A stretch of DNA of 64,000 nucleotides, taken from positions 1 through 64,000 of the forward strand of contig CADBYS010000001.1 in assembly GCA_902798965.1 (NCBI GenBank). Direction: 5' to 3'. Positions within the stretch are counted from its first letter, which is position 1. Each line of letters starts with the position of its first letter. The position numbers were made by a program, and so were the translations under genes. The notes under the pieces are model-generated. The model was given only the letters and a program-made list of their open reading frames with translations, did no database searches and was not told the DNA's origin. The stretch comes from an uncultured Bacteroidales bacterium (lineage in GTDB: Bacteria > Bacteroidota > Bacteroidia > Bacteroidales > Paludibacteraceae). Shown here one piece after another: positions 1 to 64,000 of the stretch.

Positions 1-126
1 GTCATCGCCGCCGGATAGTGAGGGCGCAAGCGGAGCATGCACGCGCTTCACTGCCCGAAAGGGATCGAGCACGTACACATCAAACGGGTTGGTGGCGAGT
101 TGCCAGTTGAGATCTGATTTTCTCAT
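1..126 (-). CDS. Unknown protein, N-terminal 42 residues only
   Basis: An open frame starts at the ATG at 126 and runs off the left edge without a stop. It begins MRKSDLNWQL and continues with a mixed, soluble-looking sequence (NPFDVYVLDPFRAVKRVH). There is no signal peptide or recognisable motif in the visible 42 residues. A Bacteroidota -7 box (TACCTTTG on the minus strand, 188-181) sits about 55 bp upstream, which supports this start. No function can be assigned from this fragment. Confidence 0.55.
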   Translation of the reverse strand, partial: MRKSDLNWQLATNPFDVYVLDPFRAVKRVHAPLAPSLSGGDD

Positions 127-180
127 TGTTTTATTGCTTTCGGGGTTGAGGAGGGCGCCTTCTCCTGCCGAAAAACGATG

Positions 181-188
181 CAAAGGTA
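181..188 (-). promoter_or_regulatory. Bacteroidota -7 promoter box
   Basis: TACCTTTG on the minus strand, followed by GC as in other promoters of the window, about 55 bp before the ATG at 126. A TTTG lies 23 bp upstream, slightly further than the 20 bp seen at the other host promoters here. The direct-repeat-like CATTATTCAC sequences at 228-282 lie just upstream and have no known role. Confidence 0.45.
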
Positions 189-305
189 GGGAAAAAAAGC
201 GAGAAAAACCACAAATCGGGCGTAGACTGCATTATTCACTGCACTATTGACATGATTCACTACATTATTCGCATGATTAACATAAATTTTTTATCTGATG
301 AGCAT

Positions 306-338
306 AAAAAAAGCCTCACAAGAAACTTGTGAAGCTTT
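306..338 (-). terminator. Rho-independent terminator
   Basis: Inverted repeat (AAGC-C-TCACAAG / CTTGTGA-A-GCTT, loop AAA) followed on the minus strand by seven T residues. It lies just downstream of the stop of the minus-strand gene ending at 357. Confidence 0.8.
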
Positions 339-356
339 ATGAGAATTTGGAATACT

Positions 357-905
357 TTAAGCCTTTTGTGCCTCAATGAACACTTGTGCTATTCGTAGAT
401 ATTTGCGTAACTTGTTAGGCGCTTTACGTGATTCTTCTCCATCCTTAATTCTCCAATTCGGATACTTGCCGATGAGTTTAGTATATATAGCAGAACGTGC
501 TATAGATTCTGCTGCTGTTACCTCTTGTCCGCAGATGTCGTTTATATATGCAGCGGCGTTTTGGTAAGCGGATTTGGGGACAGCGCCTTGTTCCTCGAGG
601 AGCTTGATGACTACCGCCCAATCAGCTGCATTGCATGAACATTGCTGATGTACAGCCAGCACGGCACGTTTGTTACGGTCGGGTTCTTGCTTGGCTTGGT
701 CTTTGGGATGCGGAGAATTGTTAAATGTATTGACGGCATCAATATGCTCAACTTTATCTATATAAAGATTGCCTAATATGTTCAGTTGAGCACCTGTTTG
801 TACTTGAATGTACGTAACATTAGGATGAATGTTTTGATTGTTGGGGATGATGGAAATAGTTTGCAGAATCGCCTGATTCTGCATGGTGCAGTGTGTTTCG
901 TTCAT
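357..905 (-). CDS. Hypothetical protein downstream of the methyltransferase
   Basis: A 182-residue soluble protein. I chose the ATG at 905 (MNETHCTMQN) because the only upstream in-frame start, at 932, is TTG. The N-terminal half is rich in N, Q and I and includes a beta-like stretch (NVTYIQVQTGAQLNILGNLYIDKVEHID). The C-terminal 90 residues are helical and basic (WAVVIKLLEEQG, PNKLRKYLRIAQVFIEAQ). It reads in the same direction as the methyltransferase genes but is separated from them by 155 bp holding two palindromes, and it has its own terminator. I recognise no family. A role linked to the restriction-modification locus is possible from position only. Confidence 0.6.
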   Translation of the reverse strand: MNETHCTMQNQAILQTISIIPNNQNIHPNVTYIQVQTGAQLNILGNLYIDKVEHIDAVNTFNNSPHPKDQAKQEPDRNKRAVLAVHQQCSCNAADWAVVIKLLEEQGAVPKSAYQNAAAYINDICGQEVTAAESIARSAIYTKLIGKYPNWRIKDGEESRKAPNKLRKYLRIAQVFIEAQKA

Positions 906-973
906 GTTATATTTATTTATAAGAACAAACAAGCAGCCTTGTGAGCTGCATTGTTTTGTCGGGTTAATAATTG

Positions 974-1037
974 TGTCGAACTCGACAGGATTAGTTTGGG
1001 ATATTTTGCAAGCATTCTAAAATGGTCGAATTCGACC
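974..1037. promoter_or_regulatory. Two palindromic operator-like sites
   Basis: TGTCGAACTCGACA (974-987, one-base imperfect) and GGTCGAATTCGACC (1024-1037, perfect) share the core GTCGAnyTCGAC. Their centres are 50 bp apart, close to five helical turns. They lie between the stop of the methyltransferase gene and the start of the 182-residue gene, where a dimeric regulator could bind. Confidence 0.45.
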
Positions 1038-1060
1038 ACTTTGAAGTTAAGATAATTTAA

Positions 1061-3151
1061 CTAACTTATTATTTTTGCCAACGTTGTATCCGTAAATGTC
1101 TGCCAAATATCAAGATGTACTTTCTTATAGTCAGGGAAGAGTTCTTTGACAAACTCTATCTCAAATACAAGTCTGAAATCGTTCGGATCATTGTCCGGTT
1201 TCCCTTCCTTGCGCGTGCCAACGCGAGCGACCTTTATGAAGTACAAATCTTTTATTCCCTTGCCTTTAATATAGGGCATGAAGTAGTACAATTTGTTAAG
1301 TGCAACGGTTGAGGGGAACTTCTTGCCGGTATAGTAAATTTTAGCAGACTGATCCAAATATTGCTCCATGTTATCAGCTTTAACTAATGAGACAAGGAGG
1401 TTTTTAGTAATATCCGGGTTATCAATCTTAGGTTGTGCATCCGCTGTTGCATTATTCACTATCTGTTCAGGATATTGCTCTAACAGCGAAAACAAATCTA
1501 ATGCCTCTATCAACTCTTTCGGTTTCTTTTCCTTTTTGGTAGATTCAAGTGCTTCGCGTGTCAATCTTCTCTCTATTAACTTCTTCCATATTGAACGTGC
1601 CGTCTTAACCTCTGCTTCTGAGAATCCCATACCCTGACGTAATAAAACCTCATCGGTGATGTTCAGTATCTCGTCCGGTGTCTTTTTGTCACGTAATAAT
1701 TGATCCAGTTTATCGAACAATTCAGCATTCTGCTCACGATAAGGTATGTATATGCCTCCCACTTCACTTGGCATTAGTTCTAAACATCCACCGCCAAAAT
1801 TCCTGCCAAGTATCTCTGCAAATGCGAATGATAAAGAGTTATAATAACTTGCAACTAATGCTTTCTTGTTCACTCCTTCGCGAATGAATACGCGGTGCAT
1901 AGTGTCAGTGGTATAAGCACCGGCTTCATTCAGAACAAACTTAGGATACATGTAATTCCGGCGCAAGAACAAGGCATCAGATAGCTTGATAGAAGGAATA
2001 ACATACCAGTCGTCTCGGATGCCGGTCTTGTAACCCTTGTTAATTCCCTCTTTCTCGCCATTCTGGATGTATGTCCGTACTCCTTCGTTGCTATTGGTCT
2101 TGGCATTGGGAGTGAAAACGAGTAAATGCGCTTTTGCTTCTGCACTTACATTGTTTCGCCAGTCCTTTGGAGTAAAGCACAAACTATTGACTTGTACACT
2201 TCTGCCAACCATCGGCCGTGCGTATTCTTCCAACTGATACATCTTGACAACCGAATCGGGAACTGTGAAATAGTTGTTGGCACCGGTAGTTATTCCAACC
2301 TCCACATCAGCGAACGCGGAAAGCGTCGGCATTTCGGAATTTCTTACTTTCTCCAGCAGAGCCAATTCGTTGGCATCAAGAAAATAATATGTCCATTTGT
2401 CCGTATGGAAATCAATATGCTTTGTCGGGAATTTCAGTTGGCGCGGATCTAATTGCGATAAAGCATCTGCATCCTTTACTTCCAAGTGCTCAATCAAATG
2501 CTCATCTGTGCCATTCTTCTCGCATAACAAGATAACTACTTCCTGCTGAATCTCTTCAAATACAAGATTCTCAAAAGAAATAATGTTAATCTTGTTAAAT
2601 GTAGAGGCCAGATAGTGTCTTAATTGCTTGGCATAACTTACTTGCAGCAGCTCCGAAGGCAGAACAAAACCGATTTTTCCTCTTTCTTTCAGTAATTGAC
2701 TGCAACCAATAACAAAAGTTACCCAGGAATTAGTGAGTTTGGAACGTTTCAATCCGACATTTTTGAATATCTCACCGGCTAACTCTTGTTGTTTGTCATC
2801 GTAATACTGGTATCTGATGAACGGAGGGTTTCCTACCACCAAATCAAACCGCTTTTTGCTATTCAAACAGAATTGGTGGAAGTCCGATGTAATAACCTCT
2901 GAATCATGCAGACCGATAGAACGTGCTTTTTGCGCCTCGACCGCTTCATATTCGACGGCTGTTACTGAATGGAACAACATGTGCTCAACGCGTAAGCATT
3001 CAAGGAACACACCATCACCGCAACTGGGTTCAAGGATATCAGCATCATGTCCTCCATTGATGCCCCAATGAAGGATAAAAGAAGCTATTTTAGGTGGAGT
3101 ATAATAGGCTCCCCTAAGCTTTTCTGATGATGCCTCGTTAATCAGTTGCAT
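1061..3151 (-). CDS. Adenine-specific DNA methyltransferase (Eco57I/TaqI-like class)
   Basis: A 696-residue enzyme of the gamma-class N6-adenine methyltransferase fold, expected to transfer methyl from S-adenosylmethionine to adenine in a specific DNA site. Visible motifs: GAYYTP (residues 14-19, motif X), ILEPSCGDGVFL (39-50, SAM-binding motif I) and VVGNPPF (105-111, catalytic motif IV). The middle and C-terminal parts look like a TaqI-type target-recognition domain followed by a roughly 150-residue tail (ending near IWQTFTDTTLAKIIS). Its start overlaps by 14 bp the end of the interrupted restriction-modification gene, so both were one transcript. The Eco57I system similarly pairs a bifunctional enzyme with a separate methyltransferase. 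Upstream transcription is now cut by the prophage, so expression may depend on a promoter inside the element. Confidence 0.85.
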   Translation of the reverse strand: MQLINEASSEKLRGAYYTPPKIASFILHWGINGGHDADILEPSCGDGVFLECLRVEHMLFHSVTAVEYEAVEAQKARSIGLHDSEVITSDFHQFCLNSKKRFDLVVGNPPFIRYQYYDDKQQELAGEIFKNVGLKRSKLTNSWVTFVIGCSQLLKERGKIGFVLPSELLQVSYAKQLRHYLASTFNKINIISFENLVFEEIQQEVVILLCEKNGTDEHLIEHLEVKDADALSQLDPRQLKFPTKHIDFHTDKWTYYFLDANELALLEKVRNSEMPTLSAFADVEVGITTGANNYFTVPDSVVKMYQLEEYARPMVGRSVQVNSLCFTPKDWRNNVSAEAKAHLLVFTPNAKTNSNEGVRTYIQNGEKEGINKGYKTGIRDDWYVIPSIKLSDALFLRRNYMYPKFVLNEAGAYTTDTMHRVFIREGVNKKALVASYYNSLSFAFAEILGRNFGGGCLELMPSEVGGIYIPYREQNAELFDKLDQLLRDKKTPDEILNITDEVLLRQGMGFSEAEVKTARSIWKKLIERRLTREALESTKKEKKPKELIEALDLFSLLEQYPEQIVNNATADAQPKIDNPDITKNLLVSLVKADNMEQYLDQSAKIYYTGKKFPSTVALNKLYYFMPYIKGKGIKDLYFIKVARVGTRKEGKPDNDPNDFRLVFEIEFVKELFPDYKKVHLDIWQTFTDTTLAKIIS

Positions 3152-4370
3152 ATAAATCTTTGATTATAGGTATGAGTGCTACTGTTGATTCATCCATTCC
3201 GTATAACGTATTGATGGCTTGCTGTTGTTCCGCTTTTAGAGCGTCAAACTGCCGTTGTAGCGGAGTTAGTCTGCGTGCGTTTCCTGCATTTTGCGCAATC
3301 TTATCACCTAATACAATCAATCTCTTTTGGCGGTTTACAATATCGTCATGCGCATTCTTCTCATCAGCATTTGCAAAATCAATTCTTCGTATAGGAAGTT
3401 GTTTGAGGACTTTGGTGCCTCGCGCAATAAACCCGCCGCGGAATATCTCTCCATACAACGAAGCCAACCATTCCCCTTGGATAGAACCAAGAATAGCCTG
3501 AATGTAATATATCGAATAGGGATTGCCCTCAGGAACACTAACAAGACAATATCCGGCAGTTCCTCCGGAAGATACTAATGTCCCTTTGGTATCTACTGCA
3601 TATTTGTCACATTGGGAATTAACACCAACAATCAATTTCTCATTGATCTCACATGCTTCAAGGCTCTGATGCCTTCCATAACGATGCCATTCGTTAGGTG
3701 TAGTCGGAGTGGGTTTAATATCGCGTGATGGATGGTCTAATTTGTGCTTAACTACTTGTAAATATTGGTACAGGTATGGGTATTTCCGTTGTATCGTACT
3801 CAACGGGATAATATCCAAACGCTGGTTATGTTTCTTATACGGGAAAATAACGCGCGCATTAGGCTTAAACGTGCGGTAGGTATTAAGGCTATCAACTCCT
3901 CTTACGGTCTTGAAATAGGGTTTTGTAACGGCTTTCTCTACTTTGTACTCATGCCCTTGATACATAAAATAGTAGCATGTCGCATCTTCTCGTGTGGGTT
4001 GGAAGATATATTCGTTGTTAGCACTTGTTTGTATGCCGTTGAAAATATGATCTTCTCCTACAATATCTACGAGATTTGCGCTTTGTGCTTTAATCTGTGA
4101 TAATACAGGCAAAAGATTATCAGGACAAAGAACCCATGTCTCTCCTTTAAACGCAGAAATATTTCGTGTGCCCGTTGTTGCTCCATTTGCCACATTACGA
4201 ACTTTCCATTTTGCGAAATCGCTTATCTCGGTATACGTAAATTGGGTTTGAGCACTCTTCTGTAACAGGAGAATGCATGTGTAGTTCGACTTGTCGGCAA
4301 ACACTTGATATGCACCAAACGAGGTAATAGATTTCAGACTACGTGCTTGTATGATAGATCCGAGGATATC
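3138..4370 (-). pseudogene. C-terminal half of type IIG restriction-modification enzyme, split by the prophage
   Basis: The open frame runs from the element junction (GAT codon 4370-4368, directly preceded by TGA inside the element) to the stop at 3138: 410 residues. The longest ORF with its own start uses GTG at 4304. The junction-proximal sequence (DILGSIIQARSLKSITSFG, then AYQVFADKSNYTCILLL) is what normally follows the NPPY and KFMK region of Eco57I-like enzymes, and the remainder is a TaqI-like C-terminal recognition domain. It has no SAM-binding motif I or NPPY motif; these are in the matching fragment at 43674-45455. Both fragments are in frame with the same GAT codon. Alone this fragment cannot be a methyltransferase. 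It could be made from GTG 4304 as a free recognition domain if the prophage end supplies a promoter. Confidence 0.88.
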
Positions 4371-4512
4371 TCATTTTTCAAGGCTTTAAGTATGTTACTT
4401 TAATAGCGACATATTATGTCTTTAGCCTGAATCCTAATTACAAACCTTGTTAGCGGTTTATAATAAGAATTTTATTTCAAGTTCATTTTGCATTGACACG
4501 ATTTTGACCCGA
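4368..4512. other. Left attachment region with integrase arm-like site
   Basis: The junction trinucleotide ATC at 4368-4370 is followed, about 130 bp inside, by TTTTGACCCGA (4502-4512) and a degenerate copy (TTGACACGA, 4493-4501). The same 11-bp motif is tandemly repeated three times near the right end. Repeats placed inside both ends of an integrated element are the usual layout of integrase arm-binding sites. The crossover core itself shows only about 3 bp of identity between the two ends. Confidence 0.6.
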
Positions 4513-4557
4513 TTTGAAACCTTAAAAAAAGGCAGGTCAAATGCCTCGTGCCTACAC

Positions 4558-4573
4558 TGCGGACGCTTCCGCA
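4558..4573. repeat. Inverted repeat in the left element end
   Basis: TGCGGA-CGCT-TCCGCA forms a 6-bp stem. It lies between the arm-like site and the first promoter and has no T-run, so it is more likely a protein-binding site or a structured leader for leftward transcription than a terminator. Confidence 0.35.
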
Positions 4574-4712
4574 ACTCCTTTATTTAGTGCAAAATCTCCT
4601 TTTTGTCCCATTCTATCTGCTTGATAGGTTGGGCATTATTTTTATGTGTTTATCATCACTAAAATAATTTTAGCCTTTTCAATTTTTTTTAGTGTTCTAA
4701 AAATTTTTTAGG

Positions 4713-4787
4713 GTACTAAAATTATTGTAATAATGCCCCCTTTGAAGGCTAATTCCTTGCAAAAGAGGGTAAAAAATAGTAATTTTG
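4713..4787 (+). promoter_or_regulatory. Early promoter with operator-like element
   Basis: TTG (4757-4759), 20 bp, TAATTTTG (4780-4787) fits the host promoter consensus and lies about 45 bp before the first phage gene. Upstream, 4713-4735 reads GTACTAAAATTATTG followed by TAATAATG. A near match (CTAAAATAATTTGAATTATG) lies upstream of the promoter at 15269, so the two promoters probably share a regulator. An additional related GTTCTAAAAA is at about 4694-4703. Confidence 0.6.
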
Positions 4788-4829
4788 CACTTGTTTTCAG
4801 TTTGCAAAGGTAAACTTTTTTTTTGACAT

Positions 4830-5048
4830 ATGCAAGAAAATAAGAAAAAATCGACCAATTTTAGTGATTTTATCACGAATTTGAGAGTTTCGCAGCACAC
4901 TTTGGTGAGAAAAGCCATACTTGATGAGTGTGAAGTATCACGCACCACCTTCTCCAAGTGGGTGAGAGGTGCTGCTGTTCCCAGAGCTACAAATCAAAAA
5001 ATAATAAATCAAATCGCAACTAATTATGGCTATCACAATGTGTATTGA
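4830..5048 (+). CDS. Small helix-turn-helix regulator
   Basis: A 72-residue basic protein starting at the ATG 4830. Residues about 18-60 (RVSQHTLVRKAILDECEVSRTTFSKW and on) have the spacing of a lambda-repressor/Cro-like helix-turn-helix, with SRTTFSKW as the likely recognition helix. It is the first gene of the element, directly behind the early promoter and its operator-like sequence, which suits a lysis/lysogeny or early-gene regulator. The fold is inferred from sequence pattern and no dimerisation domain is visible. The element shows no larger CI-type repressor, so this gene and the next are the best candidates for that function. Confidence 0.65.
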   Translation: MQENKKKSTNFSDFITNLRVSQHTLVRKAILDECEVSRTTFSKWVRGAAVPRATNQKIINQIATNYGYHNVY

Positions 5049-5093
5049 AGAAAGTAGTCTAACTAATTCATTCACTAACAAAATTAAACGATT

Positions 5094-5294
5094 ATGAAAT
5101 TGGTAAATTATTTTCTTCAACAGTATCAGAAGATGTCGCGGCGTGACTGTCGCAAATTCAAGGAGGAATGTATGGCTTATTTCGATTGGACGGAGCAGAC
5201 ATTCTACAACAAAATCAACAATGGCAATTTGCGTCCCAATGAGGAGAAAGACCTTATGAAGATGATTGCCAAGTATTTCCCTAATCAAAACTAA
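5094..5294 (+). CDS. Small putative DNA-binding protein
   Basis: A 66-residue protein, basic in its N-terminal half. Residues 14-50 (MSRRDCRKFKEECMAYFDW, then TEQTFYNKINNGN) resemble a helix-turn-helix in which TEQTFYNKINNG would be the recognition helix and turn. It follows the first regulator by 45 bp and precedes the next gene by 6 bp, so the three probably share the early transcript. It may be a second member of the switch, but no family assignment is certain. Confidence 0.55.
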   Translation: MKLVNYFLQQYQKMSRRDCRKFKEECMAYFDWTEQTFYNKINNGNLRPNEEKDLMKMIAKYFPNQN

Positions 5295-5300
5295 ACAAAG

Positions 5301-5633
5301 ATGGAAAAAAGACCGAATTACTTTGTGTTTTCCTCGCCTTATGAACAAGAGGAAACGGATTACAAAACCTGCTTTATTGTGGTGAACATTCCCGATAAAG
5401 AGGTATTCTCATTTTGTGATTACATAGACAAGAACACACTATTATCCGCAGACGGATTTGTCAAACAAGACTATTTCTACACAACCATTAGCAGGTTTGT
5501 TGCTTGCAGTGTGGTCGAAGTCCACATCAAAGAGGGAACGCCTTTGGAAGGACTTGTCTGTGAAGAGATAGCAGAAGCTGTAACACGAAAGTATCTCCAA
5601 GAACACGGACACACCGTAGAGCTATCCTATTAA
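5301..5633 (+). CDS. Hypothetical early phage protein
   Basis: A 110-residue acidic protein with alternating beta-like segments (YFVFSSPY, KTCFIVVNIP, VVEVHIKEG) and a C-terminal helix (CEEIAEAVTRKYLQEHG). No motif is recognised. It is placed 6 bp after the preceding small gene and 21 bp before the primase, so it is part of the early replication transcript. A role as a replication accessory protein is inference from position. Confidence 0.6.
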   Translation: MEKRPNYFVFSSPYEQEETDYKTCFIVVNIPDKEVFSFCDYIDKNTLLSADGFVKQDYFYTTISRFVACSVVEVHIKEGTPLEGLVCEEIAEAVTRKYLQEHGHTVELSY

Positions 5634-5654
5634 GTTCTCACATCTATTCCTCTG

Positions 5655-8600
5655 ATGATTGCACGAGAAGTAATAGATTTAGTTAGACGACGAGCCGATA
5701 TATCGTCCGTTGTCGGCGAGTATTGTACTCTGAAACGGAGCGGCAGTCGCTTGACTTGTTGCTGTCCGTTCCATAATGAGAAAACACCCTCGTTCTTTGT
5801 CAATCCTAATCGTGGCACTTGGCGTTGTTTCGGCGCATGTGACGAGGGAGGTGATGTCATCTCTTTCGTGATGAAGAAAGAGGGCGTGAATTTTGATACA
5901 GCCGTGCGGACGCTGGCAAAAAAACATGGTGTACACATCGAGGAGGCTGATGAACCTACGGCAGAGCAGCATCAGCAAGCCCTCAAAAAGGAAGCCTTAC
6001 TGGTGCTGTATGCTGCTGTACAGAAATTCTACGAGCATAATCTTTATGCTAATGACCCCAAGGCTAAAGCAGCACTTAAATACGCTTGCGAGAGGTGGGA
6101 TAAAGATTATGTCCGGGAAACGGGCATAGGTTATGCCAACGCCGACTGGCAAGGGCTTATTAACTATGCCAAGGCTCACTCACTACCCCTTAATCTCCTC
6201 AAAGAGGTGGGACTGGTATCTGTTTCCGAAAAGGGCAACCGCGAATATGATTTTTTCCGTGAGCGGCTGATGATACCAATCCGTAATCGGTACAACCAAG
6301 TTATAGGTTATACCGCACGAACGCTGTCCGATGACAAAAGCGTACCCAAATACATCAACTCCAAGACCTCTGACCTCTACCATAAGGAAAAAAGTATCTT
6401 CGGCATTGATGTTGCTTGGAGAGCAGCCCTCAAAGCCACGCATTTTGTCCTCGTTGAGGGCGCACCCGATGTTATGCGCCTGCAACTCATTGGCGTCTAT
6501 CAAGCAGTCGCTTGTTTGGGCAGCCAATGGACGGACGAGCAGTTCGAAATTCTCAAACGCTATGCAACCACACTGATTTTTGTGCCGGACATTGACCCAC
6601 CCAAAGAGGGACAGGCTTTCGGTACTGGTATTGATAAAGTCCTGAAGGCAGGGGAACGGGCTTGGAAGCAGGGATTTACCGTTTTTATCAAGGAAATTCC
6701 CCACGAGAGAGGCGATGAGAAACGCGATGCCGGTTCTTACTTCAAGTCTAAAAAGACCTATGATGATGTGGAACAACAAGAGTTCATCACTTGGTATGCT
6801 AACAAGCGAGTAAACGCTTCACAGATGTTCAACACCGGCAACACACCTGTTGATGATATTGCCGACCTATTGGCTGATGTTGAACAGGAACACGAGATTG
6901 ACCGGTACATCAATCTCTTGCATGATGTCATCAAGGGCAAAGGCATGTGGCGCAAGGCTGTCACGGAAGCCAAACGCCGCAAAAGCTCTGCCACTCTCAA
7001 AGAGGAGAGCAACACCTTGCACCTTGATCTGTTTGAGAAATTCGGCTTTCAGGAGAAGAACCACGCATATATTACCATCAATGCGAATGGCAAGCCCATT
7101 CACTGGTCGAATTTCGTCCTGCATCCTCTGTTTCATATCAAAGACAACATCTCCGCTTTGCGCCTGTTTGAGATAGAGAATGAACACGGACAGAAAGAGA
7201 TTATAGAGTTTAAGCAGGAAGACCTCGTTTCTCTGACAAAGTTCAAACAAAAGGTGGAGAGCCTTGGCAACTACGTTTGGCTGGCGAAAGAGGAACAGCT
7301 TACCCGGCTTAAACTCTATCTTTATCGCACCACCGAAACGGCAGAACTGATAACCCAACTCGGCTGGCAGAAAAAAGGCTTTTTTGCCTTCGGAAACGGT
7401 GTGTACCACAACAATAAGTGGCAGCCGGTCGATACGTTCGGCATTGTCAAACTCGGAGACACGGGCAACTTCTACTTACCTGCTTTCTCATCTGTCTATA
7501 AAGATGACGCGCAGCTGTATCAGTTTGAGCGCAATTTCGTTCACAATAACTGGAGCGCAATCCCTTTGCGCGATTATTGCAACCAACTTATTGAGGTGTT
7601 TGGCGACAATGCCAAAATAGGTATCTGCTTTTATTTGGCAACCCTCTTTCGAGATGTCGTTACCGCACAATCCAAGTCCTTCCCTATTCTCAATCTCTTT
7701 GGTCCTAAAGGCTCGGGTAAATCCGAACTCGGACACTCGCTGATGTCCTTCTTTATCATTGAGAACACACCGCCCAATATACAAACCTCCACGCTACCGG
7801 CATTGGCTGACGCTGTTGCACAGTGCGCCAACGCCCTTGTGCATATCGATGAGTTTAAGAACACCATCGACATCGACAAGCGTGAGTTTTTGAAAGGCTT
7901 GTGGGACGGTGCCGGTCGTAACCGGATGAATATGGATAAGGACAAGAAACGCGAGGTCACAAGGGTGGATAGTGGCGTTATCCTCTCCGGACAGGAGATG
8001 GCCACCGCCGACATCGCTCTGTTTTCGCGCTTCATCTTTTTGCGCTACAACAAGTCGGAGTTTACCGCCGAAGCCAAAAAGAAGTTCGACCAACTCAAAG
8101 ACATACGGAAATTAGGTTGCACACACCTTACCTTGCAACTGCTGCAACATCGTGCTTTCTTTGAAGCCAATTTCAAAGAGGCTTACGCTCGTGCATCGCG
8201 CGACATTCAGGACGCTCTCGGTGACACTATCATCGAAGACCGAATCCTTAAAAACTGGATTATACCTGTTGCCGCTTTCTGTTGTTTGCAAGATAAGGTG
8301 GATTTGCCCTTTGATTATGCTGACATTTGCAAGGTCGCTCTGCAGGGACTAATCGAGCAGAACAAGGAACTGAAGCAGAACAATGAGATTTCCGTATTTT
8401 GGGATATTGTTGATTTTCTCCGGCAAGACGGACAAATCTCTTTCGGTGCGGACTATCGCATTGAGCATTTTACAAAGCTCAAAGTCGATGAGGGAAACGT
8501 GGCGCAGGAGTATGCCTCGCCCAAGCCGGTGCTGCTGCTCAAATACAAGCGTATCTTTGAGCTGTACCAACTCCACGCCAAGAAAATCGGTGAAACGCTG

Positions 8601-8924
8601 CTGCCCAAGACATCGCTCGCTTATTATCTGGAGAACTCGCCTGCTTATCTCGGCAAAAAGAAATCGGTACGTTTCAAGTATGTGGTACGCGGCAACCCTG
8701 TCACCACCATTGAAACGGTCAACGGCAATCCCACGCAGGTTGACCAGTCCACGGTGGACCAAGCCTATTGTTTTGATTACACGATGATAAAAGAGCAGTA
8801 CGGTATCAATTTGGAGGTATCGACTGCCAACATTAACGCCGACCTTCCCGAGGAAACGGAGGAGCAAGAAACTGATGAAGATGATGAACCACCACAACCA
8901 AGACAGACGGAATTTGGCTTTTAG
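5655..8924 (+). CDS. Primase-helicase replication protein (CHC2 zinc finger, Toprim, P-loop ATPase)
   Basis: A 1089-residue fusion expected to make primers and unwind DNA at the phage origin. N-terminal DnaG-type zinc finger: C37, H40, C58 and C62 in CCPFHNEKTPS and WRCFGACDEGG. A Toprim-like catalytic segment follows at about 260-310 (FVLVEGAPDVMRL, then LIFVPDIDPP). The C-terminal half carries an ATPase with Walker A FGPKGSGKS (about 681) and Walker B ALVHIDEF (about 725), as in phage and plasmid primase-helicases. The C-terminus is acidic and glutamate-rich. The iteron-like array directly behind the gene supports origin recognition by this protein or a partner. The length is typical of such fusions and no frameshift is seen. 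Confidence 0.9.
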   Translation: MIAREVIDLVRRRADISSVVGEYCTLKRSGSRLTCCCPFHNEKTPSFFVNPNRGTWRCFGACDEGGDVISFVMKKEGVNFDTAVRTLAKKHGVHIEEADEPTAEQHQQALKKEALLVLYAAVQKFYEHNLYANDPKAKAALKYACERWDKDYVRETGIGYANADWQGLINYAKAHSLPLNLLKEVGLVSVSEKGNREYDFFRERLMIPIRNRYNQVIGYTARTLSDDKSVPKYINSKTSDLYHKEKSIFGIDVAWRAALKATHFVLVEGAPDVMRLQLIGVYQAVACLGSQWTDEQFEILKRYATTLIFVPDIDPPKEGQAFGTGIDKVLKAGERAWKQGFTVFIKEIPHERGDEKRDAGSYFKSKKTYDDVEQQEFITWYANKRVNASQMFNTGNTPVDDIADLLADVEQEHEIDRYINLLHDVIKGKGMWRKAVTEAKRRKSSATLKEESNTLHLDLFEKFGFQEKNHAYITINANGKPIHWSNFVLHPLFHIKDNISALRLFEIENEHGQKEIIEFKQEDLVSLTKFKQKVESLGNYVWLAKEEQLTRLKLYLYRTTETAELITQLGWQKKGFFAFGNGVYHNNKWQPVDTFGIVKLGDTGNFYLPAFSSVYKDDAQLYQFERNFVHNNWSAIPLRDYCNQLIEVFGDNAKIGICFYLATLFRDVVTAQSKSFPILNLFGPKGSGKSELGHSLMSFFIIENTPPNIQTSTLPALADAVAQCANALVHIDEFKNTIDIDKREFLKGLWDGAGRNRMNMDKDKKREVTRVDSGVILSGQEMATADIALFSRFIFLRYNKSEFTAEAKKKFDQLKDIRKLGCTHLTLQLLQHRAFFEANFKEAYARASRDIQDALGDTIIEDRILKNWIIPVAAFCCLQDKVDLPFDYADICKVALQGLIEQNKELKQNNEISVFWDIVDFLRQDGQISFGADYRIEHFTKLKVDEGNVAQEYASPKPVLLLKYKRIFELYQLHAKKIGETLLPKTSLAYYLENSPAYLGKKKSVRFKYVVRGNPVTTIETVNGNPTQVDQSTVDQAYCFDYTMIKEQYGINLEVSTANINADLPEETEEQETDEDDEPPQPRQTEFGF

Positions 8925-9033
8925 GCAAAGCCTGTTTCGGTCTTTATTTCCCAATTTTTGGAGTGCGCTGCTCGGGAGAGTCGCGCACTTTTTTTGTCTG
9001 CGAAGATATGTGTATCAACTTTTGAAAATGCCA

Positions 9034-9168
9034 TTCTACAAATTCTACAAATTCTACATATTGAAAAACAGCGCATTGCATTTTCTACGCTGTTCCACAT
9101 TTTTCTACAAAGTTCTACAAACCACTTTGAGGTACTCTGATTTTCTACATTTTTCTATAATTTCTACA
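9034..9168. repeat. Iteron-like TTCTACA array, candidate replication origin
   Basis: Seven perfect TTCTACA copies start at 9034, 9043, 9052, 9103, 9113, 9143 and 9162, with one-base variants at 9083, 9093 and 9153. Spacing is 9-10 bp within three clusters, and clusters start about 30 bp after the previous copy, so all sit on one face of the helix. Two inverted copies (TGTAGAA) follow at 9181 and 9232. The stretch is AT-rich and noncoding and lies 110 bp after the primase-helicase gene. From 9240 to 9660 I see no gene or clear signal other than a GGGACAC at 9314. Confidence 0.7.
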
Positions 9169-9660
9169 TTATTTTTATTTTGTAGAAAATATATAATACT
9201 TATTTTCAAGCATTTACGTTTCGCAGATGTTTGTAGAACGTGTAGCGGGGTGACTATGGTACTTATACGCAAAAAATTTTTCTTTCTCTGCGAAACTGGT
9301 TTGCTATCCGGATGGGACACTTGGACTATCATCTTCAGTGAAACTTGGTCTATATTCATTTTCAGTGAAACTGTTTTCTTTTGGGCGTTCCCCTACGGGT
9401 CGGGCTATGCAGGGGTGTCCGTCCTCGATGATTTTCCACGTTGCAGATTCCCGTTGGTCGTTTGCAATGTTGCAGAACATCTCACACCGCTTCGCGTCCT
9501 TACTATCCCTAACGCATTCTTTCGGCTTTCTCTGCTGATTGGCTTTACTGCGGCTCATCAAACGATAATTCGGTATAACTGCAACATATTGCTGACTTGG
9601 ATTTTTATGATGTTGTTACTTTCCTGCGTAGTCGTTACTGTTTCCGAGTTTGTTGAATTG

Positions 9661-10012
9661 TTTTCCCACTGCAAAGGTAAGACGCGACCGCTTCGAACCG
9701 GCAAGCCTATGCAAGGTCAGGCAGTCCCTGTTTGGCGAAAAAATCTTCCTTTTATGGCTGCGCTATGCTCCACTATAAAAGAGTATTTTTCCGACCAAAA
9801 CCTTGCATTTCGGCAGTCGCTACCTTTATAAAGCAGTGGAAAACAACTCAACTCGAAAACAACTTTGTACGCAAGTAACAACTAAAAATTCAAGCAATAT
9901 GAAACAGTTATCATTATTCGATTTATTTGACGAGCTGCAGAGCCAATCAACAACAGAGAAAGCCGGTTTGGAAAAACAATCTAATCTCTCTTCCAACATT
10001 ACCGCAAGTAAT
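9661..10012 (+). repeat. Duplicated leader, copy A
   Basis: About 350 bp closely matching 13417-13769. Shared blocks: CACTGCAAAGGTAAGACG, AAGCCTATGCAAGGTCA, AGCAGTCCCTGTTT, a promoter-like CCTTGCATTTC...CTACCTTTATAAAG, GCAGTGGAAAACAACTCAAC, and the first 35-40 codons of the downstream gene ([15 protein letters not shown]). Upstream of the start it is noncoding. It probably brings promoter and translation signals. Confidence 0.8.
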
Positions 10013-10381
10013 AACGCAAGCGAGGAGAAAAAGGTTGTAGAGGTAACAGCACAAGAGGTTGCAGATTGCCACCTTATGCGGCAGTGGAAAGAGATAAAAG
10101 CACAATATCCTGACGCTTTGCTTCTTTTCCGTGTAGGTGAGTTTTATGAGGCATACAACGATGACGCAAAGCAGGCTACCGAGATTTTGGGCATAACGCT
10201 GACCAAGTTCGGCAAGTCTAACATACCGATGTGCGGCTTTCCGTTCCACGCTCTCGATGTCTATTTGCCCAAGTTGGTCAAAGCCGGAAAGCGTGTTGCT
10301 ATCTGTGACCAAATAGAAGATGTACAGAGAGCAACAAAGAACCTACAGAAGAAACAAGTTACACAATATAACAAGTTATAA
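9899..10381 (+). CDS. Stand-alone MutS domain I (mismatch-recognition domain) protein
   Basis: A 160-residue protein. Residues about 60-145 match the N-terminal mismatch-binding domain of Mut[19 protein letters not shown], then [20 protein letters not shown] (with the F-Y-E motif whose Phe and Glu contact the mismatch in MutS), [15 protein letters not shown] and [14 protein letters not shown]. The clamp, lever and ATPase domains of MutS are absent. Its N-terminal 40 residues come with the duplicated leader and are shared with the protein at 13654. Such isolated domains occur in Bacteroidota mobile elements. A role in protecting or recognising incoming phage DNA is inference. The ATG at 9899 follows the shared leader exactly as in copy B. 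Confidence 0.8.
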
Positions 10382-10385
10382 ACCA

Positions 10386-10415
10386 TTTAATTGCTGTGCT
10401 ATCGGCAGGACGGGC
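10386..10415 (+). repeat. 30-bp direct repeat before a small gene, copy 1
   Basis: Identical over 30 bp to 10737-10766 (begins TTTAATTGCTGTGC, ends GGCAGGACGGGC). Each copy ends 6-7 bp before the ATG of a small gene, so it probably supplies a translation-initiation or promoter element in this operon. Confidence 0.65.
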
Positions 10416-10421
10416 GCAAAT

Positions 10422-10733
10422 ATGCTACTAAAAGAATTTTCGCAGAGAACAGGCTTTGAACCTACCCACAAGTATTTTTTTGAGGTCATACACTCCGAAT
10501 ATATGCAGTCCGAACTCTCAAAAGATGAGTTTTGCCGTCAGTGGAAAAGGAAAGGCGGATTTCAAAGAGCCTATGACGCTATGTGCGCAGAACGCAACGA
10601 GCAGCAAGACCTTGCGTTTAAGTACAAAAGAGTGTTCCAAGAAACAAAGGACGCACTTGATGAGTCGTGGCAGAGAATAAACCGCCTAACGTATAAACTT
10701 GATATGATTAAGGACATAATAAACAACCAATAA
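10422..10733 (+). CDS. Hypothetical small protein of the accessory block
   Basis: A 103-residue charged, mostly helical protein (LSKDEFCRQWKRKGGFQRAY, then coiled-coil-like EQQDLAFKYKRVFQETKDALDESW). I chose the ATG at 10422 because it lies 6 bp after the 30-bp repeat that also precedes the next gene; the upstream in-frame codons overlap the MutS-like gene. No family is recognised. Genes of this type are usual passengers of Bacteroidota mobile elements. Confidence 0.6.
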   Translation: MLLKEFSQRTGFEPTHKYFFEVIHSEYMQSELSKDEFCRQWKRKGGFQRAYDAMCAERNEQQDLAFKYKRVFQETKDALDESWQRINRLTYKLDMIKDIINNQ

Positions 10734-10736
10734 CAT

Positions 10737-10766
10737 TTTAATTGCTGTGCTATCGGCAGGACGGGC
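10737..10766 (+). repeat. 30-bp direct repeat before a small gene, copy 2
   Basis: Second identical copy of the element at 10386-10415, placed 6 bp before the ATG at 10773. Confidence 0.65.
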
Positions 10767-10772
10767 AACAAT

Positions 10773-10976
10773 ATGAAAGCAATAAAAGAATTAAAGCACG
10801 GCGAGTATTTCACGCTCAAAGAGATTGAAGAACCCAAAGAGAACCAAGTTTGGGTGCGGGACGATTACGACCCCGCAGAAAAAGAATACATCTGCTACAA
10901 CTTTGCAGATACATCAAAGTGGAAATATCTCAAAGGAGATAAGAAAGTGTATGACAGCGAACATTTTATATTTTGA
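10773..10976 (+). CDS. Hypothetical small protein
   Basis: A 67-residue protein (MKAIKELKHGEYFTLKEIEE) rich in K, E and aromatic residues and ending DSEHFIF. The pattern of short beta strands (EYFTLKEI, NQVWVRDDYD, YICYNF, WKYLKG) suggests a small beta fold. It follows the 30-bp repeat closely and is followed after 3 bp by the next gene. Function unknown. Confidence 0.6.
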   Translation: MKAIKELKHGEYFTLKEIEEPKENQVWVRDDYDPAEKEYICYNFADTSKWKYLKGDKKVYDSEHFIF

Positions 10977-10979
10977 CCT

Positions 10980-11153
10980 ATGAAATACTTTGTATTATTT
11001 ACGGACGATTTCGGAGATAAACACATCGCCCAATATGACAATTACGAGGACGCAAGGCGTTTCTATATGACCCCAAGCAACGTAGTTTTTCCCTACAAGA
11101 TTTTGACGCTTGAGGAGATTTGGAGATATTCAACCACTTCACAACATTGTTAG
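10980..11153 (+). CDS. Hypothetical 57-residue protein
   Basis: Short gene from ATG 10980 to TAG 11153. The protein begins MKYFVLFTDDFGDKHIAQY and has a short-domain look with mixed strands and helices. It is sandwiched between genes with gaps of 3 and 2 bp, which supports translation as part of the operon. No function can be given. Confidence 0.5.
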   Translation: MKYFVLFTDDFGDKHIAQYDNYEDARRFYMTPSNVVFPYKILTLEEIWRYSTTSQHC

Positions 11154-11155
11154 AT

Positions 11156-11245
11156 ATGAACGAGCAAGACAAAAAGCAAGAGCAAATCCGAGCCTTGCAG
11201 GAGCAAGGCGAACCCATTGATTGGGCAGTCGTGGTGCTGTGCTGA
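11156..11245 (+). CDS. Very small protein, 29 residues
   Basis: ATG 11156 to TGA 11245, starting 2 bp after the preceding stop. The sequence MNEQDKKQEQIRALQEQG followed by a short hydrophobic end (WAVVVLC) may be a real operon-terminal small gene. Composition is plausible but support is positional only. Confidence 0.35.
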   Translation: MNEQDKKQEQIRALQEQGEPIDWAVVVLC

Positions 11246-11250
11246 CCACC

Positions 11251-11334
11251 GAACCGAGAGCCTGCCCTACGAGGGCAAGGCTTTCGGGACACGCACAAGA
11301 AAAGCGGTGAGGTCTCTGAGGCACTCACCGTTTT
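11251..11334 (+). terminator. Conserved hairpin (copy 1) followed by terminator
   Basis: 11251-11294 (GAACCGAGAGCC ... AAGGCTTTCGGGACACGC) folds as GAGAGCC-GCCC / GGGC-AGGCTTTC. A second copy lies at 15121-15167 with a different loop but preserved pairing. It is followed by a stem CGGTGAG (11305-11311) / CTCACCG (11324-11330) and TTTTCT. Read on the other strand the same stem is followed by TTTTCTT, so it may also terminate the leftward AbiE operon. Confidence 0.7.
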
Positions 11335-11337
11335 CTG

Positions 11338-12309
11338 TTATATTGTCCGAAGGACACCGGCTATTTGCTCAAATGTTTCAGCCGCTTTGTCTGCCGAAGG
11401 GATGGGCTGGATATATGCCAATGGCGGAATCTTCGTTTCGTAGATAGAACGCAAGTTCTGCCACACTCCCCCGAAATCCGTCAGCAGCGGCGAAACGGTA
11501 TGTGGCTGCCGGTTCCATCCTTCCGGATGATCAAACGACTCCTGGTCATGTGCATACAATTCGGTAAACTCCGTCCGGAACTGGTCGGATTGCAAGTATT
11601 GCTGGCATTCATCGTCATGCACAAGGAAATACAGGTCGTAGAAGTGACGTATCTTCGATGCCAGTTCGTTAGAGTCCTTGGCAAAAGAGAAACGCAATAG
11701 CGACACTGTTTTCTCCAACAAAGTGCGGCGTTTGTCTAGCACATTGATGGTGAACGGCTGCAGCCCGTATTCATCTATGAGATAACGGAACTGATCTTGT
11801 GTTTGCAGGAACTCCGCAATGAAACTCTGAAGCTCTTTCTCTACATATGGGTAAGGATTGCCGAATGAGTTTATCTCCAGTAATATCTGTCCCTCCCTAA
11901 TCGGTAATGTTCCTGAAAGGTTCATAGAGGTCGGGAATATATACAGTTGTTTGTAATATGCTTGGGTCTTGCGCGTAATCGGGTCACCGACCACCTCTTC
12001 CAAACCCTCACTCATCACATGTGCAGAACGATGGATAAGGCGTTTTAATTGGTTCTGGGAAAATTGGTTGGCATTGACAACAGCAACATCAATATCTTCG
12101 GAGAAACGGTGAGTCAGTCCGTAAGCCTTGCTTAATGACGTGCCGCCTTTGAATACCATATTGTCACGGTATTGGCTGCGTGACAGTAATGCCAGTGACC
12201 GGGTTATCCAATAATCCTTCTCAACAAAGAGACGGTCTATGTTCTGTGCTTGTGCCGTTGCCGACACTACTTGCCGGAACAATACCTTGTTTTCGTGTAG
12301 TTCACTCAT
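11338..12309 (-). CDS. abiEii: AbiEii nucleotidyltransferase toxin
   Basis: A 323-residue DNA polymerase beta-like nucleotidyltransferase, the toxin of the type IV AbiE toxin-antitoxin and abortive-infection system. Visible motifs: FVEKDYWIT (28-36), KGGTSLSKAY (54-63, nucleotide-binding G-[GS] motif) and HRFSEDIDVAV (68-77, metal-binding D-x-D type). The start at 12309 overlaps the antitoxin stop as ATGA, so the two are translationally coupled. The pair reads against the surrounding phage genes and sits between the two copies of the duplicated leader, which suggests acquisition as cargo. The likely benefit is protection of the lysogen from other phages. Confidence 0.88.
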   Translation of the reverse strand: MSELHENKVLFRQVVSATAQAQNIDRLFVEKDYWITRSLALLSRSQYRDNMVFKGGTSLSKAYGLTHRFSEDIDVAVVNANQFSQNQLKRLIHRSAHVMSEGLEEVVGDPITRKTQAYYKQLYIFPTSMNLSGTLPIREGQILLEINSFGNPYPYVEKELQSFIAEFLQTQDQFRYLIDEYGLQPFTINVLDKRRTLLEKTVSLLRFSFAKDSNELASKIRHFYDLYFLVHDDECQQYLQSDQFRTEFTELYAHDQESFDHPEGWNRQPHTVSPLLTDFGGVWQNLRSIYETKIPPLAYIQPIPSADKAAETFEQIAGVLRTI

Positions 12310-13043
12310 CGTATATTCCAATTTGACAGGGTTGGTAGTATATCTTTCGAGATGTTCAGTTTATAACGTGTTTGCGCATTGAGGGACACTTTGAGCGGCT
12401 TTAAGTGCTCGTCAGCCGTGCCTATGCTCTCTAATATAGCTCCCAAGAGCGCACGCACGTAGGGTGAATAACGCAGTGCCAAGCCAATCATACGCTGCTG
12501 TTGCTCCGGCTGGAGTTGGCCGATAAGGAATATCATGCGCGAGATTGCCTCGTTGGGAGTGGTAGCCGGTATGTCACGGAAGAACCTGAGCGCATCCAAA
12601 AGGCGCAGCAGGTAGATGTTGTCACGCGTAATAGCATTGGGCTGAAGGATAAAATCTATGGAATACTGACCACGTTTGAGAGTACGGCGGTACTTGCGGA
12701 CACCTATCTGTATCTGCGAACTGACCTGCGTGGTCAGCCCGAGTTGGTTGAAAGCCATCGTCCCCGTCAGATAACCTATCGGCTGGTGCGTCTTGCTTTC
12801 AACAAGGTCGGTGATAACCTGTTCCACAGATGGAGCTATCTCACCGAACATGGACTGTTCCGGCTTGTAATAGCGCCCCTTTCCCAACTTGCGGATTTTT
12901 CCTTCCGACACCATGCGCTCCAACGCCATGCGTGCTGCATCGGCTGATATGGTGTCGGTCACGAAAGTATGAGCCGAGAAAACCTTATTAGGTTTCAAGC
13001 GATTGATGTAATTCGTAATATAACTTTTCGTACCGTTCTTCAT
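12306..13043 (-). CDS. abiEi: AbiEi-type antitoxin and repressor
   Basis: A 245-residue protein. The ATG at 13043 (MKNGTKSYITNYINRL) is chosen over a TTG at 13052. The N-terminal 70 residues form a winged-helix domain (ADAARMALERMVSEGKIRKLGKGRYY), and the rest (IGYLTGTMAFNQLGLTTQVS, KYRRTLKRGQYSIDFI) matches the C-terminal antitoxin domain typical of Bacteroidota AbiEi-like (DUF6088-type) proteins. It would neutralise the adjacent nucleotidyltransferase and bind its own promoter, as known for AbiEi. A canonical promoter lies 48 bp upstream. Confidence 0.85.
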   Translation of the reverse strand: MKNGTKSYITNYINRLKPNKVFSAHTFVTDTISADAARMALERMVSEGKIRKLGKGRYYKPEQSMFGEIAPSVEQVITDLVESKTHQPIGYLTGTMAFNQLGLTTQVSSQIQIGVRKYRRTLKRGQYSIDFILQPNAITRDNIYLLRLLDALRFFRDIPATTPNEAISRMIFLIGQLQPEQQQRMIGLALRYSPYVRALLGAILESIGTADEHLKPLKVSLNAQTRYKLNISKDILPTLSNWNIR

Positions 13044-13090
13044 ATCGTACAAATATGCTTATTGTTCGGTTTCTTTCGTAAAAAACCGCA

Positions 13091-13122
13091 CAAAATTACT
13101 ACTTTATTTTGAAATATGCAAA
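13091..13122 (-). promoter_or_regulatory. Host-type promoter of the abiE operon
   Basis: On the minus strand TTTG (13122-13119), 20 bp, TAATTTTG (13098-13091). The region to 13200 is AT-rich and noncoding. It is the exact spacing seen at host genes, unlike the phage late promoters. Confidence 0.7.
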
Positions 13123-13200
13123 TATTATCAGTATTTTTTAGCATATTTATTCGTTTTTTGCAGAAAATTGGCATCAAAACGTGATTTTTTGGAACAGTTA

Positions 13201-13269
13201 GCCACCGGTTGGAGGGACACGGTGGTATTTTGTGCCGATAGGTCGTGGGACACTATCGGCTATTTTTTT
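13201..13269 (+). terminator. Two tandem terminator-like hairpins
   Basis: First stem CCACCG (13202-13207) / CGGTGG (13220-13225) followed by TATTTTG. Second stem GCCGATAG (13234-13241) / CTATCGGC (13253-13260) followed by TATTTTTTT. Both loops contain GGGACA immediately before the 3' arm, as also seen near the hairpins at 11286 and 15159. Confidence 0.75.
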
Positions 13270-13416
13270 GCGCTTTCCCTGCGATAAGGCTCTAATGTGT
13301 CCGGCTTGTCATCTGCGAGTCTGCGGTTAACTGCTACATATTCTCCGTTTGCATTTTTGGTCAGTCATTACTTGTTCCTCGTACAAAGTAACCGTTATCG
13401 AGTTTTGTTGAGATTG

Positions 13417-13769
13417 TTTTCGCACTGCAAAGGTAAGACGTGGGTTAAACGAACCTGCAAGCCTATGCAAGGTCAAGCAGTCCCTGTTTTGCAAAAAATC
13501 TTCCTTTTCTTTTTCCGCAAGCTACTCAACAAAAGAGTATTGTTTTGTCAAAAACCTTGCATTTCTACACCCACTACCTTTATAAAGCAGTGGAAAACAA
13601 CTCAACTCGATAACTACTTTATACGCAAGTAATAACTTAAAAATTCAAAGAATATGCAACAGTTAGTATTATTTCAGATGACAGCCGAGGCACAGAGCCT
13701 TAACATCGCTGGAAAAGCAAAGTTGGAAAAACAATCTAATCTCTCCTCCAACATTACCGCAAGTAACAA
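13417..13769 (+). repeat. Duplicated leader, copy B
   Basis: Second copy of the 350-bp leader at 9661-10012, including the promoter-like CCTTGCATTTC...CTACCTTTATAAAG and the shared N-terminal codons. 13053-13416 otherwise holds only the abiE promoter and the tandem terminators. Confidence 0.8.
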
Positions 13770-13890
13770 ATTTTTCTTCGATATGGAAGACAGCGTAGAG
13801 CCGAGAAAGTTTGACGATGAAGAAAGCGATTACGGAGATATTTATGACGAGTACGAAGATTTCGATGTGTGCAGCCTATCGTGGTGCTAA
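13654..13890 (+). CDS. Small acidic protein with duplicated N-terminus
   Basis: A 78-residue protein (MQQLVLFQMTAEAQSLNIAG). Residues about 21-38 ([18 protein letters not shown]) are nearly identical to the N-terminal region of the MutS-like protein at 9899. The remaining 40 residues are strongly acidic (DDEESDYGDIYDEYEDFD) and could mimic DNA charge, but that is speculation. It is the first gene of the second accessory transcript, ahead of the antirestriction genes. Confidence 0.6.
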   Translation: MQQLVLFQMTAEAQSLNIAGKAKLEKQSNLSSNITASNKFFFDMEDSVEPRKFDDEESDYGDIYDEYEDFDVCSLSWC

Positions 13891-13929
13891 TAAGTAACAA
13901 CAATATAAACAACTAAAATTTTTACCATT

Positions 13930-14451
13930 ATGACAACGACCAAGAAAGGCGCAAAGAGCGCAAAGTTAGAAACAGCGGAAGCAAGTGTAAAATCGGGTGC
14001 AATTATGACAGCCGCACAAGTGGCAGAGCAGGCAACACAAACCAAGACAGCCAAACAGCAGGCAGCGCAGGAGCGGCGCGAGTGGCTGAAAGCCATTTCC
14101 GCAGATTTCCAAGCACAGCAGAAAATTATGGAAATGACCGGTGCCGACTATATCCCGACTATCAACGAAATGTTGCGAGCCTATTATGAAAAGCAAAACA
14201 ACATCACCGAGTTAAACACCTTTGACCAATGGAAAGAAAAAGGCTACCAAGTCCGCAGAGGTGAAAAAGCCTACCTATTTTGGGGCAAGCCAAAGAGCCG
14301 CCAACAGCAACCGACAGCGCAAGCGGAACCGAGCGAGGACGAACAAGGCGAGCAGGCGCAGCAGGTTGAACCGCTAACAGCCAAGCAAAATGATTATTTC
14401 CCCCTTTGCTATCTTTTCGACATCAGCCAATGCCACAAAGCCAACGCATAA
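13930..14451 (+). CDS. ArdC-like N-terminal-domain protein (putative antirestriction)
   Basis: A 173-residue protein. The lysine- and alanine-rich first 60 residues look disordered. Residues about 95-170 carry the pattern of the ArdC/LtrC N-terminal single-stranded-DNA-binding domain: TFDQWKEKGYQVRRGEKAYLFWGKP, an acidic Q/E-rich linker, then YFPLCYLFDISQC. The metallopeptidase domain of full-length ArdC is absent. ArdC proteins are known to protect incoming plasmid DNA from restriction. The pairing with ArdA downstream supports an antirestriction role here. Confidence 0.6.
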   Translation: MTTTKKGAKSAKLETAEASVKSGAIMTAAQVAEQATQTKTAKQQAAQERREWLKAISADFQAQQKIMEMTGADYIPTINEMLRAYYEKQNNITELNTFDQWKEKGYQVRRGEKAYLFWGKPKSRQQQPTAQAEPSEDEQGEQAQQVEPLTAKQNDYFPLCYLFDISQCHKANA

Positions 14452-14545
14452 CAACAACCAAGCCAAGCAGGGGAAAGGCAACCGCCCAACCCTGCAAGGC
14501 TTAAACCAAAGACAAACAAAGTATAACATCTAAAATTTTACAGCT

Positions 14546-15115
14546 ATGACAACGAATTTAGAACCCCTAACAAAAGAAGAAATCCGCACCCACGCAGCGC
14601 ACTATGACCAAGCAAAGCCCGCTATTTATTGCGGTACGTATCACAAATATAATTGCGGCAGCCTTTACGGAATGTGGGTAGATATAACCACCTTTGACGA
14701 TTACAGCGAGTTTTGCGAGTTTTGCCGCAGGTTGCACAGCGATGAGTACGACCCCGAATTTATGGTGCAAGATTTTGAATACTACCCCGAAAGTTGGTAT
14801 CACGAAAGCGGACTACCGACCGCCAAAGAGTTTGAACGCATAAAGGAGTACGCAGAACTTGACGACAACGAAAAAGAAGGCTACACCGCCTATTTAGACA
14901 ATATCAACGAAAATGCCGATGTTGATGAGTTTCGCGACCATTACGAAGGCAAGTGGGACAGCCCCGAAGATTTTGCGGAGAACCTTTGCGAGGAGTGCGG
15001 CTATTTCCGCAATTTGCCGCAGTGGCTGCAATGCTGCATTGATTATTCGGCAGTGTGGCGCAGCCTTGACACAGGCGGAGATTACAGCGAGTATGACGGG
15101 CACATTTTCCGATAA
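14546..15115 (+). CDS. ardA: ArdA antirestriction protein (DNA mimic)
   Basis: A 189-residue highly acidic protein. It opens with the family signature IYCGTYHKYNCGSLYGMWVDI (split here as residues about 27-47) and contains repeated acidic stretches (SDEYDPEFMVQDFEYYPES, WDSPEDFAENLCEECGYF) that in ArdA mimic the charge pattern of B-form DNA and occupy type I restriction enzymes. The length is close to the family norm. It lies in the accessory block after the ArdC-like gene and is followed by a conserved hairpin and terminator. Family known to act early during DNA entry. Confidence 0.85.
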   Translation: MTTNLEPLTKEEIRTHAAHYDQAKPAIYCGTYHKYNCGSLYGMWVDITTFDDYSEFCEFCRRLHSDEYDPEFMVQDFEYYPESWYHESGLPTAKEFERIKEYAELDDNEKEGYTAYLDNINENADVDEFRDHYEGKWDSPEDFAENLCEECGYFRNLPQWLQCCIDYSAVWRSLDTGGDYSEYDGHIFR

Positions 15116-15120
15116 CCGCC

Positions 15121-15209
15121 CGACCGAGAGCCAAGCCCCGAAAGGGGCAAGGCTTTTCGGGACACGCCCGATTGCCGGACAGGTCGCAAGGACCTGACCG
15201 GCTTTTTTT
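15121..15209 (+). terminator. Conserved hairpin (copy 2) followed by terminator
   Basis: 15121-15167 repeats the hairpin of 11251-11294 (CGACCGAGAGCC ... AAGGCTTTTCGGGACACGC) with the loop changed from TACGA to GAAA and an extended GCCCC/GGGGC stem. A strong terminator follows: GCCGG-ACAGGTC / GACCTG-ACCGGC and seven T residues. Confidence 0.8.
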
Positions 15210-15211
15210 AG

Positions 15212-15276
15212 CGTTCTAAAATAATTTGAATTATGTCGCGCCGTCTTTGAAAAGTCCTTAAAATTTTGTAATTTTG
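15212..15276 (+). promoter_or_regulatory. Promoter and operator of the pre-late gene
   Basis: TTCTAAAATAATTTG then AATTATG (15214-15235) resembles the operator-like sequence at 4713-4735. It is followed by GTCTTTGA (15243-15250), 18 bp, TAATTTTG (15269-15276), intermediate between the host consensus and the late-promoter consensus. Confidence 0.5.
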
Positions 15277-15301
15277 TCCTCTGTTTCAAAAAGTTATAAT
15301 A

Positions 15302-15829
15302 ATGAGTGAACGAATTTGTTTGTATATGACGCTGCCAACGTACCTTGCGCAATGGTACGCGCACGAGTGTAGAGAGATTGAATTTCGGGATAAAGATGTT
15401 GTGCCACTCGCGGACAGCAAACAGCTTGAACCGGTTACCATACCTCGCGGCTCGCAAGAGAGCCGCATATTACAGTGTTTCTTACGAAAACGACCGGAAG
15501 ACGCAACCGACCCCGAGAACCCGAACATTGCCTTGGTCATTCCATATTACCAAAGCAAAGATCCTTTTTATTACAACTATCTTGGCAAGTATGGCAGAGA
15601 GAAACTGACAGACGCAATCCGGACGCGGTTTCATCTTCAGCTGTGGGAGGAGTTGCACACTTTCAAAAATGCCTTGTCGCGCCAGGATAACGCAATCTTT
15701 GCGTATATGGAGGCGCACGGCATAGAGTGCAACGAAACGAACTGGAACGCAATCGCTAAAATCTATCAGCGACTGCGAAATGTGTATTACAAGCAGAAAA
15801 AACGCAAAACATCAAAAAAATCGCTTTGA
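15302..15829 (+). CDS. Hypothetical phage protein, candidate late-gene regulator
   Basis: A 175-residue protein (MSERICLYMTLPTYLAQWYA) with a strongly basic C-terminus (YYKQKKRKTSKKSL) preceded by a helix-rich segment (NWNAIAKIYQRLRNVYY) that could form a DNA-binding unit. It is the last gene before the late block, has its own promoter with an operator shared with the early promoter, and no structural motif. That position is typical of a middle gene activating late transcription. The function is inference; no family was recognised. Confidence 0.5.
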   Translation: MSERICLYMTLPTYLAQWYAHECREIEFRDKDVVPLADSKQLEPVTIPRGSQESRILQCFLRKRPEDATDPENPNIALVIPYYQSKDPFYYNYLGKYGREKLTDAIRTRFHLQLWEELHTFKNALSRQDNAIFAYMEAHGIECNETNWNAIAKIYQRLRNVYYKQKKRKTSKKSL

Positions 15830-15902
15830 GTTTAGCGGTCAAAAATTGAGTTTTGTCCAAAGTGTTCACAACCTGTCACAAATTGGCACAACCATTCACA
15901 TC

Positions 15903-16325
15903 ATGAAAGTATCATACCCCGGAATAGTCAGCATCGGTTTTTTGTTTGCCGACAACCTGCCAGCCAACACCGCCTATAGCGCATTGGCAGGCATACCTGT
16001 TAATCTGTTTCTCCGCGCAACGGATGTTCCGCTGTCCGGCAAGGCTGTTTGTGTTGTTGAGCAGTCCAACGACAGCAACGGCTCTGCGGAAAGTCTGACC
16101 CTCTCCTTCAGTAGCTCCTACAGGCTTCCACGCCATAGAGCTGTTGCGTTTGTCTTGAAGGACGCTAACAACCAGTCTTGGCTTATCGGACAGTTGGAAC
16201 GTCCGCACCTCTCAATCACATCTTCACAGCAGACAGGGACACCGGACGGCGACCCTGCCGTGTTTGTCTATGAGGTCAAACAGACCGCTCCCATCTGCTA
16301 CAAGCCCTGCAAAGTGATGGTGTAA
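15903..16325 (+). CDS. Hypothetical phage protein, possibly structural
   Basis: A 140-residue protein starting MKVSYPGIVSIGFLFADNLP at ATG 15903; upstream in-frame codons overlap the previous gene. It is rich in short beta strands (VNLFLRATDVP, AVCVVEQSN, AVAFVLKDANNQSWLIGQ), like small virion or immunoglobulin-like domain proteins. It lies 73 bp after the candidate regulator and ahead of the first late promoter. No family recognised. Confidence 0.5.
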   Translation: MKVSYPGIVSIGFLFADNLPANTAYSALAGIPVNLFLRATDVPLSGKAVCVVEQSNDSNGSAESLTLSFSSSYRLPRHRAVAFVLKDANNQSWLIGQLERPHLSITSSQQTGTPDGDPAVFVYEVKQTAPICYKPCKVMV

Positions 16326-16338
16326 GAGCCTGTTTCCA

Positions 16339-16374
16339 GTCTTTTCCCTAACTTATATCCGGTCGTACTTTTGC
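16339..16374 (+). promoter_or_regulatory. Phage late promoter 1
   Basis: GTCTTTTC (16339-16346), 19 bp, TACTTTTGC (16366-16374), 19 bp before the ATG at 16394 of the capsid protease gene. It shares both elements and the exact spacing with four other sites in the element. Confidence 0.8.
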
Positions 16375-16393
16375 ACTGAAAATTAAATTCAGT

Positions 16394-17440
16394 ATGAAGT
16401 ACGACCTTTATTTGCGTGGCTATGTAGGTGGAGCGGATTTCGATGCCGACCTTGTTTCCCGAGTCCTCGCAAAACATAAAGACCAACCGGTCACCGTTCT
16501 TATTGACAGCCTTGGCGGTTCACTCGCCACGGCACTTTCCATTGCTGCCGCTTTTCGTGAGCATGGTGATGTGACAGCACATTTTGTCGGTATGAACGCC
16601 AGTGCTGCCACCATTGCTTCAATGGGTGCAAAGACCATCACCATTGATGAGTGCGCCATGTACCTTGTTCACAAGTGTTCGGCAGAGTTTTTCCAATGGG
16701 CATCCCTCAATGCCGACCAGTTGCAGGAGCAAATCGACCAACTTGCGCAGATGAAGTCCGACCTTGAGAAAATGGATCTCAATGTCGCACAGATGTACGC
16801 TCGCAAGTGCAAGAAGCCGGTGGCTGACTTGCTCGCTTTGATGAAGACAGGCGGTTGGCTCACGGCAGCGGAAGCACATCAATGGGGCTTCGTGGATAGT
16901 CTGACCGACAACCACGAAGACGCTGTGCCGGTACTCACTGAAGACCTCGCCGCCTCTATGCAAGCCAACGGATTGCCTTTGCCGGATATGGAGATTGAAG
17001 CCACACCGACACCATCGGGCTTTAACCGGTTGGTCGAAATGCTCTCATCGTTTTTCCAGCGCAAAGACACTACAGCTGAAGCTACCAATCCCAAAACATC
17101 AAACGATATGAACAAGTTACTTCCTTTGCTTGCCGTTGCATTGGCTATGCAGCAGCAAGAGTTTACGCTGACAGATGAAAAGCTTTCACTGACAGCCGAG
17201 CAAGCCGACAAGTTGGAGGCACATCTCAAAACCCTCACTGACCAAATCGCCGCGCAGACCAAGACCATCGCCGACAAGGACAGCCGTATCGCTGACCTTG
17301 AAAAGCAGTTGGCAGAGAAACCTGCCGATGAGACCGCACAGGTCATCAATCAGCCGGGAAAGACTACCGGCATGACAGCCGAGGAGGAGTTTGCCATCAC
17401 TTCGCAGAAAGCACAGGAGCTTTTTGATTCTCTCCCTTAA
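16394..17440 (+). CDS. ClpP-like prohead protease fused to scaffold
   Basis: A 348-residue head-maturation protein. Residues 1-180 are a ClpP/crotonase-fold serine protease: VTVLIDSLGGSLATALSIA (oxyanion region), GMNASAATIASMGAK with the likely nucleophilic serine, and MYLVHKCS with the likely catalytic histidine. Residues about 235-348 are Q-, E-, K- and A-rich and predicted coiled coil (TAEQADKLEAHLKTLTDQIA), as in scaffolding proteins. Fusion of protease and scaffold is common in tailed phages. It is the first gene after late promoter 1 and directly precedes the major capsid gene. Confidence 0.85.
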   Translation: MKYDLYLRGYVGGADFDADLVSRVLAKHKDQPVTVLIDSLGGSLATALSIAAAFREHGDVTAHFVGMNASAATIASMGAKTITIDECAMYLVHKCSAEFFQWASLNADQLQEQIDQLAQMKSDLEKMDLNVAQMYARKCKKPVADLLALMKTGGWLTAAEAHQWGFVDSLTDNHEDAVPVLTEDLAASMQANGLPLPDMEIEATPTPSGFNRLVEMLSSFFQRKDTTAEATNPKTSNDMNKLLPLLAVALAMQQQEFTLTDEKLSLTAEQADKLEAHLKTLTDQIAAQTKTIADKDSRIADLEKQLAEKPADETAQVINQPGKTTGMTAEEEFAITSQKAQELFDSLP

Positions 17441-17467
17441 TCGACAACCCATAAATTTTGACAAACT

Positions 17468-18451
17468 ATGGCATACGGAAAATTAGTATTTACCCCCGAG
17501 GAGTGGCGCGAAGCCGCTCACAAGTACCGCAAGGAACTCCTCAAACTGCCTTTGTTGGGCTGTAAGGACACGCTGGACTTCATGACAGGTCGCCCGGGCG
17601 TCCGTTATAAGGAGTCGGTCGGCACGGTCGGTTTGGACGCGCAGTTTGCGCCCTATAAGCCGGACGCAAAATCTGCTGCCGACCTCAATCTGTCGTTCCG
17701 CACGCTCGAAACATTCCTTGGCTCTGTAGTCAAGGAATTTGAGCCTAACAGCGCGTACCGCACTTTGTTGCATCAAGGCTCGACCAAAGGCAACGGACAG
17801 GCTTCCACGCCTACCGCTCGCGAGGTTTTAGGACTGATTGGCAAATCATTGTCCTACCACCTTAACAACTCTATTTGGTCGGCTAAACGCAACGACAACG
17901 GAACGACCACCGCAGAGCTGTTTAACGGCTTTGACACCATCACGCAGAGCGAGATTACCGCCGGTAAAATCTCTGCTGACAAAAAGAACTATGTGAAACT
18001 GACGGACGACATCACCACCGAGAACGCCTGCGACATCGCCAAGGACATTCTCTTCCATCTCGATCCGTTCTTGCGCTCGCAAGACCTCTACATGTACTGC
18101 TCGCAGGACTTCTACGACAAGTACAGCGAGAGTTTCCAGAAAACACATGGTGGCTTGATCTACAACACCCAGTACCAACAGAACATCGTGGAAGGCTCGC
18201 AAGGTCGCCTCAAACTTGTGCCGCTTGCTAACAAGGCGGACAGCAAGTTTATCCACATCTCCACCAAGCGCAACATGCTCTATGGTTACGACAATATGTC
18301 TGACATCGAGAGCATCGAGGTAGAGCGTTTCGCTCCGTTCGTGCTGACTTATGTGGCGACAATGTTCTTCGGTGTACAGTTCGAGTCTATCGACAAGAGC
18401 TGTCTCAAAGTGGTCGAACTGAAAACAGCCCCGGCTACCGCTCAATCCTGA
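17468..18451 (+). CDS. Putative major capsid protein
   Basis: A 327-residue protein, 27 bp after the protease-scaffold gene. Size, soluble mixed composition and position fit a HK97-fold major capsid protein. Segments such as TLETFLGSVVKEFEPNSAYRT, KDILFHLDPFLRSQDLYMYC and RLKLVPLANKADSKFIHIST resemble the spine-helix and P-domain regions of Bacteroidota phage capsids. There is no sequence motif that proves it. No other late gene has a better claim. Confidence 0.75.
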   Translation: MAYGKLVFTPEEWREAAHKYRKELLKLPLLGCKDTLDFMTGRPGVRYKESVGTVGLDAQFAPYKPDAKSAADLNLSFRTLETFLGSVVKEFEPNSAYRTLLHQGSTKGNGQASTPTAREVLGLIGKSLSYHLNNSIWSAKRNDNGTTTAELFNGFDTITQSEITAGKISADKKNYVKLTDDITTENACDIAKDILFHLDPFLRSQDLYMYCSQDFYDKYSESFQKTHGGLIYNTQYQQNIVEGSQGRLKLVPLANKADSKFIHISTKRNMLYGYDNMSDIESIEVERFAPFVLTYVATMFFGVQFESIDKSCLKVVELKTAPATAQS

Positions 18452-18478
18452 TTGTTGAACCGCTAAAACGTAAAAGAT

Positions 18479-19072
18479 ATGAATAATTGCACATCTATTC
18501 AGAAGTCGCTTGCATGGTGCCAAGGTACTCCCGAGTACCCCGGCATCAAGCGGCGCATCTACTACATCGCAAAGTCAGCAATCGCCAAGTGGCCGACTTT
18601 GCCTACCGACAATCTCGGGCGACCCACAGCAGCCGTCTATGAGGGCAATTTCACATTGCTCGCCGACCAAAAGTGGCATTTCATTGACGTGCTGCCGGAC
18701 AAGTGCCAAGTCACTTCAGAAGCCCAAGGGGAACTGCCCTCGCAGACACAGCTCAACAAACTCACTGCCGTTCATCCGGGAGTGGGTGAGGAAGCGTCAG
18801 CAGCTGCCGCTTATATCAACAACACGGACAACGTGTTCCTTGTTGAGGATATGAAAGGCAAGTACCGCGTCATCGGCTCGGAACGTTGGGACACCAAGTC
18901 CACCGTTGCACAAGACCTCGGTCAGGGTGCAACCGGCACAGCGTCCACTACCATCAACGCCGAAGCGTCCGATGTAGTGCCTGCACCGTTCTACGCCGGT
19001 ACTATCGAACTGGAGGACGGCTCCGTCATCAATGAGCCGGAAGCCGCTCCCGAAACCAATCAAGGTGAGTGA
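18479..19072 (+). CDS. Putative virion structural protein
   Basis: A 197-residue protein following the capsid gene by 27 bp. The N-terminal 100 residues include FTLLADQKWHFIDVLPDKCQ. The C-terminal part is alanine-, threonine- and glutamate-rich and looks disordered (GATGTASTTINAEASD, EAAPETNQGE). It may be a head-decoration or tail-tube protein. No family recognised. Confidence 0.55.
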   Translation: MNNCTSIQKSLAWCQGTPEYPGIKRRIYYIAKSAIAKWPTLPTDNLGRPTAAVYEGNFTLLADQKWHFIDVLPDKCQVTSEAQGELPSQTQLNKLTAVHPGVGEEASAAAAYINNTDNVFLVEDMKGKYRVIGSERWDTKSTVAQDLGQGATGTASTTINAEASDVVPAPFYAGTIELEDGSVINEPEAAPETNQGE

Positions 19073-19683
19073 TGAGCCTGATAGACCTCTCCATATTGAA
19101 CCAAGGCGCACCTTCTCCGCAGGCAGAGAAAAATCTGTTTGAGGAGAAGGACAAGCGCAAGGCTTGGGAGAAAGAGAAACTGGCTCGGTGCGATTTTGTC
19201 AAACAGGTCAAAATCTTGCACCGGGCAGGTTTTTATTTTATCTCGGTCTGGAACAAGTCGGTCAAAGGGCGTACCCTCATCGACATCAAAGCGGATGACA
19301 ACATGATACCGTTCTTTGCCACCAATGTCACGGAACTTATCACCGACACTATCGGCGACAATCTCCGCAATGGTACTTGGGCAATCGTTGCCACTCCCAA
19401 ACGCCGACATCTGACGCACAACTTCGCTTCGCTCATCGCAGAGGAGATAGGCAAACGATTGGGCATACCGTTCTATGATGACTGTGCCCACGCCCGGACA
19501 CGCGAGCGTATCAATGCCGTGTTCACAGCCAACAATATCCCCAAGGAGCAGAACATCATCGTGTTTGACGACTTTGTTACCACCGGCTCAACTATCGGAG
19601 CAATGAAAAACCTGCTTGATAGTCTGGGCAAGACATCTGTATATTTCATCGGAATCAATAACCATCTGTCACATGGATACTAA
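19072..19683 (+). CDS. Phosphoribosyltransferase-like protein in the late operon
   Basis: A 203-residue protein. The ATG at 19072 overlaps the preceding stop (TGATG); a GTG at 19069 is an alternative. The C-terminal half has the type I phosphoribosyltransferase PRPP-binding loop: NIIVFDDFVTTGSTIGAM (hydrophobics, DD, then TTGST), preceded by WAIVATPKRRHLTHNFASLI as in ComF-like proteins. The first 60 residues are charged and helical. It could act in nucleotide salvage or modify a phage or host target. Its place between capsid and portal genes is unusual for a metabolic enzyme. Confidence 0.7.
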   Translation: MSLIDLSILNQGAPSPQAEKNLFEEKDKRKAWEKEKLARCDFVKQVKILHRAGFYFISVWNKSVKGRTLIDIKADDNMIPFFATNVTELITDTIGDNLRNGTWAIVATPKRRHLTHNFASLIAEEIGKRLGIPFYDDCAHARTRERINAVFTANNIPKEQNIIVFDDFVTTGSTIGAMKNLLDSLGKTSVYFIGINNHLSHGY

Positions 19684-20227
19684 ACTAACCCAACGCATTC
19701 AGGCTTGGCTCGAAGCCAAACCCCAAGACCGCTCTATTGATGAGGGCACTGAACTCGTCCTCAAACTGACCGGCAACCGCTTTATGTGCCAAAACATCTT
19801 GCACCGTAAGGATTACAAGATGATTGAATACCAACTGCGTAAGTACCTGCCACAGCGTTTGCAGCAGGTGACGCACGAAGAGGTGGAGCGTATGAGCAAG
19901 GAGGCTGCCAAGATAGCCGAGGAGCATCATCTTGACACTATCCGCAAGTCCGCCAAGACTCCGCCGGAGGAGTGGAAGAAAGGCAAACGCCAAGACCATG
20001 ACCAACTGCCGGAGGATATTCAAGCCCTCTATGCCGAGAACTTGAACCTGCTGCATCGTATGCGCGAATGTCATTTGCAGGCTCGCAAGATTGCACAAAG
20101 CAAGCAACCTTGCACCGACTGCGACATCTATCCGTTCGTTAAGGAACTTATCGAACTGGATAAACGCTATCACGCCAATTGGCAGGCATACGATGAGTAT
20201 GGTCGTGAAACAGCCGATGCTGAATGA
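19673..20227 (+). CDS. Hypothetical helical protein
   Basis: A 184-residue highly charged, mainly helical protein. The ATG at 19673 overlaps the end of the phosphoribosyltransferase gene by 11 bp. Notable are a coiled-coil-like central part (HEEVERMSKEAAKIAEEHHLD) and a CTDCD motif near residue 145. The short overlaps with both neighbours show translational coupling. Function unknown; it may work with the flanking phosphoribosyltransferase and PLD-like proteins. Confidence 0.6.
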   Translation: MDTKLTQRIQAWLEAKPQDRSIDEGTELVLKLTGNRFMCQNILHRKDYKMIEYQLRKYLPQRLQQVTHEEVERMSKEAAKIAEEHHLDTIRKSAKTPPEEWKKGKRQDHDQLPEDIQALYAENLNLLHRMRECHLQARKIAQSKQPCTDCDIYPFVKELIELDKRYHANWQAYDEYGRETADAE

Positions 20228-20736
20228 AGCGCGGAGTACAAATAGAGGATTATCTGAAGCCCTTGCAGCCTAATCAAACGCAGTGTTATCTGACCAACAC
20301 GCTGCAAGTGGCGGATATTGTCGAATGGACTCTTGCACAGATTGGCAAGAGTACCATTTGGCAAACCTCGTTCTCTATCTCGGAAGAGTTTTTGCGAAGG
20401 CTCTATTTCATCTCCAAATCAGGCAACGTGGAAACAATCCACCTGTTGCTTGATTTCAAAGCCACACAGAAGACGCTCCGCTTGTGGGCTTTCCTCTCGC
20501 AGGTCATTCAGCACACTTACCTTGCTGACAACCACAGCAAGGTTATTCTTATTCAGTCTGCCGTGATGAGTGTAGCCATCATCACCTCGCAGAACCTCAC
20601 AAGAGGTAACCGGCACGAGAGTGCCATTGTTACCACAGACCCTGCTATCTTTAAGACCTTGCACGAGGAGATTGAAGACCTTATCCGCAATCACTCCGTC
20701 CCTCTTTCGGAGTTATACAACGCACAAGTCAAATGA
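20224..20736 (+). CDS. Phospholipase D-like domain protein
   Basis: A 170-residue protein with one PLD-like half-site. NHSKVILIQSAVMSVAIITS contains the H-x-K of the HKD motif, and SQNLTRGNRHESAIV matches the segment that follows it (S-x-N-hydrophobic, G-N, E). Such small single-HKD proteins dimerise to form nucleases (Nuc/BfiI type) or DNA-binding modules. The ATG overlaps the previous stop (4 bp) and the next gene overlaps this stop. It lies in the late operon, so a function in packaging, genome processing or attack on host DNA is possible. Confidence 0.65.
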   Translation: MKRGVQIEDYLKPLQPNQTQCYLTNTLQVADIVEWTLAQIGKSTIWQTSFSISEEFLRRLYFISKSGNVETIHLLLDFKATQKTLRLWAFLSQVIQHTYLADNHSKVILIQSAVMSVAIITSQNLTRGNRHESAIVTTDPAIFKTLHEEIEDLIRNHSVPLSELYNAQVK

Positions 20737-20963
20737 ACGCTATTCACATCAACACCATGCGCGAAATGCTGGCACACCCCGAGCCGGTGGATATTTCGCT
20801 GTTCACAAGCAAGGGCGAAGTGCAGCACTATAAGAACTGCATTTCGCTCCGCTATGATTTTCGTGCCGGCACACGCCGGATCAAACTCCTCACATCGGGA
20901 CAAATCCGCCAAGTGCGCGATGTCTGCATCTTCCAAATCAACGGCATGGAGGTGTTTTTGTAG
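20733..20963 (+). CDS. Hypothetical small late protein
   Basis: A 76-residue basic protein, coupled by a 4-bp overlap to the PLD-like gene. It contains VDISLFTSKGEVQHYKNCIS and ends in QVRDVCIFQINGMEVFL, consistent with a small beta fold. It closes the first late transcription unit; late promoter 2 begins 2 bp after its stop. Function unknown. Confidence 0.6.
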   Translation: MNAIHINTMREMLAHPEPVDISLFTSKGEVQHYKNCISLRYDFRAGTRRIKLLTSGQIRQVRDVCIFQINGMEVFL

Positions 20964-20964
20964 C

Positions 20965-21000
20965 GTCTTTTCGCTCCGTTTAATCGCAGATTACCTTTGC
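20965..21000 (+). promoter_or_regulatory. Phage late promoter 2
   Basis: GTCTTTTC (20965-20972), 19 bp, TACCTTTGC (20992-21000), 17 bp before the ATG at 21018 of the portal gene. Confidence 0.8.
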
Positions 21001-21017
21001 GGAAAATTACAAAAACG

Positions 21018-22325
21018 ATGGACTTTTCTTTTTCTTCCATAGAGCAACTGCCTAATGCCAAGGCATCGGTGGCGTTTGTGCCGGATAGCGGCACAGTGTT
21101 CCGTGAGGACACGAAGCTTGATAGCCGTGTCCTCAATGGTGGGCAGCGTTTCATTCCATGGGGAGTGGATAACGCTATGCCCTATAACATCATCTCGAAG
21201 ATTGAAGATGATGAAACGCTCGCCACCTGTATGCAGTTCAATGCCGAAGTGTGCTATGGCGCAGGCTTGCAGTACAACACCGAGAAATGCACTGCACAAG
21301 TGCAGAGCGACATCGAGGACTTCCTGTTGCAGAACGACCTCGCTTCGTATTTCCTCGGTGTAAGTCAGGATTTCAAGTATTTTGCTTTTGCCGTTACCGT
21401 CCTTATCTTCAACAAGGACGCAAGCAAAATCGTGCGTATCGTCCGCAAGGAAGCGTGCAACTGTCGTTTCGCTCCTGCTGACAAACGCGGCAACATCCCT
21501 TGTGTGCTGTTTGCCGACTGGCGCAACGAGCAACTGCCGGAACACTACGAGCGTATTCCGCTCTTGTCCGTCAGTGCTCCCTTCGCCGACTTGCAATCCC
21601 GACTGCAAGCCAACACCAAAGACCGCAAGTTTGCAGTCGTGACGCGCATACCAACCCCCGATTACTGTTATTATCCCATCCCTTATTACGCTTCGCTTTT
21701 CAAGGGCAAGTGGTATGACATCAAGCGTCTTATTGCCATTGCCAAAGAAGCCAAGTTGCGCTATGCTGCGCCTATCAAGTACCACATCGAGGTGGCGCAG
21801 AAATACTGGGAAACGATTTTCCGAGCTGAAGGCATCACGGACAAGGCGGAGATGCAGAAACGGGTGAACACCGAGAAGCAGCGTATCATCGACTTCCTCA
21901 CCGGCGCAGAGAACAGCGGCAAGGTGTGGTTCTCGATGTTCTATGTCAGCCCGGACGGACAAGAGCAGCACGATGTCGTTATCAATAAGATTGAGAACTC
22001 CAAAGAGGGAGGCGATTGGGAAACGGATATCCAAGAAGCTATCAACATGGTCTGCTTCACGATGCGCGTGCATAGTAACCTTGTCGGCAGTGTGCCGGGC
22101 AAGGCGCAGACCAACAACAGCGGTTCGGACAAGCGCGAACTCTACACCATAGCCCAAGCCCTGCAGAGACCCTACCACGATATGCTGTTTATCGTTCATC
22201 GCTTGATTATCCGGATCAATCAGTGGAAAGGTGCTTTCCCTGAATGTCCGTTTGTTATGCTCACCACGCTTGACCAACACACAGACGCAAAACAAATAAA
22301 CCCCGACCGCCATGATGATAAATGA
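21018..22325 (+). CDS. Putative portal protein
   Basis: A 435-residue protein expected to form the dodecameric portal at one capsid vertex. The ATG 21018 is chosen because the in-frame start at 20997 (TTG) lies inside the promoter. Supporting segments: FIPWGVDNAMPYNIISKIEDDETLA near the N-terminus, the stem-like helix region KYWETIFRAEGITDKAEMQKRV, and INMVCFTMRVHSNLVGSVPGK with the conserved substrate-loop look of portals. Size and the following connector genes fit. The assignment rests on pattern and context. Confidence 0.75.
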   Translation: MDFSFSSIEQLPNAKASVAFVPDSGTVFREDTKLDSRVLNGGQRFIPWGVDNAMPYNIISKIEDDETLATCMQFNAEVCYGAGLQYNTEKCTAQVQSDIEDFLLQNDLASYFLGVSQDFKYFAFAVTVLIFNKDASKIVRIVRKEACNCRFAPADKRGNIPCVLFADWRNEQLPEHYERIPLLSVSAPFADLQSRLQANTKDRKFAVVTRIPTPDYCYYPIPYYASLFKGKWYDIKRLIAIAKEAKLRYAAPIKYHIEVAQKYWETIFRAEGITDKAEMQKRVNTEKQRIIDFLTGAENSGKVWFSMFYVSPDGQEQHDVVINKIENSKEGGDWETDIQEAINMVCFTMRVHSNLVGSVPGKAQTNNSGSDKRELYTIAQALQRPYHDMLFIVHRLIIRINQWKGAFPECPFVMLTTLDQHTDAKQINPDRHDDK

Positions 22326-23088
22326 TGATGCCCAACTTCGGCAATACATACCTAATGCCCTTGTGACCGTCAGTGGCGAGCAGACGCTTTACGACAAACT
22401 GCAAGTCGATTTGCAGTTGTCTGAAGCATGGTTTGTCCGCACTTTCGGCGTAGTTGAAAGCACCCCGACAGCGTGCAAGGTGCTTGCCACAGACGCTTTT
22501 TTGAGGGCAGTGCCGAGCCTTGACCTTGTGCTGACAGCCAACGGTTTCGGCATAGTCAGCAACAACACTATCGCCCCGGCTTCAAAGGACCGTGTCGATA
22601 GGCTCATAGGCTCGTTGGAGAGCAATCGGGATTTTGCTATCGAGCAACTGCTGCACGAACTGCTGCAGTCGCCGGAGTGGAAAGAGACACCGCAAGGGCG
22701 TTATTTCCTTTCCACGCTCTACCAAACGCCGCTGTCGTTGCCTCGTGAGCTACATCGGGGCAAAGCATGGGACTACTTTCAGCAGACCCACGCGCAGATA
22801 GTCCTCATCGAGCAGGAACTGGCAGAGAAGTTCATTTCCCGTGAGGTCTATGCCCGACTGCGTTCTGACATCGGCAATCCCGATTTTGCCGACCTTGTGC
22901 AGCCCTTGCAGGCTGTGGAGTTGCAACTGCTTACCGGCAAGCCGCTACCATACAAGCAACTCATCGCACTCACGGACTACATCCGCAAGAGCGAACTCTT
23001 CCCGGAGTGGCAGACCTCGCAGACAGCAGAGCTGTACAAACCCCACGCTTTTGAGAACAAGAAAGATTCACCCGGATATTGGTTTTAG
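22312..23088 (+). CDS. Putative head-tail connector protein (DUF6712-like)
   Basis: A 258-residue protein, overlapping the portal gene by 14 bp. The opening MMINDDAQLRQYIPNALVTV and the acidic helical build recall a family found behind portals in Bacteroidota phages (DUF6712-like); that link is from memory and moderate. Position directly after the portal supports a connector or neck role. Confidence 0.55.
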   Translation: MMINDDAQLRQYIPNALVTVSGEQTLYDKLQVDLQLSEAWFVRTFGVVESTPTACKVLATDAFLRAVPSLDLVLTANGFGIVSNNTIAPASKDRVDRLIGSLESNRDFAIEQLLHELLQSPEWKETPQGRYFLSTLYQTPLSLPRELHRGKAWDYFQQTHAQIVLIEQELAEKFISREVYARLRSDIGNPDFADLVQPLQAVELQLLTGKPLPYKQLIALTDYIRKSELFPEWQTSQTAELYKPHAFENKKDSPGYWF

Positions 23089-23090
23089 TT

Positions 23091-23825
23091 ATGATTACGC
23101 TTAACTTGACACTCCCCACCTGTTGGCAGGAACTCACGCAGACGCAACTGCGTTATGTGTTCTTCCTGATGACGCAGAACTACACCGCCGATGAGGTGAA
23201 GACCTATTGCCTTTGCCGTTTCAGCGGGCTGCAAGTCCTCGGTGCAGAGGACACCGGCTTTCGCGTGATGTATGAGAACAATCCTCATACTATCACCGCC
23301 GTTCAGATTGCCGAGCAACTGCCTCGCATTGCTTGGCTGGATGAGTTGCCACTCGTGCCGTTGCGCCTGGCACAAATCGGCAAGCATAATGCAGTGGCCG
23401 CCGACCTTACAGGTGTGCCGTTTGCCGACTACCTCTATTGCGATAATCTCTATACAGGCTATCTGCAAACGCAGCGCAACGACCTGTTGCGTGATATGGC
23501 CGCTATCCTTTACAAGGCGGACGACATCACGCTCACAGACGAGGAGGCAATCTCTGTTTTCTATTGGTTCGCTTCGCTGAAGGCTTATTTTCAACGCCGT
23601 TTCCGTTACTTGTTTGCACCAAGTACGGACGGCAACCTGCTTGGCGACACGGCAAGCATGGCGGACAAACTGCAGTCCGCTATGGATAATCAGATACGCG
23701 CACTCACCAAGGGTGATGTGACCAAAGAGGAGCAAGTTCTGCAGGCGGACACCATCCGCGCTCTGACTGAACTTGATGCGATGGCGCGTGAGTACCAAGA
23801 CTTGCAAAAGGAGATACGAAAATGA
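23091..23825 (+). CDS. Hypothetical virion-assembly protein
   Basis: A 244-residue protein starting at ATG 23091, 2 bp after the connector stop. It begins MITLNLTLPTCWQELTQTQL and is mainly helical with a glutamate-rich C-terminal helix (LTELDAMAREYQDLQKEIRK). This may be a tail-assembly chaperone or head-completion protein. No motif recognised. Confidence 0.55.
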   Translation: MITLNLTLPTCWQELTQTQLRYVFFLMTQNYTADEVKTYCLCRFSGLQVLGAEDTGFRVMYENNPHTITAVQIAEQLPRIAWLDELPLVPLRLAQIGKHNAVAADLTGVPFADYLYCDNLYTGYLQTQRNDLLRDMAAILYKADDITLTDEEAISVFYWFASLKAYFQRRFRYLFAPSTDGNLLGDTASMADKLQSAMDNQIRALTKGDVTKEEQVLQADTIRALTELDAMAREYQDLQKEIRK

Positions 23826-24322
23826 ACGACAGCAACTGGAACGCTTCTGCCTTTTTCGAGGACCTGACACGACGCAACAAGTTGGCGCAGGAAAAAGGCT
23901 TCCGCTTTTGTCGTGTGAGTGGTCTGGACGGCTTCGAGGAAGCCTTGCAAGCTATGCTTTCGACCACCGCTTTTGTGTGCGTGAGTGACCTCTCACAGGG
24001 CTTCACGGCTCTCAACAACACACCCCGGACACGCCGCGTCAAAACAGTGTTTCTCGCTGTGCGGTGTGCTGTTGATGACATGGAGGCTCGGCAAACCTGC
24101 CTTGACACCATGCAGGAACTGTTCCGGCAGTTTATGTCGGTACTCATCCAAGAGGAAACGCGCCTTCGGGAGCGGTTTATCTATCTCGATCCAAAGATAA
24201 ACTTTCACGAGATAGACCGCTATTTCTTTTCCGGCTGTGCTTGTGCTTTCTTTGAAATAGCTATTGACAAATATACGGACTTGCGTTTTAATCCGGAGGA
24301 GTGGGAAACGCCAACCGCTTAA
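23822..24322 (+). CDS. Hypothetical minor tail or completion protein
   Basis: A 166-residue protein overlapping the previous gene by 4 bp. Its pattern of N-terminal helix, central strands (TAFVCVSDLS, KTVFLAVRCAVDDMEAR) and a C-terminal FFEIAIDKYTDLRFNPEEW resembles small tail-completion or tail-terminator proteins, which commonly occupy this position. Assignment is tentative. Confidence 0.5.
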   Translation: MNDSNWNASAFFEDLTRRNKLAQEKGFRFCRVSGLDGFEEALQAMLSTTAFVCVSDLSQGFTALNNTPRTRRVKTVFLAVRCAVDDMEARQTCLDTMQELFRQFMSVLIQEETRLRERFIYLDPKINFHEIDRYFFSGCACAFFEIAIDKYTDLRFNPEEWETPTA

Positions 24323-24326
24323 TGCA

Positions 24327-24608
24327 ATGCTTATGGACTACACAGAAGAGATACTTCAGCAGATAGAGCAGCTTGCGTCTATCTATATGCCAATACGTGA
24401 CATCGCCCTCATCATCGAGGTCGATGAAACGGCACTACGTGAGGACATCCAATGCCAGACGAACCCTGCTTCTCGTGCTTACCGCAAGGGTAAAGCCCTC
24501 TCCAAGGTGGCACTCCATCAGCAGGAGATGAACCTCGCTCGTGTAGGCTCGCCTTTGGCATTGGAAAACGCCCGTCAGAACTTGCTTGATATGGAAGACG
24601 ATGAGTAG
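24327..24608 (+). CDS. Small HTH-like protein before terminase
   Basis: A 93-residue protein; ATG 24327 or 24333 are both possible. Residues about 20-45 (MPIRDIALIIEVDETALREDI) look like a helix-turn-helix of the terminase small-subunit kind, followed by a helical tail (HQQEMNLARVGSPLALENAR). It overlaps the next gene by 8 bp. It may assist DNA recognition for packaging. Confidence 0.5.
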   Translation: MLMDYTEEILQQIEQLASIYMPIRDIALIIEVDETALREDIQCQTNPASRAYRKGKALSKVALHQQEMNLARVGSPLALENARQNLLDMEDDE

Positions 24609-25218
24609 AAGCAACATCCGTGACATAGCGCAACGCGACCTTTTCACAGCAGAAAAGCAGCTGAAGGAGTTATACACTTCGGATGAGGTCGCTCATGTCT
24701 TGCGTTTGCGCGAGATGTACTCTTGGTTTATCTCCAACCCGGACAGCCGTGACCGGCAGTTCATCGCACAGGAGAAAGACCGCTATGGCATAGGCACCAC
24801 GCAGGCATACGCAGACCTCGCTATTGTCAAGATGTTGCTACCGTTGCTATCATCGGCAAGCAGAGACTTTCACCGCTATCGAGCCAACGAGATGTTGCTT
24901 GAAACCTATCGTATGGCAAAGGCTCGCAAGGACACCAAGACCATGGAGCGTGCCGCTGCGTCCTACGCAAAATACAACCGCGTGGATCTGGAGGACGAGC
25001 AGGTGCTGCCATACGACATGATAGTGGTGCAGCCGTTCACTGCTACCAGTGATCCGACCGTCCTCGGCTTGAAACCCATTCCGAACCTGCAACAGAAGAT
25101 TGACAAACTGCTTGCCAAGTACCGCGCAGAAACGATTGACATCGAGGATATTGAGTACGAGGAAGCCGACCTTGAAGAAACGATTTATTTCCCCTCTAAC
25201 GAAGAAACGAATGGCTGA
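24601..25218 (+). CDS. Putative terminase small subunit
   Basis: A 205-residue protein from ATG 24601, overlapping the upstream stop and overlapping the large terminase start by 8 bp. N-terminal helices (RDLFTAEKQLKELYTSDEVAHVLRLRE is split across residues 10-37) and KDRYGIGTTQAYADLAIVK suggest a DNA-binding domain. The middle is helical and the C-terminus very acidic (IDIEDIEYEEADLEETIYF), which often contacts the large subunit. The assignment is from position and architecture. Confidence 0.6.
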   Translation: MSRSNIRDIAQRDLFTAEKQLKELYTSDEVAHVLRLREMYSWFISNPDSRDRQFIAQEKDRYGIGTTQAYADLAIVKMLLPLLSSASRDFHRYRANEMLLETYRMAKARKDTKTMERAAASYAKYNRVDLEDEQVLPYDMIVVQPFTATSDPTVLGLKPIPNLQQKIDKLLAKYRAETIDIEDIEYEEADLEETIYFPSNEETNG

Positions 25219-26848
25219 TGTATATTTCAATAATCCCCAACGCCGCACGCAGCTCATCGGTGCAAATACCACCGTCATCGTTGCAGGTCGTCGTACAGGA
25301 AAAACGGACTCCATTGCTTCGCCCTTTGTGCTACGCAATATGCAACGAATGTCGGGTAGCACAGGTGGCATTGTTGTACCTACGTTCAAGCATGGCTTGA
25401 CGAACACAATACCGGGACTGCTTGCGGCTTGGAAACGTTGGGGCTTTCTCAATGGTGTGCATTATGTAGTCGGCCGAAAGCCGCCGAAAGGCTTTCAGAC
25501 GGCTATCATTGAGCCTACCGACTACGAGCATGTAATTTCGTTCTACAATGGCAGTCGCGCTATCATCATTTCCCAAGACCGGCCGGGTTCGTCCAACTCA
25601 CTCACGCTGTCTTGGCTCCTCATCGATGAAGCCAAGTTCATCGACTACGAGCGTCTGAAAGATGAAACGCTCCCTGCCAATGGTGGTATCAAGTCATACT
25701 TTGGCAAGCACTCCTTCAATCATTCCATCCTTATCTTGTCGGATATGCCCCAGACCAAGAAAGGGTCTTGGTTTTTGCATTATGAGGACAAAATGGATAA
25801 GGAACTCATCGCCACCATTGAGGCTACTGTTTGCGAGATTTGGAAAGTCAAGCAGCGCATCAAAAATGATAGAGCAGCGGGCAAGACACCGCCGGAGTAC
25901 CTGCGCAAGCACCTGCGGCATTTGGATAAGCAACTCAATCAGATGCGCTCGGTCGCTGTGTACTACAAAGAGTATTCCTCTATTGAGAACCTGCAACTGC
26001 TTGGTGAGACGTACATCAAGCAGATGAAACGCGACCTCACACCGCTCACTTTCCAAACATCCATCCTTTGCCAACGCATAGGCATTGCCAAGGACGGCTT
26101 CTATTCCTCGATGAGGGAAGCGCACTATTACGATGCCTCGAACTTTGAGTATTTAGACGCTATGTGGGCAGACCTCGCTGCCACTGGCGAGTTGCTCACT
26201 CTGCCCACCACCGTCCAACAGGACAGCGATGTAGTGCCTGACATGCCGCTCTACATCGGTATGGACTACAACGCCAACATCAACTGGATTGTTGCTGGTC
26301 AGCCTGTAGGGAAACGGCTGAATGTAGTCAAGTCCTTTTATACCAAGTTCGAGAGGAAAATCCCTGCGCTCATTGCCGATTTCTGCGCCTACTACGAGAC
26401 ACACCAAAACAAGACGGTCGTTTTCTATTACGACACCACCGCCCTCGGCTCCAACTATGCCGTCAATGAGCAGGATTTCCGTTGGGTGGTTATCCACGAG
26501 TTTGAGCGACACGGCTGGCACGTGCAGGATGTCTATATCGGCAACCCCATGAAGCACCACGAGAAGTATCTGGAGATAAACGAAGCTTTCGCCGGTCGCC
26601 GGAAACTCATGCCGTTCATCAACCGGCAGAACAATGAAGACCTTATCCTCGCACTCCAAACGGCAGGCGTTTCGAGAGGCAGGAACGGCTTCCGTAAGGA
26701 CAAAGGCGGCGAGAAACTCGCCGAGACGGAGGAAGACCTCTTGCAGCATCGCACCGACGGTACGGACGCGTTTGATACGCTCTATATCGGGTGTGCAAAA
26801 TTCCCACAGCAGAATGTTTCTCAAATCTCTGTAAGTGGAGTGTTATAA
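25211..26848 (+). CDS. terL: Terminase large subunit
   Basis: A 545-residue packaging motor. The ATPase has Walker A VAGRRTGKTDS (about 24-34) and Walker B SWLLIDEAKF (about 133-142, with catalytic Glu). The RNase H-like nuclease begins with LYIGMDYNANINWIVAG (first metal-binding Asp) and continues with VVFYYDTTALG (second) and TDGTDAFDTLYIG near the C-terminus. Start at ATG 25211, overlapping the small-subunit gene. It would cut concatemeric phage DNA and pump it through the portal. No frameshift or missing motif. Confidence 0.92.
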   Translation: MADVYFNNPQRRTQLIGANTTVIVAGRRTGKTDSIASPFVLRNMQRMSGSTGGIVVPTFKHGLTNTIPGLLAAWKRWGFLNGVHYVVGRKPPKGFQTAIIEPTDYEHVISFYNGSRAIIISQDRPGSSNSLTLSWLLIDEAKFIDYERLKDETLPANGGIKSYFGKHSFNHSILILSDMPQTKKGSWFLHYEDKMDKELIATIEATVCEIWKVKQRIKNDRAAGKTPPEYLRKHLRHLDKQLNQMRSVAVYYKEYSSIENLQLLGETYIKQMKRDLTPLTFQTSILCQRIGIAKDGFYSSMREAHYYDASNFEYLDAMWADLAATGELLTLPTTVQQDSDVVPDMPLYIGMDYNANINWIVAGQPVGKRLNVVKSFYTKFERKIPALIADFCAYYETHQNKTVVFYYDTTALGSNYAVNEQDFRWVVIHEFERHGWHVQDVYIGNPMKHHEKYLEINEAFAGRRKLMPFINRQNNEDLILALQTAGVSRGRNGFRKDKGGEKLAETEEDLLQHRTDGTDAFDTLYIGCAKFPQQNVSQISVSGVL

Positions 26849-26940
26849 CCCTATCGCCCTCATTTTTGGGTAAAATATGCAGGTTTATATTCTTTTTTTT
26901 GGGAAAAAACATACAAAAACAAAGTTTTTGAAGGGAAAAA

Positions 26941-26972
26941 TTTGCAAAATTCATTTTTTTTTCGTAATTTTG
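26941..26972 (+). promoter_or_regulatory. Host-type promoter of the cargo operon
   Basis: TTTG (26941-26944), 20 bp, TAATTTTG (26965-26972), followed by CAC. This is the chromosomal promoter type with a full -33 TTTG, placed inside the late region, so the genes behind it can be expressed in the lysogen independently of late transcription. Confidence 0.75.
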
Positions 26973-27024
26973 CACGCGTTTTCGAAATGAAGATTATATT
27001 GTTTAACAAAAAAAGATAAAAGAC

Positions 27025-27771
27025 ATGAGAACAAAAGTACTTTTTATTGTAATGTGCTTTGCTGCAATGGCAATTGCACAAGAGCCGTCGCAACCATGGA
27101 GTGTAAATGCGGATAGTGTTTATGTTTCTTCAGCAACAACAAGAGTTGGAATTGGCACCGCCTCACCCCAAGAAGCCTTGCATGTTGAAGGTTATGTTTA
27201 TGGTAGTGGCGGACATGGTTCCCTTCGAATCAAGACAGATTGTGGAGTAACCGCTATCGGATGTGATAGTTGGGCTTATTCTCACTTTGACACTAATCTT
27301 CCTCGTTTCTATTTCTATAAACCAGTGATGATTGGGAATGGTGAGTTGTCAAGCGGCAAAGACAATAATATGACTTTCAAAACATTTAATGGCAGTTCTT
27401 ATACAACACGTATGTTAATCAAATATAGTAATGGTTATGTGGGTATTGGGACAACAACACCAGCTTATAAATTAGATGTTAATGGGGATCTCCGTGCTTC
27501 GAAAATTTATACTACAGAAGTAAAAGTTTCCGTGCCAGCAGGTGCGGATTATGTTTTTGCTCCTGATTATCAGTTACCTTCATTAGATGCAGTTAAGACC
27601 TTCATTCAAGAAAACCAACACCTGCCTGAGATACAATCAGAGCAGGATATGCAAGAAAATGGCGTAAATTTGAATGAGTTCCAGATACAACTTCTGAAAA
27701 AAATTGAGCAACTTACCCTTTACATCATACAACAAGATGAGCGTATTAAGGAATTAGAAGCTAAACAGTAA
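27025..27771 (+). CDS. Secreted tail-fibre-domain-like protein, cargo gene 1
   Basis: A 248-residue protein with a signal peptide (MRTKVLFIVMCFAAMAIAQ). Two beta-repeat segments (VGIGTASPQEALHVEG and VGIGTTTPAYKLDVNG) belong to the GIGTxxP repeats common in Bacteroidota surface and fibre proteins. The C-terminus is the short S74-like or fibre-end module (YVFAPDYQLPSLDAVKTFI, HLPEIQSEQDMQENGVNL) ending in a coiled coil (LLKKIEQLTLYIIQQDERI). It is AT-rich compared with neighbouring phage genes and preceded by a host promoter. Likely exported by the lysogen rather than a virion part. Confidence 0.75.
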   Translation: MRTKVLFIVMCFAAMAIAQEPSQPWSVNADSVYVSSATTRVGIGTASPQEALHVEGYVYGSGGHGSLRIKTDCGVTAIGCDSWAYSHFDTNLPRFYFYKPVMIGNGELSSGKDNNMTFKTFNGSSYTTRMLIKYSNGYVGIGTTTPAYKLDVNGDLRASKIYTTEVKVSVPAGADYVFAPDYQLPSLDAVKTFIQENQHLPEIQSEQDMQENGVNLNEFQIQLLKKIEQLTLYIIQQDERIKELEAKQ

Positions 27772-27791
27772 CTAATTAATTCTTCTGCATT

Positions 27792-29537
27792 ATGAAACAC
27801 AATATATTTATATCGTTGTTTCTGATTTGTTCTATATCTACATATTCGCAATCTTTGTTCAAACAAAGAGCGATAAACTTGGAACAAGAAAAAATTCAAT
27901 CTATACTAGATAGGGATGCGACAGCATCTGTGATACCTATTGATTTGGATATAGAACTTTTATCAAAACAGCAAGATATTTCTTTTACAGTTGATGGCGT
28001 TACCTTTTTATTATCTCCGATAAAGTTCGATGTGCGAGGGGTAAATAATTTCACAGCCTCATATTGCTCTTCTGACAGAGTGAATTCTATGGTGGTGTCC
28101 GTTTTTGGTGATAACATTAAAGGAAATTTGTTTTTAGAAAATGGTATATGGGGAATTGAGACTATAGACTCTGGTGAGTATGTATTGGTCGCAATAGATC
28201 AAACTGCCTTTCCAGAGGAAGACGAGCCATATTCCTACAATTATGATAATAGAAGTTCTACTTCGGCTGACGAAAACACAAATGAAGGGCGACATACGGA
28301 AATGAAAGCGTGGCCAGTCATTTCAGTTCTAGTTATGTATACCAATGAAGTCGCAAGTGCACATTCTTATTCAGAAATTGTGACAGAAGTGTTTAATGCA
28401 GAGGCGATATCTAATATAAGTTTTGGAAATAGTGATTTGGATTGCTTGTTTAAAGTGGTGTATATTGGGCACACGAATTATAACGAACATTCCATTTTCA
28501 AAACAAATTTAGATAGATTTGTTAATTTATCTGATGGTTATATGGATGAAGTGCAGAATTTGAGAGAGCAGTATTCTGCAGATGTGTGTATGCTTATATG
28601 TAATGGAGGAGCGGGGAAATGCGGACGAGCTGCAACAATTTATGCAGGAGCAGATAGCGCATATTGTTTGGTCAAGTATAGTTGTGCAGCTGAAAACTTA
28701 TCATTCCCACATGAAATAGGACATCTTGCAGGGTGTCGTCATGACATGTATAAGGATTCGACTCTTACTCCATATCCCCACGGACACGGCTTTGTTAAAG
28801 CAGATAAACGTTGGAGAACAATTATGGCATATAATAATTTCTGTCAAGATCGTGGATATAGTTGTGTCCGTCTCCCATATTGGTCGAATGTGACTATCTC
28901 TTATGCGGGAGACGCAATGGGAGATGAAATATATCGCAATAATGCTAGAGTTTGGGAAGATAGGGCCGAGCAACTTTCATATTTTAGAATAACTGATGAT
29001 AAAACAATCTCTTCTCTAGATGTCATTAATGCTGATTATGCTCACATATTTGCAGACCACACACTCAAAACGTCAGGAGCAGATGTAACCATTAGTGCTG
29101 GTAATAACATTACATTTCAAGCAGGGGACTCAATTATTCTGAAGCCTGGTTTTCATTCAGCATATGGATCATTTTTCCATGCCTACATATCTGATTATGA
29201 TTCTGCAGCAACACACTACACGTATAATATCTTATCTATGCCTAAAAAACATGATATCACAAGTGCAAAACTAAATATGCAATGTAGTGTGAGCCCTAAT
29301 CCAATAGAATCTAATAGTAAAATTGTACTGACTCTTGATGGAGATTATTCTGAGATTAACATCGATATAGTTGATTTGTTTGGCAGAAATATTTGTAATG
29401 TCGCCTCTGAGAAATCTCTTCAAGAAGGAGAATACTTCTACCAAATTAATTCAGAATACTTACCGTCTGGTGTGATGTTTGTTATAGTTACTTCACATAA
29501 TCATATTTTAACTTCATCAAAAATTTCGAAAAAATGA
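27792..29537 (+). CDS. Secreted zinc metalloprotease with T9SS sorting tail, cargo gene 2
   Basis: A 581-residue protein with signal peptide (MKHNIFISLFLICSISTYSQ). The catalytic motif FPHEIGHLAGCRHD (about 304-317) is the HExxHxxGxxHD form of metzincins (reprolysin/M12-like), and WRTIMAYNN supplies the Met-turn about 30 residues later. A spacer with TISAGNNITFQAGDSI (a beta repeat usual before sorting tails) and the last 90 residues (CSVSPNPIESNSKIVLTL, DIVDLFGRNICNV, YLPSGVMFVIV) form a type IX secretion system type A sorting domain. It would be surface-attached or released. It overlaps the following lipoprotein gene by 4 bp. Confidence 0.88.
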   Translation: MKHNIFISLFLICSISTYSQSLFKQRAINLEQEKIQSILDRDATASVIPIDLDIELLSKQQDISFTVDGVTFLLSPIKFDVRGVNNFTASYCSSDRVNSMVVSVFGDNIKGNLFLENGIWGIETIDSGEYVLVAIDQTAFPEEDEPYSYNYDNRSSTSADENTNEGRHTEMKAWPVISVLVMYTNEVASAHSYSEIVTEVFNAEAISNISFGNSDLDCLFKVVYIGHTNYNEHSIFKTNLDRFVNLSDGYMDEVQNLREQYSADVCMLICNGGAGKCGRAATIYAGADSAYCLVKYSCAAENLSFPHEIGHLAGCRHDMYKDSTLTPYPHGHGFVKADKRWRTIMAYNNFCQDRGYSCVRLPYWSNVTISYAGDAMGDEIYRNNARVWEDRAEQLSYFRITDDKTISSLDVINADYAHIFADHTLKTSGADVTISAGNNITFQAGDSIILKPGFHSAYGSFFHAYISDYDSAATHYTYNILSMPKKHDITSAKLNMQCSVSPNPIESNSKIVLTLDGDYSEINIDIVDLFGRNICNVASEKSLQEGEYFYQINSEYLPSGVMFVIVTSHNHILTSSKISKK

Positions 29538-30379
29538 AAGCATTAAGCTATATAATTACAGGAACGTTGTTTGTACTATTTGCGACAGCATGCAACAACG
29601 CCAATAACCCCGAAAATAACGACGAATCGGGTAATGGTGTAGAAAAGACTAACAATAATGGGAATTCAGAATCGAAAGTTCAACCTAAAAAGGGAGAATT
29701 GGTTTACTCGTCAGAAGACGAATGTGAACAATTGTTTTTTGACGAAAGGTTAGGTGAGGACTTTGGCTCAGCCTTGAATAATCTTATTGCTTCACGAAGT
29801 GAACTAAATGAGCTCGGAGAAAATATCTATGTCAAAAAAACAGAAATGACATTTGTTGAAACATTCATAGATACACAAGTATATCTTTTGCAGTTCTATA
29901 AAATTGATAACGATAACGAGAAATACCCATTGCAAGTCCTCTATGCTGCGCATGATGCAATTGATAATGATGGAAACCATTACGAATTCGAGTTTTGTGA
30001 TGGTCCGAGCGATGAAGAAGAGAACAAGCCAGTCGGAAGTTATTCCTTTGAAGAGTGTTCGGATTGTTATTTGTTATTTGTGAAGAATTATGGTCAAAAT
30101 TACGATGAGGCAATGTCAAATCTAAAATCGGACATCAATGCTTGTGTGGCAACATTACAAGAAGAATTCAGGAGATATGTATCTTTCGATGCAGAACAGG
30201 TAAGAATAGTTGAAAATCCTATTACATTGACCAATCATCCTGACAAAAGCATTCAATGCTCACTTATTCAAATTCAAATATATTCGACAATATCCAATGA
30301 ATTCACACATGTAAAATACTACGGAGCATTAGACTCAAATGGAGATTTATATAGTGTAAATTCAACTGGAGCTTATTGA
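29534..30379 (+). CDS. Lipoprotein, cargo gene 3
   Basis: A 281-residue protein with a lipoprotein signal (MKALSYIITGTLFVLFATAC; lipobox FATAC, Cys20), followed by an N- and E-rich linker (NNANNPENNDESGNG). The globular part is acidic with alternating strands (QVYLLQFYKIDNDNEKYPLQ, HYEFEFCDG). No family recognised. ATG overlaps the metalloprotease stop, so expression is coupled and a supporting role, such as protection or retention of the protease, is possible. Directly after the stop lies a remnant similar to its own C-terminus. Confidence 0.75.
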   Translation: MKALSYIITGTLFVLFATACNNANNPENNDESGNGVEKTNNNGNSESKVQPKKGELVYSSEDECEQLFFDERLGEDFGSALNNLIASRSELNELGENIYVKKTEMTFVETFIDTQVYLLQFYKIDNDNEKYPLQVLYAAHDAIDNDGNHYEFEFCDGPSDEEENKPVGSYSFEECSDCYLLFVKNYGQNYDEAMSNLKSDINACVATLQEEFRRYVSFDAEQVRIVENPITLTNHPDKSIQCSLIQIQIYSTISNEFTHVKYYGALDSNGDLYSVNSTGAY

Positions 30380-30383
30380 TTTT

Positions 30384-30452
30384 GGCGTGTTAGATTCTAA
30401 TGGTAATTTTTATTACGACAGAGCATTGCCAGTGTACGATACCTTTAATTAA
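30384..30452 (+). pseudogene. Remnant of a second copy of the lipoprotein C-terminus
   Basis: Reading GGC at 30384 gives GVLDSNGNFYYDRALPVYD and a stop at 30452. It parallels GALDSNGDLYSVNSTGAY at the end of the preceding lipoprotein. It has no start codon and lies right behind the lipoprotein stop, so it looks like the leftover end of a duplicated or recombined paralogue. Confidence 0.5.
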
Positions 30453-30513
30453 TGTACAAGAAAGTTGTAAGATATTAATGCTTGTATTTTTGTATTATAT
30501 ACTATAAATCTTT

Positions 30514-30549
30514 GTCTTTTCTACACGTCTATTAGTGCCATACCTTTGC
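30514..30549 (+). promoter_or_regulatory. Phage late promoter 3
   Basis: GTCTTTTC (30514-30521), 19 bp, TACCTTTGC (30541-30549), 17 bp before the ATG at 30566. It restarts late transcription directly after the cargo genes. Confidence 0.8.
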
Positions 30550-30565
30550 ACAAAAATGCAAGGAT

Positions 30566-31654
30566 ATGGCACTTTCTTTAATTACTGATATACCTGCAAC
30601 GTGCTACACTTCGCAGTTGCAGAAAATCGAACTCGCCTCGTCAGGCACTGTCGTTAAGTTCCGCATCTATTACCAAGCGCAACTCTATTATAGCGGCAAC
30701 GGGCAAACGCTAATCTTCAGTTCGTCCTATAACACGCGTTTCAGTCGTGTTGCTATTTACGACATCGGCTCGCTCCTCGAAACCTACCTGTCTGACAAGG
30801 ATGGGCTGCAGCAGTTCATCTTCTATTTCTCCAACGGCACTGACAGCCTTGAACAGACCTACGGCATCATCTACTGCAAGCAGCTGCCGTTGCGCACTGC
30901 TGCCGACCTCGCCAACTCCAATTACATCACCAACTACTTCAACCGGCTTGTCTATAAAGGCGCGAAAGACCAACTACCATACTTCGCAGGTTTCGGCTCG
31001 CCCGGAGGGTATGCCGTCCGCACTATCACCTATACCGTGGTCTATCGCAAGACGGACGGCACTTTCGGCACATACGATATAATCTCCGGAGGACGCACCG
31101 GCTTCGGCATTTCGTATGTTCTGACGAGTTGCGATGCCATTGCAGCGATGTTCCAGTTCTCCATTCCTGATGGGGCAGTCATCGTTGCCTATTCCTTAAA
31201 GCAGGGCAGTTGCACGGCGCGTTTCTATGTGTCCGAGCAGCCACTGCTGCGTCAGTTCGTGTTTCGCAATGCCTATGGCTGCCGCGAGTACATCGCCGTT
31301 CCTACAGCCCAAACCGAGAAGACCGAGACCAAGAGCAGCACAGCCGTTTGTGGTGACACGCTCACCCAATATGACATCACGCATACGCGCTCCTTCGAGG
31401 AACAAACACCGGTGCTGCAACGTGCAGAAGCACGCCGTTTCATGGAGTTTCTGACCTCGCATTATACCGCCGTTGTCATTGGAAATGCTGAATATCCCAT
31501 TGTCATCACGTCCTACAAGGATGAGATTTCCGACAATTCCGGAGAGGGCAACGCTATCAAGTTCGAGTGGCAGTTCGTTTCGCTCCGCACGCCGCTCATC
31601 AGCGAAGATTACGACCGCATCTTCTCACCAGAACATGCAGACCAATTCGTATAA
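30566..31654 (+). CDS. Putative tail structural protein
   Basis: A 362-residue protein rich in beta strands, Tyr and Thr (VVKFRIYYQAQLYYSGNGQ, TITYTVVYRKTDGTFGTY). It begins MALSLITDIPATCYTSQL. No signal peptide. First gene behind late promoter 3 and ahead of small tail and fibre genes, so a baseplate, tail-tip or adhesin-carrier role is likely. No family recognised. Confidence 0.55.
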   Translation: MALSLITDIPATCYTSQLQKIELASSGTVVKFRIYYQAQLYYSGNGQTLIFSSSYNTRFSRVAIYDIGSLLETYLSDKDGLQQFIFYFSNGTDSLEQTYGIIYCKQLPLRTAADLANSNYITNYFNRLVYKGAKDQLPYFAGFGSPGGYAVRTITYTVVYRKTDGTFGTYDIISGGRTGFGISYVLTSCDAIAAMFQFSIPDGAVIVAYSLKQGSCTARFYVSEQPLLRQFVFRNAYGCREYIAVPTAQTEKTETKSSTAVCGDTLTQYDITHTRSFEEQTPVLQRAEARRFMEFLTSHYTAVVIGNAEYPIVITSYKDEISDNSGEGNAIKFEWQFVSLRTPLISEDYDRIFSPEHADQFV

Positions 31655-31685
31655 ATATCCGAATTTTACCCAAATCACCCGAATT

Positions 31686-32108
31686 ATGTCCACCACACCA
31701 CAACAGCAATCCGCCCAAGAAGCTCGTGAGAAATACATCCTCGCTTTCAATGCTACTATGATACAGATTTGGCAAGAGCGCATCACCTTGCTTGATGTTA
31801 TCAATACTGGTGCGCTCCTCCGCTCGCCGCTTTCCTTGCCTGTCAAAGCCGATGGCCGTTTCTTCGAGGTCACGCTCTCACAGGCTTTCCTCGAATACGG
31901 ACTTTGGCAAGATTATGGCGTAGGGCGTGAAACGCCTCGCGGTAACAGTGGCGACCTTGGCAGAGCCAAAAAGCGCAAGCGCAGACCTTGGTTCTCCAAG
32001 AAATACTACGCCTCCTTTCTCAACCTACGCGATTTCCTTGGTGAGAACATCGGGCAAGAATTTCAGGGCATCATCGCCGACACCTTCGCCCGGACGAATA
32101 AGATATAA
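31686..32108 (+). CDS. Hypothetical tail-associated protein
   Basis: A 140-residue protein; ATG 31686 (MSTTPQQQSAQEAREKYIL) preferred, ATG 31638 is an in-frame alternative overlapping the previous gene. Features: helical N-terminal half, then GRFFEVTLSQAFLEYGLWQ, a very basic stretch (GRAKKRKRRPWFSKKYY) and a helical end. It lies between a tail protein and the fibre gene. Function unknown. Confidence 0.55.
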   Translation: MSTTPQQQSAQEAREKYILAFNATMIQIWQERITLLDVINTGALLRSPLSLPVKADGRFFEVTLSQAFLEYGLWQDYGVGRETPRGNSGDLGRAKKRKRRPWFSKKYYASFLNLRDFLGENIGQEFQGIIADTFARTNKI

Positions 32109-32138
32109 TAAAAAGGTTCGCACTCGCGCACGCACATT

Positions 32139-32174
32139 GTCTTTTCGCGAGCCTCGTTGCTCGCCTACCTTTGC
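32139..32174 (+). promoter_or_regulatory. Phage late promoter 4
   Basis: GTCTTTTC (32139-32146), 19 bp, TACCTTTGC (32166-32174), 17 bp before the ATG at 32191 of the fibre gene. The spacer contains GCGAGcctcgttGCTCGC, an inverted repeat. Confidence 0.8.
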
Positions 32175-32190
32175 ATCAAAAAAAAAGAAT

Positions 32191-33783
32191 ATGAACGCAC
32201 AAGTACAATCCCTCATCACAGCTTTGGGACAGCAGACCGAACCCAACAGCATCACCCCCGAAATGCTTGCAAACATTTTGATAGTATTTGCCGGCAAAGT
32301 CCATTTCACCGAAGATACCATCACTTCACTCGCCAGTGACAATGCCCGCTCCACATCTCCGGTGGCAGCAGAGATTGTGGCAAGCATACGAGATATTCTC
32401 ACAGGACATATCGAATCGCTTGTACAAAAAAACGATTTACTCGCAGACGTTTTGAATACGCACTCTCATTCCTCATCCTCACTCTCCAACCAAGAGCATA
32501 TCATTTTCGGTATAGGCAACGCCGCTCCTGGCACTGCCGCAATGGCTGTCAATCGTGAAAATATCGCTTCGGGGCATAATGCGTTTGCCGAAGGTTATGG
32601 TAACACTGCTTCCGGCAATCAAGCCCACGCAGAGGGCAACCAAACGCGAGCCACCGCACCTCAGGCACATTCGGAGGGTTGGGGAACGCACTCAACAAAT
32701 AACGGCGCACATGCAGAAGGTGATGAAACAATCGCCTCTGGTAAATATAGCCATGCAGAGGGGGAGAAAACACAAGCGCAAGCCGACTATTCCCACTCCG
32801 AAGGTATGCAAAACATCACGGGTGGTAGTGCATACTCATACAACTCACTAACCGCTGCCGAAGATGGTGCTGAAGGCACTTATGCTCACACAGAGGGAAA
32901 CACGAATATCGCTCGTGGTACTGCTTCCCATGCCGAGGGCAAACATAATTTTGCTGACGGCATAGCTGCACATGCCGAAGGCTTCAATAATCTCACCCGA
33001 GGGACGGCAGCACATGCAGAAGGGCAGTCCACGCAAGCCATCGCACACGCCACACATGCTGCCGGCTATCATACCATTGCCGCTTCAGCAAACCAAACAG
33101 TCATCGGCAAATACAACGTGCCTGACTCCGAAAGCGAATATGCCTTTATCGTTGGTAACGGAATAGCTGAAAATGCACGTTCTAACGCATTTGCTGTAAA
33201 ATGGAATGGCGATATAATTGTATGGGATAACGGCACTCGCCATGCTCTCACTGCCGCCACGCTCGCTTCACTCGCACAACAGATAGCCGACCTTCGTGCA
33301 CTCATCTATTCTTTTCATCCGACCAATGAGGTTGAAACACAAATTGATTTCTCTACCGGTACTTTTGATTCTGAAGAGAAGTATATCACGTGGCTATCAA
33401 TCGACCGCTCAATTAGTATGCTACAACTCAAAGGCAATGGCTCAACTGCCGTCAATCAGTCACATGTGTCTGCTCTACGGCTACTCAAAGGCCATGTACT
33501 TCACTTCAACGCGGGTGAGAATAGACTAATCAAGCGTATTCTCATCACATGCTCGGATAAATATATAGGCTCGGACATCACTGTTGGAACAGAGATGCAA
33601 TCAAACCTCGTTGTAGATAACCCCACCACTATTACTCGTGTACTAACCACATCCAACTCGGGTACACACGAACTAACGGTAAATGGCGAAGGAGTGACCG
33701 ATGTCTATCTCCAAAACAACTCCACAAGCACCTCGCTCAACCTCCAATTTACAGCTATTACAATAATCTATAAAACAATATGA
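32191..33783 (+). CDS. Tail fibre with HAEG (YadA-head-like) repeats
   Basis: A 530-residue protein starting MNAQVQSLITALGQQTEPNS at ATG 32191 behind late promoter 4. The central part (about 130-300) has around a dozen repeats of 14 residues with [HF]-[AS]-E-G at the same place (AHAEGNQTRATAPQ, AHSEGWGTHSTNNG, SHAEGEKTQAQADY). These form a left-handed beta-roll in YadA-like trimeric adhesins and phage fibres. The C-terminal 170 residues are a distinct beta domain (QIDFSTGTFDSEEKYITWLS) likely to contact the receptor. It is the best candidate for the host-range protein. Confidence 0.8.
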   Translation: MNAQVQSLITALGQQTEPNSITPEMLANILIVFAGKVHFTEDTITSLASDNARSTSPVAAEIVASIRDILTGHIESLVQKNDLLADVLNTHSHSSSSLSNQEHIIFGIGNAAPGTAAMAVNRENIASGHNAFAEGYGNTASGNQAHAEGNQTRATAPQAHSEGWGTHSTNNGAHAEGDETIASGKYSHAEGEKTQAQADYSHSEGMQNITGGSAYSYNSLTAAEDGAEGTYAHTEGNTNIARGTASHAEGKHNFADGIAAHAEGFNNLTRGTAAHAEGQSTQAIAHATHAAGYHTIAASANQTVIGKYNVPDSESEYAFIVGNGIAENARSNAFAVKWNGDIIVWDNGTRHALTAATLASLAQQIADLRALIYSFHPTNEVETQIDFSTGTFDSEEKYITWLSIDRSISMLQLKGNGSTAVNQSHVSALRLLKGHVLHFNAGENRLIKRILITCSDKYIGSDITVGTEMQSNLVVDNPTTITRVLTTSNSGTHELTVNGEGVTDVYLQNNSTSTSLNLQFTAITIIYKTI

Positions 33784-34031
33784 AGACCAAACGCACACAT
33801 GAGGAGCGCAAATTGACGCTCCAGTTAATCCTCGCTGTTTCTATGGCAATCTTCGGTTGCGTGATGATAGTCGCAGCTTTCATCGTGCCGCCAACAGGGG
33901 AAATTCATCCATCGGTGCTGACCGCCTTCGGCGAGATACTCACTTTCGCCGGTGCAGTCCTGGGCATCGACTACAACTACAAGTTCAAGATCCACAGCAG
34001 AAAGGAGGTTGAAGATGAGGACAATCAATGA
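33780..34031 (+). CDS. Putative holin
   Basis: An 83-residue protein with two membrane segments (LTLQLILAVSMAIFGCVMIV and VLTAFGEILTFAGAVLGI) separated by a short PPTGEIHPS turn, a charged N-terminus and a charged C-terminal tail (SRKEVEDEDNQ). This layout and the endolysin gene that overlaps its end by 17 bp fit a class II-type holin. ATG overlaps the fibre stop by 4 bp. Confidence 0.65.
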   Translation: MKTKRTHEERKLTLQLILAVSMAIFGCVMIVAAFIVPPTGEIHPSVLTAFGEILTFAGAVLGIDYNYKFKIHSRKEVEDEDNQ

Positions 34032-34422
34032 AATCATCGTGCATTGTACCGCTACGAAAGCAGGTCGTCACTTCGATGTGAACGATGTGCGCCGCTGGCA
34101 CTTGCAACGTAAGTTCCGTGACATTGGCTATCATTTCCTGATCCTTCTTGACGGCACAGTGCAACAAGGCAGACCCCTCGCCAAAGCCGGTGCGCACTGC
34201 GTAGGACATAATTCCCACAGCATCGGTGTTTGCTATGTCGGAGGTCTCGCTGTAAACGGCAAGCCCACTGACACGCGAACACCTGAACAACGCCTTGCCT
34301 TACGCAAGTTGCTCACACAGCTCAAACAACAATTCCCAACGGCTGTTATTCACGGCCATTGTGACTTTGCCGCAAAGTCTTGCCCTTGTTTCAATGCAAC
34401 CCAAGAATATAAAGACCTATGA
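34015..34422 (+). CDS. Endolysin, N-acetylmuramoyl-L-alanine amidase
   Basis: A 135-residue amidase_2 (PGRP-fold) enzyme that cleaves the bond between muramic acid and the stem peptide. Zinc ligands visible: H10 in IIVHCTAT, H113 or H115 in VIHGHCD, and C123 in KSCPCF. The YHFLILLDGTVQQGRP segment is the conserved core. The start at 34015 is preceded by a rare strong Shine-Dalgarno (AAAGGAGG), which decides the start and suggests translation inside the holin gene is tuned separately. No signal peptide, so release depends on the holin. Confidence 0.88.
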   Translation: MRTINEIIVHCTATKAGRHFDVNDVRRWHLQRKFRDIGYHFLILLDGTVQQGRPLAKAGAHCVGHNSHSIGVCYVGGLAVNGKPTDTRTPEQRLALRKLLTQLKQQFPTAVIHGHCDFAAKSCPCFNATQEYKDL

Positions 34423-34925
34423 GAAAGATCATCTTAACCTTATGTGCCAGTGCGCTTTTGTGCGCCTGCCACACACAGAAGCACACCGTCACCAACATCG
34501 AGCAGCAGGCTCAAACAACCGGCTCGCATACAAGTGTGCAAGTCCTTCAGTCATTTGACTCCTTGTTGCAAACTCTCGACTTCAGCGCAGACAGCGTAGT
34601 TATTGAGCTTACGCAGTCCGCCCCGGACACAGCGAAAGCAGGAGCGACCGGCAAGCCTCACGCACCCGCCCTGAAGATTACCGCACATCAGCCACGAGTG
34701 CGGGCTACGAAACAGGAAAATAATCGTGTAGTTGCGCAACAGGTTGAGCAGGACTCGGCGGCAAGCTCTGTACATGCTAACAGCCACGCCGACACATCAA
34801 AGGATGTTGTTGGTGTGGCAACGCCGATGAATGGGACGTTTGTCACAATCATCGGCTTGTTGGCTGTACTCCTCATTGCTGCCATATTCCTTTGGCTCTT
34901 CCTGCGCAAGTACAGGATTATTTAA
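34419..34925 (+). CDS. Putative unimolecular spanin
   Basis: A 168-residue protein with an N-terminal lipoprotein signal (MRKIILTLCASALLCAC; cysteine in LLCAC) and a C-terminal membrane helix (FVTIIGLLAVLLIAAIFLW followed by LRKYR). The region between is polar and predicted helical or extended. An outer-membrane lipid anchor plus inner-membrane anchor in one chain is the architecture of u-spanins such as T1 gp11, which fuse inner and outer membranes in the last step of lysis. The gene overlaps the endolysin stop by 4 bp. Confidence 0.7.
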   Translation: MRKIILTLCASALLCACHTQKHTVTNIEQQAQTTGSHTSVQVLQSFDSLLQTLDFSADSVVIELTQSAPDTAKAGATGKPHAPALKITAHQPRVRATKQENNRVVAQQVEQDSAASSVHANSHADTSKDVVGVATPMNGTFVTIIGLLAVLLIAAIFLWLFLRKYRII

Positions 34926-34990
34926 TCCGCCCATATTGCGAACGTGTAGTCTCCGCTGCGCTCCAATTATACGCACGCAATAGCCCACCA

Positions 34991-35025
34991 CCGCCCACCT
35001 CGCTTTTGAGGTGAGCGGTTTTTTT
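34991..35025 (+). terminator. Rho-independent terminator after the lysis genes
   Basis: Stem CCGC-CCACCTC / GAGGTG-AGCGG with loop GCTTTT and seven T residues, 66 bp after the spanin stop. Confidence 0.85.
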
Positions 35026-35055
35026 GTGATGTGGTCAGCCGAGTGCAAAGCCGCA

Positions 35056-35671
35056 AAGGAACTCCACAAGGGCGTAAGCCGCAGGGAGATTGTCAAGGCT
35101 TGTCGGAATAGTGTGGAACTCATCGGCTCATAGGTAGAGCAAAAACTCAATAGGCGATTTGTGTATATAGGGAAACTATCGGCTTGTGCAGAAATCGGGA
35201 AACTCTTGGCTCGGTCATATCGGGGAGAGGGGTAGCCCTCGTCCGTAATAGAGGGAAACTCGGTCGTTCATTTGTTACAGGGAGATTGCAGAGCCTTTCG
35301 GAATTTGAGAAACTTTTGGCTCGTAGGTAGCAGGGAGAGGGCTGACCTGTTTCGGAAACATGCAGGAAACTCCCTGCCTTATCGGGTGCAGGGAGATTGC
35401 AAAGCCGTTTAGAGGACGGTGGGAAACTATCGGCTTGTGCAAAAATCGTGAAACTCTTGGCTCGGTCATATCGGGGAGAGGGGGCGCTCTCGTCCATAAT
35501 AGTGTGAAACTCGGTCGTTCATTGCTCACAGGGAGATTGCAGAACCTTTCGGAATTTGAGAAACTTTTGGCTCGTAGGTAGCAGGGAGAGGGCTGACTTG
35601 TTTCGGAAATATGCAGGAAACTCCCTGCTTTATCGGGTGCAGGGAGATTAAAATCGGCATTTTCAAAGAGA
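35056..35671. repeat. Nested tandem repeats, about 55-bp units in 251-bp blocks
   Basis: Units of about 55 bp start with GGGAAACT or variants and contain GGCTCG and CAGGGAGA, e.g. at 35197, 35252, 35307 and 35362. Five different units form a 251-bp block (35170-35420) that is repeated almost exactly at 35421-35671. More degenerate units occur from 35056. Open frames on the minus strand here repeat the same short phrases and are not convincing genes. The remaining stretch 35672-35918 holds nothing I recognise. Confidence 0.75.
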
Positions 35672-35918
35672 CTTTCTGCATATAGCGCAAAAGTAACAAA
35701 CCGCCAAGAGGTCAGCCAAAGCAGGGCGGTCGGGGGGTCTTTCGACTAAAATGCAAAGGGAAATTCCCTTTGCAAACCCTTAAACAACTAATATACAGCG
35801 ATTTAACTTTTTGATTACCGAAAAATCCGTAAAACAAGGATGAGAACGAAAGGTAAAAAATCAGCTAATATATTGATATTGCATTTTTTACGCCATTTGA
35901 AAATGTGTCGTTTGGGTC

Positions 35919-35954
35919 GTCTTTTCCGGTCGCCGGTTATGGGCTTACTTTTGC
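35919..35954 (+). promoter_or_regulatory. Phage late promoter 5
   Basis: GTCTTTTC (35919-35926), 19 bp, TACTTTTGC (35946-35954), 19 bp before the ATG at 35973 of the tape measure gene. Confidence 0.8.
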
Positions 35955-35972
35955 ACAAAAATTACTGTTATT

Positions 35973-38900
35973 ATGTCAGACTATACAAGTAACACCACCG
36001 TCAATCTACAAGTGAACGGACAACAAGCAGAGGAGACACTGACGAACTTGCGTAAGCGTGCCGCTGACCTGCAAAACGAGATTGCAAAGGCAGCAGCCGC
36101 AGGCGATAAGGTGCAACTGAAACGCTTGCGCCGTGAGTTTAATGATGTCAATAGGCAGATTAAGCAGATAGAGAGTAGCACAATGCAGGCAGAAAATGTC
36201 TTGCGAAGATTAGATAGAGCCACGCCCAACGAACTGAACAAGGCTTTGCAGACACTGACAAAGCAACTCAATTACATCGAGAGAGGTTCAGCCGCTTGGG
36301 ACGCACAGACACGGAAGATACGTATGGTTAAGGATGAGATAGCCCGCGTCAATGATGAGATGAGAAAAAGCACCACTTGGCTTGAACGTTTCAATAACAA
36401 GTTTGCCGAGTGGCAGACGATAGGTGCCGGAGCAATAGCAGGTCTGACCGGTGCGGTGATGGCAGGCAAGAAAGCCGTGCAGATGTATGCTGAAATGCAG
36501 CAGGAAGAAGCCAATGTCCGCAAGTACACGGGAATGACCGAGGAGCAGGTCAATCATCTTAACGAAGCGTTTAAGAAGATTGACACGCGCTCCAGTCGTG
36601 ACCAACTCAATAAGTTGGCACAGGAAGCCGGACGATTGGGCAAGACATCGGAAGAAGATGTGCTTGGTTTTGTGAAAGCAGCCGACCAGATCAATGTCGC
36701 CCTTGATGAACTTGGTGACGGAGCGACGCTGACGCTCTCCAAACTCACCAACATCTTCGGGGACGAGCAACGCCTTGGAACGGAAAAGTCTTTGCTCGCG
36801 GTCGGCTCTGTCATCAATGAGCTTTCACAGAACTGCACAGCATCGGCTTCGTACCTTGCGCAGTTTGCGCAGCGTCTTGCCGGTGTGGGAGCGCAAGCGG
36901 ATATGACCATCCCGCAGATTATGGGCTTTGCCGCCGTTCTTGATAGTCAAGGTCAGAAAGTAGAGATGTCTGCTACCGCGTTGTCTAAACTCATCATGAA
37001 CTTGTTCAAGGACACGGACAAGATTGCCGCCGCCACGGGGCTTGACCTTGAAAAGTTCAATGAGGCATTGAGCAGATCCACCAACGAGGGTCTGCTCATG
37101 CTGATACAACGCTTGCACGACCTTGGAGGTATTGATGTCCTCGCCCCGGTGTTCAAAGACATGGGCGAGAACGGAGCAAGAGCGTCCGCTGTGATCTCCG
37201 CTCTTGCCGGAAACATCGATATGGTCATCTGGGAGCAGGAGGAAGCGCAGAAAGCCTTTGAGGAAGGAACTTCGGTCACAAAGGAGTTTAACGTGCAAAA
37301 CACAACAGTACAAGCAGGGCTTGACAAAGCACGCAAAGGCTTTCAGGAGATGGCTATTGCTCTCGGTCAGGAACTCATGCCGGTTATGCGGCATTTCATC
37401 AGCAGCACATCAGCCACAATGCGTCTGATGTTGAAGTTAGTCACGTTCATCAAGGAGAATAAGGACGCTATCAAGACACTGGCAGCAGCTGTGGCCACCT
37501 ATACGGTAGCCGTTAATCTTGCGCTCATCAAGGAGAAACTACATGCCGGACTGATAGCCGTCAAGACGGCTGCAATGCACGTTCATCGTGTGGCTGTATT
37601 GGCTTCTTCGGTTGCCTACAACCGACTCACGGGAAACGTGACACGAGCCAATGCCGCAATGAAACTGCTGAATGCCACGATGAAGATGAACCCTTGGGGT
37701 TTGCTTGCAGCCGCTATAGTGACAGCAGGCGTGGCACTGTATAACTTCATCAAGCGGCAAAGAGAGGTCTCTGCCGTGGAGAAAGAGATGAAGTCCATTC
37801 AGGATGACATCATACGCCAGTATGCCGAGCAGAAAGGGAAGATTGACCGCCTGACAGCAGCCGTCAATGATGAGAAACGCTCGCTTGTGGAGAGACGCAA
37901 AGCCTTGCAGGAACTGCGCAAGATTGTACCGGGGTATCACACGGAACTGACTGCCGAGGGCAAACTGATACGAAACAACAAGGAAGCCATCGAGGACTAT
38001 CTTGTTGCCCTCAATAAGGAGATTGCGCTGAAGGCTTATCAGCAGAAACTGGAGGAGGCTTATGCGAAACGTGCAGAGTTAGAGATGAAACTGGATGAGC
38101 AGACCGCCGACAGGGATGAGAAGAAAGCGGCATGGAGCAGTATGACTGTTGCCACAGACCGCGCAGGAAATAAGCAGGTCAGTTCGGCTTTTAAGAAAGA
38201 TATTGCTTGGAACAAGTATCTTTCCGCCGATAAGGATGTCAAGAAAACATCAGCCGCTTTGCAGGAGGTGGATGACATCATCGCCGCTATCAATAAGAAA
38301 GTGGGTGAGTATGCCGACGGTATGCAGCAGGTCAAGACCATTACGGAGGAGGTAGAGGAGGAAACGCCGGTTATCGTTCCGACTCCGGATGACAAGGACA
38401 CGAAAGCCCCCAAGAACAAGTTCCAAGCCGAGGACGATTGGCGAGAGGAACAGGAGGCATTGGCTCGTATTGATTATGCAAAGGGCATAACCGACTACGA
38501 GACCTTCACCAAGAAGATGTTGCAGATAGAGGTGAACTATCACAACAAGAAACTGCAACATAAAGACCTTGAAGGAAACGAGGAGGTGACTATCCAAGCC
38601 GCGTATTATGAGGCATTGAAAAAGCAGCAAGACAATCACCTAAAGGGCACTGCTGAACAGGAAAACGAAGCCTATCAGCAGCAGTTGATTATCTTGCAGC
38701 AGCGTTATGTGGACGGAGAGATGACGGCTCGCCAATATCAGAACGCCACGGAACTCGCCGAGTTGCAACATCTTCAGAACCTCGTCAATCTCTATAAGGA
38801 GGGAAGCAAGGAGCGACTGAAAGCCCAGCAGAACTATCAGCGCACCTCGCTCAAGTATCAGGAACGGCATGTGCAAGAGGACAAGCGTTTGCAGGAGCAG

Positions 38901-40034
38901 CTGCAATCGCAGTTCTTCACCAAGTCCTTCCATATAGCAGACCCCGACAGCTATGAGCGTGATTTGCGAAACGTGCAAATCGTCTATAATCAAATGCTCA
39001 AAGCCGCCGGTGACAATGCCAAGGAACGGCAGAAAGTGGAGCGTGCTTTCCATGAGGCCAAGTACCAACTTGCACACAAGTATAACATGAAAGAAGCTGC
39101 AGAACAGGAAAACGCTTTCCGTTCTGCTATCGACAGCAGCGTAGAGTGGCTGCAATCAGATGGTGGGCAGGCTATGGTGCAGACTTTTGACATGCTGGTT
39201 AATCAGATGTCGCAGATCTTCTCCTCGCTTTCCGAAATCGTGCAGGCAGAGTTGGATATCCAAACGGCTATGATAGAGAAACGGTATGCAGACGCTATAT
39301 CAGACGCAGAGGGCAACAAGTATCGTGAGGTGCAACTGGAGAAGCAGAAGAACCGCGAGATTGCCAAAGCCAAGCAGGAAGCCAACCGCAAGATGTTTGC
39401 AATGCAGGTTATTCAAGCCGTTGCACAGACTGCCACATCCGCTATTGCTGCATACTCATCGGCTGCAGCAATTCCTATGGTCGGCTTTATCATGGCACCT
39501 ATTGCAGCAGCAATGGCCGTTGCTGCCGGAGCAATACAGATTGCGTCCATCAAGAAGCAGCAACAGGCATCCGAAGCCACCGGCTATATGGAGGGAGGTT
39601 TTACCAAAGCCGGACGCAAGGACGAAGTGGCAGGTGTAGTTCACGCTGGAGAGTGGGTAGCCTCGCAAGCATTGGTCAATTCGCCGGAAGCACGCCCCTT
39701 GATAAACGCCCTTGACTATGCACAGCGCACAAATACTATTGCTTCGCTTAAAGCAGAGGATGTTTCCCGGACTATCACAGCACCTGCAGTGATTGCCGAG
39801 AGACTGTCATCGCAAGGCTCTATCGGCTCATCGATCAGCAAGGCATTGCCTGCCGTTTCCCGAAACACGGAGAAACAGGACAACTCGCTTGGCGACACGC
39901 TCGCTCGTTTGGCAAGCCGCCTTGATGAGCCGTTTGTGACAGTGAACACCGTCAGCGGTGACATGGGCATCAAGAGAGCACAGGATGAGTATGAGCAGCT
40001 GATGAAGAACAAAACACCCAAATCCAAACGCTAA
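35973..40034 (+). CDS. Tail tape measure protein
   Basis: A 1353-residue protein that sets tail length and is ejected ahead of the DNA. Residues 1-150 are coiled coil (TNLRKRAADLQNEIAKAAAA). About 155-440 match the TP901-type tape measure core (EEQVNHLNEAFKKIDTRSSR, SKLTNIFGDEQRLG, VIWEQEEAQKAFEEG). Hydrophobic helices follow near 480-500 and 575-590 (WGLLAAAIVTAGVALYNFI) and about 1140-1190 (AMQVIQAVAQTATSAIAAYS, VGFIMAPIAAAMAVAAGAI). Charged coiled coils lie between. At roughly 0.15 nm per residue, this predicts a siphovirus tail near 200 nm. The next gene overlaps its stop (TAATG). Confidence 0.9.
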   Translation: MSDYTSNTTVNLQVNGQQAEETLTNLRKRAADLQNEIAKAAAAGDKVQLKRLRREFNDVNRQIKQIESSTMQAENVLRRLDRATPNELNKALQTLTKQLNYIERGSAAWDAQTRKIRMVKDEIARVNDEMRKSTTWLERFNNKFAEWQTIGAGAIAGLTGAVMAGKKAVQMYAEMQQEEANVRKYTGMTEEQVNHLNEAFKKIDTRSSRDQLNKLAQEAGRLGKTSEEDVLGFVKAADQINVALDELGDGATLTLSKLTNIFGDEQRLGTEKSLLAVGSVINELSQNCTASASYLAQFAQRLAGVGAQADMTIPQIMGFAAVLDSQGQKVEMSATALSKLIMNLFKDTDKIAAATGLDLEKFNEALSRSTNEGLLMLIQRLHDLGGIDVLAPVFKDMGENGARASAVISALAGNIDMVIWEQEEAQKAFEEGTSVTKEFNVQNTTVQAGLDKARKGFQEMAIALGQELMPVMRHFISSTSATMRLMLKLVTFIKENKDAIKTLAAAVATYTVAVNLALIKEKLHAGLIAVKTAAMHVHRVAVLASSVAYNRLTGNVTRANAAMKLLNATMKMNPWGLLAAAIVTAGVALYNFIKRQREVSAVEKEMKSIQDDIIRQYAEQKGKIDRLTAAVNDEKRSLVERRKALQELRKIVPGYHTELTAEGKLIRNNKEAIEDYLVALNKEIALKAYQQKLEEAYAKRAELEMKLDEQTADRDEKKAAWSSMTVATDRAGNKQVSSAFKKDIAWNKYLSADKDVKKTSAALQEVDDIIAAINKKVGEYADGMQQVKTITEEVEEETPVIVPTPDDKDTKAPKNKFQAEDDWREEQEALARIDYAKGITDYETFTKKMLQIEVNYHNKKLQHKDLEGNEEVTIQAAYYEALKKQQDNHLKGTAEQENEAYQQQLIILQQRYVDGEMTARQYQNATELAELQHLQNLVNLYKEGSKERLKAQQNYQRTSLKYQERHVQEDKRLQEQLQSQFFTKSFHIADPDSYERDLRNVQIVYNQMLKAAGDNAKERQKVERAFHEAKYQLAHKYNMKEAAEQENAFRSAIDSSVEWLQSDGGQAMVQTFDMLVNQMSQIFSSLSEIVQAELDIQTAMIEKRYADAISDAEGNKYREVQLEKQKNREIAKAKQEANRKMFAMQVIQAVAQTATSAIAAYSSAAAIPMVGFIMAPIAAAMAVAAGAIQIASIKKQQQASEATGYMEGGFTKAGRKDEVAGVVHAGEWVASQALVNSPEARPLINALDYAQRTNTIASLKAEDVSRTITAPAVIAERLSSQGSIGSSISKALPAVSRNTEKQDNSLGDTLARLASRLDEPFVTVNTVSGDMGIKRAQDEYEQLMKNKTPKSKR

Positions 40035-41902
40035 TGGAAATCTATATCAACAACCAACTTGCCGCCATTAAGAAAGGCAGCAGTTTCGATTATGTAGCGG
40101 AGAACCGCTATTTTTCCGGAGCAGACAGCTATACGCTCGCTATAACTTTTCCGCTCAAAGATTGTCCGCAGAACATAGCTATCTTCGGACATATCAACCG
40201 CAAGGATGTACAGGCGGAGAACCTGCTTTTTAACTGTGAGATACGAGATAAAGCCTTTGTGCAATATGGCTCAATCACGGTTACGGAGATTTCGGAAACG
40301 GAAGTCAAATGCCAGTTCCTTGAAGGGCGCAGCGTGCAGAACTTTGCTGTCACCTTTGATGAAATCTACATCAATGAGTTGGAACTCGGTTACCCGGACA
40401 CCTCGCGAAGCCACATGGTTTGTGAATATCCCTACATACGCGATTATCGCTATGGGCAGGGTTATCTTGCCATCCCTTGGGTGAACAACAACACCGGCAA
40501 CATTCAGAACAAATGGAAAGCACATCACACCCTTTGGGCTGACCGTGTACAAGGCTTGTCGTATCAAGCCTATATGTGGTATATCGTTCAACTGATATTC
40601 CAAAAACTCGGTTATACTTGCAACCTTGATGAGTGGAAACAACATTACAAGTGGGGTGCATTGCTCTGCTGCAACACGCTCCCTTACGCTTGGGGCATAC
40701 GCAACTGGGCGAGAGCCTTGCCCCATTGGACGCTCACCGAGTTTCTGGAGCAGTTGGAACTGCTGATGAATTGTGAGTTTGACATCGACCATGGAACAAA
40801 GACCATTGTTTTCTCTTGGTCATCGAATAATTTTCTTGCAGGCGGACACGTGGAGATAGACAACGTGGTCGATGAGTTTACCGAAACGCCTGCCAAAGCA
40901 GAGGAAAGCAAGTACAAGGCAGAGATGGAACGCCAATATGCAGAGTGCAGTCATCGTATGTGGAAATATATGGTGTGCCCTGCCGCCATTGATAAGATGT
41001 ACACCTTTGCCACCGATGTCTATACGCGCGTCCAATTCGACAATATGGCTGCAATGGTATCGGCACTTAAAGCCAACTATGAGCATTTGGACAACTACAA
41101 TATGACCGGCTTCCCGTTCAATCGCTTGTACTATGTGCGTGATGTGGATATGTACTTTGCCATGCGCATCTATAAGCGCAAAGCCACTTGGCAAAGCACT
41201 TACTATCTCTATGAAATGGAGTGTACGATGCAAGCCCTCAACTCGTTTTGTCCGACAGACCCCAAAGCGGAGCAAGCCGAGGAACTGAAGATAGTCCCTG
41301 CTTGGCTCGATGAGGTCATCAACGACAACAAAGGCGTGAAACACCTTTGTCTGTTTCTTGATTGCCCGGACATGCAAATCAATGACGGACAAAACGACCC
41401 CGATGAGCAAGCCAATGACCCCGAGGAAAACAAGGAGTTTTTTATGAGCGATTTCAACTCAATGCCCTGCTTTTATGCCGCACAGGATGAGAGTGCCAAA
41501 ACGCAGGAGTTTTTCGATAAAATCTATGTGGCGTTTTGGGCGACTTATGCCAACGGCACACCCAATCTTCCGGAAGAAGATTACAACGACTTCATACGTT
41601 GGCCCGTGCCTGTGCGTGACCGCGCCGAAGTCGATTTGGATTGGACCGTTTGGCAGAATGATGAGTTTTCACTGCGCTTCAACGATAACGACAGCACCAA
41701 CTTGTACATCAAGCATATTGACCCCACACGCAAATATACCTTCAAGTGGATTGCAGACACTATCCCCAATCCACGTGCCGTTTTCCATATCCGGGGACGC
41801 AAGTATATTTGCGAGAAGATAACTGCCACGTTCACCACCGAGGGCATGTCCCAACTGCTCAAAGGCGACTTCTATCCCATGGTAGAAGACAGCGATATGT
41901 AG
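40034..41902 (+). CDS. Tail-tip or baseplate protein
   Basis: A 622-residue protein immediately after the tape measure gene, the usual place for distal tail or tail-hub proteins. It starts MEIYINNQLAAIKKGSSFDY and has an N-terminal beta domain (DSYTLAITFPLKDCPQNIAIF, VEFLEGRS-like VKCQFLEGRSVQ). It is rich in Tyr and Trp (LWADRVQGLSYQAYMWYIVQ). The C-terminal part is acidic with a beta look. No catalytic motif seen. Assigned by position and composition. Confidence 0.65.
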   Translation: MEIYINNQLAAIKKGSSFDYVAENRYFSGADSYTLAITFPLKDCPQNIAIFGHINRKDVQAENLLFNCEIRDKAFVQYGSITVTEISETEVKCQFLEGRSVQNFAVTFDEIYINELELGYPDTSRSHMVCEYPYIRDYRYGQGYLAIPWVNNNTGNIQNKWKAHHTLWADRVQGLSYQAYMWYIVQLIFQKLGYTCNLDEWKQHYKWGALLCCNTLPYAWGIRNWARALPHWTLTEFLEQLELLMNCEFDIDHGTKTIVFSWSSNNFLAGGHVEIDNVVDEFTETPAKAEESKYKAEMERQYAECSHRMWKYMVCPAAIDKMYTFATDVYTRVQFDNMAAMVSALKANYEHLDNYNMTGFPFNRLYYVRDVDMYFAMRIYKRKATWQSTYYLYEMECTMQALNSFCPTDPKAEQAEELKIVPAWLDEVINDNKGVKHLCLFLDCPDMQINDGQNDPDEQANDPEENKEFFMSDFNSMPCFYAAQDESAKTQEFFDKIYVAFWATYANGTPNLPEEDYNDFIRWPVPVRDRAEVDLDWTVWQNDEFSLRFNDNDSTNLYIKHIDPTRKYTFKWIADTIPNPRAVFHIRGRKYICEKITATFTTEGMSQLLKGDFYPMVEDSDM

Positions 41903-41910
41903 GCACACTC

Positions 41911-41941
41911 GTTAGCACCAGGTTAAAAACTTGGTGCTAAC
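41911..41941. terminator. Bidirectional terminator between tail and integrase genes
   Basis: A perfect 10-bp inverted repeat (GTTAGCACCA / TGGTGCTAAC) with loop GGTTAAAAACT. It lies between convergent genes and covers the last codons of the integrase gene. T-runs are short, so efficiency is uncertain. Confidence 0.6.
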
Positions 41942-43248
41942 TCATTCAGTTTCTTGAATAGTTCGGGGTCAACGTGGTTGGCGTATCTTGTGGTCATTGA
42001 CAGGTCACTGTGGTCAGCCGCCTGCATCACTGACAAGGGGTCAATACCTGCTTTCAACATACCATTGATACCTGTATCACGCAGGGAGTAGAGTTGCATC
42101 TCCTCCGGAAGATTTATCTCTTTACGCATCGCTTCCCACACATTGCCGAATGTATGGCTTGACATCGGCTTTGTACCGCACCGCCAACATTTGTCGGCAA
42201 ACAAGTAGTCATCCGGCTTCGCGCCCATGATATGTTTGGCAAGCATCTCCTTCAGTTCCTCGGAGAGACGCGCCCTGCGCTCCTTGTGGTTCTTGGTGAT
42301 GTCGGCAGGCATCTCTATACACCCTTCGCCTATATTCACCATATAAGCCTGCAAACGGCTTATCTCCACAGGTCGGATAAGGGAGGTATGCACCAACTCG
42401 CAGATGATGAGATACTGCGGATTGTTTTTTTCAAAGTACTTCCTTATCTTCTTGCGCCACGGCTCGGGAATGATGACACGGGTCTTTTTCTCCTCGCGCT
42501 TGGTCTTGATCTTCTCGAAAGGATTTTCCTCACAATAGCACTTCTCAACCGCCCAACTGAACAAGGCACGACCTTGTTTGAGGTTGTTGTTATATGTGCG
42601 GTTGCTCACAGTGCCGTCATCGTGCTTACGCGCCTTGCCGTTCTTGGTGGCATTATTGCCTTCAAGAACATAGTCCATATATTCCACGGCAAGCCGTTTC
42701 GTGAACTGGTTGCTGCGCAAATCGGGATGTTTGAGGATAATCCATTTCTTCAAGCCATTGCAGAAACTCTCATAGCTGCGCATGGTGTTTTCGGTAAGGT
42801 CGCGTTTCTTGGCATCAAGGAACTTTCGTATCAGCACCAACATATCGACAGAGCCATCATCTATAGGCTTTTGCGGTACAGCCATTGCCGGAGCAGTGGG
42901 GAACTGCTGTACTACAGGCTGTACAACTTGCTGTGTGGGTAGTTGCATAGGCTGCATTACAACCGGCATAGAAGGTTGTACTTGTAGGGGTGAAGAAATT
43001 GCAAAGGGTGACCAACCGCTTGCTAACTGGCAGTTGATTTGAACAATCATCTGCGTTGTCATAGAACGGAACTCGGCAAAGTTCCTAGCTTTCTTCCGTT
43101 CACGATTGAGTTTCATTCTCTTGCGCTCCAATCCATCGGTGATTTGATTGTACGCATAATACTCAATGTAAAATCCATTGGTGTTGGATTTGAGAACTGC
43201 GGGCATATATCTCCGCATTGTTCCAAAATTCAGTTGTACTTCAGGCAT
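41923..43248 (-). CDS. int: Tyrosine recombinase, phage integrase
   Basis: A 441-residue integrase. An N-terminal arm-binding-like region (1-75) is joined by a Q-, P- and V-rich linker (88-125) to a core-binding domain (130-240, ending with YNNNLKQGRALFSWAVEKCY) and the catalytic domain. Catalytic residues in order: R292 (LIRPVEISRL), K319 (ITKNHKERR), R390 in YSLRDTG, H413 in ADHSDLS, and nucleophile Y422 in TRYANH. Tyr387 occupies the place of the usual first His of HxxR. It reads leftward from the right end of the element, next to the right attachment site, and is inferred to have inserted the element into the restriction-modification gene. Confidence 0.92.
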   Translation of the reverse strand: MPEVQLNFGTMRRYMPAVLKSNTNGFYIEYYAYNQITDGLERKRMKLNRERKKARNFAEFRSMTTQMIVQINCQLASGWSPFAISSPLQVQPSMPVVMQPMQLPTQQVVQPVVQQFPTAPAMAVPQKPIDDGSVDMLVLIRKFLDAKKRDLTENTMRSYESFCNGLKKWIILKHPDLRSNQFTKRLAVEYMDYVLEGNNATKNGKARKHDDGTVSNRTYNNNLKQGRALFSWAVEKCYCEENPFEKIKTKREEKKTRVIIPEPWRKKIRKYFEKNNPQYLIICELVHTSLIRPVEISRLQAYMVNIGEGCIEMPADITKNHKERRARLSEELKEMLAKHIMGAKPDDYLFADKCWRCGTKPMSSHTFGNVWEAMRKEINLPEEMQLYSLRDTGINGMLKAGIDPLSVMQAADHSDLSMTTRYANHVDPELFKKLNELAPSF

Positions 43249-43340
43249 TTTTTTTTATCTCCCAATTTTTGCCACAAAGTTTGCAACAGAAATCAGGGGA
43301 TAAAAACCTATATTATATGTTACTATTTCGCTGTTTTGAC

Positions 43341-43373
43341 TTTTGACCCGATTTTGACCCGATTTTGACCCGA
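43341..43373. repeat. Triple TTTTGACCCGA repeat, integrase arm-like sites
   Basis: Three perfect tandem 11-bp copies at 43341, 43352 and 43363, about 300 bp from the right junction and upstream of the integrase start. One perfect and one degenerate copy lie near the left junction in the same orientation. The 11-bp period is about one helical turn. The rest of 43249-43488 holds no gene. Confidence 0.7.
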
Positions 43374-43488
43374 TTTTTGAAATCCTCAAAATTCAGCTCT
43401 TTTTCGGCAGGGGAGTTTTCCCCTAAATTAGGTCATTATTTTCGCGCGTAAGTCGGCAATTTTGGTCAGTTTTTTTCTTATAAAACCA

Positions 43489-43519
43489 AAGAGAATACCT
43501 TATTGCTAAAGTATTCTCT
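43489..43519 (-). terminator. Terminator behind the T-arm array
   Basis: Stem AGAGAATAC / GTATTCTCT with a 12-nt loop, followed on the minus strand by TTGGTTTTAT. It would end leftward transcripts of the truncated restriction-modification gene and the T-arm array before the integrase gene. Confidence 0.7.
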
Positions 43520-43520
43520 A

Positions 43521-43673
43521 TGAGCCTTTGGGCGGACTTGAACCGCCGACTTGTCCATACTATGAGCCACTTCCCGGACTCGAACCGGGGATAGTCTCAC
43601 TCGGAGCCACTGGGCGGACTCGAACCGCCGACTTTTGTCGGGGGTGAGCCACTGGCCGGACTCGAACCGGCGA
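43521..43673 (-). repeat. Four tandem tRNA T-arm-like units at the element end
   Basis: On the minus strand each unit has a perfect 5-bp stem with a 7-nt TTCGAGT or TTCAAGT loop: 43655-43671 (GCCGG/CCGGC), 43613-43629 (GGCGG/CCGCC), 43573-43589 (CCCGG/CCGGG) and 43531-43547 (GGCGG/CCGCC), followed by CAGTGGCTC, AAGTGGCTC or CAAAGGCTC. Spacing is 42, 40 and 42 bp. Stems change by paired substitutions, which argues for RNA structure. D-arm, anticodon arm and 5' acceptor strand are missing, so these are not complete tRNAs. The first unit ends 2 bp from the attachment core. Confidence 0.75.
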
Positions 43674-45455
43674 ATCACGCAGCGGTTGACCCGCACCTAC
43701 CTTCATGAACTTACCGGGGACAATATATCCCAACTCACCACCATCTTTGAGTAAATCGAATGCCCTCTCAATGAACAAGAAGTACTTGTCATATTGCTTA
43801 TATGCACTCGAATACTTAGTCGGATACAAGCGGTGTTCTTCCGGAGTAAAGTTCTTAATGTCCTCCGTTTTTAGGTAAGGAGGATTACCAACAATGAAAT
43901 CGAACTTCCTATCTCCGAAATCAAATGGATTGATAACTTCGGTTAGTTCTTCCGATACGTCTTGAGGCGATAACAAACTGTTGCCAAAGAATATATTGTC
44001 GTCCAAACATGGCAATATAGGATGATATGCATCCAGTGTAGCTGTATCTTCTCCTTCCAAGAGTTTTAATAACAGACCGAACTTACAAGCTTCAACTGCG
44101 TTGTAATCTTTGTCTACGCCATAGATACATTGCGTCAAGAGATTAAGCTTTGTCTCGTATCGCAATTTATAGGAGTTGATGCCGGTACGTATTAACTGAT
44201 CGGGCTTGTTGCAGAGATACCAGTCTATCAGCGTGTCACAGAGTAATTGGTATGCTTCTAACAAGAATGCACCTGAACCACATGCAATATCAGCGCACTT
44301 AACGGAGAGTAATTGTGTTTCATCCATTTGTGCAAGTGGCTCTTGCATAGATTGTCTTAGGATCTCCTTTACAATAAATGTCGGTGTGGTGACAATATCT
44401 CTATCTGCATTTACAGGTTTATTGACAAGAACTAACCCGTTGCCGTCTTTCGCTAACTTTTTCGAAATGAAGATTTCATATATACGTCCCAATATGTCAG
44501 ATGACAAAACAGCAAAGGAGTAAGGACTTTCGGGGAAGTATAATTGTCGGATAATCGTCCAAAAAGATGAACTTACATTGCCGATGAATTCATCGGATAG
44601 TTTTTGCTCGAATAATCCTGAGTTGTATCGCCTATCTGCCTCGCGGAATTTCTCAACGAGTTCCAAATGGCTCTGTGTGTTGGCTATTTGAAGCAAACGC
44701 TGATAGACTTCTATATTCCTGTCTTCACAAACACGCAAGAACAAGATCTTGTTGATATAACTCTGAACAATATCGCCCAGTTCTTCCATATCAACATCCG
44801 GCATATGCGCATATATCTCTTTACCTAAGAGAAGTCTCCACTCATTGATCTGCTGTAGGAATAATTTGTCAACGGGAATATAGTCCACCGTCTGTACGAT
44901 ATGGCTCCATTGCTCATCAAATGAACCGGAATAAACTGCCTCTCTGCTCAAAAGAGCATACAACTCATCAGCAGCATCCACATAATCCGTATAATGATAG
45001 TGCTTGACTTGTGCAGTTAGATTCGTATCGGTATCTTTGACCGCTGTTGATGTGTTGTATATGTATAGGTCTTCAAAGTTGGATAGAACGGATATTTTCA
45101 AACCTGCCGTAAAACCATATCTACGCACTTGCTTGGCAGGCTCATTGTCTTCATTAATATGAACATGCGGTTTCTTCGCTTCCAAAAAGAATTTGCGTTC
45201 TCCGTATAGTCTGAAAGTATAATCCGGTTTTTTGCTATGAGTATTGGCATCTGCGCGCAAAGCTTCTTCTAACAGGACTTCGCGTTCCGCGGTACTTTTA
45301 CCTGCTGCATTGATAATATCCCATCCTAACGCCGTAAACAATGGGTCAAGGAACTCTTGACGCAGCATGGTTTCATTAAATCGAGCAGAACGATAGTATT
45401 CTCTATTTTGCTCATATTTGTCCACTAATGTACGAATCTTATCTTTCATCATCAT
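43674..45455 (-). pseudogene. N-terminal half of type IIG restriction-modification enzyme, split by the prophage
   Basis: 594 codons from ATG 45455 to the GAT at the junction. Reading continues 38 codons into the T-arm array and stops at 43560. N-terminal nuclease signs: KPDYTFRL (PD at 77-78) and FFLEAKKP (E92-x-K94), a PD-(D/E)xK motif. SAM-binding ADIACGSGAFLLEA and the catalytic FIVGNPPYL of an N6-adenine methyltransferase follow, ending at GYIVPGKFMKVGAGQPLRD. The rest (recognition domain) is at 3138-4370. Joined, the enzyme would be about 1003 residues, close to Eco57I. As it stands it lacks target recognition, so the enzyme should be inactive while the prophage is integrated. ATGs at 45452 and 45449 are equally possible starts. 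Confidence 0.9.
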
Positions 45456-45725
45456 AATTTTACTCTTTTAACCCAACGGTTTTTTTTCACGCTGCAAAAT
45501 TACTACAACAAAGTGCTATAAGTTGTCACTATCTATAGAAAAATGCATAATTAGTTATTTTTTTTGAGTAAATGTAATTTCAATTTGTCAAATCGGGGAT
45601 AGTTTTATTTTAGCTCACAAAGATACGAAAAATTTTTGAAATTTCCAAATTTTTCGGGAAAAAAGTTGCGGGAAGGTGGCAAAAAGTGAAAGATTGCAGA
45701 AAAATGCAAAAATATTCAACGAATA

Positions 45726-45757
45726 TTTGCAAATGTGAAAAATTTTTATTATCTTTG
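45726..45757 (+). promoter_or_regulatory. Host promoter
   Basis: TTTG (45726-45729), 20 bp, TATCTTTG (45750-45757). It drives the operon at 45845-48937. The stretch 45456-45725 between this and the restriction gene is AT-rich and shows no gene. Confidence 0.8.
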
Positions 45758-45844
45758 TAGGCTGAATCAAAAATAAGAAGTACGAAATAGGTTCACAAAC
45801 TATACAGGTTCACTAAATAAAGCAAACAAAACAAACGCAAACAT

Positions 45845-45919
45845 ATGGAAATAAGTGTTGTGCGCAAAGTATGCCGGAATCGCCGATCAGGAAGTTGCCG
45901 GAATAATATACATATATGA
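45845..45919 (+). CDS. Arginine-rich 24-residue upstream ORF
   Basis: MEISVVRKVCRNRRSGSCRN and NIHI, from ATG 45845 to TGA 45919. The stop overlaps the ATG of the next gene (ATGA), the usual sign of translational coupling. The peptide is strongly basic. It may be a leader that adjusts translation of the downstream gene. Support is positional. Confidence 0.4.
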   Translation: MEISVVRKVCRNRRSGSCRNNIHI

Positions 45920-46647
45920 CCCCGATAAGAACATTCATAGCAGAACATCCGAAGCCGACAATCGTGTCGGTGGCTGTGGCCGTGTTGGTGCTGGTGATAG
46001 TGCTGACCAAGGATTGTAGCGGTAATGAGGCGGTAGTTGTGCCGCAAGAGAAAGAGGAGGAGATAGCCGAGACGAACCGTGTGTCGTACCCCGGCAGGAC
46101 GTTCGACTACCGCGTGAAGTTCAACGACCAGCAAGCCAAGCAGCATGCAGTAGCCAGCAAGATCGGGCTGCCGCATCCGCCGAAGGATCATGCTGACGCG
46201 GCAAGCATGCGCAGCAAGTTGGTGGAGGTAACCACTTGCGATAACTACATCGTGGACGAGCTGACCCACTCCGAGCCTTACCTCATCCCCTCCGCCAAGA
46301 AGGAGCTGGATGCCATAGGCGAGGAGTGGGCGGATATACTCCGACGCAACGGGCTGCCGCATTACCGCTTCTACGTCACATCGGTGCTACGCACGCAAGA
46401 GAACATCAAGTACCTGCAGCGCAGCGGAAACATCAACTCGGTGAGTCAGAGCTGCCACTGCTACGGCACGACCTTCGACTTGGCGTACATGCGCTACGAC
46501 AAGGTGACGCGCTCGTGCGACTATGTGCATCAGGATAACCTGAAACTGGTGCTTGGGCAGGTGCTGCTCAACCACCAGCGCGCGGGGAAGATATATGTGA
46601 AGTACGAAGCCAAGCAGAGCTGCTTTCACGTAACGGTGAGGAAGTGA
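45916..46647 (+). CDS. DUF5715-family, M15-like cell-wall peptidase
   Basis: A 243-residue protein with an N-terminal membrane anchor (TIVSVAVAVLVLVIVLT, residues 15-31) and a periplasmic domain. The C-terminal part carries SQSCHCYGTTFDLAY (S-x-H-x2-G-x3-D) and CFHVTVRK, the zinc-ligand layout of M15 D,D- or L,D-carboxypeptidases. VTSVLRTQENIKYLQRSGNIN is also typical of that fold. It would trim or remodel peptidoglycan. It is the first full gene of an overlapping operon with a NUDIX hydrolase and a BspA-like protein. Confidence 0.75.
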   Translation: MTPIRTFIAEHPKPTIVSVAVAVLVLVIVLTKDCSGNEAVVVPQEKEEEIAETNRVSYPGRTFDYRVKFNDQQAKQHAVASKIGLPHPPKDHADAASMRSKLVEVTTCDNYIVDELTHSEPYLIPSAKKELDAIGEEWADILRRNGLPHYRFYVTSVLRTQENIKYLQRSGNINSVSQSCHCYGTTFDLAYMRYDKVTRSCDYVHQDNLKLVLGQVLLNHQRAGKIYVKYEAKQSCFHVTVRK

Positions 46648-47084
46648 AAGACGAAAGACGAAAGACAAAAGTGAAAGGTGAAGTTAAGACAATCGAAGTG
46701 GTGGCGGCGGTGATCTTTGATGACCGCGGGCGCATCTTTGCCACCCAGCGCGGCTACGGCGAGTGGAAAGACTGGTGGGAGTTTCCGGGCGGAAAGATCG
46801 AACCCGGTGAGAGTAGGGAGCAGGCACTCCGCCGCGAGATTCGCGAGGAGCTTGCCACCGAAATCGAGGTCGGCGAACTGCTGCGAACCATCGATTACGA
46901 CTACCCCAAGTTCCATCTCACCATGCATTGTTTCCGCTGCACCTTGCCAAGCGGGCACCTGTTGCTAAAGGAGCACGAGGCTGCCGAATGGCTGCTGCCG
47001 CAACAACTGCACTCGGTCCGTTGGCTTCCCGCCGACGAGGAGATCATTAACGAACTAAGCAAAACAAAACATACAAACTTATGA
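46644..47084 (+). CDS. mutT: MutT-type NUDIX hydrolase
   Basis: A 146-residue NUDIX enzyme. The box GGKIEPGESREQALRREIRE followed by ELATEI fits Gx5Ex7REUxEExGU, and the flanking VAAVIFDDRGRIFATQRGYG and FHLTMHCFRCTL are typical of 8-oxo-dGTP or (deoxy)nucleoside triphosphate pyrophosphohydrolases, which cleanse the nucleotide pool. The GTG at 46644 overlaps the previous stop. The first 13 residues come from a purine-rich repeat (GAAAGAC), so a later start such as GTG 46671 is possible. Confidence 0.85.
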   Translation: MKDERRKTKVKGEVKTIEVVAAVIFDDRGRIFATQRGYGEWKDWWEFPGGKIEPGESREQALRREIREELATEIEVGELLRTIDYDYPKFHLTMHCFRCTLPSGHLLLKEHEAAEWLLPQQLHSVRWLPADEEIINELSKTKHTNL

Positions 47085-48937
47085 AACGATTATTTACAAT
47101 TATGGTAGCCGTAGCGCTGTGCACGGCTGCAATGGTAGCCGAGACCGTGAAGATCAACGGCTTGTACTACTCCTTAGGTTCAACAACTGCAACGGTGCTT
47201 AGCGACCAGAGTTCGGATAAGTCCGCTTATAAGAACCTGACTACGGTGACTATCCCCGCATCGGTACCGTACAACAACTACAACTACACGGTGACGACGA
47301 TCGGGTCGGATGCTTTCGAGAGCTGCACGAACCTGCAGTCCGTAACGCTGCCGACCACAATCACTACTATCAACAGCGATGCGTTCTACGGCTGCTCCAA
47401 GCTCGGCAGCGTGAACCTGCCGGAAGGCATCACCACCATCGGTGGTTATGCGTTTAACAACTGCAACCTCACATCGGTGACTATCCCGAGTACGGTGACT
47501 TCGATAGGCACTAAAGCTTTCGTAAGCAACCCGCTGACCACGGTAGTGTGGAACCCTGTAAACTGCAGCACCGGCTCGGACGATAGCGCACCGTTCTACA
47601 GCACCAACTCGCAGATCACCTCGTTCACCTTTGGCGACCAGGTTGAGGTCGTGCCGGCATATCTGTGCAAATACATGAGCCGCCTGGATACGGTCGTGCT
47701 GCCGCCATCGGTATACAGACTCGGGCAGTATGCGTTTATGTACTGCACCTCGCTTAAGTCAATCAACCTGCCGGTGACGCAGCAGACACTGCCCGTCAGT
47801 TTCTTTGAAGGCTGTACGTCGCTGGAGTCCATCGAACTGCCGGCGACCTTGACTACCATCAGTACGGATGCATTCTACGGCTGTTCCAAACTGGCGAATG
47901 TAACCCTGCACGAAGGTATAACAACCATCATGGCACGTGCATTCTACAACTGCAAACTCGCGTCAATCACAATCCCGAGTACAGTATCAAGCATTGGAAA
48001 CGGGGCGTTCAAGAGCAATCCGACCACTTCGGTGACGTGGCTGCCTAAGACCTGCTCAATCGGAACGGGAGAAGATTCACCGTTCTATAGCACGAGTTCG
48101 AAGATCACGTCGTTTGTCTTAAGCGACAGTGTGAAGAGTATTCCCGGCTATCTGTGCTATAAGATGAATAAGTTGGAGAACATCGTACTGCCTGAGCAAC
48201 TGACGACCATCGGTCAGTACGCTTTTAACGGTTGCTCCCTGCTCCGGGACGTAACGATCCCGGCATCGGTTAGTTCTATCGGTACATATGCCTTCGCGTT
48301 CTGTACATCCATCAAGCATTTTGTGTTCCCTGCCGGTATCAAGACCTTGGCTACCAGTGTGCTGGAGGGTTCAACGGGTCTGGAAGAAGTGGTTATCCCG
48401 GCTTCGGTCACGACCATCAACCAGGATGCGTTCTATAACTGCTCCAAACTGATGGCTATTCGCAACTACGCCTACACACCGCAGACGATCACGGAGCGTG
48501 CGCTCTACAACGTTAACAAACACACCTGTATCCTCTATGTGCCGATGGATTATATCGATCTGTACCGGGCTAAATCCGTTTGGTGCGATTTCGATAATAT
48601 CATCGGTGTGGCTACCGACCTGCAGTTCGAGGATCAGATCATTAACATGACCTATCTCAAGCAAGATAGCTCGCTGTATTACATGGAGTCGCAGACCTGG
48701 GCAGTGCCTCACGAGCCGCGTGTCGAAGGCTTTACCTTCGTCGGCTGGCAGGTAAAGCAAGGTATGCTTTCTGACGGCATCGTGCTGCAGGCTGTATATA
48801 CCGCCGATCAGGCTACCGGTGCACCGGAATACTACATCAACCCCGCCAACCCCACGCAGAAACTGATCCGCAACGGCAATGTATATATCTTGCAAGACGG
48901 CAAGACATACTCCGTAACCGGCATCCGTACGGAGTAA
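47081..48937 (+). CDS. Secreted BspA-like leucine-rich repeat protein
   Basis: A 618-residue protein with signal peptide (MKRLFTIMVAVALCTAAMVA). Most of the chain consists of about 16 LRR_5-type repeats of around 23 residues (ITTINSDAFYGCSKLGSVNL, VTSIGTKAFVSN), as in the BspA surface proteins of oral and gut Bacteroidota, which mediate adhesion. A beta domain follows (FVGWQVKQGMLSDGIVLQAV), then a C-terminal segment NGNVYILQDGKTYSVTGI usual at the end of secreted Bacteroidales proteins. ATG overlaps the NUDIX stop by 4 bp. Confidence 0.88.
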   Translation: MKRLFTIMVAVALCTAAMVAETVKINGLYYSLGSTTATVLSDQSSDKSAYKNLTTVTIPASVPYNNYNYTVTTIGSDAFESCTNLQSVTLPTTITTINSDAFYGCSKLGSVNLPEGITTIGGYAFNNCNLTSVTIPSTVTSIGTKAFVSNPLTTVVWNPVNCSTGSDDSAPFYSTNSQITSFTFGDQVEVVPAYLCKYMSRLDTVVLPPSVYRLGQYAFMYCTSLKSINLPVTQQTLPVSFFEGCTSLESIELPATLTTISTDAFYGCSKLANVTLHEGITTIMARAFYNCKLASITIPSTVSSIGNGAFKSNPTTSVTWLPKTCSIGTGEDSPFYSTSSKITSFVLSDSVKSIPGYLCYKMNKLENIVLPEQLTTIGQYAFNGCSLLRDVTIPASVSSIGTYAFAFCTSIKHFVFPAGIKTLATSVLEGSTGLEEVVIPASVTTINQDAFYNCSKLMAIRNYAYTPQTITERALYNVNKHTCILYVPMDYIDLYRAKSVWCDFDNIIGVATDLQFEDQIINMTYLKQDSSLYYMESQTWAVPHEPRVEGFTFVGWQVKQGMLSDGIVLQAVYTADQATGAPEYYINPANPTQKLIRNGNVYILQDGKTYSVTGIRTE

Positions 48938-48999
48938 GCCTGGCACGATAATTGTACCTGGATAGAAAACGATAGTTGAACGCTCAATACACATGCCCT

Positions 49000-49614
49000 A
49001 TGAAACGATTCTATACCTGTATATTGGCGCTGATAGCTTGCGTTTCTATTCAAGCGCAGTACGTTGTGTCCGACAAATATATGCTGTGGTTTGAGGACAC
49101 CGGCCATGAGTTGACGACCCGCAAATCCGTTGACTGCACCGACAATTACCAGGATCTGTGGAACGGCTGTATGGTGAAGACTTCCGGTCAGAGGATATAC
49201 ATCTACCGTAACAACAGTTCGATCCTCTACGGCGACCAGATCAACCTGTTGTACAACGGTTATTACCGTGTCCGCCGCGGCAACACCTGGTATCTTGCCG
49301 ACGAGGACGGCGACTTGGTAAGCGGCATTTACGGCAAGGAGATCTATTACTATCCCTTCGGCTATATAACGGTTCAGCGCAGTTCCGGCTATTGGGATAT
49401 TTTCCATTGTTCCGGACGAAAGGTGGATTGCTATTCCGTTGAAGATCCTTATATATTCTGGAACGGCTGTTTCCTGATCAAACAAGGCAAGTACTGGTAC
49501 GCCGTGGACGCTGACGGCAATAAGCTCGATGGCGTATATGGCGATCAAGTCTCACTCCTCAATAACGGCAGTTGGAAATGTGTCCGCGGCTCGTACGTGA
49601 GCTATGTTGATTAG
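49000..49614 (+). CDS. Secreted WG-repeat-like protein
   Basis: A 204-residue protein. ATG 49000 (MKRFYTCILALIACVSIQAQ) gives a clean signal peptide; the 8 upstream in-frame codons do not. The mature part is a series of WG-type beta repeats (DLWNGCMVKTSGQRIYIYRN, YRVRRGNTWYLADEDGDLVS, FWNGCFLIKQGKYWYAVDAD). WG repeats build beta structures on surface proteins of unknown ligand. It stands 62 bp after the BspA-like gene with no clear terminator, so it may be co-transcribed. Confidence 0.7.
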   Translation: MKRFYTCILALIACVSIQAQYVVSDKYMLWFEDTGHELTTRKSVDCTDNYQDLWNGCMVKTSGQRIYIYRNNSSILYGDQINLLYNGYYRVRRGNTWYLADEDGDLVSGIYGKEIYYYPFGYITVQRSSGYWDIFHCSGRKVDCYSVEDPYIFWNGCFLIKQGKYWYAVDADGNKLDGVYGDQVSLLNNGSWKCVRGSYVSYVD

Positions 49615-49660
49615 CCATATGTGATGAAGGACGATATATTAACTTGAAATACAGGGAACA

Positions 49661-50158
49661 ATGAAAAGAAATATATTTGTGGCATTCGTATGCCTGATGA
49701 CATTTACGATTTATGCCCGGGCAAAGCCTCAACAGCAATCCACCGAACCTGTCCTTCCATCTATTCCTGATGGCTATGTGGACTTGGGACTACCAAGCGG
49801 TACACTATGGAAAGACAAGAACGAATCCGGCTACTATTCGTATGATCAGGCAGTGTCGCAATTCGGAAGCAGTCTTCCTTCGCAAGGGCAATGGGAAGAG
49901 TTACGGAGTGTCTGCGTATGGACTTGGAAAGGAAACGGCTATAGAGTTGTAGGTCCAAATGGGGCTTCGATTTTTCTGCCTGCTGCGGGCTTTCGCTATT
50001 GCAATGAAACTGTCCACGATATCGGAACCTACGGCATCTATTGGTCTTCTACGCCTGATGGTTCGGAGAAAGCGTGGTACCTGCGCTTCGATTCGGGCGA
50101 GGTGGACACGTACAGCTACGATCGTTGCTTCGGGCGATCCGTTCGTCTGGTTCAATGA
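49661..50158 (+). CDS. Secreted FISUMP-domain protein
   Basis: A 165-residue protein with signal peptide (MKRNIFVAFVCLMTFTIYAR) and a compact Fibrobacter succinogenes major paralogous (FISUMP) domain: GYVDLGLPSGTLWKDKNESG, SQGQWEELRSVCVWTW, FLPAAGFRYCNETVH, YWSSTPDGSEKAWYLRFDSG and the closing RSVRLVQ. Such proteins are exported and surface-located in Bacteroidota; the biochemical role is not established. A terminator follows directly. Confidence 0.85.
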   Translation: MKRNIFVAFVCLMTFTIYARAKPQQQSTEPVLPSIPDGYVDLGLPSGTLWKDKNESGYYSYDQAVSQFGSSLPSQGQWEELRSVCVWTWKGNGYRVVGPNGASIFLPAAGFRYCNETVHDIGTYGIYWSSTPDGSEKAWYLRFDSGEVDTYSYDRCFGRSVRLVQ

Positions 50159-50165
50159 TTTTGCA

Positions 50166-50197
50166 CAGAAAAGAGCACTCGTGGGAGTGCTCTTCTG
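50166..50197. terminator. Terminator between convergent genes
   Basis: Inverted repeat AGAGCACTC / GAGTGCTCTT with loop GTGG, followed by CTGTTTATT on the plus strand and preceded by A-rich sequence for the minus strand. Confidence 0.8.
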
Positions 50198-50224
50198 TTT
50201 ATTCATGCCTTGTAGCATGTCGGT

Positions 50225-50671
50225 TTATGAGATCGCAATCTGCCTACCTGTCTTGCCTTCCTCGCGTTTGATCTTCGGCAACTCGATGGTTAGGATACCA
50301 TCTTCGACCTTAGCGGCGATCTTTGCCTCATCGACGTTGTCCGGCAAGGTGTACTTCTGTTCGAAGTTGGTGTAAGCAAACTCGCGACGCAGGTAGTGCG
50401 AATGTTTGTCTTCCTCCTTGTGCTCGAACTTGTTCTCGATGGCGACGCACAGGTTGTGCTCTTCATCGACATGTACGCGGCAGTACTCTTTCTTTACGCC
50501 CGGTGCAGCCAACTCAACGATGTAAGCATTTTCGGTTTCTTTCACGTTGACAGACGGTGCCACATTGTTTGCTGTGTTCAGCATGTCGTTGTTCAGGAAC
50601 TCATCGAATACGCTGGGGAACCATCCGTTTGTCGGCAGCCAACTGTTTCTACGATAAATTGCAGGTTTCAT
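50225..50671 (-). CDS. hsp20: Small heat-shock protein Hsp20
   Basis: A 148-residue alpha-crystallin-type holdase chaperone that binds unfolding proteins. N-terminal region MKPAIYRRNSWLPTNGWFPS; alpha-crystallin domain about 40-140 (PSVNVKETENAYIVELAAPG, LRREFAYTNFEQKYTLPDNV, AKVEDGILTIELPK); short C-terminal tail with the IAI-type anchor (GRQIAIS). ATG 50671 is fixed by a strong AGGAGG Shine-Dalgarno 8 bp before it, which is rare in this genome. Three phased repeats lie about 190-240 bp upstream and may serve stress control. Confidence 0.92.
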   Translation of the reverse strand: MKPAIYRRNSWLPTNGWFPSVFDEFLNNDMLNTANNVAPSVNVKETENAYIVELAAPGVKKEYCRVHVDEEHNLCVAIENKFEHKEEDKHSHYLRREFAYTNFEQKYTLPDNVDEAKIAAKVEDGILTIELPKIKREEGKTGRQIAIS

Positions 50672-50859
50672 AATCAATCCTCCTAATTTTATGGGCTCTT
50701 CCAAAAACTCCCCGTTTTCAGCTTCACCCGAAGTTAAACATATTGTTTAACGTAGTTTGCGTAGGGTACGTTGTTGGCGTATTTTGCGTAGTTGCGTTTC
50801 ACCCATATAGGTGCAATTTCTATGCCACAGCTGTTTTCCCGCTTTAATGTGCCCGTGTT

Positions 50860-50914
50860 GTGCCAATTTGTCCATTTCGAGTGCCAATATGTCCACATTT
50901 GTGCCAAAATGTCC
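50860..50914 (-). promoter_or_regulatory. Three phased direct repeats upstream of hsp20
   Basis: Plus-strand GTGCCAATTTGTCC (50860), GTGCCAATATGTCC (50881) and GTGCCAAAATGTCC (50901), spaced 21 and 20 bp (two helical turns). On the minus strand, in the direction of hsp20, they read GGACA-n3-TGGCAC. Candidate stress-regulator binding sites. They also lie just behind the stop of the 48-residue gene. Confidence 0.5.
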
Positions 50915-50919
50915 AGTTA

Positions 50920-51066
50920 TTAAATGAATTTTTTGCTTAGAATGTAGCATCCGCATCCTTTTCCACTTTTCCAAACAGAAGGCTTTAAGCCTTTTTCGAT
51001 AAGATGTTTGTCGATCTTTTCTTTGAGGATATCAACTCTTGATATGGATTGTTTCTGCAGTATCAT
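50920..51066 (-). CDS. Small basic protein of the deiminase operon
   Basis: A 48-residue protein (MILQKQSISRVDILKEKIDK, then KGCGCYILSKKF). ATG overlaps the preceding stop as ATGA. It is lysine-rich with a CGC motif. It forms the third gene of an operon behind the PAD-like enzyme. Function unknown; the tight coupling is the reason to accept it. Confidence 0.5.
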   Translation of the reverse strand: MILQKQSISRVDILKEKIDKHLIEKGLKPSVWKSGKGCGCYILSKKFI

Positions 51067-51236
51067 ATTTTAGTGAGATTTAGAAATTGTTCTACGGTTA
51101 TACCATATAAATCGCAATACTTCTTTAGTTCCTCTTGCGTATAAGAGGAGCCGATGAGTTCGCGAATGCACATGGCTTTGTGTTTGATGGCTGTGTCCAG
51201 ATCAATCGTGAAATCTTCAATATATTCTGGTTGCAT
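51063..51236 (-). CDS. Small acidic protein of the deiminase operon
   Basis: A 57-residue protein (MQPEYIEDFTIDLDTAIKHK) ending SSYTQEELKKYCDLYGITV and EQFLNLTKI. The second half looks like a short helix-turn-helix-like helical hairpin. It starts 1 bp after the deiminase stop and overlaps the next small gene by 4 bp. Longer upstream starts would overlap the deiminase gene. Two adjacent coupled small genes could be a toxin-antitoxin-like pair, but no family is recognised. Confidence 0.55.
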   Translation of the reverse strand: MQPEYIEDFTIDLDTAIKHKAMCIRELIGSSYTQEELKKYCDLYGITVEQFLNLTKI

Positions 51237-51237
51237 A

Positions 51238-52704
51238 CTATAATGGTTTATCATCTGGAATACAATGGTCGTAGAAAGATAGCTCTGAACACGCCTTTTG
51301 TGCATATTTGGAGATTGTCAAGTCGTTAATAGGAGAAATCCAATACATAATAACGGTAATACAAAATTCGTCTTTTCGTGCCGTAAAAGTGTACCTATAA
51401 GGGCAAATACGACGATTATCATTCTTATAATTTAGCACATAAACGATTCCTTTTTCACGATTTTCAGCATTTTGCGCTTCTTCTTCAATTTCTTCGGTTA
51501 AGATTACGTCTGGCGTATAATGCCGGCTGCTGTCATCGAAAGTCACATTGAAAGATGTAAGAAAAGCATCCGTGTCCTTGAAATGAATTGTCGGATAACT
51601 GTTATCAAGGGAATTCAATTTGCTGTTTTCCGGTATAATCTGTTTTGGGATATCACACAGGTATCTATATAAATAATTGCAAAGTGATTCAACGAATTCA
51701 TAATTCTCAAAGAATGAAAGTTGATTTTTTGATAACGTATTAAATATAGCATCAACCATTTGACGAAAAGAAAGGTGTGTAAAATCATAATCATTCAAGC
51801 ACCAGTAAAAGGCGTCTAATAATGCATCCCAGTCGCTATCCTCTAAAGGTTTACCATAGCCATATTCAATCACCTCACGAAAGATATCATCGTCAAAGGC
51901 ATCTGCTGTGAAAGGATTAAACGGATGACGTTTGGACGGTTTGAAATAATTGGCGTTCTGATAATACTTATCCACGGTATTCCAAGTAGCACAATGAAGT
52001 CCGCCTCCTAAACGCGTGAGTGTCTGCACATACTTAATCGGATAAACAATGCAGTTGGGAAATGCCTCTTGAATGCGTTTCAATGCCAGTTCGTCGGTTG
52101 GCTTGCCAAGTTGAGCCATAAAAATCTTATTGCCTACGCGCAGAAAATTGAGGTATTCCCAACTTAAGTCTGTAATGAGTGAGCCATTGTCAGCGATAGC
52201 CATCATTCCGTCCACATGGCCGTAGATGTCAGACTTGTCCCAATGCACAAATTGAATAGAGCGCGCGTTGAGAATTTGCTTTAGGTTGTTGATGAGTTCC
52301 TGGCGTGGAATGTGTGCATTTTCAAGGAATACTTTGTCCGTCATATATACACGACCACGTTTGTCTGTGAGAATATTTCCGCCGTCCACAACTATATTGT
52401 GATGAAAAGGAGTTATTCCCATTTCATCCAAGATATACGCGATGTTGGGTTTATATTTGGCATAACGCGGCGCACGCAAGTAATCCGGATTATACTCCAG
52501 TTGCTCTATACTGCCGTTTTTGTCAATAGTAATTGGCATGTAGTCACGCGCCCAAAGATGCGTTTTGTCATGCGTGAAAGGAATTTCCTGATACTTAACA
52601 TGAGCCAACTCAAATGCTTCGGTTAGGCTTTTGTACAAACTCGGGAAATGGAGTCGAAGTGCCATCGGTATGAATACTAAATCAGTTTGCGAATCGTGTA
52701 ACAT
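51238..52704 (-). CDS. PAD/agmatine-deiminase-fold enzyme with extra C-terminal domain
   Basis: A 488-residue protein. The first 250 residues match the guanidino-group-modifying superfamily (agmatine deiminase, Porphyromonas-type PAD): HLWARDYMPI (49-58), IVVDGGNIL, DIYGHVDGMMAIAD with the catalytic His and Asp, and GGGLHCATWN with the nucleophilic Cys. The remaining 240 residues (SKRHPFNPFTADAFDDDIFR onward) form an acidic domain I do not recognise. No signal peptide, so it is probably cytoplasmic, unlike secreted PAD. Substrate could be agmatine, arginine or a protein arginine. Two tiny genes follow without gaps. Confidence 0.8.
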   Translation of the reverse strand: MLHDSQTDLVFIPMALRLHFPSLYKSLTEAFELAHVKYQEIPFTHDKTHLWARDYMPITIDKNGSIEQLEYNPDYLRAPRYAKYKPNIAYILDEMGITPFHHNIVVDGGNILTDKRGRVYMTDKVFLENAHIPRQELINNLKQILNARSIQFVHWDKSDIYGHVDGMMAIADNGSLITDLSWEYLNFLRVGNKIFMAQLGKPTDELALKRIQEAFPNCIVYPIKYVQTLTRLGGGLHCATWNTVDKYYQNANYFKPSKRHPFNPFTADAFDDDIFREVIEYGYGKPLEDSDWDALLDAFYWCLNDYDFTHLSFRQMVDAIFNTLSKNQLSFFENYEFVESLCNYLYRYLCDIPKQIIPENSKLNSLDNSYPTIHFKDTDAFLTSFNVTFDDSSRHYTPDVILTEEIEEEAQNAENREKGIVYVLNYKNDNRRICPYRYTFTARKDEFCITVIMYWISPINDLTISKYAQKACSELSFYDHCIPDDKPL

Positions 52705-52832
52705 AATCTTTGCAATTTAATTGTTAATAAATTTGTAATTAAGTTTACGATGCAAAGGTATATCTTTTTTCGCGCAATTCCCAATATTTTCCGCTAAAGT
52801 TCGTTAAAAGTTCAGGAGAAGATATCATGCAT

Positions 52833-52857
52833 AAAAAAAGAGGACTATGTCCTCTTA
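52833..52857 (-). terminator. Terminator
   Basis: Stem AAGAGGAC / GTCCTCTT with loop ATA and a T-run on the minus strand, 7 bp after the stop of the gene ending at 52864. Confidence 0.8.
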
Positions 52858-52863
52858 GATGAT

Positions 52864-53457
52864 TTATTTAATTTTAAGATTTCCTTTATAATCCCATGGA
52901 TATGCTCTATAATCTTTGTGTTCTTTCCAAAGTTCTTTTGGAATACAATATCTGAAATTTTGTTTTTCTGATATATTATGACGTGGGATAGAGATAGGAT
53001 CTATTTTTGTCTCTCTTGGATAGTACTCAAGCATAGGTACTTCGTTATTTTCTCCTAATGCATCAAATTGAAATAACTTTGCTCTTGTTTTTATTGGACC
53101 ATAGAAAAATTTTTCCTCACATTCTATCGAACGAAGGAGTATTCCTCCGTATGAATTTTCATCGCTTTTGAAAGTAAGGTCTACACCAAAATCATGATTG
53201 AACCATTCTCCAGCCTCTGTTATGCGTTCGTATGTAATATTAGCAGTGTCGGTTAAGTTATAATAAAACTCTATCTCGACCATGCGATATAACTTATCTC
53301 CTTTTCGTATGACAAAATTGTTAAGCAGATTAAATGCTATTTCTTCAAATTTGTTAGTTGGATTCTCTAAACTCCTACGCAATTCGTTGATTTTATCTAT
53401 TCTAACTTTTGAGTTATTTGATTGAGAAACGGCATATGTTTCTTTTTGTGTTTCCAT
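52864..53457 (-). CDS. Hypothetical protein
   Basis: A 197-residue soluble protein. Central part is beta-rich (YRMVEIEFYYNLTDTANITY, FGVDLTFKSDENSYGGILLR) and the end is aromatic and basic (YCIPKELWKEHKDYRAYPWD). The phrase order FYY...NHDFGVDL...GGILLRSI faintly recalls 3-methyladenine DNA glycosylase (AAG) proteins, but I would not name it on that. It is monocistronic with its own terminator. Confidence 0.6.
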   Translation of the reverse strand: METQKETYAVSQSNNSKVRIDKINELRRSLENPTNKFEEIAFNLLNNFVIRKGDKLYRMVEIEFYYNLTDTANITYERITEAGEWFNHDFGVDLTFKSDENSYGGILLRSIECEEKFFYGPIKTRAKLFQFDALGENNEVPMLEYYPRETKIDPISIPRHNISEKQNFRYCIPKELWKEHKDYRAYPWDYKGNLKIK

Positions 53458-53522
53458 ATTGCTTAATTTTATTTGTGGAATATAGCGGACTCGAAATGAG
53501 ATAAGCTAATACCCCAAGTTAA

Positions 53523-53675
53523 TTAAATAGATACCGTGAACGGATCTACATACTTCACTTTACCATTCTCGCTACAAACGAGCGGTTGGTTGTCGCGACG
53601 GTGTTGCTCAACAACCTTACGGTAGGACTCTTGTAGTCCGTTACTTAACAATTCATCTAATTCTCGTTCGCTCAT
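53523..53675 (-). CDS. Small partner of the zeta-like protein
   Basis: A 50-residue protein (MSERELDELLSNGLQESYRK, then VVEQHRRDNQPLVCSENGKV). ATG overlaps the zeta-like stop as ATGA. N-terminal half helical, C-terminal half with a short strand. Coupled position suggests an antitoxin or a regulator of the P-loop protein, although epsilon antitoxins normally precede zeta. Confidence 0.6.
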   Translation of the reverse strand: MSERELDELLSNGLQESYRKVVEQHRRDNQPLVCSENGKVKYVDPFTVSI

Positions 53676-54250
53676 ATACAATTAATTAGTTTGTTCCACA
53701 TCTGTTGATCATATATATACATCTGATTTGTTGCTTTGCTATTTTTCGCAACAAAAATCGGATCTCCATGTTCATTGTTAAATATACGTGTGTTGTCACA
53801 TATCGGGATATACAAGTTCAGTAAGTTATAGATGCCGCGCTTGAAGCGACGACGGATATCTTCTTCGGGGATGTTATGCCCACCGTTACTTACCCGCTGT
53901 GCTACACGAGCTATCGCTTGCTCCTCATTCTCCAAAAAGAAAAAGATCAAGTGCACCTTATATCCTAACGCTTGCGCGCGGCGCACGAGTCGCACGTGCG
54001 AACGCGTAGCAAGTGTCGTTTCGATAGCAAAATCTACACGTTGCGGCAACAATTCCTCTATGCGCTGCAACATGATACGACCGGCTTGAATAGATACCGC
54101 TTCCGGAGCAAAAGGCGACAAGCCGCGCGCTATCTCATCCGCATTCACAAAGTTCGGGCAATGCAACACCTGGGGCAGCAAGTTGTACGAGGCAGTTGTC
54201 TTACCTGCACCGTTCGGTCCGGAAATAATATATAAATTAGGCTGCTGCAT
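53672..54250 (-). CDS. Zeta-toxin-like P-loop kinase
   Basis: A 192-residue protein. Walker A ISGPNGAGKTTASYN (9-23), the NADEIARGLSPFAPEA segment and FAIETTLATRSHVRLVRRA match chromosomal zeta-toxin family kinases, which in plasmid systems phosphorylate UDP-N-acetylglucosamine and block cell-wall synthesis. A lid-like RRFKRGIYNLLNLYIPICD follows. It is shorter than plasmid zeta. The following 50-residue gene is coupled by overlap. Whether it is toxic or a benign AAA-type kinase cannot be told. Confidence 0.8.
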   Translation of the reverse strand: MQQPNLYIISGPNGAGKTTASYNLLPQVLHCPNFVNADEIARGLSPFAPEAVSIQAGRIMLQRIEELLPQRVDFAIETTLATRSHVRLVRRAQALGYKVHLIFFFLENEEQAIARVAQRVSNGGHNIPEEDIRRRFKRGIYNLLNLYIPICDNTRIFNNEHGDPIFVAKNSKATNQMYIYDQQMWNKLINCI

Positions 54251-54394
54251 ATATTGCCGTTAGTCTTAGCACATTTTGCGACTGCAAAATTACAAAAAAT
54301 AATCCACATTTCCAAATTTCCGAAAGGATTTTCTTCGAAAAATTAAGTTTTGCAAGAAAAATTGCATAATTTTCCCGAAAAGAACACCGAAAAC

Positions 54395-54425
54395 TTGCAA
54401 ATATCAGATTTTTTTAGTAACTTTG
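54395..54425 (+). promoter_or_regulatory. Host promoter of the sugar kinase
   Basis: TTG (54395-54397), 20 bp, TAACTTTG (54418-54425), 20 bp before the ATG at 54446. Confidence 0.8.
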
Positions 54426-54445
54426 CATCAAATAACTAAGCAACC

Positions 54446-55357
54446 ATGAAACGCGTAATTGGAATAGGAGAAACGGTTCTGGATATCTTGTTCAAGAACG
54501 ACCAGCCGCAAAAAGCCGTGCCGGGAGGCTCAACCTTCAACAGTATCGTCTCACTCGGTCGTGCCGGTGTGCCGTGCGCCATGATCACCCAAACCGGTAG
54601 TGACCATATCGGCGATATGATCTGCGACTTTCTGCGCAAGAACGGTGTTTCCGACGAGTTCGTTTGCCGCAAGCCGAACACCAAATCGCATATCACCCTC
54701 GCTTTCCTCAACGAGCACAACGACGCGCAGTACGAGTTCTACAAGGATCATGCGACAGCCATCCTGGACAACCAACTGCCGCACATCACAGCTGATGATA
54801 TCATTCTTTTCGGCTCGTTCTTTGCCATCAATCCCGTGATTCGTCCTGTCACGCGCAAGCTCTTAACAGAAGCCCACGATGCCGGAGCGTGGCTCTATTA
54901 TGATGTCAATTTCCGCAAGAACCATATAGCCGACCTGCCAAACATCTTACCGAACATCGAAGAGAACATGCGCCTTGCGTCTGTCGTGCGCGGTTCGATG
55001 GAGGACTTCGACTATCTGTTTGGCTTGCAAGACCCCGACGCTATTTATGAGCGGGTAGGGCAGTATTGCCCTACGCTTATCCTCACCAACGGAGCACGAT
55101 CGATTCACATTTTTGAAAGGGACAAAGTGACTAAGTACCAAGTACCAAAGATCGACACAGTCAGCACCGTTGGAGCCGGAGATAACTTCAATGCCGGTTA
55201 CATCTACGCCAAGCTCCGTGGCATCAACGACCAACCCTCCCGCATAGCTATGGCGCAACGCTGGAGTCAGGACGTTTGCCGTCAACTCGGCAATAACATC
55301 AGCGATGCACTGGTAAAACAACTTAAGAAAGAGCAATTGCAAAGAGCGAACCAATAG
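54446..55357 (+). CDS. PfkB-family carbohydrate kinase
   Basis: A 303-residue sugar kinase of the ribokinase/PfkB family, phosphorylating a sugar (fructose or ribose-like) with ATP. Motifs: IGIGETVLDILF at the N-terminus, AVPGGSTFNSIVSLGRAGVP (signature 1), LILTNGARSIHIF, and IDTVSTVGAGDNFNAGYIYA (signature 2, with catalytic Asp in GAGD and the anion hole). Length is typical. It is a single gene with its own promoter. Fructokinase is the likeliest specificity but this is not shown by the sequence. Confidence 0.88.
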   Translation: MKRVIGIGETVLDILFKNDQPQKAVPGGSTFNSIVSLGRAGVPCAMITQTGSDHIGDMICDFLRKNGVSDEFVCRKPNTKSHITLAFLNEHNDAQYEFYKDHATAILDNQLPHITADDIILFGSFFAINPVIRPVTRKLLTEAHDAGAWLYYDVNFRKNHIADLPNILPNIEENMRLASVVRGSMEDFDYLFGLQDPDAIYERVGQYCPTLILTNGARSIHIFERDKVTKYQVPKIDTVSTVGAGDNFNAGYIYAKLRGINDQPSRIAMAQRWSQDVCRQLGNNISDALVKQLKKEQLQRANQ

Positions 55358-55486
55358 GAATAAGTGTGTATTTTGAGCAGAGAAACACGGAATAAGTGTA
55401 TTATTTTGGTATGTAAAAATAGGAATAAGTGTATATTTTGAGCGGAAAAATACGGAATAAGTGTGAAAAATTTGCATATTTTAAAT
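55357..55486. repeat. Four tandem 32-33-bp repeats
   Basis: GGAATAAGTGTG/A starts at 55357, 55389, 55422 and 55454; three units continue with TATTTTGAGC or a variant. The array starts in the stop codon of the sugar kinase and ends at the promoter of the ATPase gene. Confidence 0.75.
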
Positions 55487-55502
55487 AATTTTATTATCTT
55501 TG
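55471..55502 (+). promoter_or_regulatory. Host promoter of the DUF4143 ATPase
   Basis: TTTG (55471-55474), 20 bp, TATCTTTG (55495-55502), 24 bp before the ATG at 55526. Confidence 0.8.
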
Positions 55503-55525
55503 TGGCGTCTAAATGAGAGAATTAT

Positions 55526-56902
55526 ATGTTACAGCGTAAGTTTTCATCCGTGATTGAGCATTATCTTACGGAAGATACCGACAAGATTCTTCTTGTCAAT
55601 GGTGCCCGACAGATAGGTAAATCTTATCTGATTCGTTATGTTGGGAATAAAGTTTTCAAGAATTTTGTAGAGATCAACCTGCAAGAAGACAAGGAAAACC
55701 TCGCAGTATTTGCGAATGTTCGGAGTACGCAAGATATGTATTTGCAAATAGCTGCAATGACCAGCAAACGCCTTGGAGACAAATCCGATACGTTGATTTT
55801 CCTGGATGAGATACAGGCTTATCCACATCTGCTTACAATGCTTAAGTTCCTACGCGAAGATGGACAATACCATTTCATCGCATCAGGGTCACAACTGGGT
55901 ATTGCCCTACATGAGACTCCTTCCGTACCGATAGGAAGCATTGCTATTGAGACGATGTACCCTTTGGATTTTGAGGAGTTCCTATGGGCTAACGGAGTAA
56001 CACAAGCGCCGATTGATGATATAAAGCAGCATTTCCTTGATGGAAAGCCATTGCCTGAAGGATTGCACCGATATCTGCTGCAACTGTTCAAGTTGTACCT
56101 GCTGGTAGGCGGATTGCCAGAGGCTATCAACAAGTTCTTGCCGGCTCGGAATATCCGAGAAGTAAGAAAAGTGCACCAATTCATCCATGAACTATATCGA
56201 ACAGACGCATCGAAATACGACGAGGAGCGTAAACTGAAGATCCGCCGCATATACGACATGCTACCCAGCCAACTGGAGAACAAGAAGAAGCGTATCGTAT
56301 ATCAGAACATTGAAGATAAGAAGGGCAAACGTTTTACGGATTACCAAGACGAGTTCGAATACCTGATTGAATCCGGCATTGCATTGGATGTGAAGGCAGT
56401 CAGCCAACCTAAATATCCGCTGATTGAATCGAGTTCAAAGAACCTGATGAAACTCTATCTCAACGATGTAGGTTTGCTTACAAGTCTGCTCTATGGATTG
56501 AACATCAATGCAGTCCTCAACGACGAACGCAGCATAAACTTAGGCTCTGTATATGAGTCGGTGGTTGCTCAGGAACTACGCGCACACGGATACGACCTAT
56601 ATTACTATGACAACAAAAAGAAAGGCGAGGTTGATTACCTCATCAATGACACAGATACGGTACAAGTGCTGCCTATCGAAGTGAAATCCGGAAAAGATTA
56701 TAAGGAACATAGTGCCCTGACAAATTTCTTGGATGATAACGAGTATAATATACATCAAGCTATTGTGCTCTCTAACGAACAAGAAGTATATCAAGAGAAT
56801 GGTATCCGTTATATGCCTATTTATTACGTTATGTTCCTTCAGCAATCACCTTCCAATGATGTAATCCTTCCCACGTTGGAAATACCGGCTGAAATGAGAT
56901 AA
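55526..56902 (+). CDS. AAA ATPase with DUF4143 nuclease-like domain
   Basis: A 458-residue protein. N-terminal AAA_14 domain: Walker A LVNGARQIGKSYLIRY (23-38), Walker B TLIFLDEIQAYP and sensor HFIASGSQLG. The C-terminal DUF4143 domain includes GSVYESVVAQELRAHGYD, YYDNKKKGEVDYLI and VLPIEVKSGKDYKEH, i.e. the D...ExK pattern of the PD-(D/E)xK fold. These proteins are very common in anaerobes, often multi-copy. DNA transactions or toxin-antitoxin-like behaviour have been proposed but no role is proven. Confidence 0.88.
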   Translation: MLQRKFSSVIEHYLTEDTDKILLVNGARQIGKSYLIRYVGNKVFKNFVEINLQEDKENLAVFANVRSTQDMYLQIAAMTSKRLGDKSDTLIFLDEIQAYPHLLTMLKFLREDGQYHFIASGSQLGIALHETPSVPIGSIAIETMYPLDFEEFLWANGVTQAPIDDIKQHFLDGKPLPEGLHRYLLQLFKLYLLVGGLPEAINKFLPARNIREVRKVHQFIHELYRTDASKYDEERKLKIRRIYDMLPSQLENKKKRIVYQNIEDKKGKRFTDYQDEFEYLIESGIALDVKAVSQPKYPLIESSSKNLMKLYLNDVGLLTSLLYGLNINAVLNDERSINLGSVYESVVAQELRAHGYDLYYYDNKKKGEVDYLINDTDTVQVLPIEVKSGKDYKEHSALTNFLDDNEYNIHQAIVLSNEQEVYQENGIRYMPIYYVMFLQQSPSNDVILPTLEIPAEMR

Positions 56903-56940
56903 TATATCATTGCGCCAAAACCTCAAAGACAATAGACTAT

Positions 56941-57381
56941 ATGACCAAACAAGAGACATATCAAACCCTGCTGCTACAGATTGAAGCGCTGGTAGCCGGA
57001 GAGACGGACATGATAGCCAACATGGCGAACGTCGCGGCTGTGCTCCACGAGACGTTCGGTTTTTGGTGGACGGGATTCTATCGCGCTGAGGGGCAGCAAC
57101 TCGTCTTAGGTCCGTTCCAAGGCCCGATAGCATGCACGCGTATCCCCTTTGGTCGCGGTGTATGTGGCACAGCTTGGCAACGCACCGAAACGGTCATCGT
57201 CCCCAACGTCCATGAGTTTGCCGGACATATAGCGTGTTCCTCAGCTTCCAATAGCGAGATCGTTGTTCCGATTTTGCATGACGGAATAGTGGTAGCAGTC
57301 CTGGATATCGACAGCACCGATTTCAACACCTTCGATGCAATTGACCAACACTACCTGGAACAAATTGCCGGGATGCTATAG
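56941..57381 (+). CDS. msrC: Free methionine-(R)-sulfoxide reductase (GAF domain)
   Basis: A 146-residue single GAF-domain enzyme that reduces free methionine-R-sulfoxide, part of oxidative-damage repair. The active-site cysteines are present: GPIACTRIPFGRGVCGTAWQ (two Cys) and GHIACSSASNSEIVVPI (third, catalytic). FGFWWTGFYRAEGQQLVLGP and VLDIDSTDFNTFDAIDQHYL are typical of the family. It follows the ATPase by 38 bp. Confidence 0.9.
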   Translation: MTKQETYQTLLLQIEALVAGETDMIANMANVAAVLHETFGFWWTGFYRAEGQQLVLGPFQGPIACTRIPFGRGVCGTAWQRTETVIVPNVHEFAGHIACSSASNSEIVVPILHDGIVVAVLDIDSTDFNTFDAIDQHYLEQIAGML

Positions 57382-57451
57382 CATTTTTGCACTTAAAATC
57401 TCGCATTTTGCAAAAAAAAAGTAAAAAATATTGCAAAAAATAACGATAATG

Positions 57452-57490
57452 TTTGCATATATGCGCAAAAAGTTGTATCTTTGCGCAAAA
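57452..57490 (+). promoter_or_regulatory. hipBA promoter with direct-repeat operator
   Basis: TTTG (57452-57455), 20 bp, TATCTTTG (57476-57483). TGCGCAAAA occurs at 57462-57470 and again at 57482-57490, 20 bp apart, the second overlapping the -7 box. This fits autoregulation by the HTH antitoxin. Confidence 0.65.
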
Positions 57491-57515
57491 TTTCGAACAT
57501 TAAGACGAAAAAGCA

Positions 57516-57827
57516 ATGAAAAGAGAACTGTTACCAAAACATAAACGGATGCTATCGCAACTGGGTGAGCAGATACGGATGGCTCGGTTGCGTCGTGATC
57601 TGTCGTCCGAGCAAGTGGCTGAGCGTGCCGGGATAGCGCGTAACACACTGATCAAGATCGAAAACGGAGATGAAGGTGTGGCTATCGGTTCGTACTTCCG
57701 GGTGCTGATTGTGCTGGGGCTGGAGGAGGATCTGCTGACAATAGCAAGCGATGATGTGCTGGGACGTAAGTTGCAAGATGCGGGACTGAAAGTGCAGAAA
57801 CGTGCCACCAAACAGCCACAAGGATGA
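57516..57827 (+). CDS. hipB: HipB-type HTH antitoxin
   Basis: A 103-residue Xre-family regulator. The helix-turn-helix spans about 14-70 (LGEQIRMARLRRDLSSEQVA, ERAGIARNTLIKIENGDEG). The tail is basic (KVQKRATKQPQG). It should bind the direct repeats in its own promoter and neutralise HipA. The toxin gene overlaps by 4 bp. Confidence 0.88.
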   Translation: MKRELLPKHKRMLSQLGEQIRMARLRRDLSSEQVAERAGIARNTLIKIENGDEGVAIGSYFRVLIVLGLEEDLLTIASDDVLGRKLQDAGLKVQKRATKQPQG

Positions 57828-59056
57828 AGACTATTTATGTATATTGGGACGATGCGCAGACGGTGAGTCCGATGCCAGTGGGCCGACTGTATGCAGATGC
57901 GATTCGAGGGAAAGAGGTGTTCTCGTTCGAGTTTGATGCGTCGTGGCTGAAGCTGAGCGTTTGTCGTCATCTGGATCCGGATCTGCAGTTGTTCAGCGGC
58001 CCCCAATACGTGTCGGACAAGAAGCCGAACTTTGGTGTGTTTACCGATTCGTGTCCGGATAGATGGGGCCGGGTGCTGATGGAGCGTAGGGAGTCCATTC
58101 GTGCCAAAGCGGAAGGACAAGGCAGAAAACCGTTGATGGAGAGTGATTTTCTGCTGGGAGTGCATGACGAGACGCGTATTGGTGCGCTGCGGTTCAAGAC
58201 AGCAGAAGATGGGGCGTTCTTGGATGATGAGCCGGATTATGCGGCGCCTCCGTTGGCATCGTTGCGGGAGTTACAAGAGGCGAGTTGGCACTTGGAATCC
58301 GATGATGATGCGGATGTGCGGAGATGGTTGCAGATCCTGCTGGCTCCGGGTTCGTCGTTAGGTGGAGCTCGTCCGAAAGCGAACATCCGCAAGCCGGACG
58401 GTTCGCTATGGATAGCTAAGTTCCCGAGCCGTAACGACAGGACGGACGTGGGAGCATGGGAAGCAGTGGCGATGACATTGGCTGAGCGATGCAAGGTAAC
58501 AGTGGCGCCATTCGAGATAGTGCGGTATGGACAGTATGCGACGTTCATGACGCGACGTTTTGACAGGAACGCGGAAGGGAAGCGAGTGCATTTCACGTCA
58601 GCGATGTCGATGTTGGGCTATGCGGACGGACAGACGGACGGTTGTTCGTACCTGGAGATAGCGGAATGGATAAGCCGTTACAGCGCACAAGTGACAGTGG
58701 ATCTGGCGCAGATGTGGCGTAGGATCGTGTTTAATATCGCGATAAGCAACTGCGACGACCATTTGCGTAATCATGGGTTTCTGCTGACGAAGCAGGGTTG
58801 GCGATTGTCACCGGCTTATGACTTGAATCCGTCGTATTACAGGGGAGGACTGAGTCTGAACATCACGGAGGCTGATAATGCGCTGGATATGGATTTGGCG
58901 CGGGAGGTGGCACCGTTCTTTGGCGTGCCGGAGAAGGATGCGGAGGCGATAATCGGTGAGGTGCGCGACGCGGTGAGCGGTTGGCGACGTGTGGCGAGTA
59001 AGCTGGGCATTTCGCGTGAGGAGCAGGAGATGATGGCAGGGGCGTTTGGGGAGTGA
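57824..59056 (+). CDS. hipA: HipA-family serine/threonine kinase toxin
   Basis: A 410-residue kinase. Motifs: LLAPGSSLGGARPKANI (Gly-rich loop with the serine that is autophosphorylated in HipA), LWIAKFPS (ATP lysine), FNIAISNCDDHLRNHGFLL (catalytic loop, N-x-D-D-H-x2-N) and WRLSPAYDLNPS (metal-binding DLNP, equivalent of DFG). E. coli HipA phosphorylates glutamyl-tRNA synthetase and causes persistence; the target here is unknown. Full length, no lesions. It is coupled to hipB. Confidence 0.9.
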   Translation: MKTIYVYWDDAQTVSPMPVGRLYADAIRGKEVFSFEFDASWLKLSVCRHLDPDLQLFSGPQYVSDKKPNFGVFTDSCPDRWGRVLMERRESIRAKAEGQGRKPLMESDFLLGVHDETRIGALRFKTAEDGAFLDDEPDYAAPPLASLRELQEASWHLESDDDADVRRWLQILLAPGSSLGGARPKANIRKPDGSLWIAKFPSRNDRTDVGAWEAVAMTLAERCKVTVAPFEIVRYGQYATFMTRRFDRNAEGKRVHFTSAMSMLGYADGQTDGCSYLEIAEWISRYSAQVTVDLAQMWRRIVFNIAISNCDDHLRNHGFLLTKQGWRLSPAYDLNPSYYRGGLSLNITEADNALDMDLAREVAPFFGVPEKDAEAIIGEVRDAVSGWRRVASKLGISREEQEMMAGAFGE

Positions 59057-59163
59057 GTGTAGTCATTTTCTCAAAGAATTTGGGTTATTTCACACCTCTT
59101 TGCACTTAAAATCTCGCATTTTGAGTGCAAAATTCAAAAAAATCTTACTTTTCTGCATATTCA

Positions 59164-59195
59164 TTTGCAAATATCAAATTTTTTTTGTATCTTTG
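59164..59195 (+). promoter_or_regulatory. Host promoter
   Basis: TTTG (59164-59167), 20 bp, TATCTTTG (59188-59195), 27 bp before the ATG at 59223. Confidence 0.8.
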
Positions 59196-59222
59196 CAAAC
59201 AAAATTGAAAACAAAACTTATT

Positions 59223-59471
59223 ATGCCAGAGATTAGTTCTCTAAAGGTAACGAATGCTGATTATGTCCGCGACCATGTGTTGCGTCTGTCATTTAATGAT
59301 GGCACAACTAAACTTGTGGACTTTTGGCCTTTAGCACAAAAAGGTATTTGCACCAAGTTGCAGAATTTGGATTATTTCCGCAACTATACCTTAGACCCTT
59401 TCACTGTGGATTGGTCTAATGAAATTGGCTTTGCTCCTGAATATCTTCACGAAATAGGAGTGGCCTCATAA
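59223..59471 (+). CDS. DUF2442-family protein
   Basis: An 82-residue protein (MPEISSLKVTNADYVRDHVL), ATG fixed by the promoter 27 bp upstream. RLSFNDGTTKLVDFWPLAQKGI and TVDWSNEIGFAPEYLHEIG are characteristic of DUF2442, small proteins often found beside toxin-like or DUF4160 genes. The biochemical role is unknown. A 44-bp repeat follows its stop immediately. Confidence 0.75.
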   Translation: MPEISSLKVTNADYVRDHVLRLSFNDGTTKLVDFWPLAQKGICTKLQNLDYFRNYTLDPFTVDWSNEIGFAPEYLHEIGVAS

Positions 59472-59474
59472 CAT

Positions 59475-59518
59475 CGTCCTTCCGACCGAATCGGAATAGT
59501 CAGGTCTTAGACGATAAA
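59475..59518 (+). repeat. 44-bp repeat with hairpin, copy 1
   Basis: CGTCCTTCCGACCGAATCGG then AATAGTCAGGTCTTAGACGA and TAAA. Contains TTCCGA-n5-TCGGAA. Copy 2 at 60232-60275 differs only in the hairpin loop (CCGAA versus ACAAA). The two copies bracket the genes at 59554-60200. Confidence 0.75.
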
Positions 59519-59553
59519 ATGGACACAAAAACTAAAACAAAACAAACACCAAT

Positions 59554-59688
59554 ATGTCAGTACAAGAGATTCATCAGAGAGAGAGACAGTATCTTCTTGA
59601 GCAGACAATGAAACCGATTGACTACCAATGGGAGATTCAACACCATCGTCAAATGCACGAAGCCTACGAGCGCAGCTTGCAGGTTTAG
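59554..59688 (+). CDS. 44-residue ORF, possible 5' part of the next gene
   Basis: MSVQEIHQRERQYLLEQTMK and PIDYQWEIQHHRQMHEAYER, ending SLQV. It overlaps the following frame by 61 bp. Its helical, charged sequence could continue naturally into the other frame near 59680 (GLDRVEQHAVAYQW), so this may be one gene with a frameshift rather than two genes. Confidence 0.45.
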   Translation: MSVQEIHQRERQYLLEQTMKPIDYQWEIQHHRQMHEAYERSLQV

Positions 59689-60200
59689 ATCGTGTTGAGC
59701 AACATGCAGTGGCTTACCAATGGGCTGTAGTTCATGGTAAACTCATTGACTTGCTTGGTGACTATGCCAAGCAAAGGGGTTTGCTTATCTTCCAAAGCGG
59801 TAACGAATGTGAGAATTGGATAGACCCTGTGCTGAATATTGTGTACAAGATGAATATGCTTGTACATGTGGGTGAAGATATAGCAAAGTTGTTTGATAGA
59901 ATAGAGTGGTTTAATCAACTGTTTCCGGCTGCACCATTACAGTTTATCGGGTTTCAGGCAATGAGTTCATCAAATGTCTATCCCATTTTTGTACAACAAC
60001 TTGTTTCGTCAGCGCGTTTTGCCACAAAGGAAGAGATAGTTGAATATATGGAATCTCTTGGCTTTTCCCCGACAAACAAAGATGGAGAATTTGAAAACGA
60101 TGCATTCATTGTCTCGGATCTAAAGCCTAAAAATGTTATGTGCTCATCATCAACAGGGAATATAATAGTGATAGATGCAGAGATAGATAAAAAGCAATAA
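59628..60200 (+). CDS. Kinase-like protein of polyvalent/toxin type
   Basis: 190 residues from ATG 59628. The C-terminal part has FENDAFIVSDLKPKNVMCSS and GNIIVIDAEI, the D-x-K-P-x-N and hydrophobic-D pattern of a protein kinase active site, as in the small kinase-like domains of polyvalent or polymorphic-toxin proteins in Bacteroidota. QRGLLIFQSGNECENWIDPV and NIVYKMNMLVHVG would be the N-lobe. The first 20 residues lie in the overlap with the 44-residue ORF and may not be the real start. Substrate unknown. Confidence 0.55.
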   Translation: MGDSTPSSNARSLRAQLAGLDRVEQHAVAYQWAVVHGKLIDLLGDYAKQRGLLIFQSGNECENWIDPVLNIVYKMNMLVHVGEDIAKLFDRIEWFNQLFPAAPLQFIGFQAMSSSNVYPIFVQQLVSSARFATKEEIVEYMESLGFSPTNKDGEFENDAFIVSDLKPKNVMCSSSTGNIIVIDAEIDKKQ

Positions 60201-60231
60201 TTATAACTCTCACCGAGGCTAAATCTCGGTG

Positions 60232-60275
60232 CGTCCTTCCGAACAAATCGGAATAGTCAGGTCTTAGACGATAAA
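60232..60275 (+). repeat. 44-bp repeat with hairpin, copy 2
   Basis: Second copy of 59475-59518. It is preceded by CACCGAG-n7-CTCGGTG (60211-60231), a terminator-like stem for the kinase-like gene. Confidence 0.75.
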
Positions 60276-60336
60276 TCGGACAAATAGCGCATAGCGCTGC
60301 GCTACATATTGAAATATAGCATTTAGCTAAGAACTT

Positions 60337-60462
60337 GGGAACTCGAAAACTGGACACTTTTGAGATTTCAAAACCAAGAACAAGGCTTTTGCTCGCGTAT
60401 ATACGTGAGCCTTGTTCTGTAGATGTTTGGTTTTGAAAGGTAGTCCAGAATCCTCGAGTCCC
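60337..60462. repeat. Long nested inverted repeat, about 126 bp
   Basis: Successive paired arms: GGGA-CTCGA / TCGAG-TCCC at the ends, CTGGAC / GTCCAG, TTTCAAAACC / GGTTTTGAAA, and AGAACAAGGCT with GCTCGCG / CGTGAGCCTTGTTCT around a TATATA loop. It could fold as one long hairpin RNA or be a miniature inverted-repeat element. 60201-60533 otherwise has only the 44-bp repeat and short palindromes. Confidence 0.7.
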
Positions 60463-60533
60463 AGATTGAAGCAAGCAAGCCTCACGTTTTTCGTGTATAT
60501 ATGTGGATTATTAATCTCAAAACATAAATGCTT

Positions 60534-61010
60534 ATGAAAAGAAAACTAATCATTCTTTCTTTGCTATTCGTTGCGATAGCGACAATGGCAGAAACGTCAC
60601 TTATCATCAAGCCGTTAACCGGTCAGGAGCAAGCCAATGCTTTTGCCCAAATTGGTTATGTCAAAGTGGCGCAAGATTCCTTGTTTGTATTTTCGCATAG
60701 CGATTTCTTGTTATCAAAGATTGCTATTAATGATGTTCGTTATATCCGTTATGGCGAGCCAAACGAAGCCACAAGCATTGAAGATGTACAAGCAGCTACT
60801 ACGTGCCGTGTATATCCGAATCCGACACAGGATATGCTGATAATTGACAATGCCAACTGCGAAAAGGCATATATCTTTGATCTCAATGGTCGCTTATTGC
60901 AAACAACTCCAATTAGCGGAGAGCACACCTCTATCAATGTGACAAGTCTTCCGCAAGGCGATTATTTGTTACTGCTAAACAATCAAACAGTTAAATTCAT
61001 TAAACAATAA
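60534..61010 (+). CDS. Small secreted protein with T9SS-type sorting tail
   Basis: A 158-residue protein with signal peptide (MKRKLIILSLLFVAIATMAE); a start two codons upstream is possible. The short mature part (IIKPLTGQEQANAFAQIGYV, SKIAINDVRYIRYG) is like other Bacteroidales secreted proteins. The last 75 residues (TCRVYPNPTQDMLIIDNANC, AYIFDLNGRLLQTTPI, SLPQGDYLLLLN) form a type A sorting domain for type IX secretion. The next gene follows after 5 bp. Confidence 0.8.
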   Translation: MKRKLIILSLLFVAIATMAETSLIIKPLTGQEQANAFAQIGYVKVAQDSLFVFSHSDFLLSKIAINDVRYIRYGEPNEATSIEDVQAATTCRVYPNPTQDMLIIDNANCEKAYIFDLNGRLLQTTPISGEHTSINVTSLPQGDYLLLLNNQTVKFIKQ

Positions 61011-61015
61011 CAATC

Positions 61016-62119
61016 ATGAAAAAGTTTTTCTTAACTCTTGCCGTTATGGTAATGGCAATCTGTGCAAGTGCACAAAAAAACCAGTATTTCTGGTATCAAG
61101 GTCATTTGATGATGGGCAATCCGATTGCTCAAATCGACAGTGTAACCTTCGGCGAGGAGGATACCGATTCCATCTTAGTTTACCTTCCACGTACAATCAT
61201 CAAAACAGTGGAGGTGCATGACACGGTATATATCACGATTCACGACACCATTTGCCCCGACGCCATCTCAGAAGGAGCGTTAAATGGAGAGTTCTCTGTA
61301 AGTGCGACCAAGAAAGTACGCTTCTCACAAGGTAATTTACAATTCAATGCTGCTTTAGGCACTCATCAATGTGCTGATGGAACGACCAAACAAGGAACAT
61401 GGCGTTTTGCTGAAAACCAATATGATACAATTGGAAGAGCTAATACTTTAATCAGTAGTTCATACGAGGGTTGGATAGATCTCTTTGCATATGGAACAAG
61501 TGGTTGGAACAGCGGTGCAAATATGTATGAACCGTGGAGCCGCTCTTATTATCATGACAATTTTAATGTCGGAGGTAGTTCGAGTAACGACTTGACAGGG
61601 GTCTATGCCTATGCTGATTGGGGTGTTTATAATGCTATTTCGAATGGGGGAGACCAGCCTTCTCTTTGGCGCTGTCTTTCTAAGGAAGAAGCTGAATATC
61701 TGTTTTATAGCCGTCCTAATGCCAATAATCTATTTGGGTATGCAACGGTAAATAACGTGAAAGGCCTAATTATTCTTCCAGATAATTGGCAAGCTTCTAA
61801 TAACATCTCGTTTACTCCTTTCACGAAAGATTTTGCAGCAAACATATTTTCTCTCTCAGAATGGGAGTTAATCTCATCACAAGTTGTTTTTCTGCCTTGC
61901 GCAAGCGTACTAGTGCTCACAAACAATTTTGGAGGGGATTCTCCAGATGAGGTGGCTGATGAAGGTTTTTACAGGTTATCAACTGCAGGGGATAGAACCT
62001 CATCAACATATCATATTAATATTCGCGTTGAAAATAACGACATAAATCTAGAACTAGTTGATAGCTATTATTGGAGATCTGACGGTATGAGTGTCCGACT
62101 TGTTCAAGATGTAAAATAA
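61016..62119 (+). CDS. Secreted FISUMP-like protein
   Basis: A 367-residue protein with signal peptide (MKKFFLTLAVMVMAICASAQ). A linker (VEVHDTVYITIHDTICPD) precedes the domain KKVRFSQGNLQFNAALGTHQ, TWRFAENQYDTIGRANTLIS, GWIDLFAYGTSGWNSGAN and the ending GMSVRLVQDVK, which are shared by a large group of Bacteroidales secreted proteins related to FISUMP. Function unknown; probably surface-exposed. Its gene forms an operon with the preceding sorting-tail protein. Confidence 0.8.
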   Translation: MKKFFLTLAVMVMAICASAQKNQYFWYQGHLMMGNPIAQIDSVTFGEEDTDSILVYLPRTIIKTVEVHDTVYITIHDTICPDAISEGALNGEFSVSATKKVRFSQGNLQFNAALGTHQCADGTTKQGTWRFAENQYDTIGRANTLISSSYEGWIDLFAYGTSGWNSGANMYEPWSRSYYHDNFNVGGSSSNDLTGVYAYADWGVYNAISNGGDQPSLWRCLSKEEAEYLFYSRPNANNLFGYATVNNVKGLIILPDNWQASNNISFTPFTKDFAANIFSLSEWELISSQVVFLPCASVLVLTNNFGGDSPDEVADEGFYRLSTAGDRTSSTYHINIRVENNDINLELVDSYYWRSDGMSVRLVQDVK

Positions 62120-62137
62120 GATCAACATTATAGCATT

Positions 62138-62866
62138 ATGGCACAGCCACTAAAAAGAGTTCGTGACATCATTGATGATTACGAATGGTTTATATTGCCA
62201 ATTATTCGAAAAGAATTGGCGCAGTGTACTGACGAAGAAAAGTTTGTATATGGAGTTTCTACGCATTTCAACGATAAATTAGTTGGTTGCAATGGAATAT
62301 TTGATGCTGTTGTAGAAGCTGATGAAGACAAATATGAATTGTCTCCAGAAAAGCCTGTAGATATTGCGGCTTATAATCTTCAGGATTTTTATAAACATTT
62401 GCATGGAGACGTTCAATATACAATTCCTCATCCGCACCAACAACGATGGCATAATAGGCTTGGATCTGTAATTACCGCATTGCAAGATGTAGAGATACAA
62501 AAATATCGTTTTACAAATTTTGAACATATATACGATGTTGTTCGTGCAATCTTCACGCTAAATAAACACCCCAAAGCGTTCTTGACTATATACGATACGG
62601 CTTTACGTATCGGGTATAATCATAAAGAACAGATTTTGCCGAGCAAATACGTGTATTTGTATGGCAATGATAAAATCGGATCTAAGGGTGGGGCAACAGC
62701 TCTTTATGGATCAACATGGGTAAAAAATCACCTTGATAAAGATTATCCTTATCGCATAGAGACAAGATTGTTCAATGAGGTAAAATTCCCAAATCTACCA
62801 AGTTGGGAGATTGAATCAATCCTTTGCATCTACGCAAATCAATTCACTTTTGATATGCCATACTAA
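62138..62866 (+). CDS. Hypothetical cytoplasmic protein
   Basis: A 242-residue protein without signal peptide (MAQPLKRVRDIIDDYEWFIL), 18 bp after the FISUMP-like gene. It has mixed composition with an N-terminal helix, a central HPHQQRWHNRLGSVITALQD, and aromatic strands (YRIETRLFNEVKFPNLPSWE). A conserved-looking TLNKHPKAFLTIYDTALRIG may be a core helix. No family recognised. A terminator follows. Confidence 0.6.
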   Translation: MAQPLKRVRDIIDDYEWFILPIIRKELAQCTDEEKFVYGVSTHFNDKLVGCNGIFDAVVEADEDKYELSPEKPVDIAAYNLQDFYKHLHGDVQYTIPHPHQQRWHNRLGSVITALQDVEIQKYRFTNFEHIYDVVRAIFTLNKHPKAFLTIYDTALRIGYNHKEQILPSKYVYLYGNDKIGSKGGATALYGSTWVKNHLDKDYPYRIETRLFNEVKFPNLPSWEIESILCIYANQFTFDMPY

Positions 62867-62885
62867 AGAAAATCCCTTGTAAGAA

Positions 62886-62914
62886 AGTAGCCGTAACAAA
62901 ACTGCGGCTACTTT
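62886..62914 (+). terminator. Rho-independent terminator
   Basis: Stem AAGTAGCCG / CGGCTACTT with loop TAACAAAACTG and a following TTGTTT, 20 bp after the stop at 62866. Confidence 0.8.
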
Positions 62915-62971
62915 TGTTTAGTATGTCTTTATTCCTTTATGGGGGAGAGGATTCGGCCGCACTTTTGGAGT

Positions 62972-63319
62972 TTAGCAGAATGGATGGGATTGTTTGTAGT
63001 CGTACTGGAGGGAGTTGAACTTCCATGACCAGGGAGTTTTGTAGGGTTTGCCGTTGGAGGCGATGTGGTGAGCGGCTTCGAATTCGGCTGCGAGTTGGGC
63101 TTTGGTTTCGGGAGTGCCGTAGTGCTCAGCCATATAAGAATTGGCAAAAGCGAAGGCGGCAGAGTTGTATTTCTGCTTGGGAGACTGATTCTTTTGGTAT
63201 GTTTCTTCGCGAGTGCGGTAAAAAAGTTTGCCGTTGCGCATGTAGAAGTAACCGGAGTCTTTGCCATTGGTTTTGCCACGAACCTGCTCGAAAGCGGAAG
63301 CTGTTACTATTTGTGCCAT
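62972..63319 (-). CDS. Hypothetical small Bacteroidales protein
   Basis: A 115-residue protein from ATG 63319 (MAQIVTASAFEQVRGKTNGK). It is rich in Tyr, Ala and Lys (SGYFYMRNGKLFYRTREETY, NSAAFAFANSYMAEHYGTPE) and ends in WSWKFNSLQYDYKQSHPFC. Upstream in-frame codons to 63472 run through tandem repeats and are unlikely to be coding. Function unknown; the KTNGKDSGYFYMRNGKLF stretch suggests a small DNA- or RNA-associated domain but this is a guess. Confidence 0.55.
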   Translation of the reverse strand: MAQIVTASAFEQVRGKTNGKDSGYFYMRNGKLFYRTREETYQKNQSPKQKYNSAAFAFANSYMAEHYGTPETKAQLAAEFEAAHHIASNGKPYKTPWSWKFNSLQYDYKQSHPFC

Positions 63320-63424
63320 ACTATTTGATGGGTTAGAAAGTATATTATATATAAATATATAATATAGTATTTGTTGAACTGTTTTTAGCCATTTTTCGGG
63401 GCGAAAGTAGCCTGACAGAGGCTT

Positions 63425-63481
63425 GACGTTAGCCTTGACTGTCGGCTGACCGTCGGTTGACCGTCGGCTCACCGTCGGTGC
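63425..63481. repeat. Tandem 11-bp repeats upstream of the small gene
   Basis: GACYGTCGGYT repeats four to five times (GACTGTCGGCT, GACCGTCGGTT, GACCGTCGGCT, CACCGTCGGTG), a period of one helical turn. Together they resemble an operator or a slipped-strand expansion upstream of the gene starting at 63319. Confidence 0.6.
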
Positions 63482-63660
63482 GCCATGTTAAATGGATGCA
63501 CAAAAGTACAGAAATATATTGAGATTTGCAACTATTTAGAGGGGAAAGTGGTGAATTGTGGGGGAAAATAAGAAATTAGATATGCGGAGTGAGCAAATAC
63601 CACCTCAGCATAGCAGAATTTTCAAATCCGACAAATAATCCTTATTTCTTGCCAAATCGC

Positions 63661-63691
63661 TTGCAAATGTCGGAAATTTTTTGTACCTTTG
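63661..63691 (+). promoter_or_regulatory. Host promoter
   Basis: TTG (63661-63663), 20 bp, TACCTTTG (63684-63691), 25 bp before the ATG at 63717. Confidence 0.8.
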
Positions 63692-63716
63692 CAAATAATT
63701 CTAAAACGCAAGCAAT

Positions 63717-64000
63717 ATGGCACAACACATTACCCCGGAATTTATCGAGAGTTTGCAGCCGAACGAGATCTTTGTGTTCGGCAGTAATCTGGCAGGAATG
63801 CATGGCGGAGGCGCGGCATATATGGCGCACACGCTGTTTGGCGCAGAGTGGGGCGTAGGCGTTGGGCGCACAGGTCAGTGTTACGCTATACCAACCATGC
63901 AAGGAGGCGTGGAAACTATTCGTCCGTACGTGGATGAGTTCATCGAATATGCCAAGCAACATCCCGAACTGCTCTTCCTCGTTACGCGTATCGGTTGCGG
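63717..64000 (+). CDS. Macro-like/A1S_2505-type protein, truncated by the window edge
   Basis: The first 94 residues (MAQHITPEFIESLQPNEIFV, FGSNLAGMHGGGAAYMAHTL, CYAIPTMQGGVETIRPYVDE) of a protein that continues beyond 64000. FVFGSNLAGxHGxGAA followed by G..YAIPT and FLVTRIGCG is the pattern of a small family found in bacteria and phages (A1S_2505-like) that resembles macro domains in binding ADP-ribose-type nucleotides. Function of the family is not established as far as I know. Start fixed by the promoter. Confidence 0.7.
   Translation, partial: MAQHITPEFIESLQPNEIFVFGSNLAGMHGGGAAYMAHTLFGAEWGVGVGRTGQCYAIPTMQGGVETIRPYVDEFIEYAKQHPELLFLVTRIGC

Follow-up and report, generated by a model that had tools for sequence, protein, structure and literature searches.

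A prophage with a row of tRNA-Thr 3' halves interrupts a type IIG restriction-modification gene at a probable secondary attachment site

In the 64,000-nucleotide stretch of DNA analysed here (the window), one type IIG restriction-modification gene, once whole, is interrupted by a prophage. We are fairly confident that a temperate phage of a tRNA-integrating integrase group, whose nearest relatives sit at tRNA-Thr(CGT), integrated at a secondary site in this Eco57I-like gene. The split gene, the tRNA-Thr sites of the relatives, a free tRNA-Thr in the window's own genome and a row of tRNA tails at the phage attachment end were established directly. The evidence for the insertion comes from one assembly and one strain that carries it. 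The tempting story of a phage aiming at restriction genes gives way to off-target integration, a testable reading, which happens to remove a defence enzyme and keeps the companion methyltransferase gene intact.

Results

One type IIG gene in two parts

The N-terminal half of the gene (minus strand, 43674-45455, 594 codons; part assigned to the gene, 43677..45455) showed the Pfam domains HSDR_N, N6_Mtase and Eco57I, in agreement with the nuclease, SAM-binding and NPPY methyltransferase parts that a first-pass annotation had read from the letters, and matched positions 6-612 of the PADLOC type IIG model PDLC03604. The C-terminal half (minus strand, 3138-4370, 410 residues; part assigned to the gene, 3138..4361) covers the rest of the methyltransferase region and the target-recognition region; it had no Pfam match and matched positions 617-1010 of the same model. 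The halves thus correspond to consecutive parts of one enzyme, which bears out the claim that a 39-kb prophage splits a single type IIG gene. The nuclease, N6-methyltransferase and recognition regions of a type IIG (Eco57I-like) enzyme are all present, the last of them recognised through the PADLOC model alone.

An uninterrupted relative, for which the same annotation had recommended a search, was found in genome G176. Its whole gene shares 811 of 1002 residues, end to end, with the window protein joined as that annotation had proposed; the alignment has a three-residue gap at the junction, and a 701-aa Eco57I-like frame follows the gene. At the DNA level, the left flank of the window aligned with G176 over 3.3 kb at 77% identity, to within about 30 bases of the junction. 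This match bears on whether an assembler wrongly joined the prophage into the gene, which we judge very improbable. The genome is a draft of 51 contigs (2.85 Mb, 90% complete) and repeated tRNA tails might mislead assemblers, but the sequences that adjoin the two prophage ends are halves of a single gene, split at a single point, and the G176 match runs almost to the junction. A single contig also contains both junctions and the intervening prophage genes, and therefore a chimera would need two misjoins.

With its nuclease and catalytic parts retained but its recognition part gone, the truncated enzyme is expected to be non-functional, and restriction would have been lost through the split. 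The loss of the intact enzyme on integration, as previously proposed, follows from this anatomy. At its 3' end the split gene overlaps a companion methyltransferase gene (1061..3151, minus strand; M_Eco57I_C and Eco57I domains), and because this companion is intact, loss of the nuclease-bearing partner should be tolerated. The reading frame of the truncated enzyme runs on through the row of tRNA tails (window 43560-43673) and gains a tail with VRVRPVA repeats; the ORF finder extends the N-terminal half to 43560 because the frame reads into this part of the prophage.

Content of the prophage

The prophage spans about 39.3 kb (4371..43671), with ends uncertain by about 10 nt, and its left end aligns with a prophage in genome G116. 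It encodes a tyrosine integrase of 441 aa (41923..43248, minus strand; Phage_integrase and Phage_int_SAM_5, phrog_1) and, on the plus strand, a DNA primase of 1089 aa (5655..8924) whose N-terminal part matches phrog_6444, a head maturation protease (16394..17440), the terminase large subunit (25100..26848), a lysis amidase (33952..34422) and a tail tape-measure protein (35973..40034). Two anti-restriction-like proteins (13930..15115, plus strand) matched phrog_7245, weakly, and phrog_2059, and an AbiEii/AbiEi defence pair lies at 11338..13052 on the minus strand. In the PHROGs comparison 30 prophage proteins were scanned, many of them without a match. With integrase, head, terminase, tail and lysis genes the element belongs to the temperate tailed phages, although the portal match was weak and no major capsid protein was named.

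The junction and the length of the ancestral protein

Both halves are open, without stops or frameshifts, and an in-frame GAT stands at the junction in each, as the first-pass annotation had noted. Its further claim of a join exactly in frame did not hold. The residues DIL, which follow LR in the proposed join, occur there alone and are lacking in 19 of 19 aligned homologs (18 of them distant, 30-35% identical), and the exact join of about 1003 residues was rejected on this ground. The PADLOC model gives the same picture: positions 612 and 617 flank the junction and leave four positions (613-616) between them. Seven residues stand there in the proposed join, against four (GSII) in a join of homolog length. 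The nine left-junction nucleotides read as DIL (about 4362..4370, minus strand) may thus be phage- or strain-derived; probably they did not belong to the ancestral gene, unless only this strain has them, and the ancestral protein probably had about 1000 residues.

On this reconstruction a homolog-length gene would run CCG CTG CGT GGA TCT ATC ATA (PLRGSII), and the empty site is predicted as CTGCGTGGATCTATC if integration was at a secondary site in a gene for a 1000-residue enzyme. The bases GATTC at the right junction (43672..43676, minus strand) could be of host or phage origin. Alignment of the left end on the spacers of the tRNA-tail array suggests another crossover point and does not give a clean frame, and the left junction is therefore incompletely explained; anchored alternatively on the spacer-like GATATC, the ancestral gene would be frame-shifted. 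We infer the point of strand exchange and that excision could restore a reading frame, and the restored protein would probably differ from the join first proposed.

An alternative interpretation is active lysogeny, in which excision and reintegration of the phage would turn the restriction enzyme on and off reversibly. The open halves agree with this, as do the integrase and structural genes that the prophage has kept; exchange could yield an open gene, and with the companion methyltransferase intact, switching would be safe. However, undecayed halves are equally expected from a recent insertion, the examined relatives of the phage use tRNA genes, and neither an excised form nor a second strain with the phage at this site was seen. 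We regard such a switch as improbable.

Integrase relatives at tRNA genes

The integrase was searched against 358 genomes of the family at a threshold of 1e-20, and 92 genomes matched at 116 places including the window's own (counted by eye). Flanks were examined at 32 of the 115 other places, namely the 31 best-scoring and a truncated copy in G057. In all 32 the integrase start has a tRNA gene next to it on the upstream side, and ARAGORN called 31 of these genes. The remaining one (L221, G119:C20) is a tRNA-Asp at about locus position 2650, whose 3' part is deleted in the assembly.

The three integrases nearest by identity all lie at tRNA-Thr(CGT): G116/L021 at 90% identity, the truncated copy G057/L023 at 82%, and G156/L022 at 73% over residues 1-311, where the contig ends. 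The preference for tRNA-Thr rests on these three, two of them incomplete. The relative second by score, G084, has an integrase 69% identical along its full length and lies at tRNA-Ser(CGA). In G116 the sister prophage lies on two contigs, one with the integrase end and one with the primase end, and its left end is 74% identical to that of the window. ARAGORN misread the tRNA-tail rows of L057 and L163 as tRNA-Ser(CGA), a false call. The tRNA-Ser calls at L060, L069 and L071 were therefore checked, and proved to be genuine tRNA-Ser genes.

The closest viral contig (L024, integrase 89% identical) stops at the integrase start, and no attachment site is therefore visible there. Relatives of the primase were found at 45 loci in IMG/VR, among them L090, which is the same contig as L024. 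The exact left-end pattern occurred in one IMG/VR contig, whose context had no further likeness and which was set aside as chance.

The same survey bears on the suggestion that the attachment site lies in a conserved part of the enzyme that the phage uses generally. The insertion point directly follows the NPPY region, and anti-restriction-like genes are present on the phage, both of which would suit a phage that specifically targets Eco57I-like restriction genes. Yet none of the 32 examined relatives lies in such a gene, all being at tRNA genes, and at the corresponding site the whole homolog in G176 differs, with only 6 of the 10 core bases. General use of the site was therefore not upheld, and on the 32 relatives examined a phage specific for Eco57I-like genes was rejected as extremely improbable.

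The insertion site and the tRNA core

A tRNA search of the window found no tRNA. The element has the tRNA 3' half at its attachment end that is typical of an element at a tRNA site, but it lies inside the type IIG gene and not at a tRNA gene that it restores; the 32 examined relatives do lie at tRNA genes. The tRNA-Thr 3' half at the window junction has no 5' half. The genome's own tRNA-Thr (G000:C27:3767-3839) is intact, and what comes after it is a hairpin and then GH3, cytidylyltransferase and TRCF genes, with no phage.

On its host side the right junction has CTGCGTG; the tRNA has ATGCGTGGGTC. Just 5' of the T-arm the tRNA-Thr of the relatives has AATGCGTGGGTC, and the right junction of the window has CTGCGTGATTC followed by the phage-borne T-arm. 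The directly visible identity between the restriction-gene site and the tRNA core is only TGCGTG. If the reconstruction holds, the homolog-length host site would be CTGCGTGGATC, identical to TGCGTGGGTC in 9 of 10 bases, and TGCGTGG(A)TC would be common to both. The 2.85-Mb assembly contains five copies of the motif TGCGTGGRTC, one of them in the tRNA-Thr, against three for the reversed control. The enzyme gene of G176 has TACGTGCGCA at this place and matches the tRNA core in 6 of its 10 bases (our own count).

With the genome's own tRNA-Thr free and the site resembling the tRNA core, the insertion is therefore read as secondary despite a free primary site. The integrase would take a tRNA-core-like stretch within the type IIG gene as its secondary attachment site. 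At the primary site, the row of tRNA-Thr 3' halves at the phage attachment end would rebuild the tRNA; at the restriction-gene site, the tails do no more than lengthen the truncated enzyme by a meaningless stretch. Counting against integration at a secondary site are the free primary site in this genome, which leaves the phage's location elsewhere unexplained, the position of the second-best relative (G084) at tRNA-Ser, and the dependence of core identity beyond TGCGTG on the reconstruction.

A row of tRNA-Thr 3' halves

The interval between the integrase and the junction contains four such halves in tandem, spaced 40-42 nt from one another (row within window 43515-43676) and all on the minus strand. 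The first, with T-arm and acceptor strand (43646..43671), is at the junction, where the relatives have the tRNA 5' half. The second (43604..43629) is within a block of 37-38 nt identical to rows in G055, G059 and G158. The third (43564..43589) and the fourth, with altered acceptor (43522..43547), are followed by a terminator-like hairpin (43487..43522, minus strand) that closes the row and is also present in G116, G149 and L023.

Similar rows were found elsewhere. In G116 (C74, C92) the tRNA-Thr beside the integrase and its row make four units, counting the tRNA's own, and the other prophage end has two, which suggests from the arrangement that an inner unit was used for integration. In G055:C12 and G158:C68 a tRNA-Thr gene is followed by a second unit, a hairpin and other sequence; G059:C42 has a tRNA-Thr with a longer row running off the contig, and G055:C9 has a longer row that starts at the contig edge and ends in a hairpin. 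G055, G059 and G158 had no match to the window integrase at 1e-20, the one integrase searched. G149:C3, likewise without an integrase match, has two units and the phage hairpin, and G057/L023 has one unit by the truncated integrase; the units in both are probably remnants.

The T-stems of window units 1-3 stand in the same order as in G055:C9. Across nine distinct units, 42 of 45 T-stem cells pair, compared with a shuffle mean of 32.0, and none of 5000 shuffles reached 42; as the units are related, this is not a strict probability. This pairing indicates that the units descend from working tRNAs.

The pattern of two units occurred in 17 of 178 same-genus genomes and its reversed control in 13 (by eye), and alone it therefore says little. 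A three-unit pattern matched in 2 of 393 genomes across the order, the window's genome and G629, and its reversed control in five (by eye). Units whose T-loops are altered escape both patterns. The claim of tail rows rests on six genomes (G000, G055, G059, G116, G149 and G158) whose units share the tRNA-Thr acceptor. In IMG/VR 42 contigs matched the two-unit pattern, 31 of them with an ARAGORN tRNA nearby, and agreement between the two acceptors never exceeded 7 of 10 bases, except in one low-complexity repeat (8/10).

Rows of other kinds were also seen. L167 (G095:C24) and L168 (G097:C223) have a second type with two tRNA-Asp-like 3' halves (GTCCGCACCGC), and no complete tRNA was found in either stretch. 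L170/L231 (G629:C99), of another family, has T-loop-like repeats about 42 nt apart, which are candidate tRNA tails.

Discussion

Repeated integration and excision at different units would shift tails between phage and host. We propose tentatively, as a possibility that we would not yet call probable, that the tandem 3' halves are exchangeable cassettes. Whole tails would be traded by integrase recombination at different units, so that the phage stocks the T-arms of earlier hosts and leaves tails in hosts now free of it; insertion at a secondary site would be a by-product of relaxed core recognition. If so, phages and hosts would be trading tRNA ends as a currency that recombines and records past hosts, and island-finding programs expecting one displaced fragment could misplace ends. 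Judged by title and the start of the abstract, the literature matches listed held no direct precedent for tandem tRNA ends or for prophages in restriction genes.

Comparison with known systems

The Eco57I system has a two-gene layout. The window, where the name comes from Pfam matches, is alike in having a distinct gene for an Eco57I-type methyltransferase after the type IIG gene, and differs in that its type IIG gene is interrupted. For active lysogeny, phiSa3mw in hlb is reportedly an example. It too is a prophage within a coding gene; regulated excision, a feature of active lysogeny, was not seen for the window prophage.

Prophages and islands that integrate into tRNA genes restore the tRNA 3' end, as described in the parts of the Islander paper considered here (PMC4383910). 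The window element resembles the elements described there in its tyrosine integrase next to the attachment end and in the tRNA 3' half carried on the element, and the tRNA 3' fragment at the other end is seen in G116. In contrast, the window element lies outside a tRNA gene and has four tandem 3' halves instead of one.

The Sa3int phages of S. aureus use alternative attB sites when their primary site is mutated, according to the portion of the study drawn on here (PMC8649754). There, as proposed for the window, a tyrosine recombinase acts at secondary sites with poor core identity, and the left and right junctions differ in most cases. The primary site of Sa3int phages in that account is a mutated protein gene, whereas that of the window phage is a tRNA gene, and the tRNA-Thr of the window's genome is intact.
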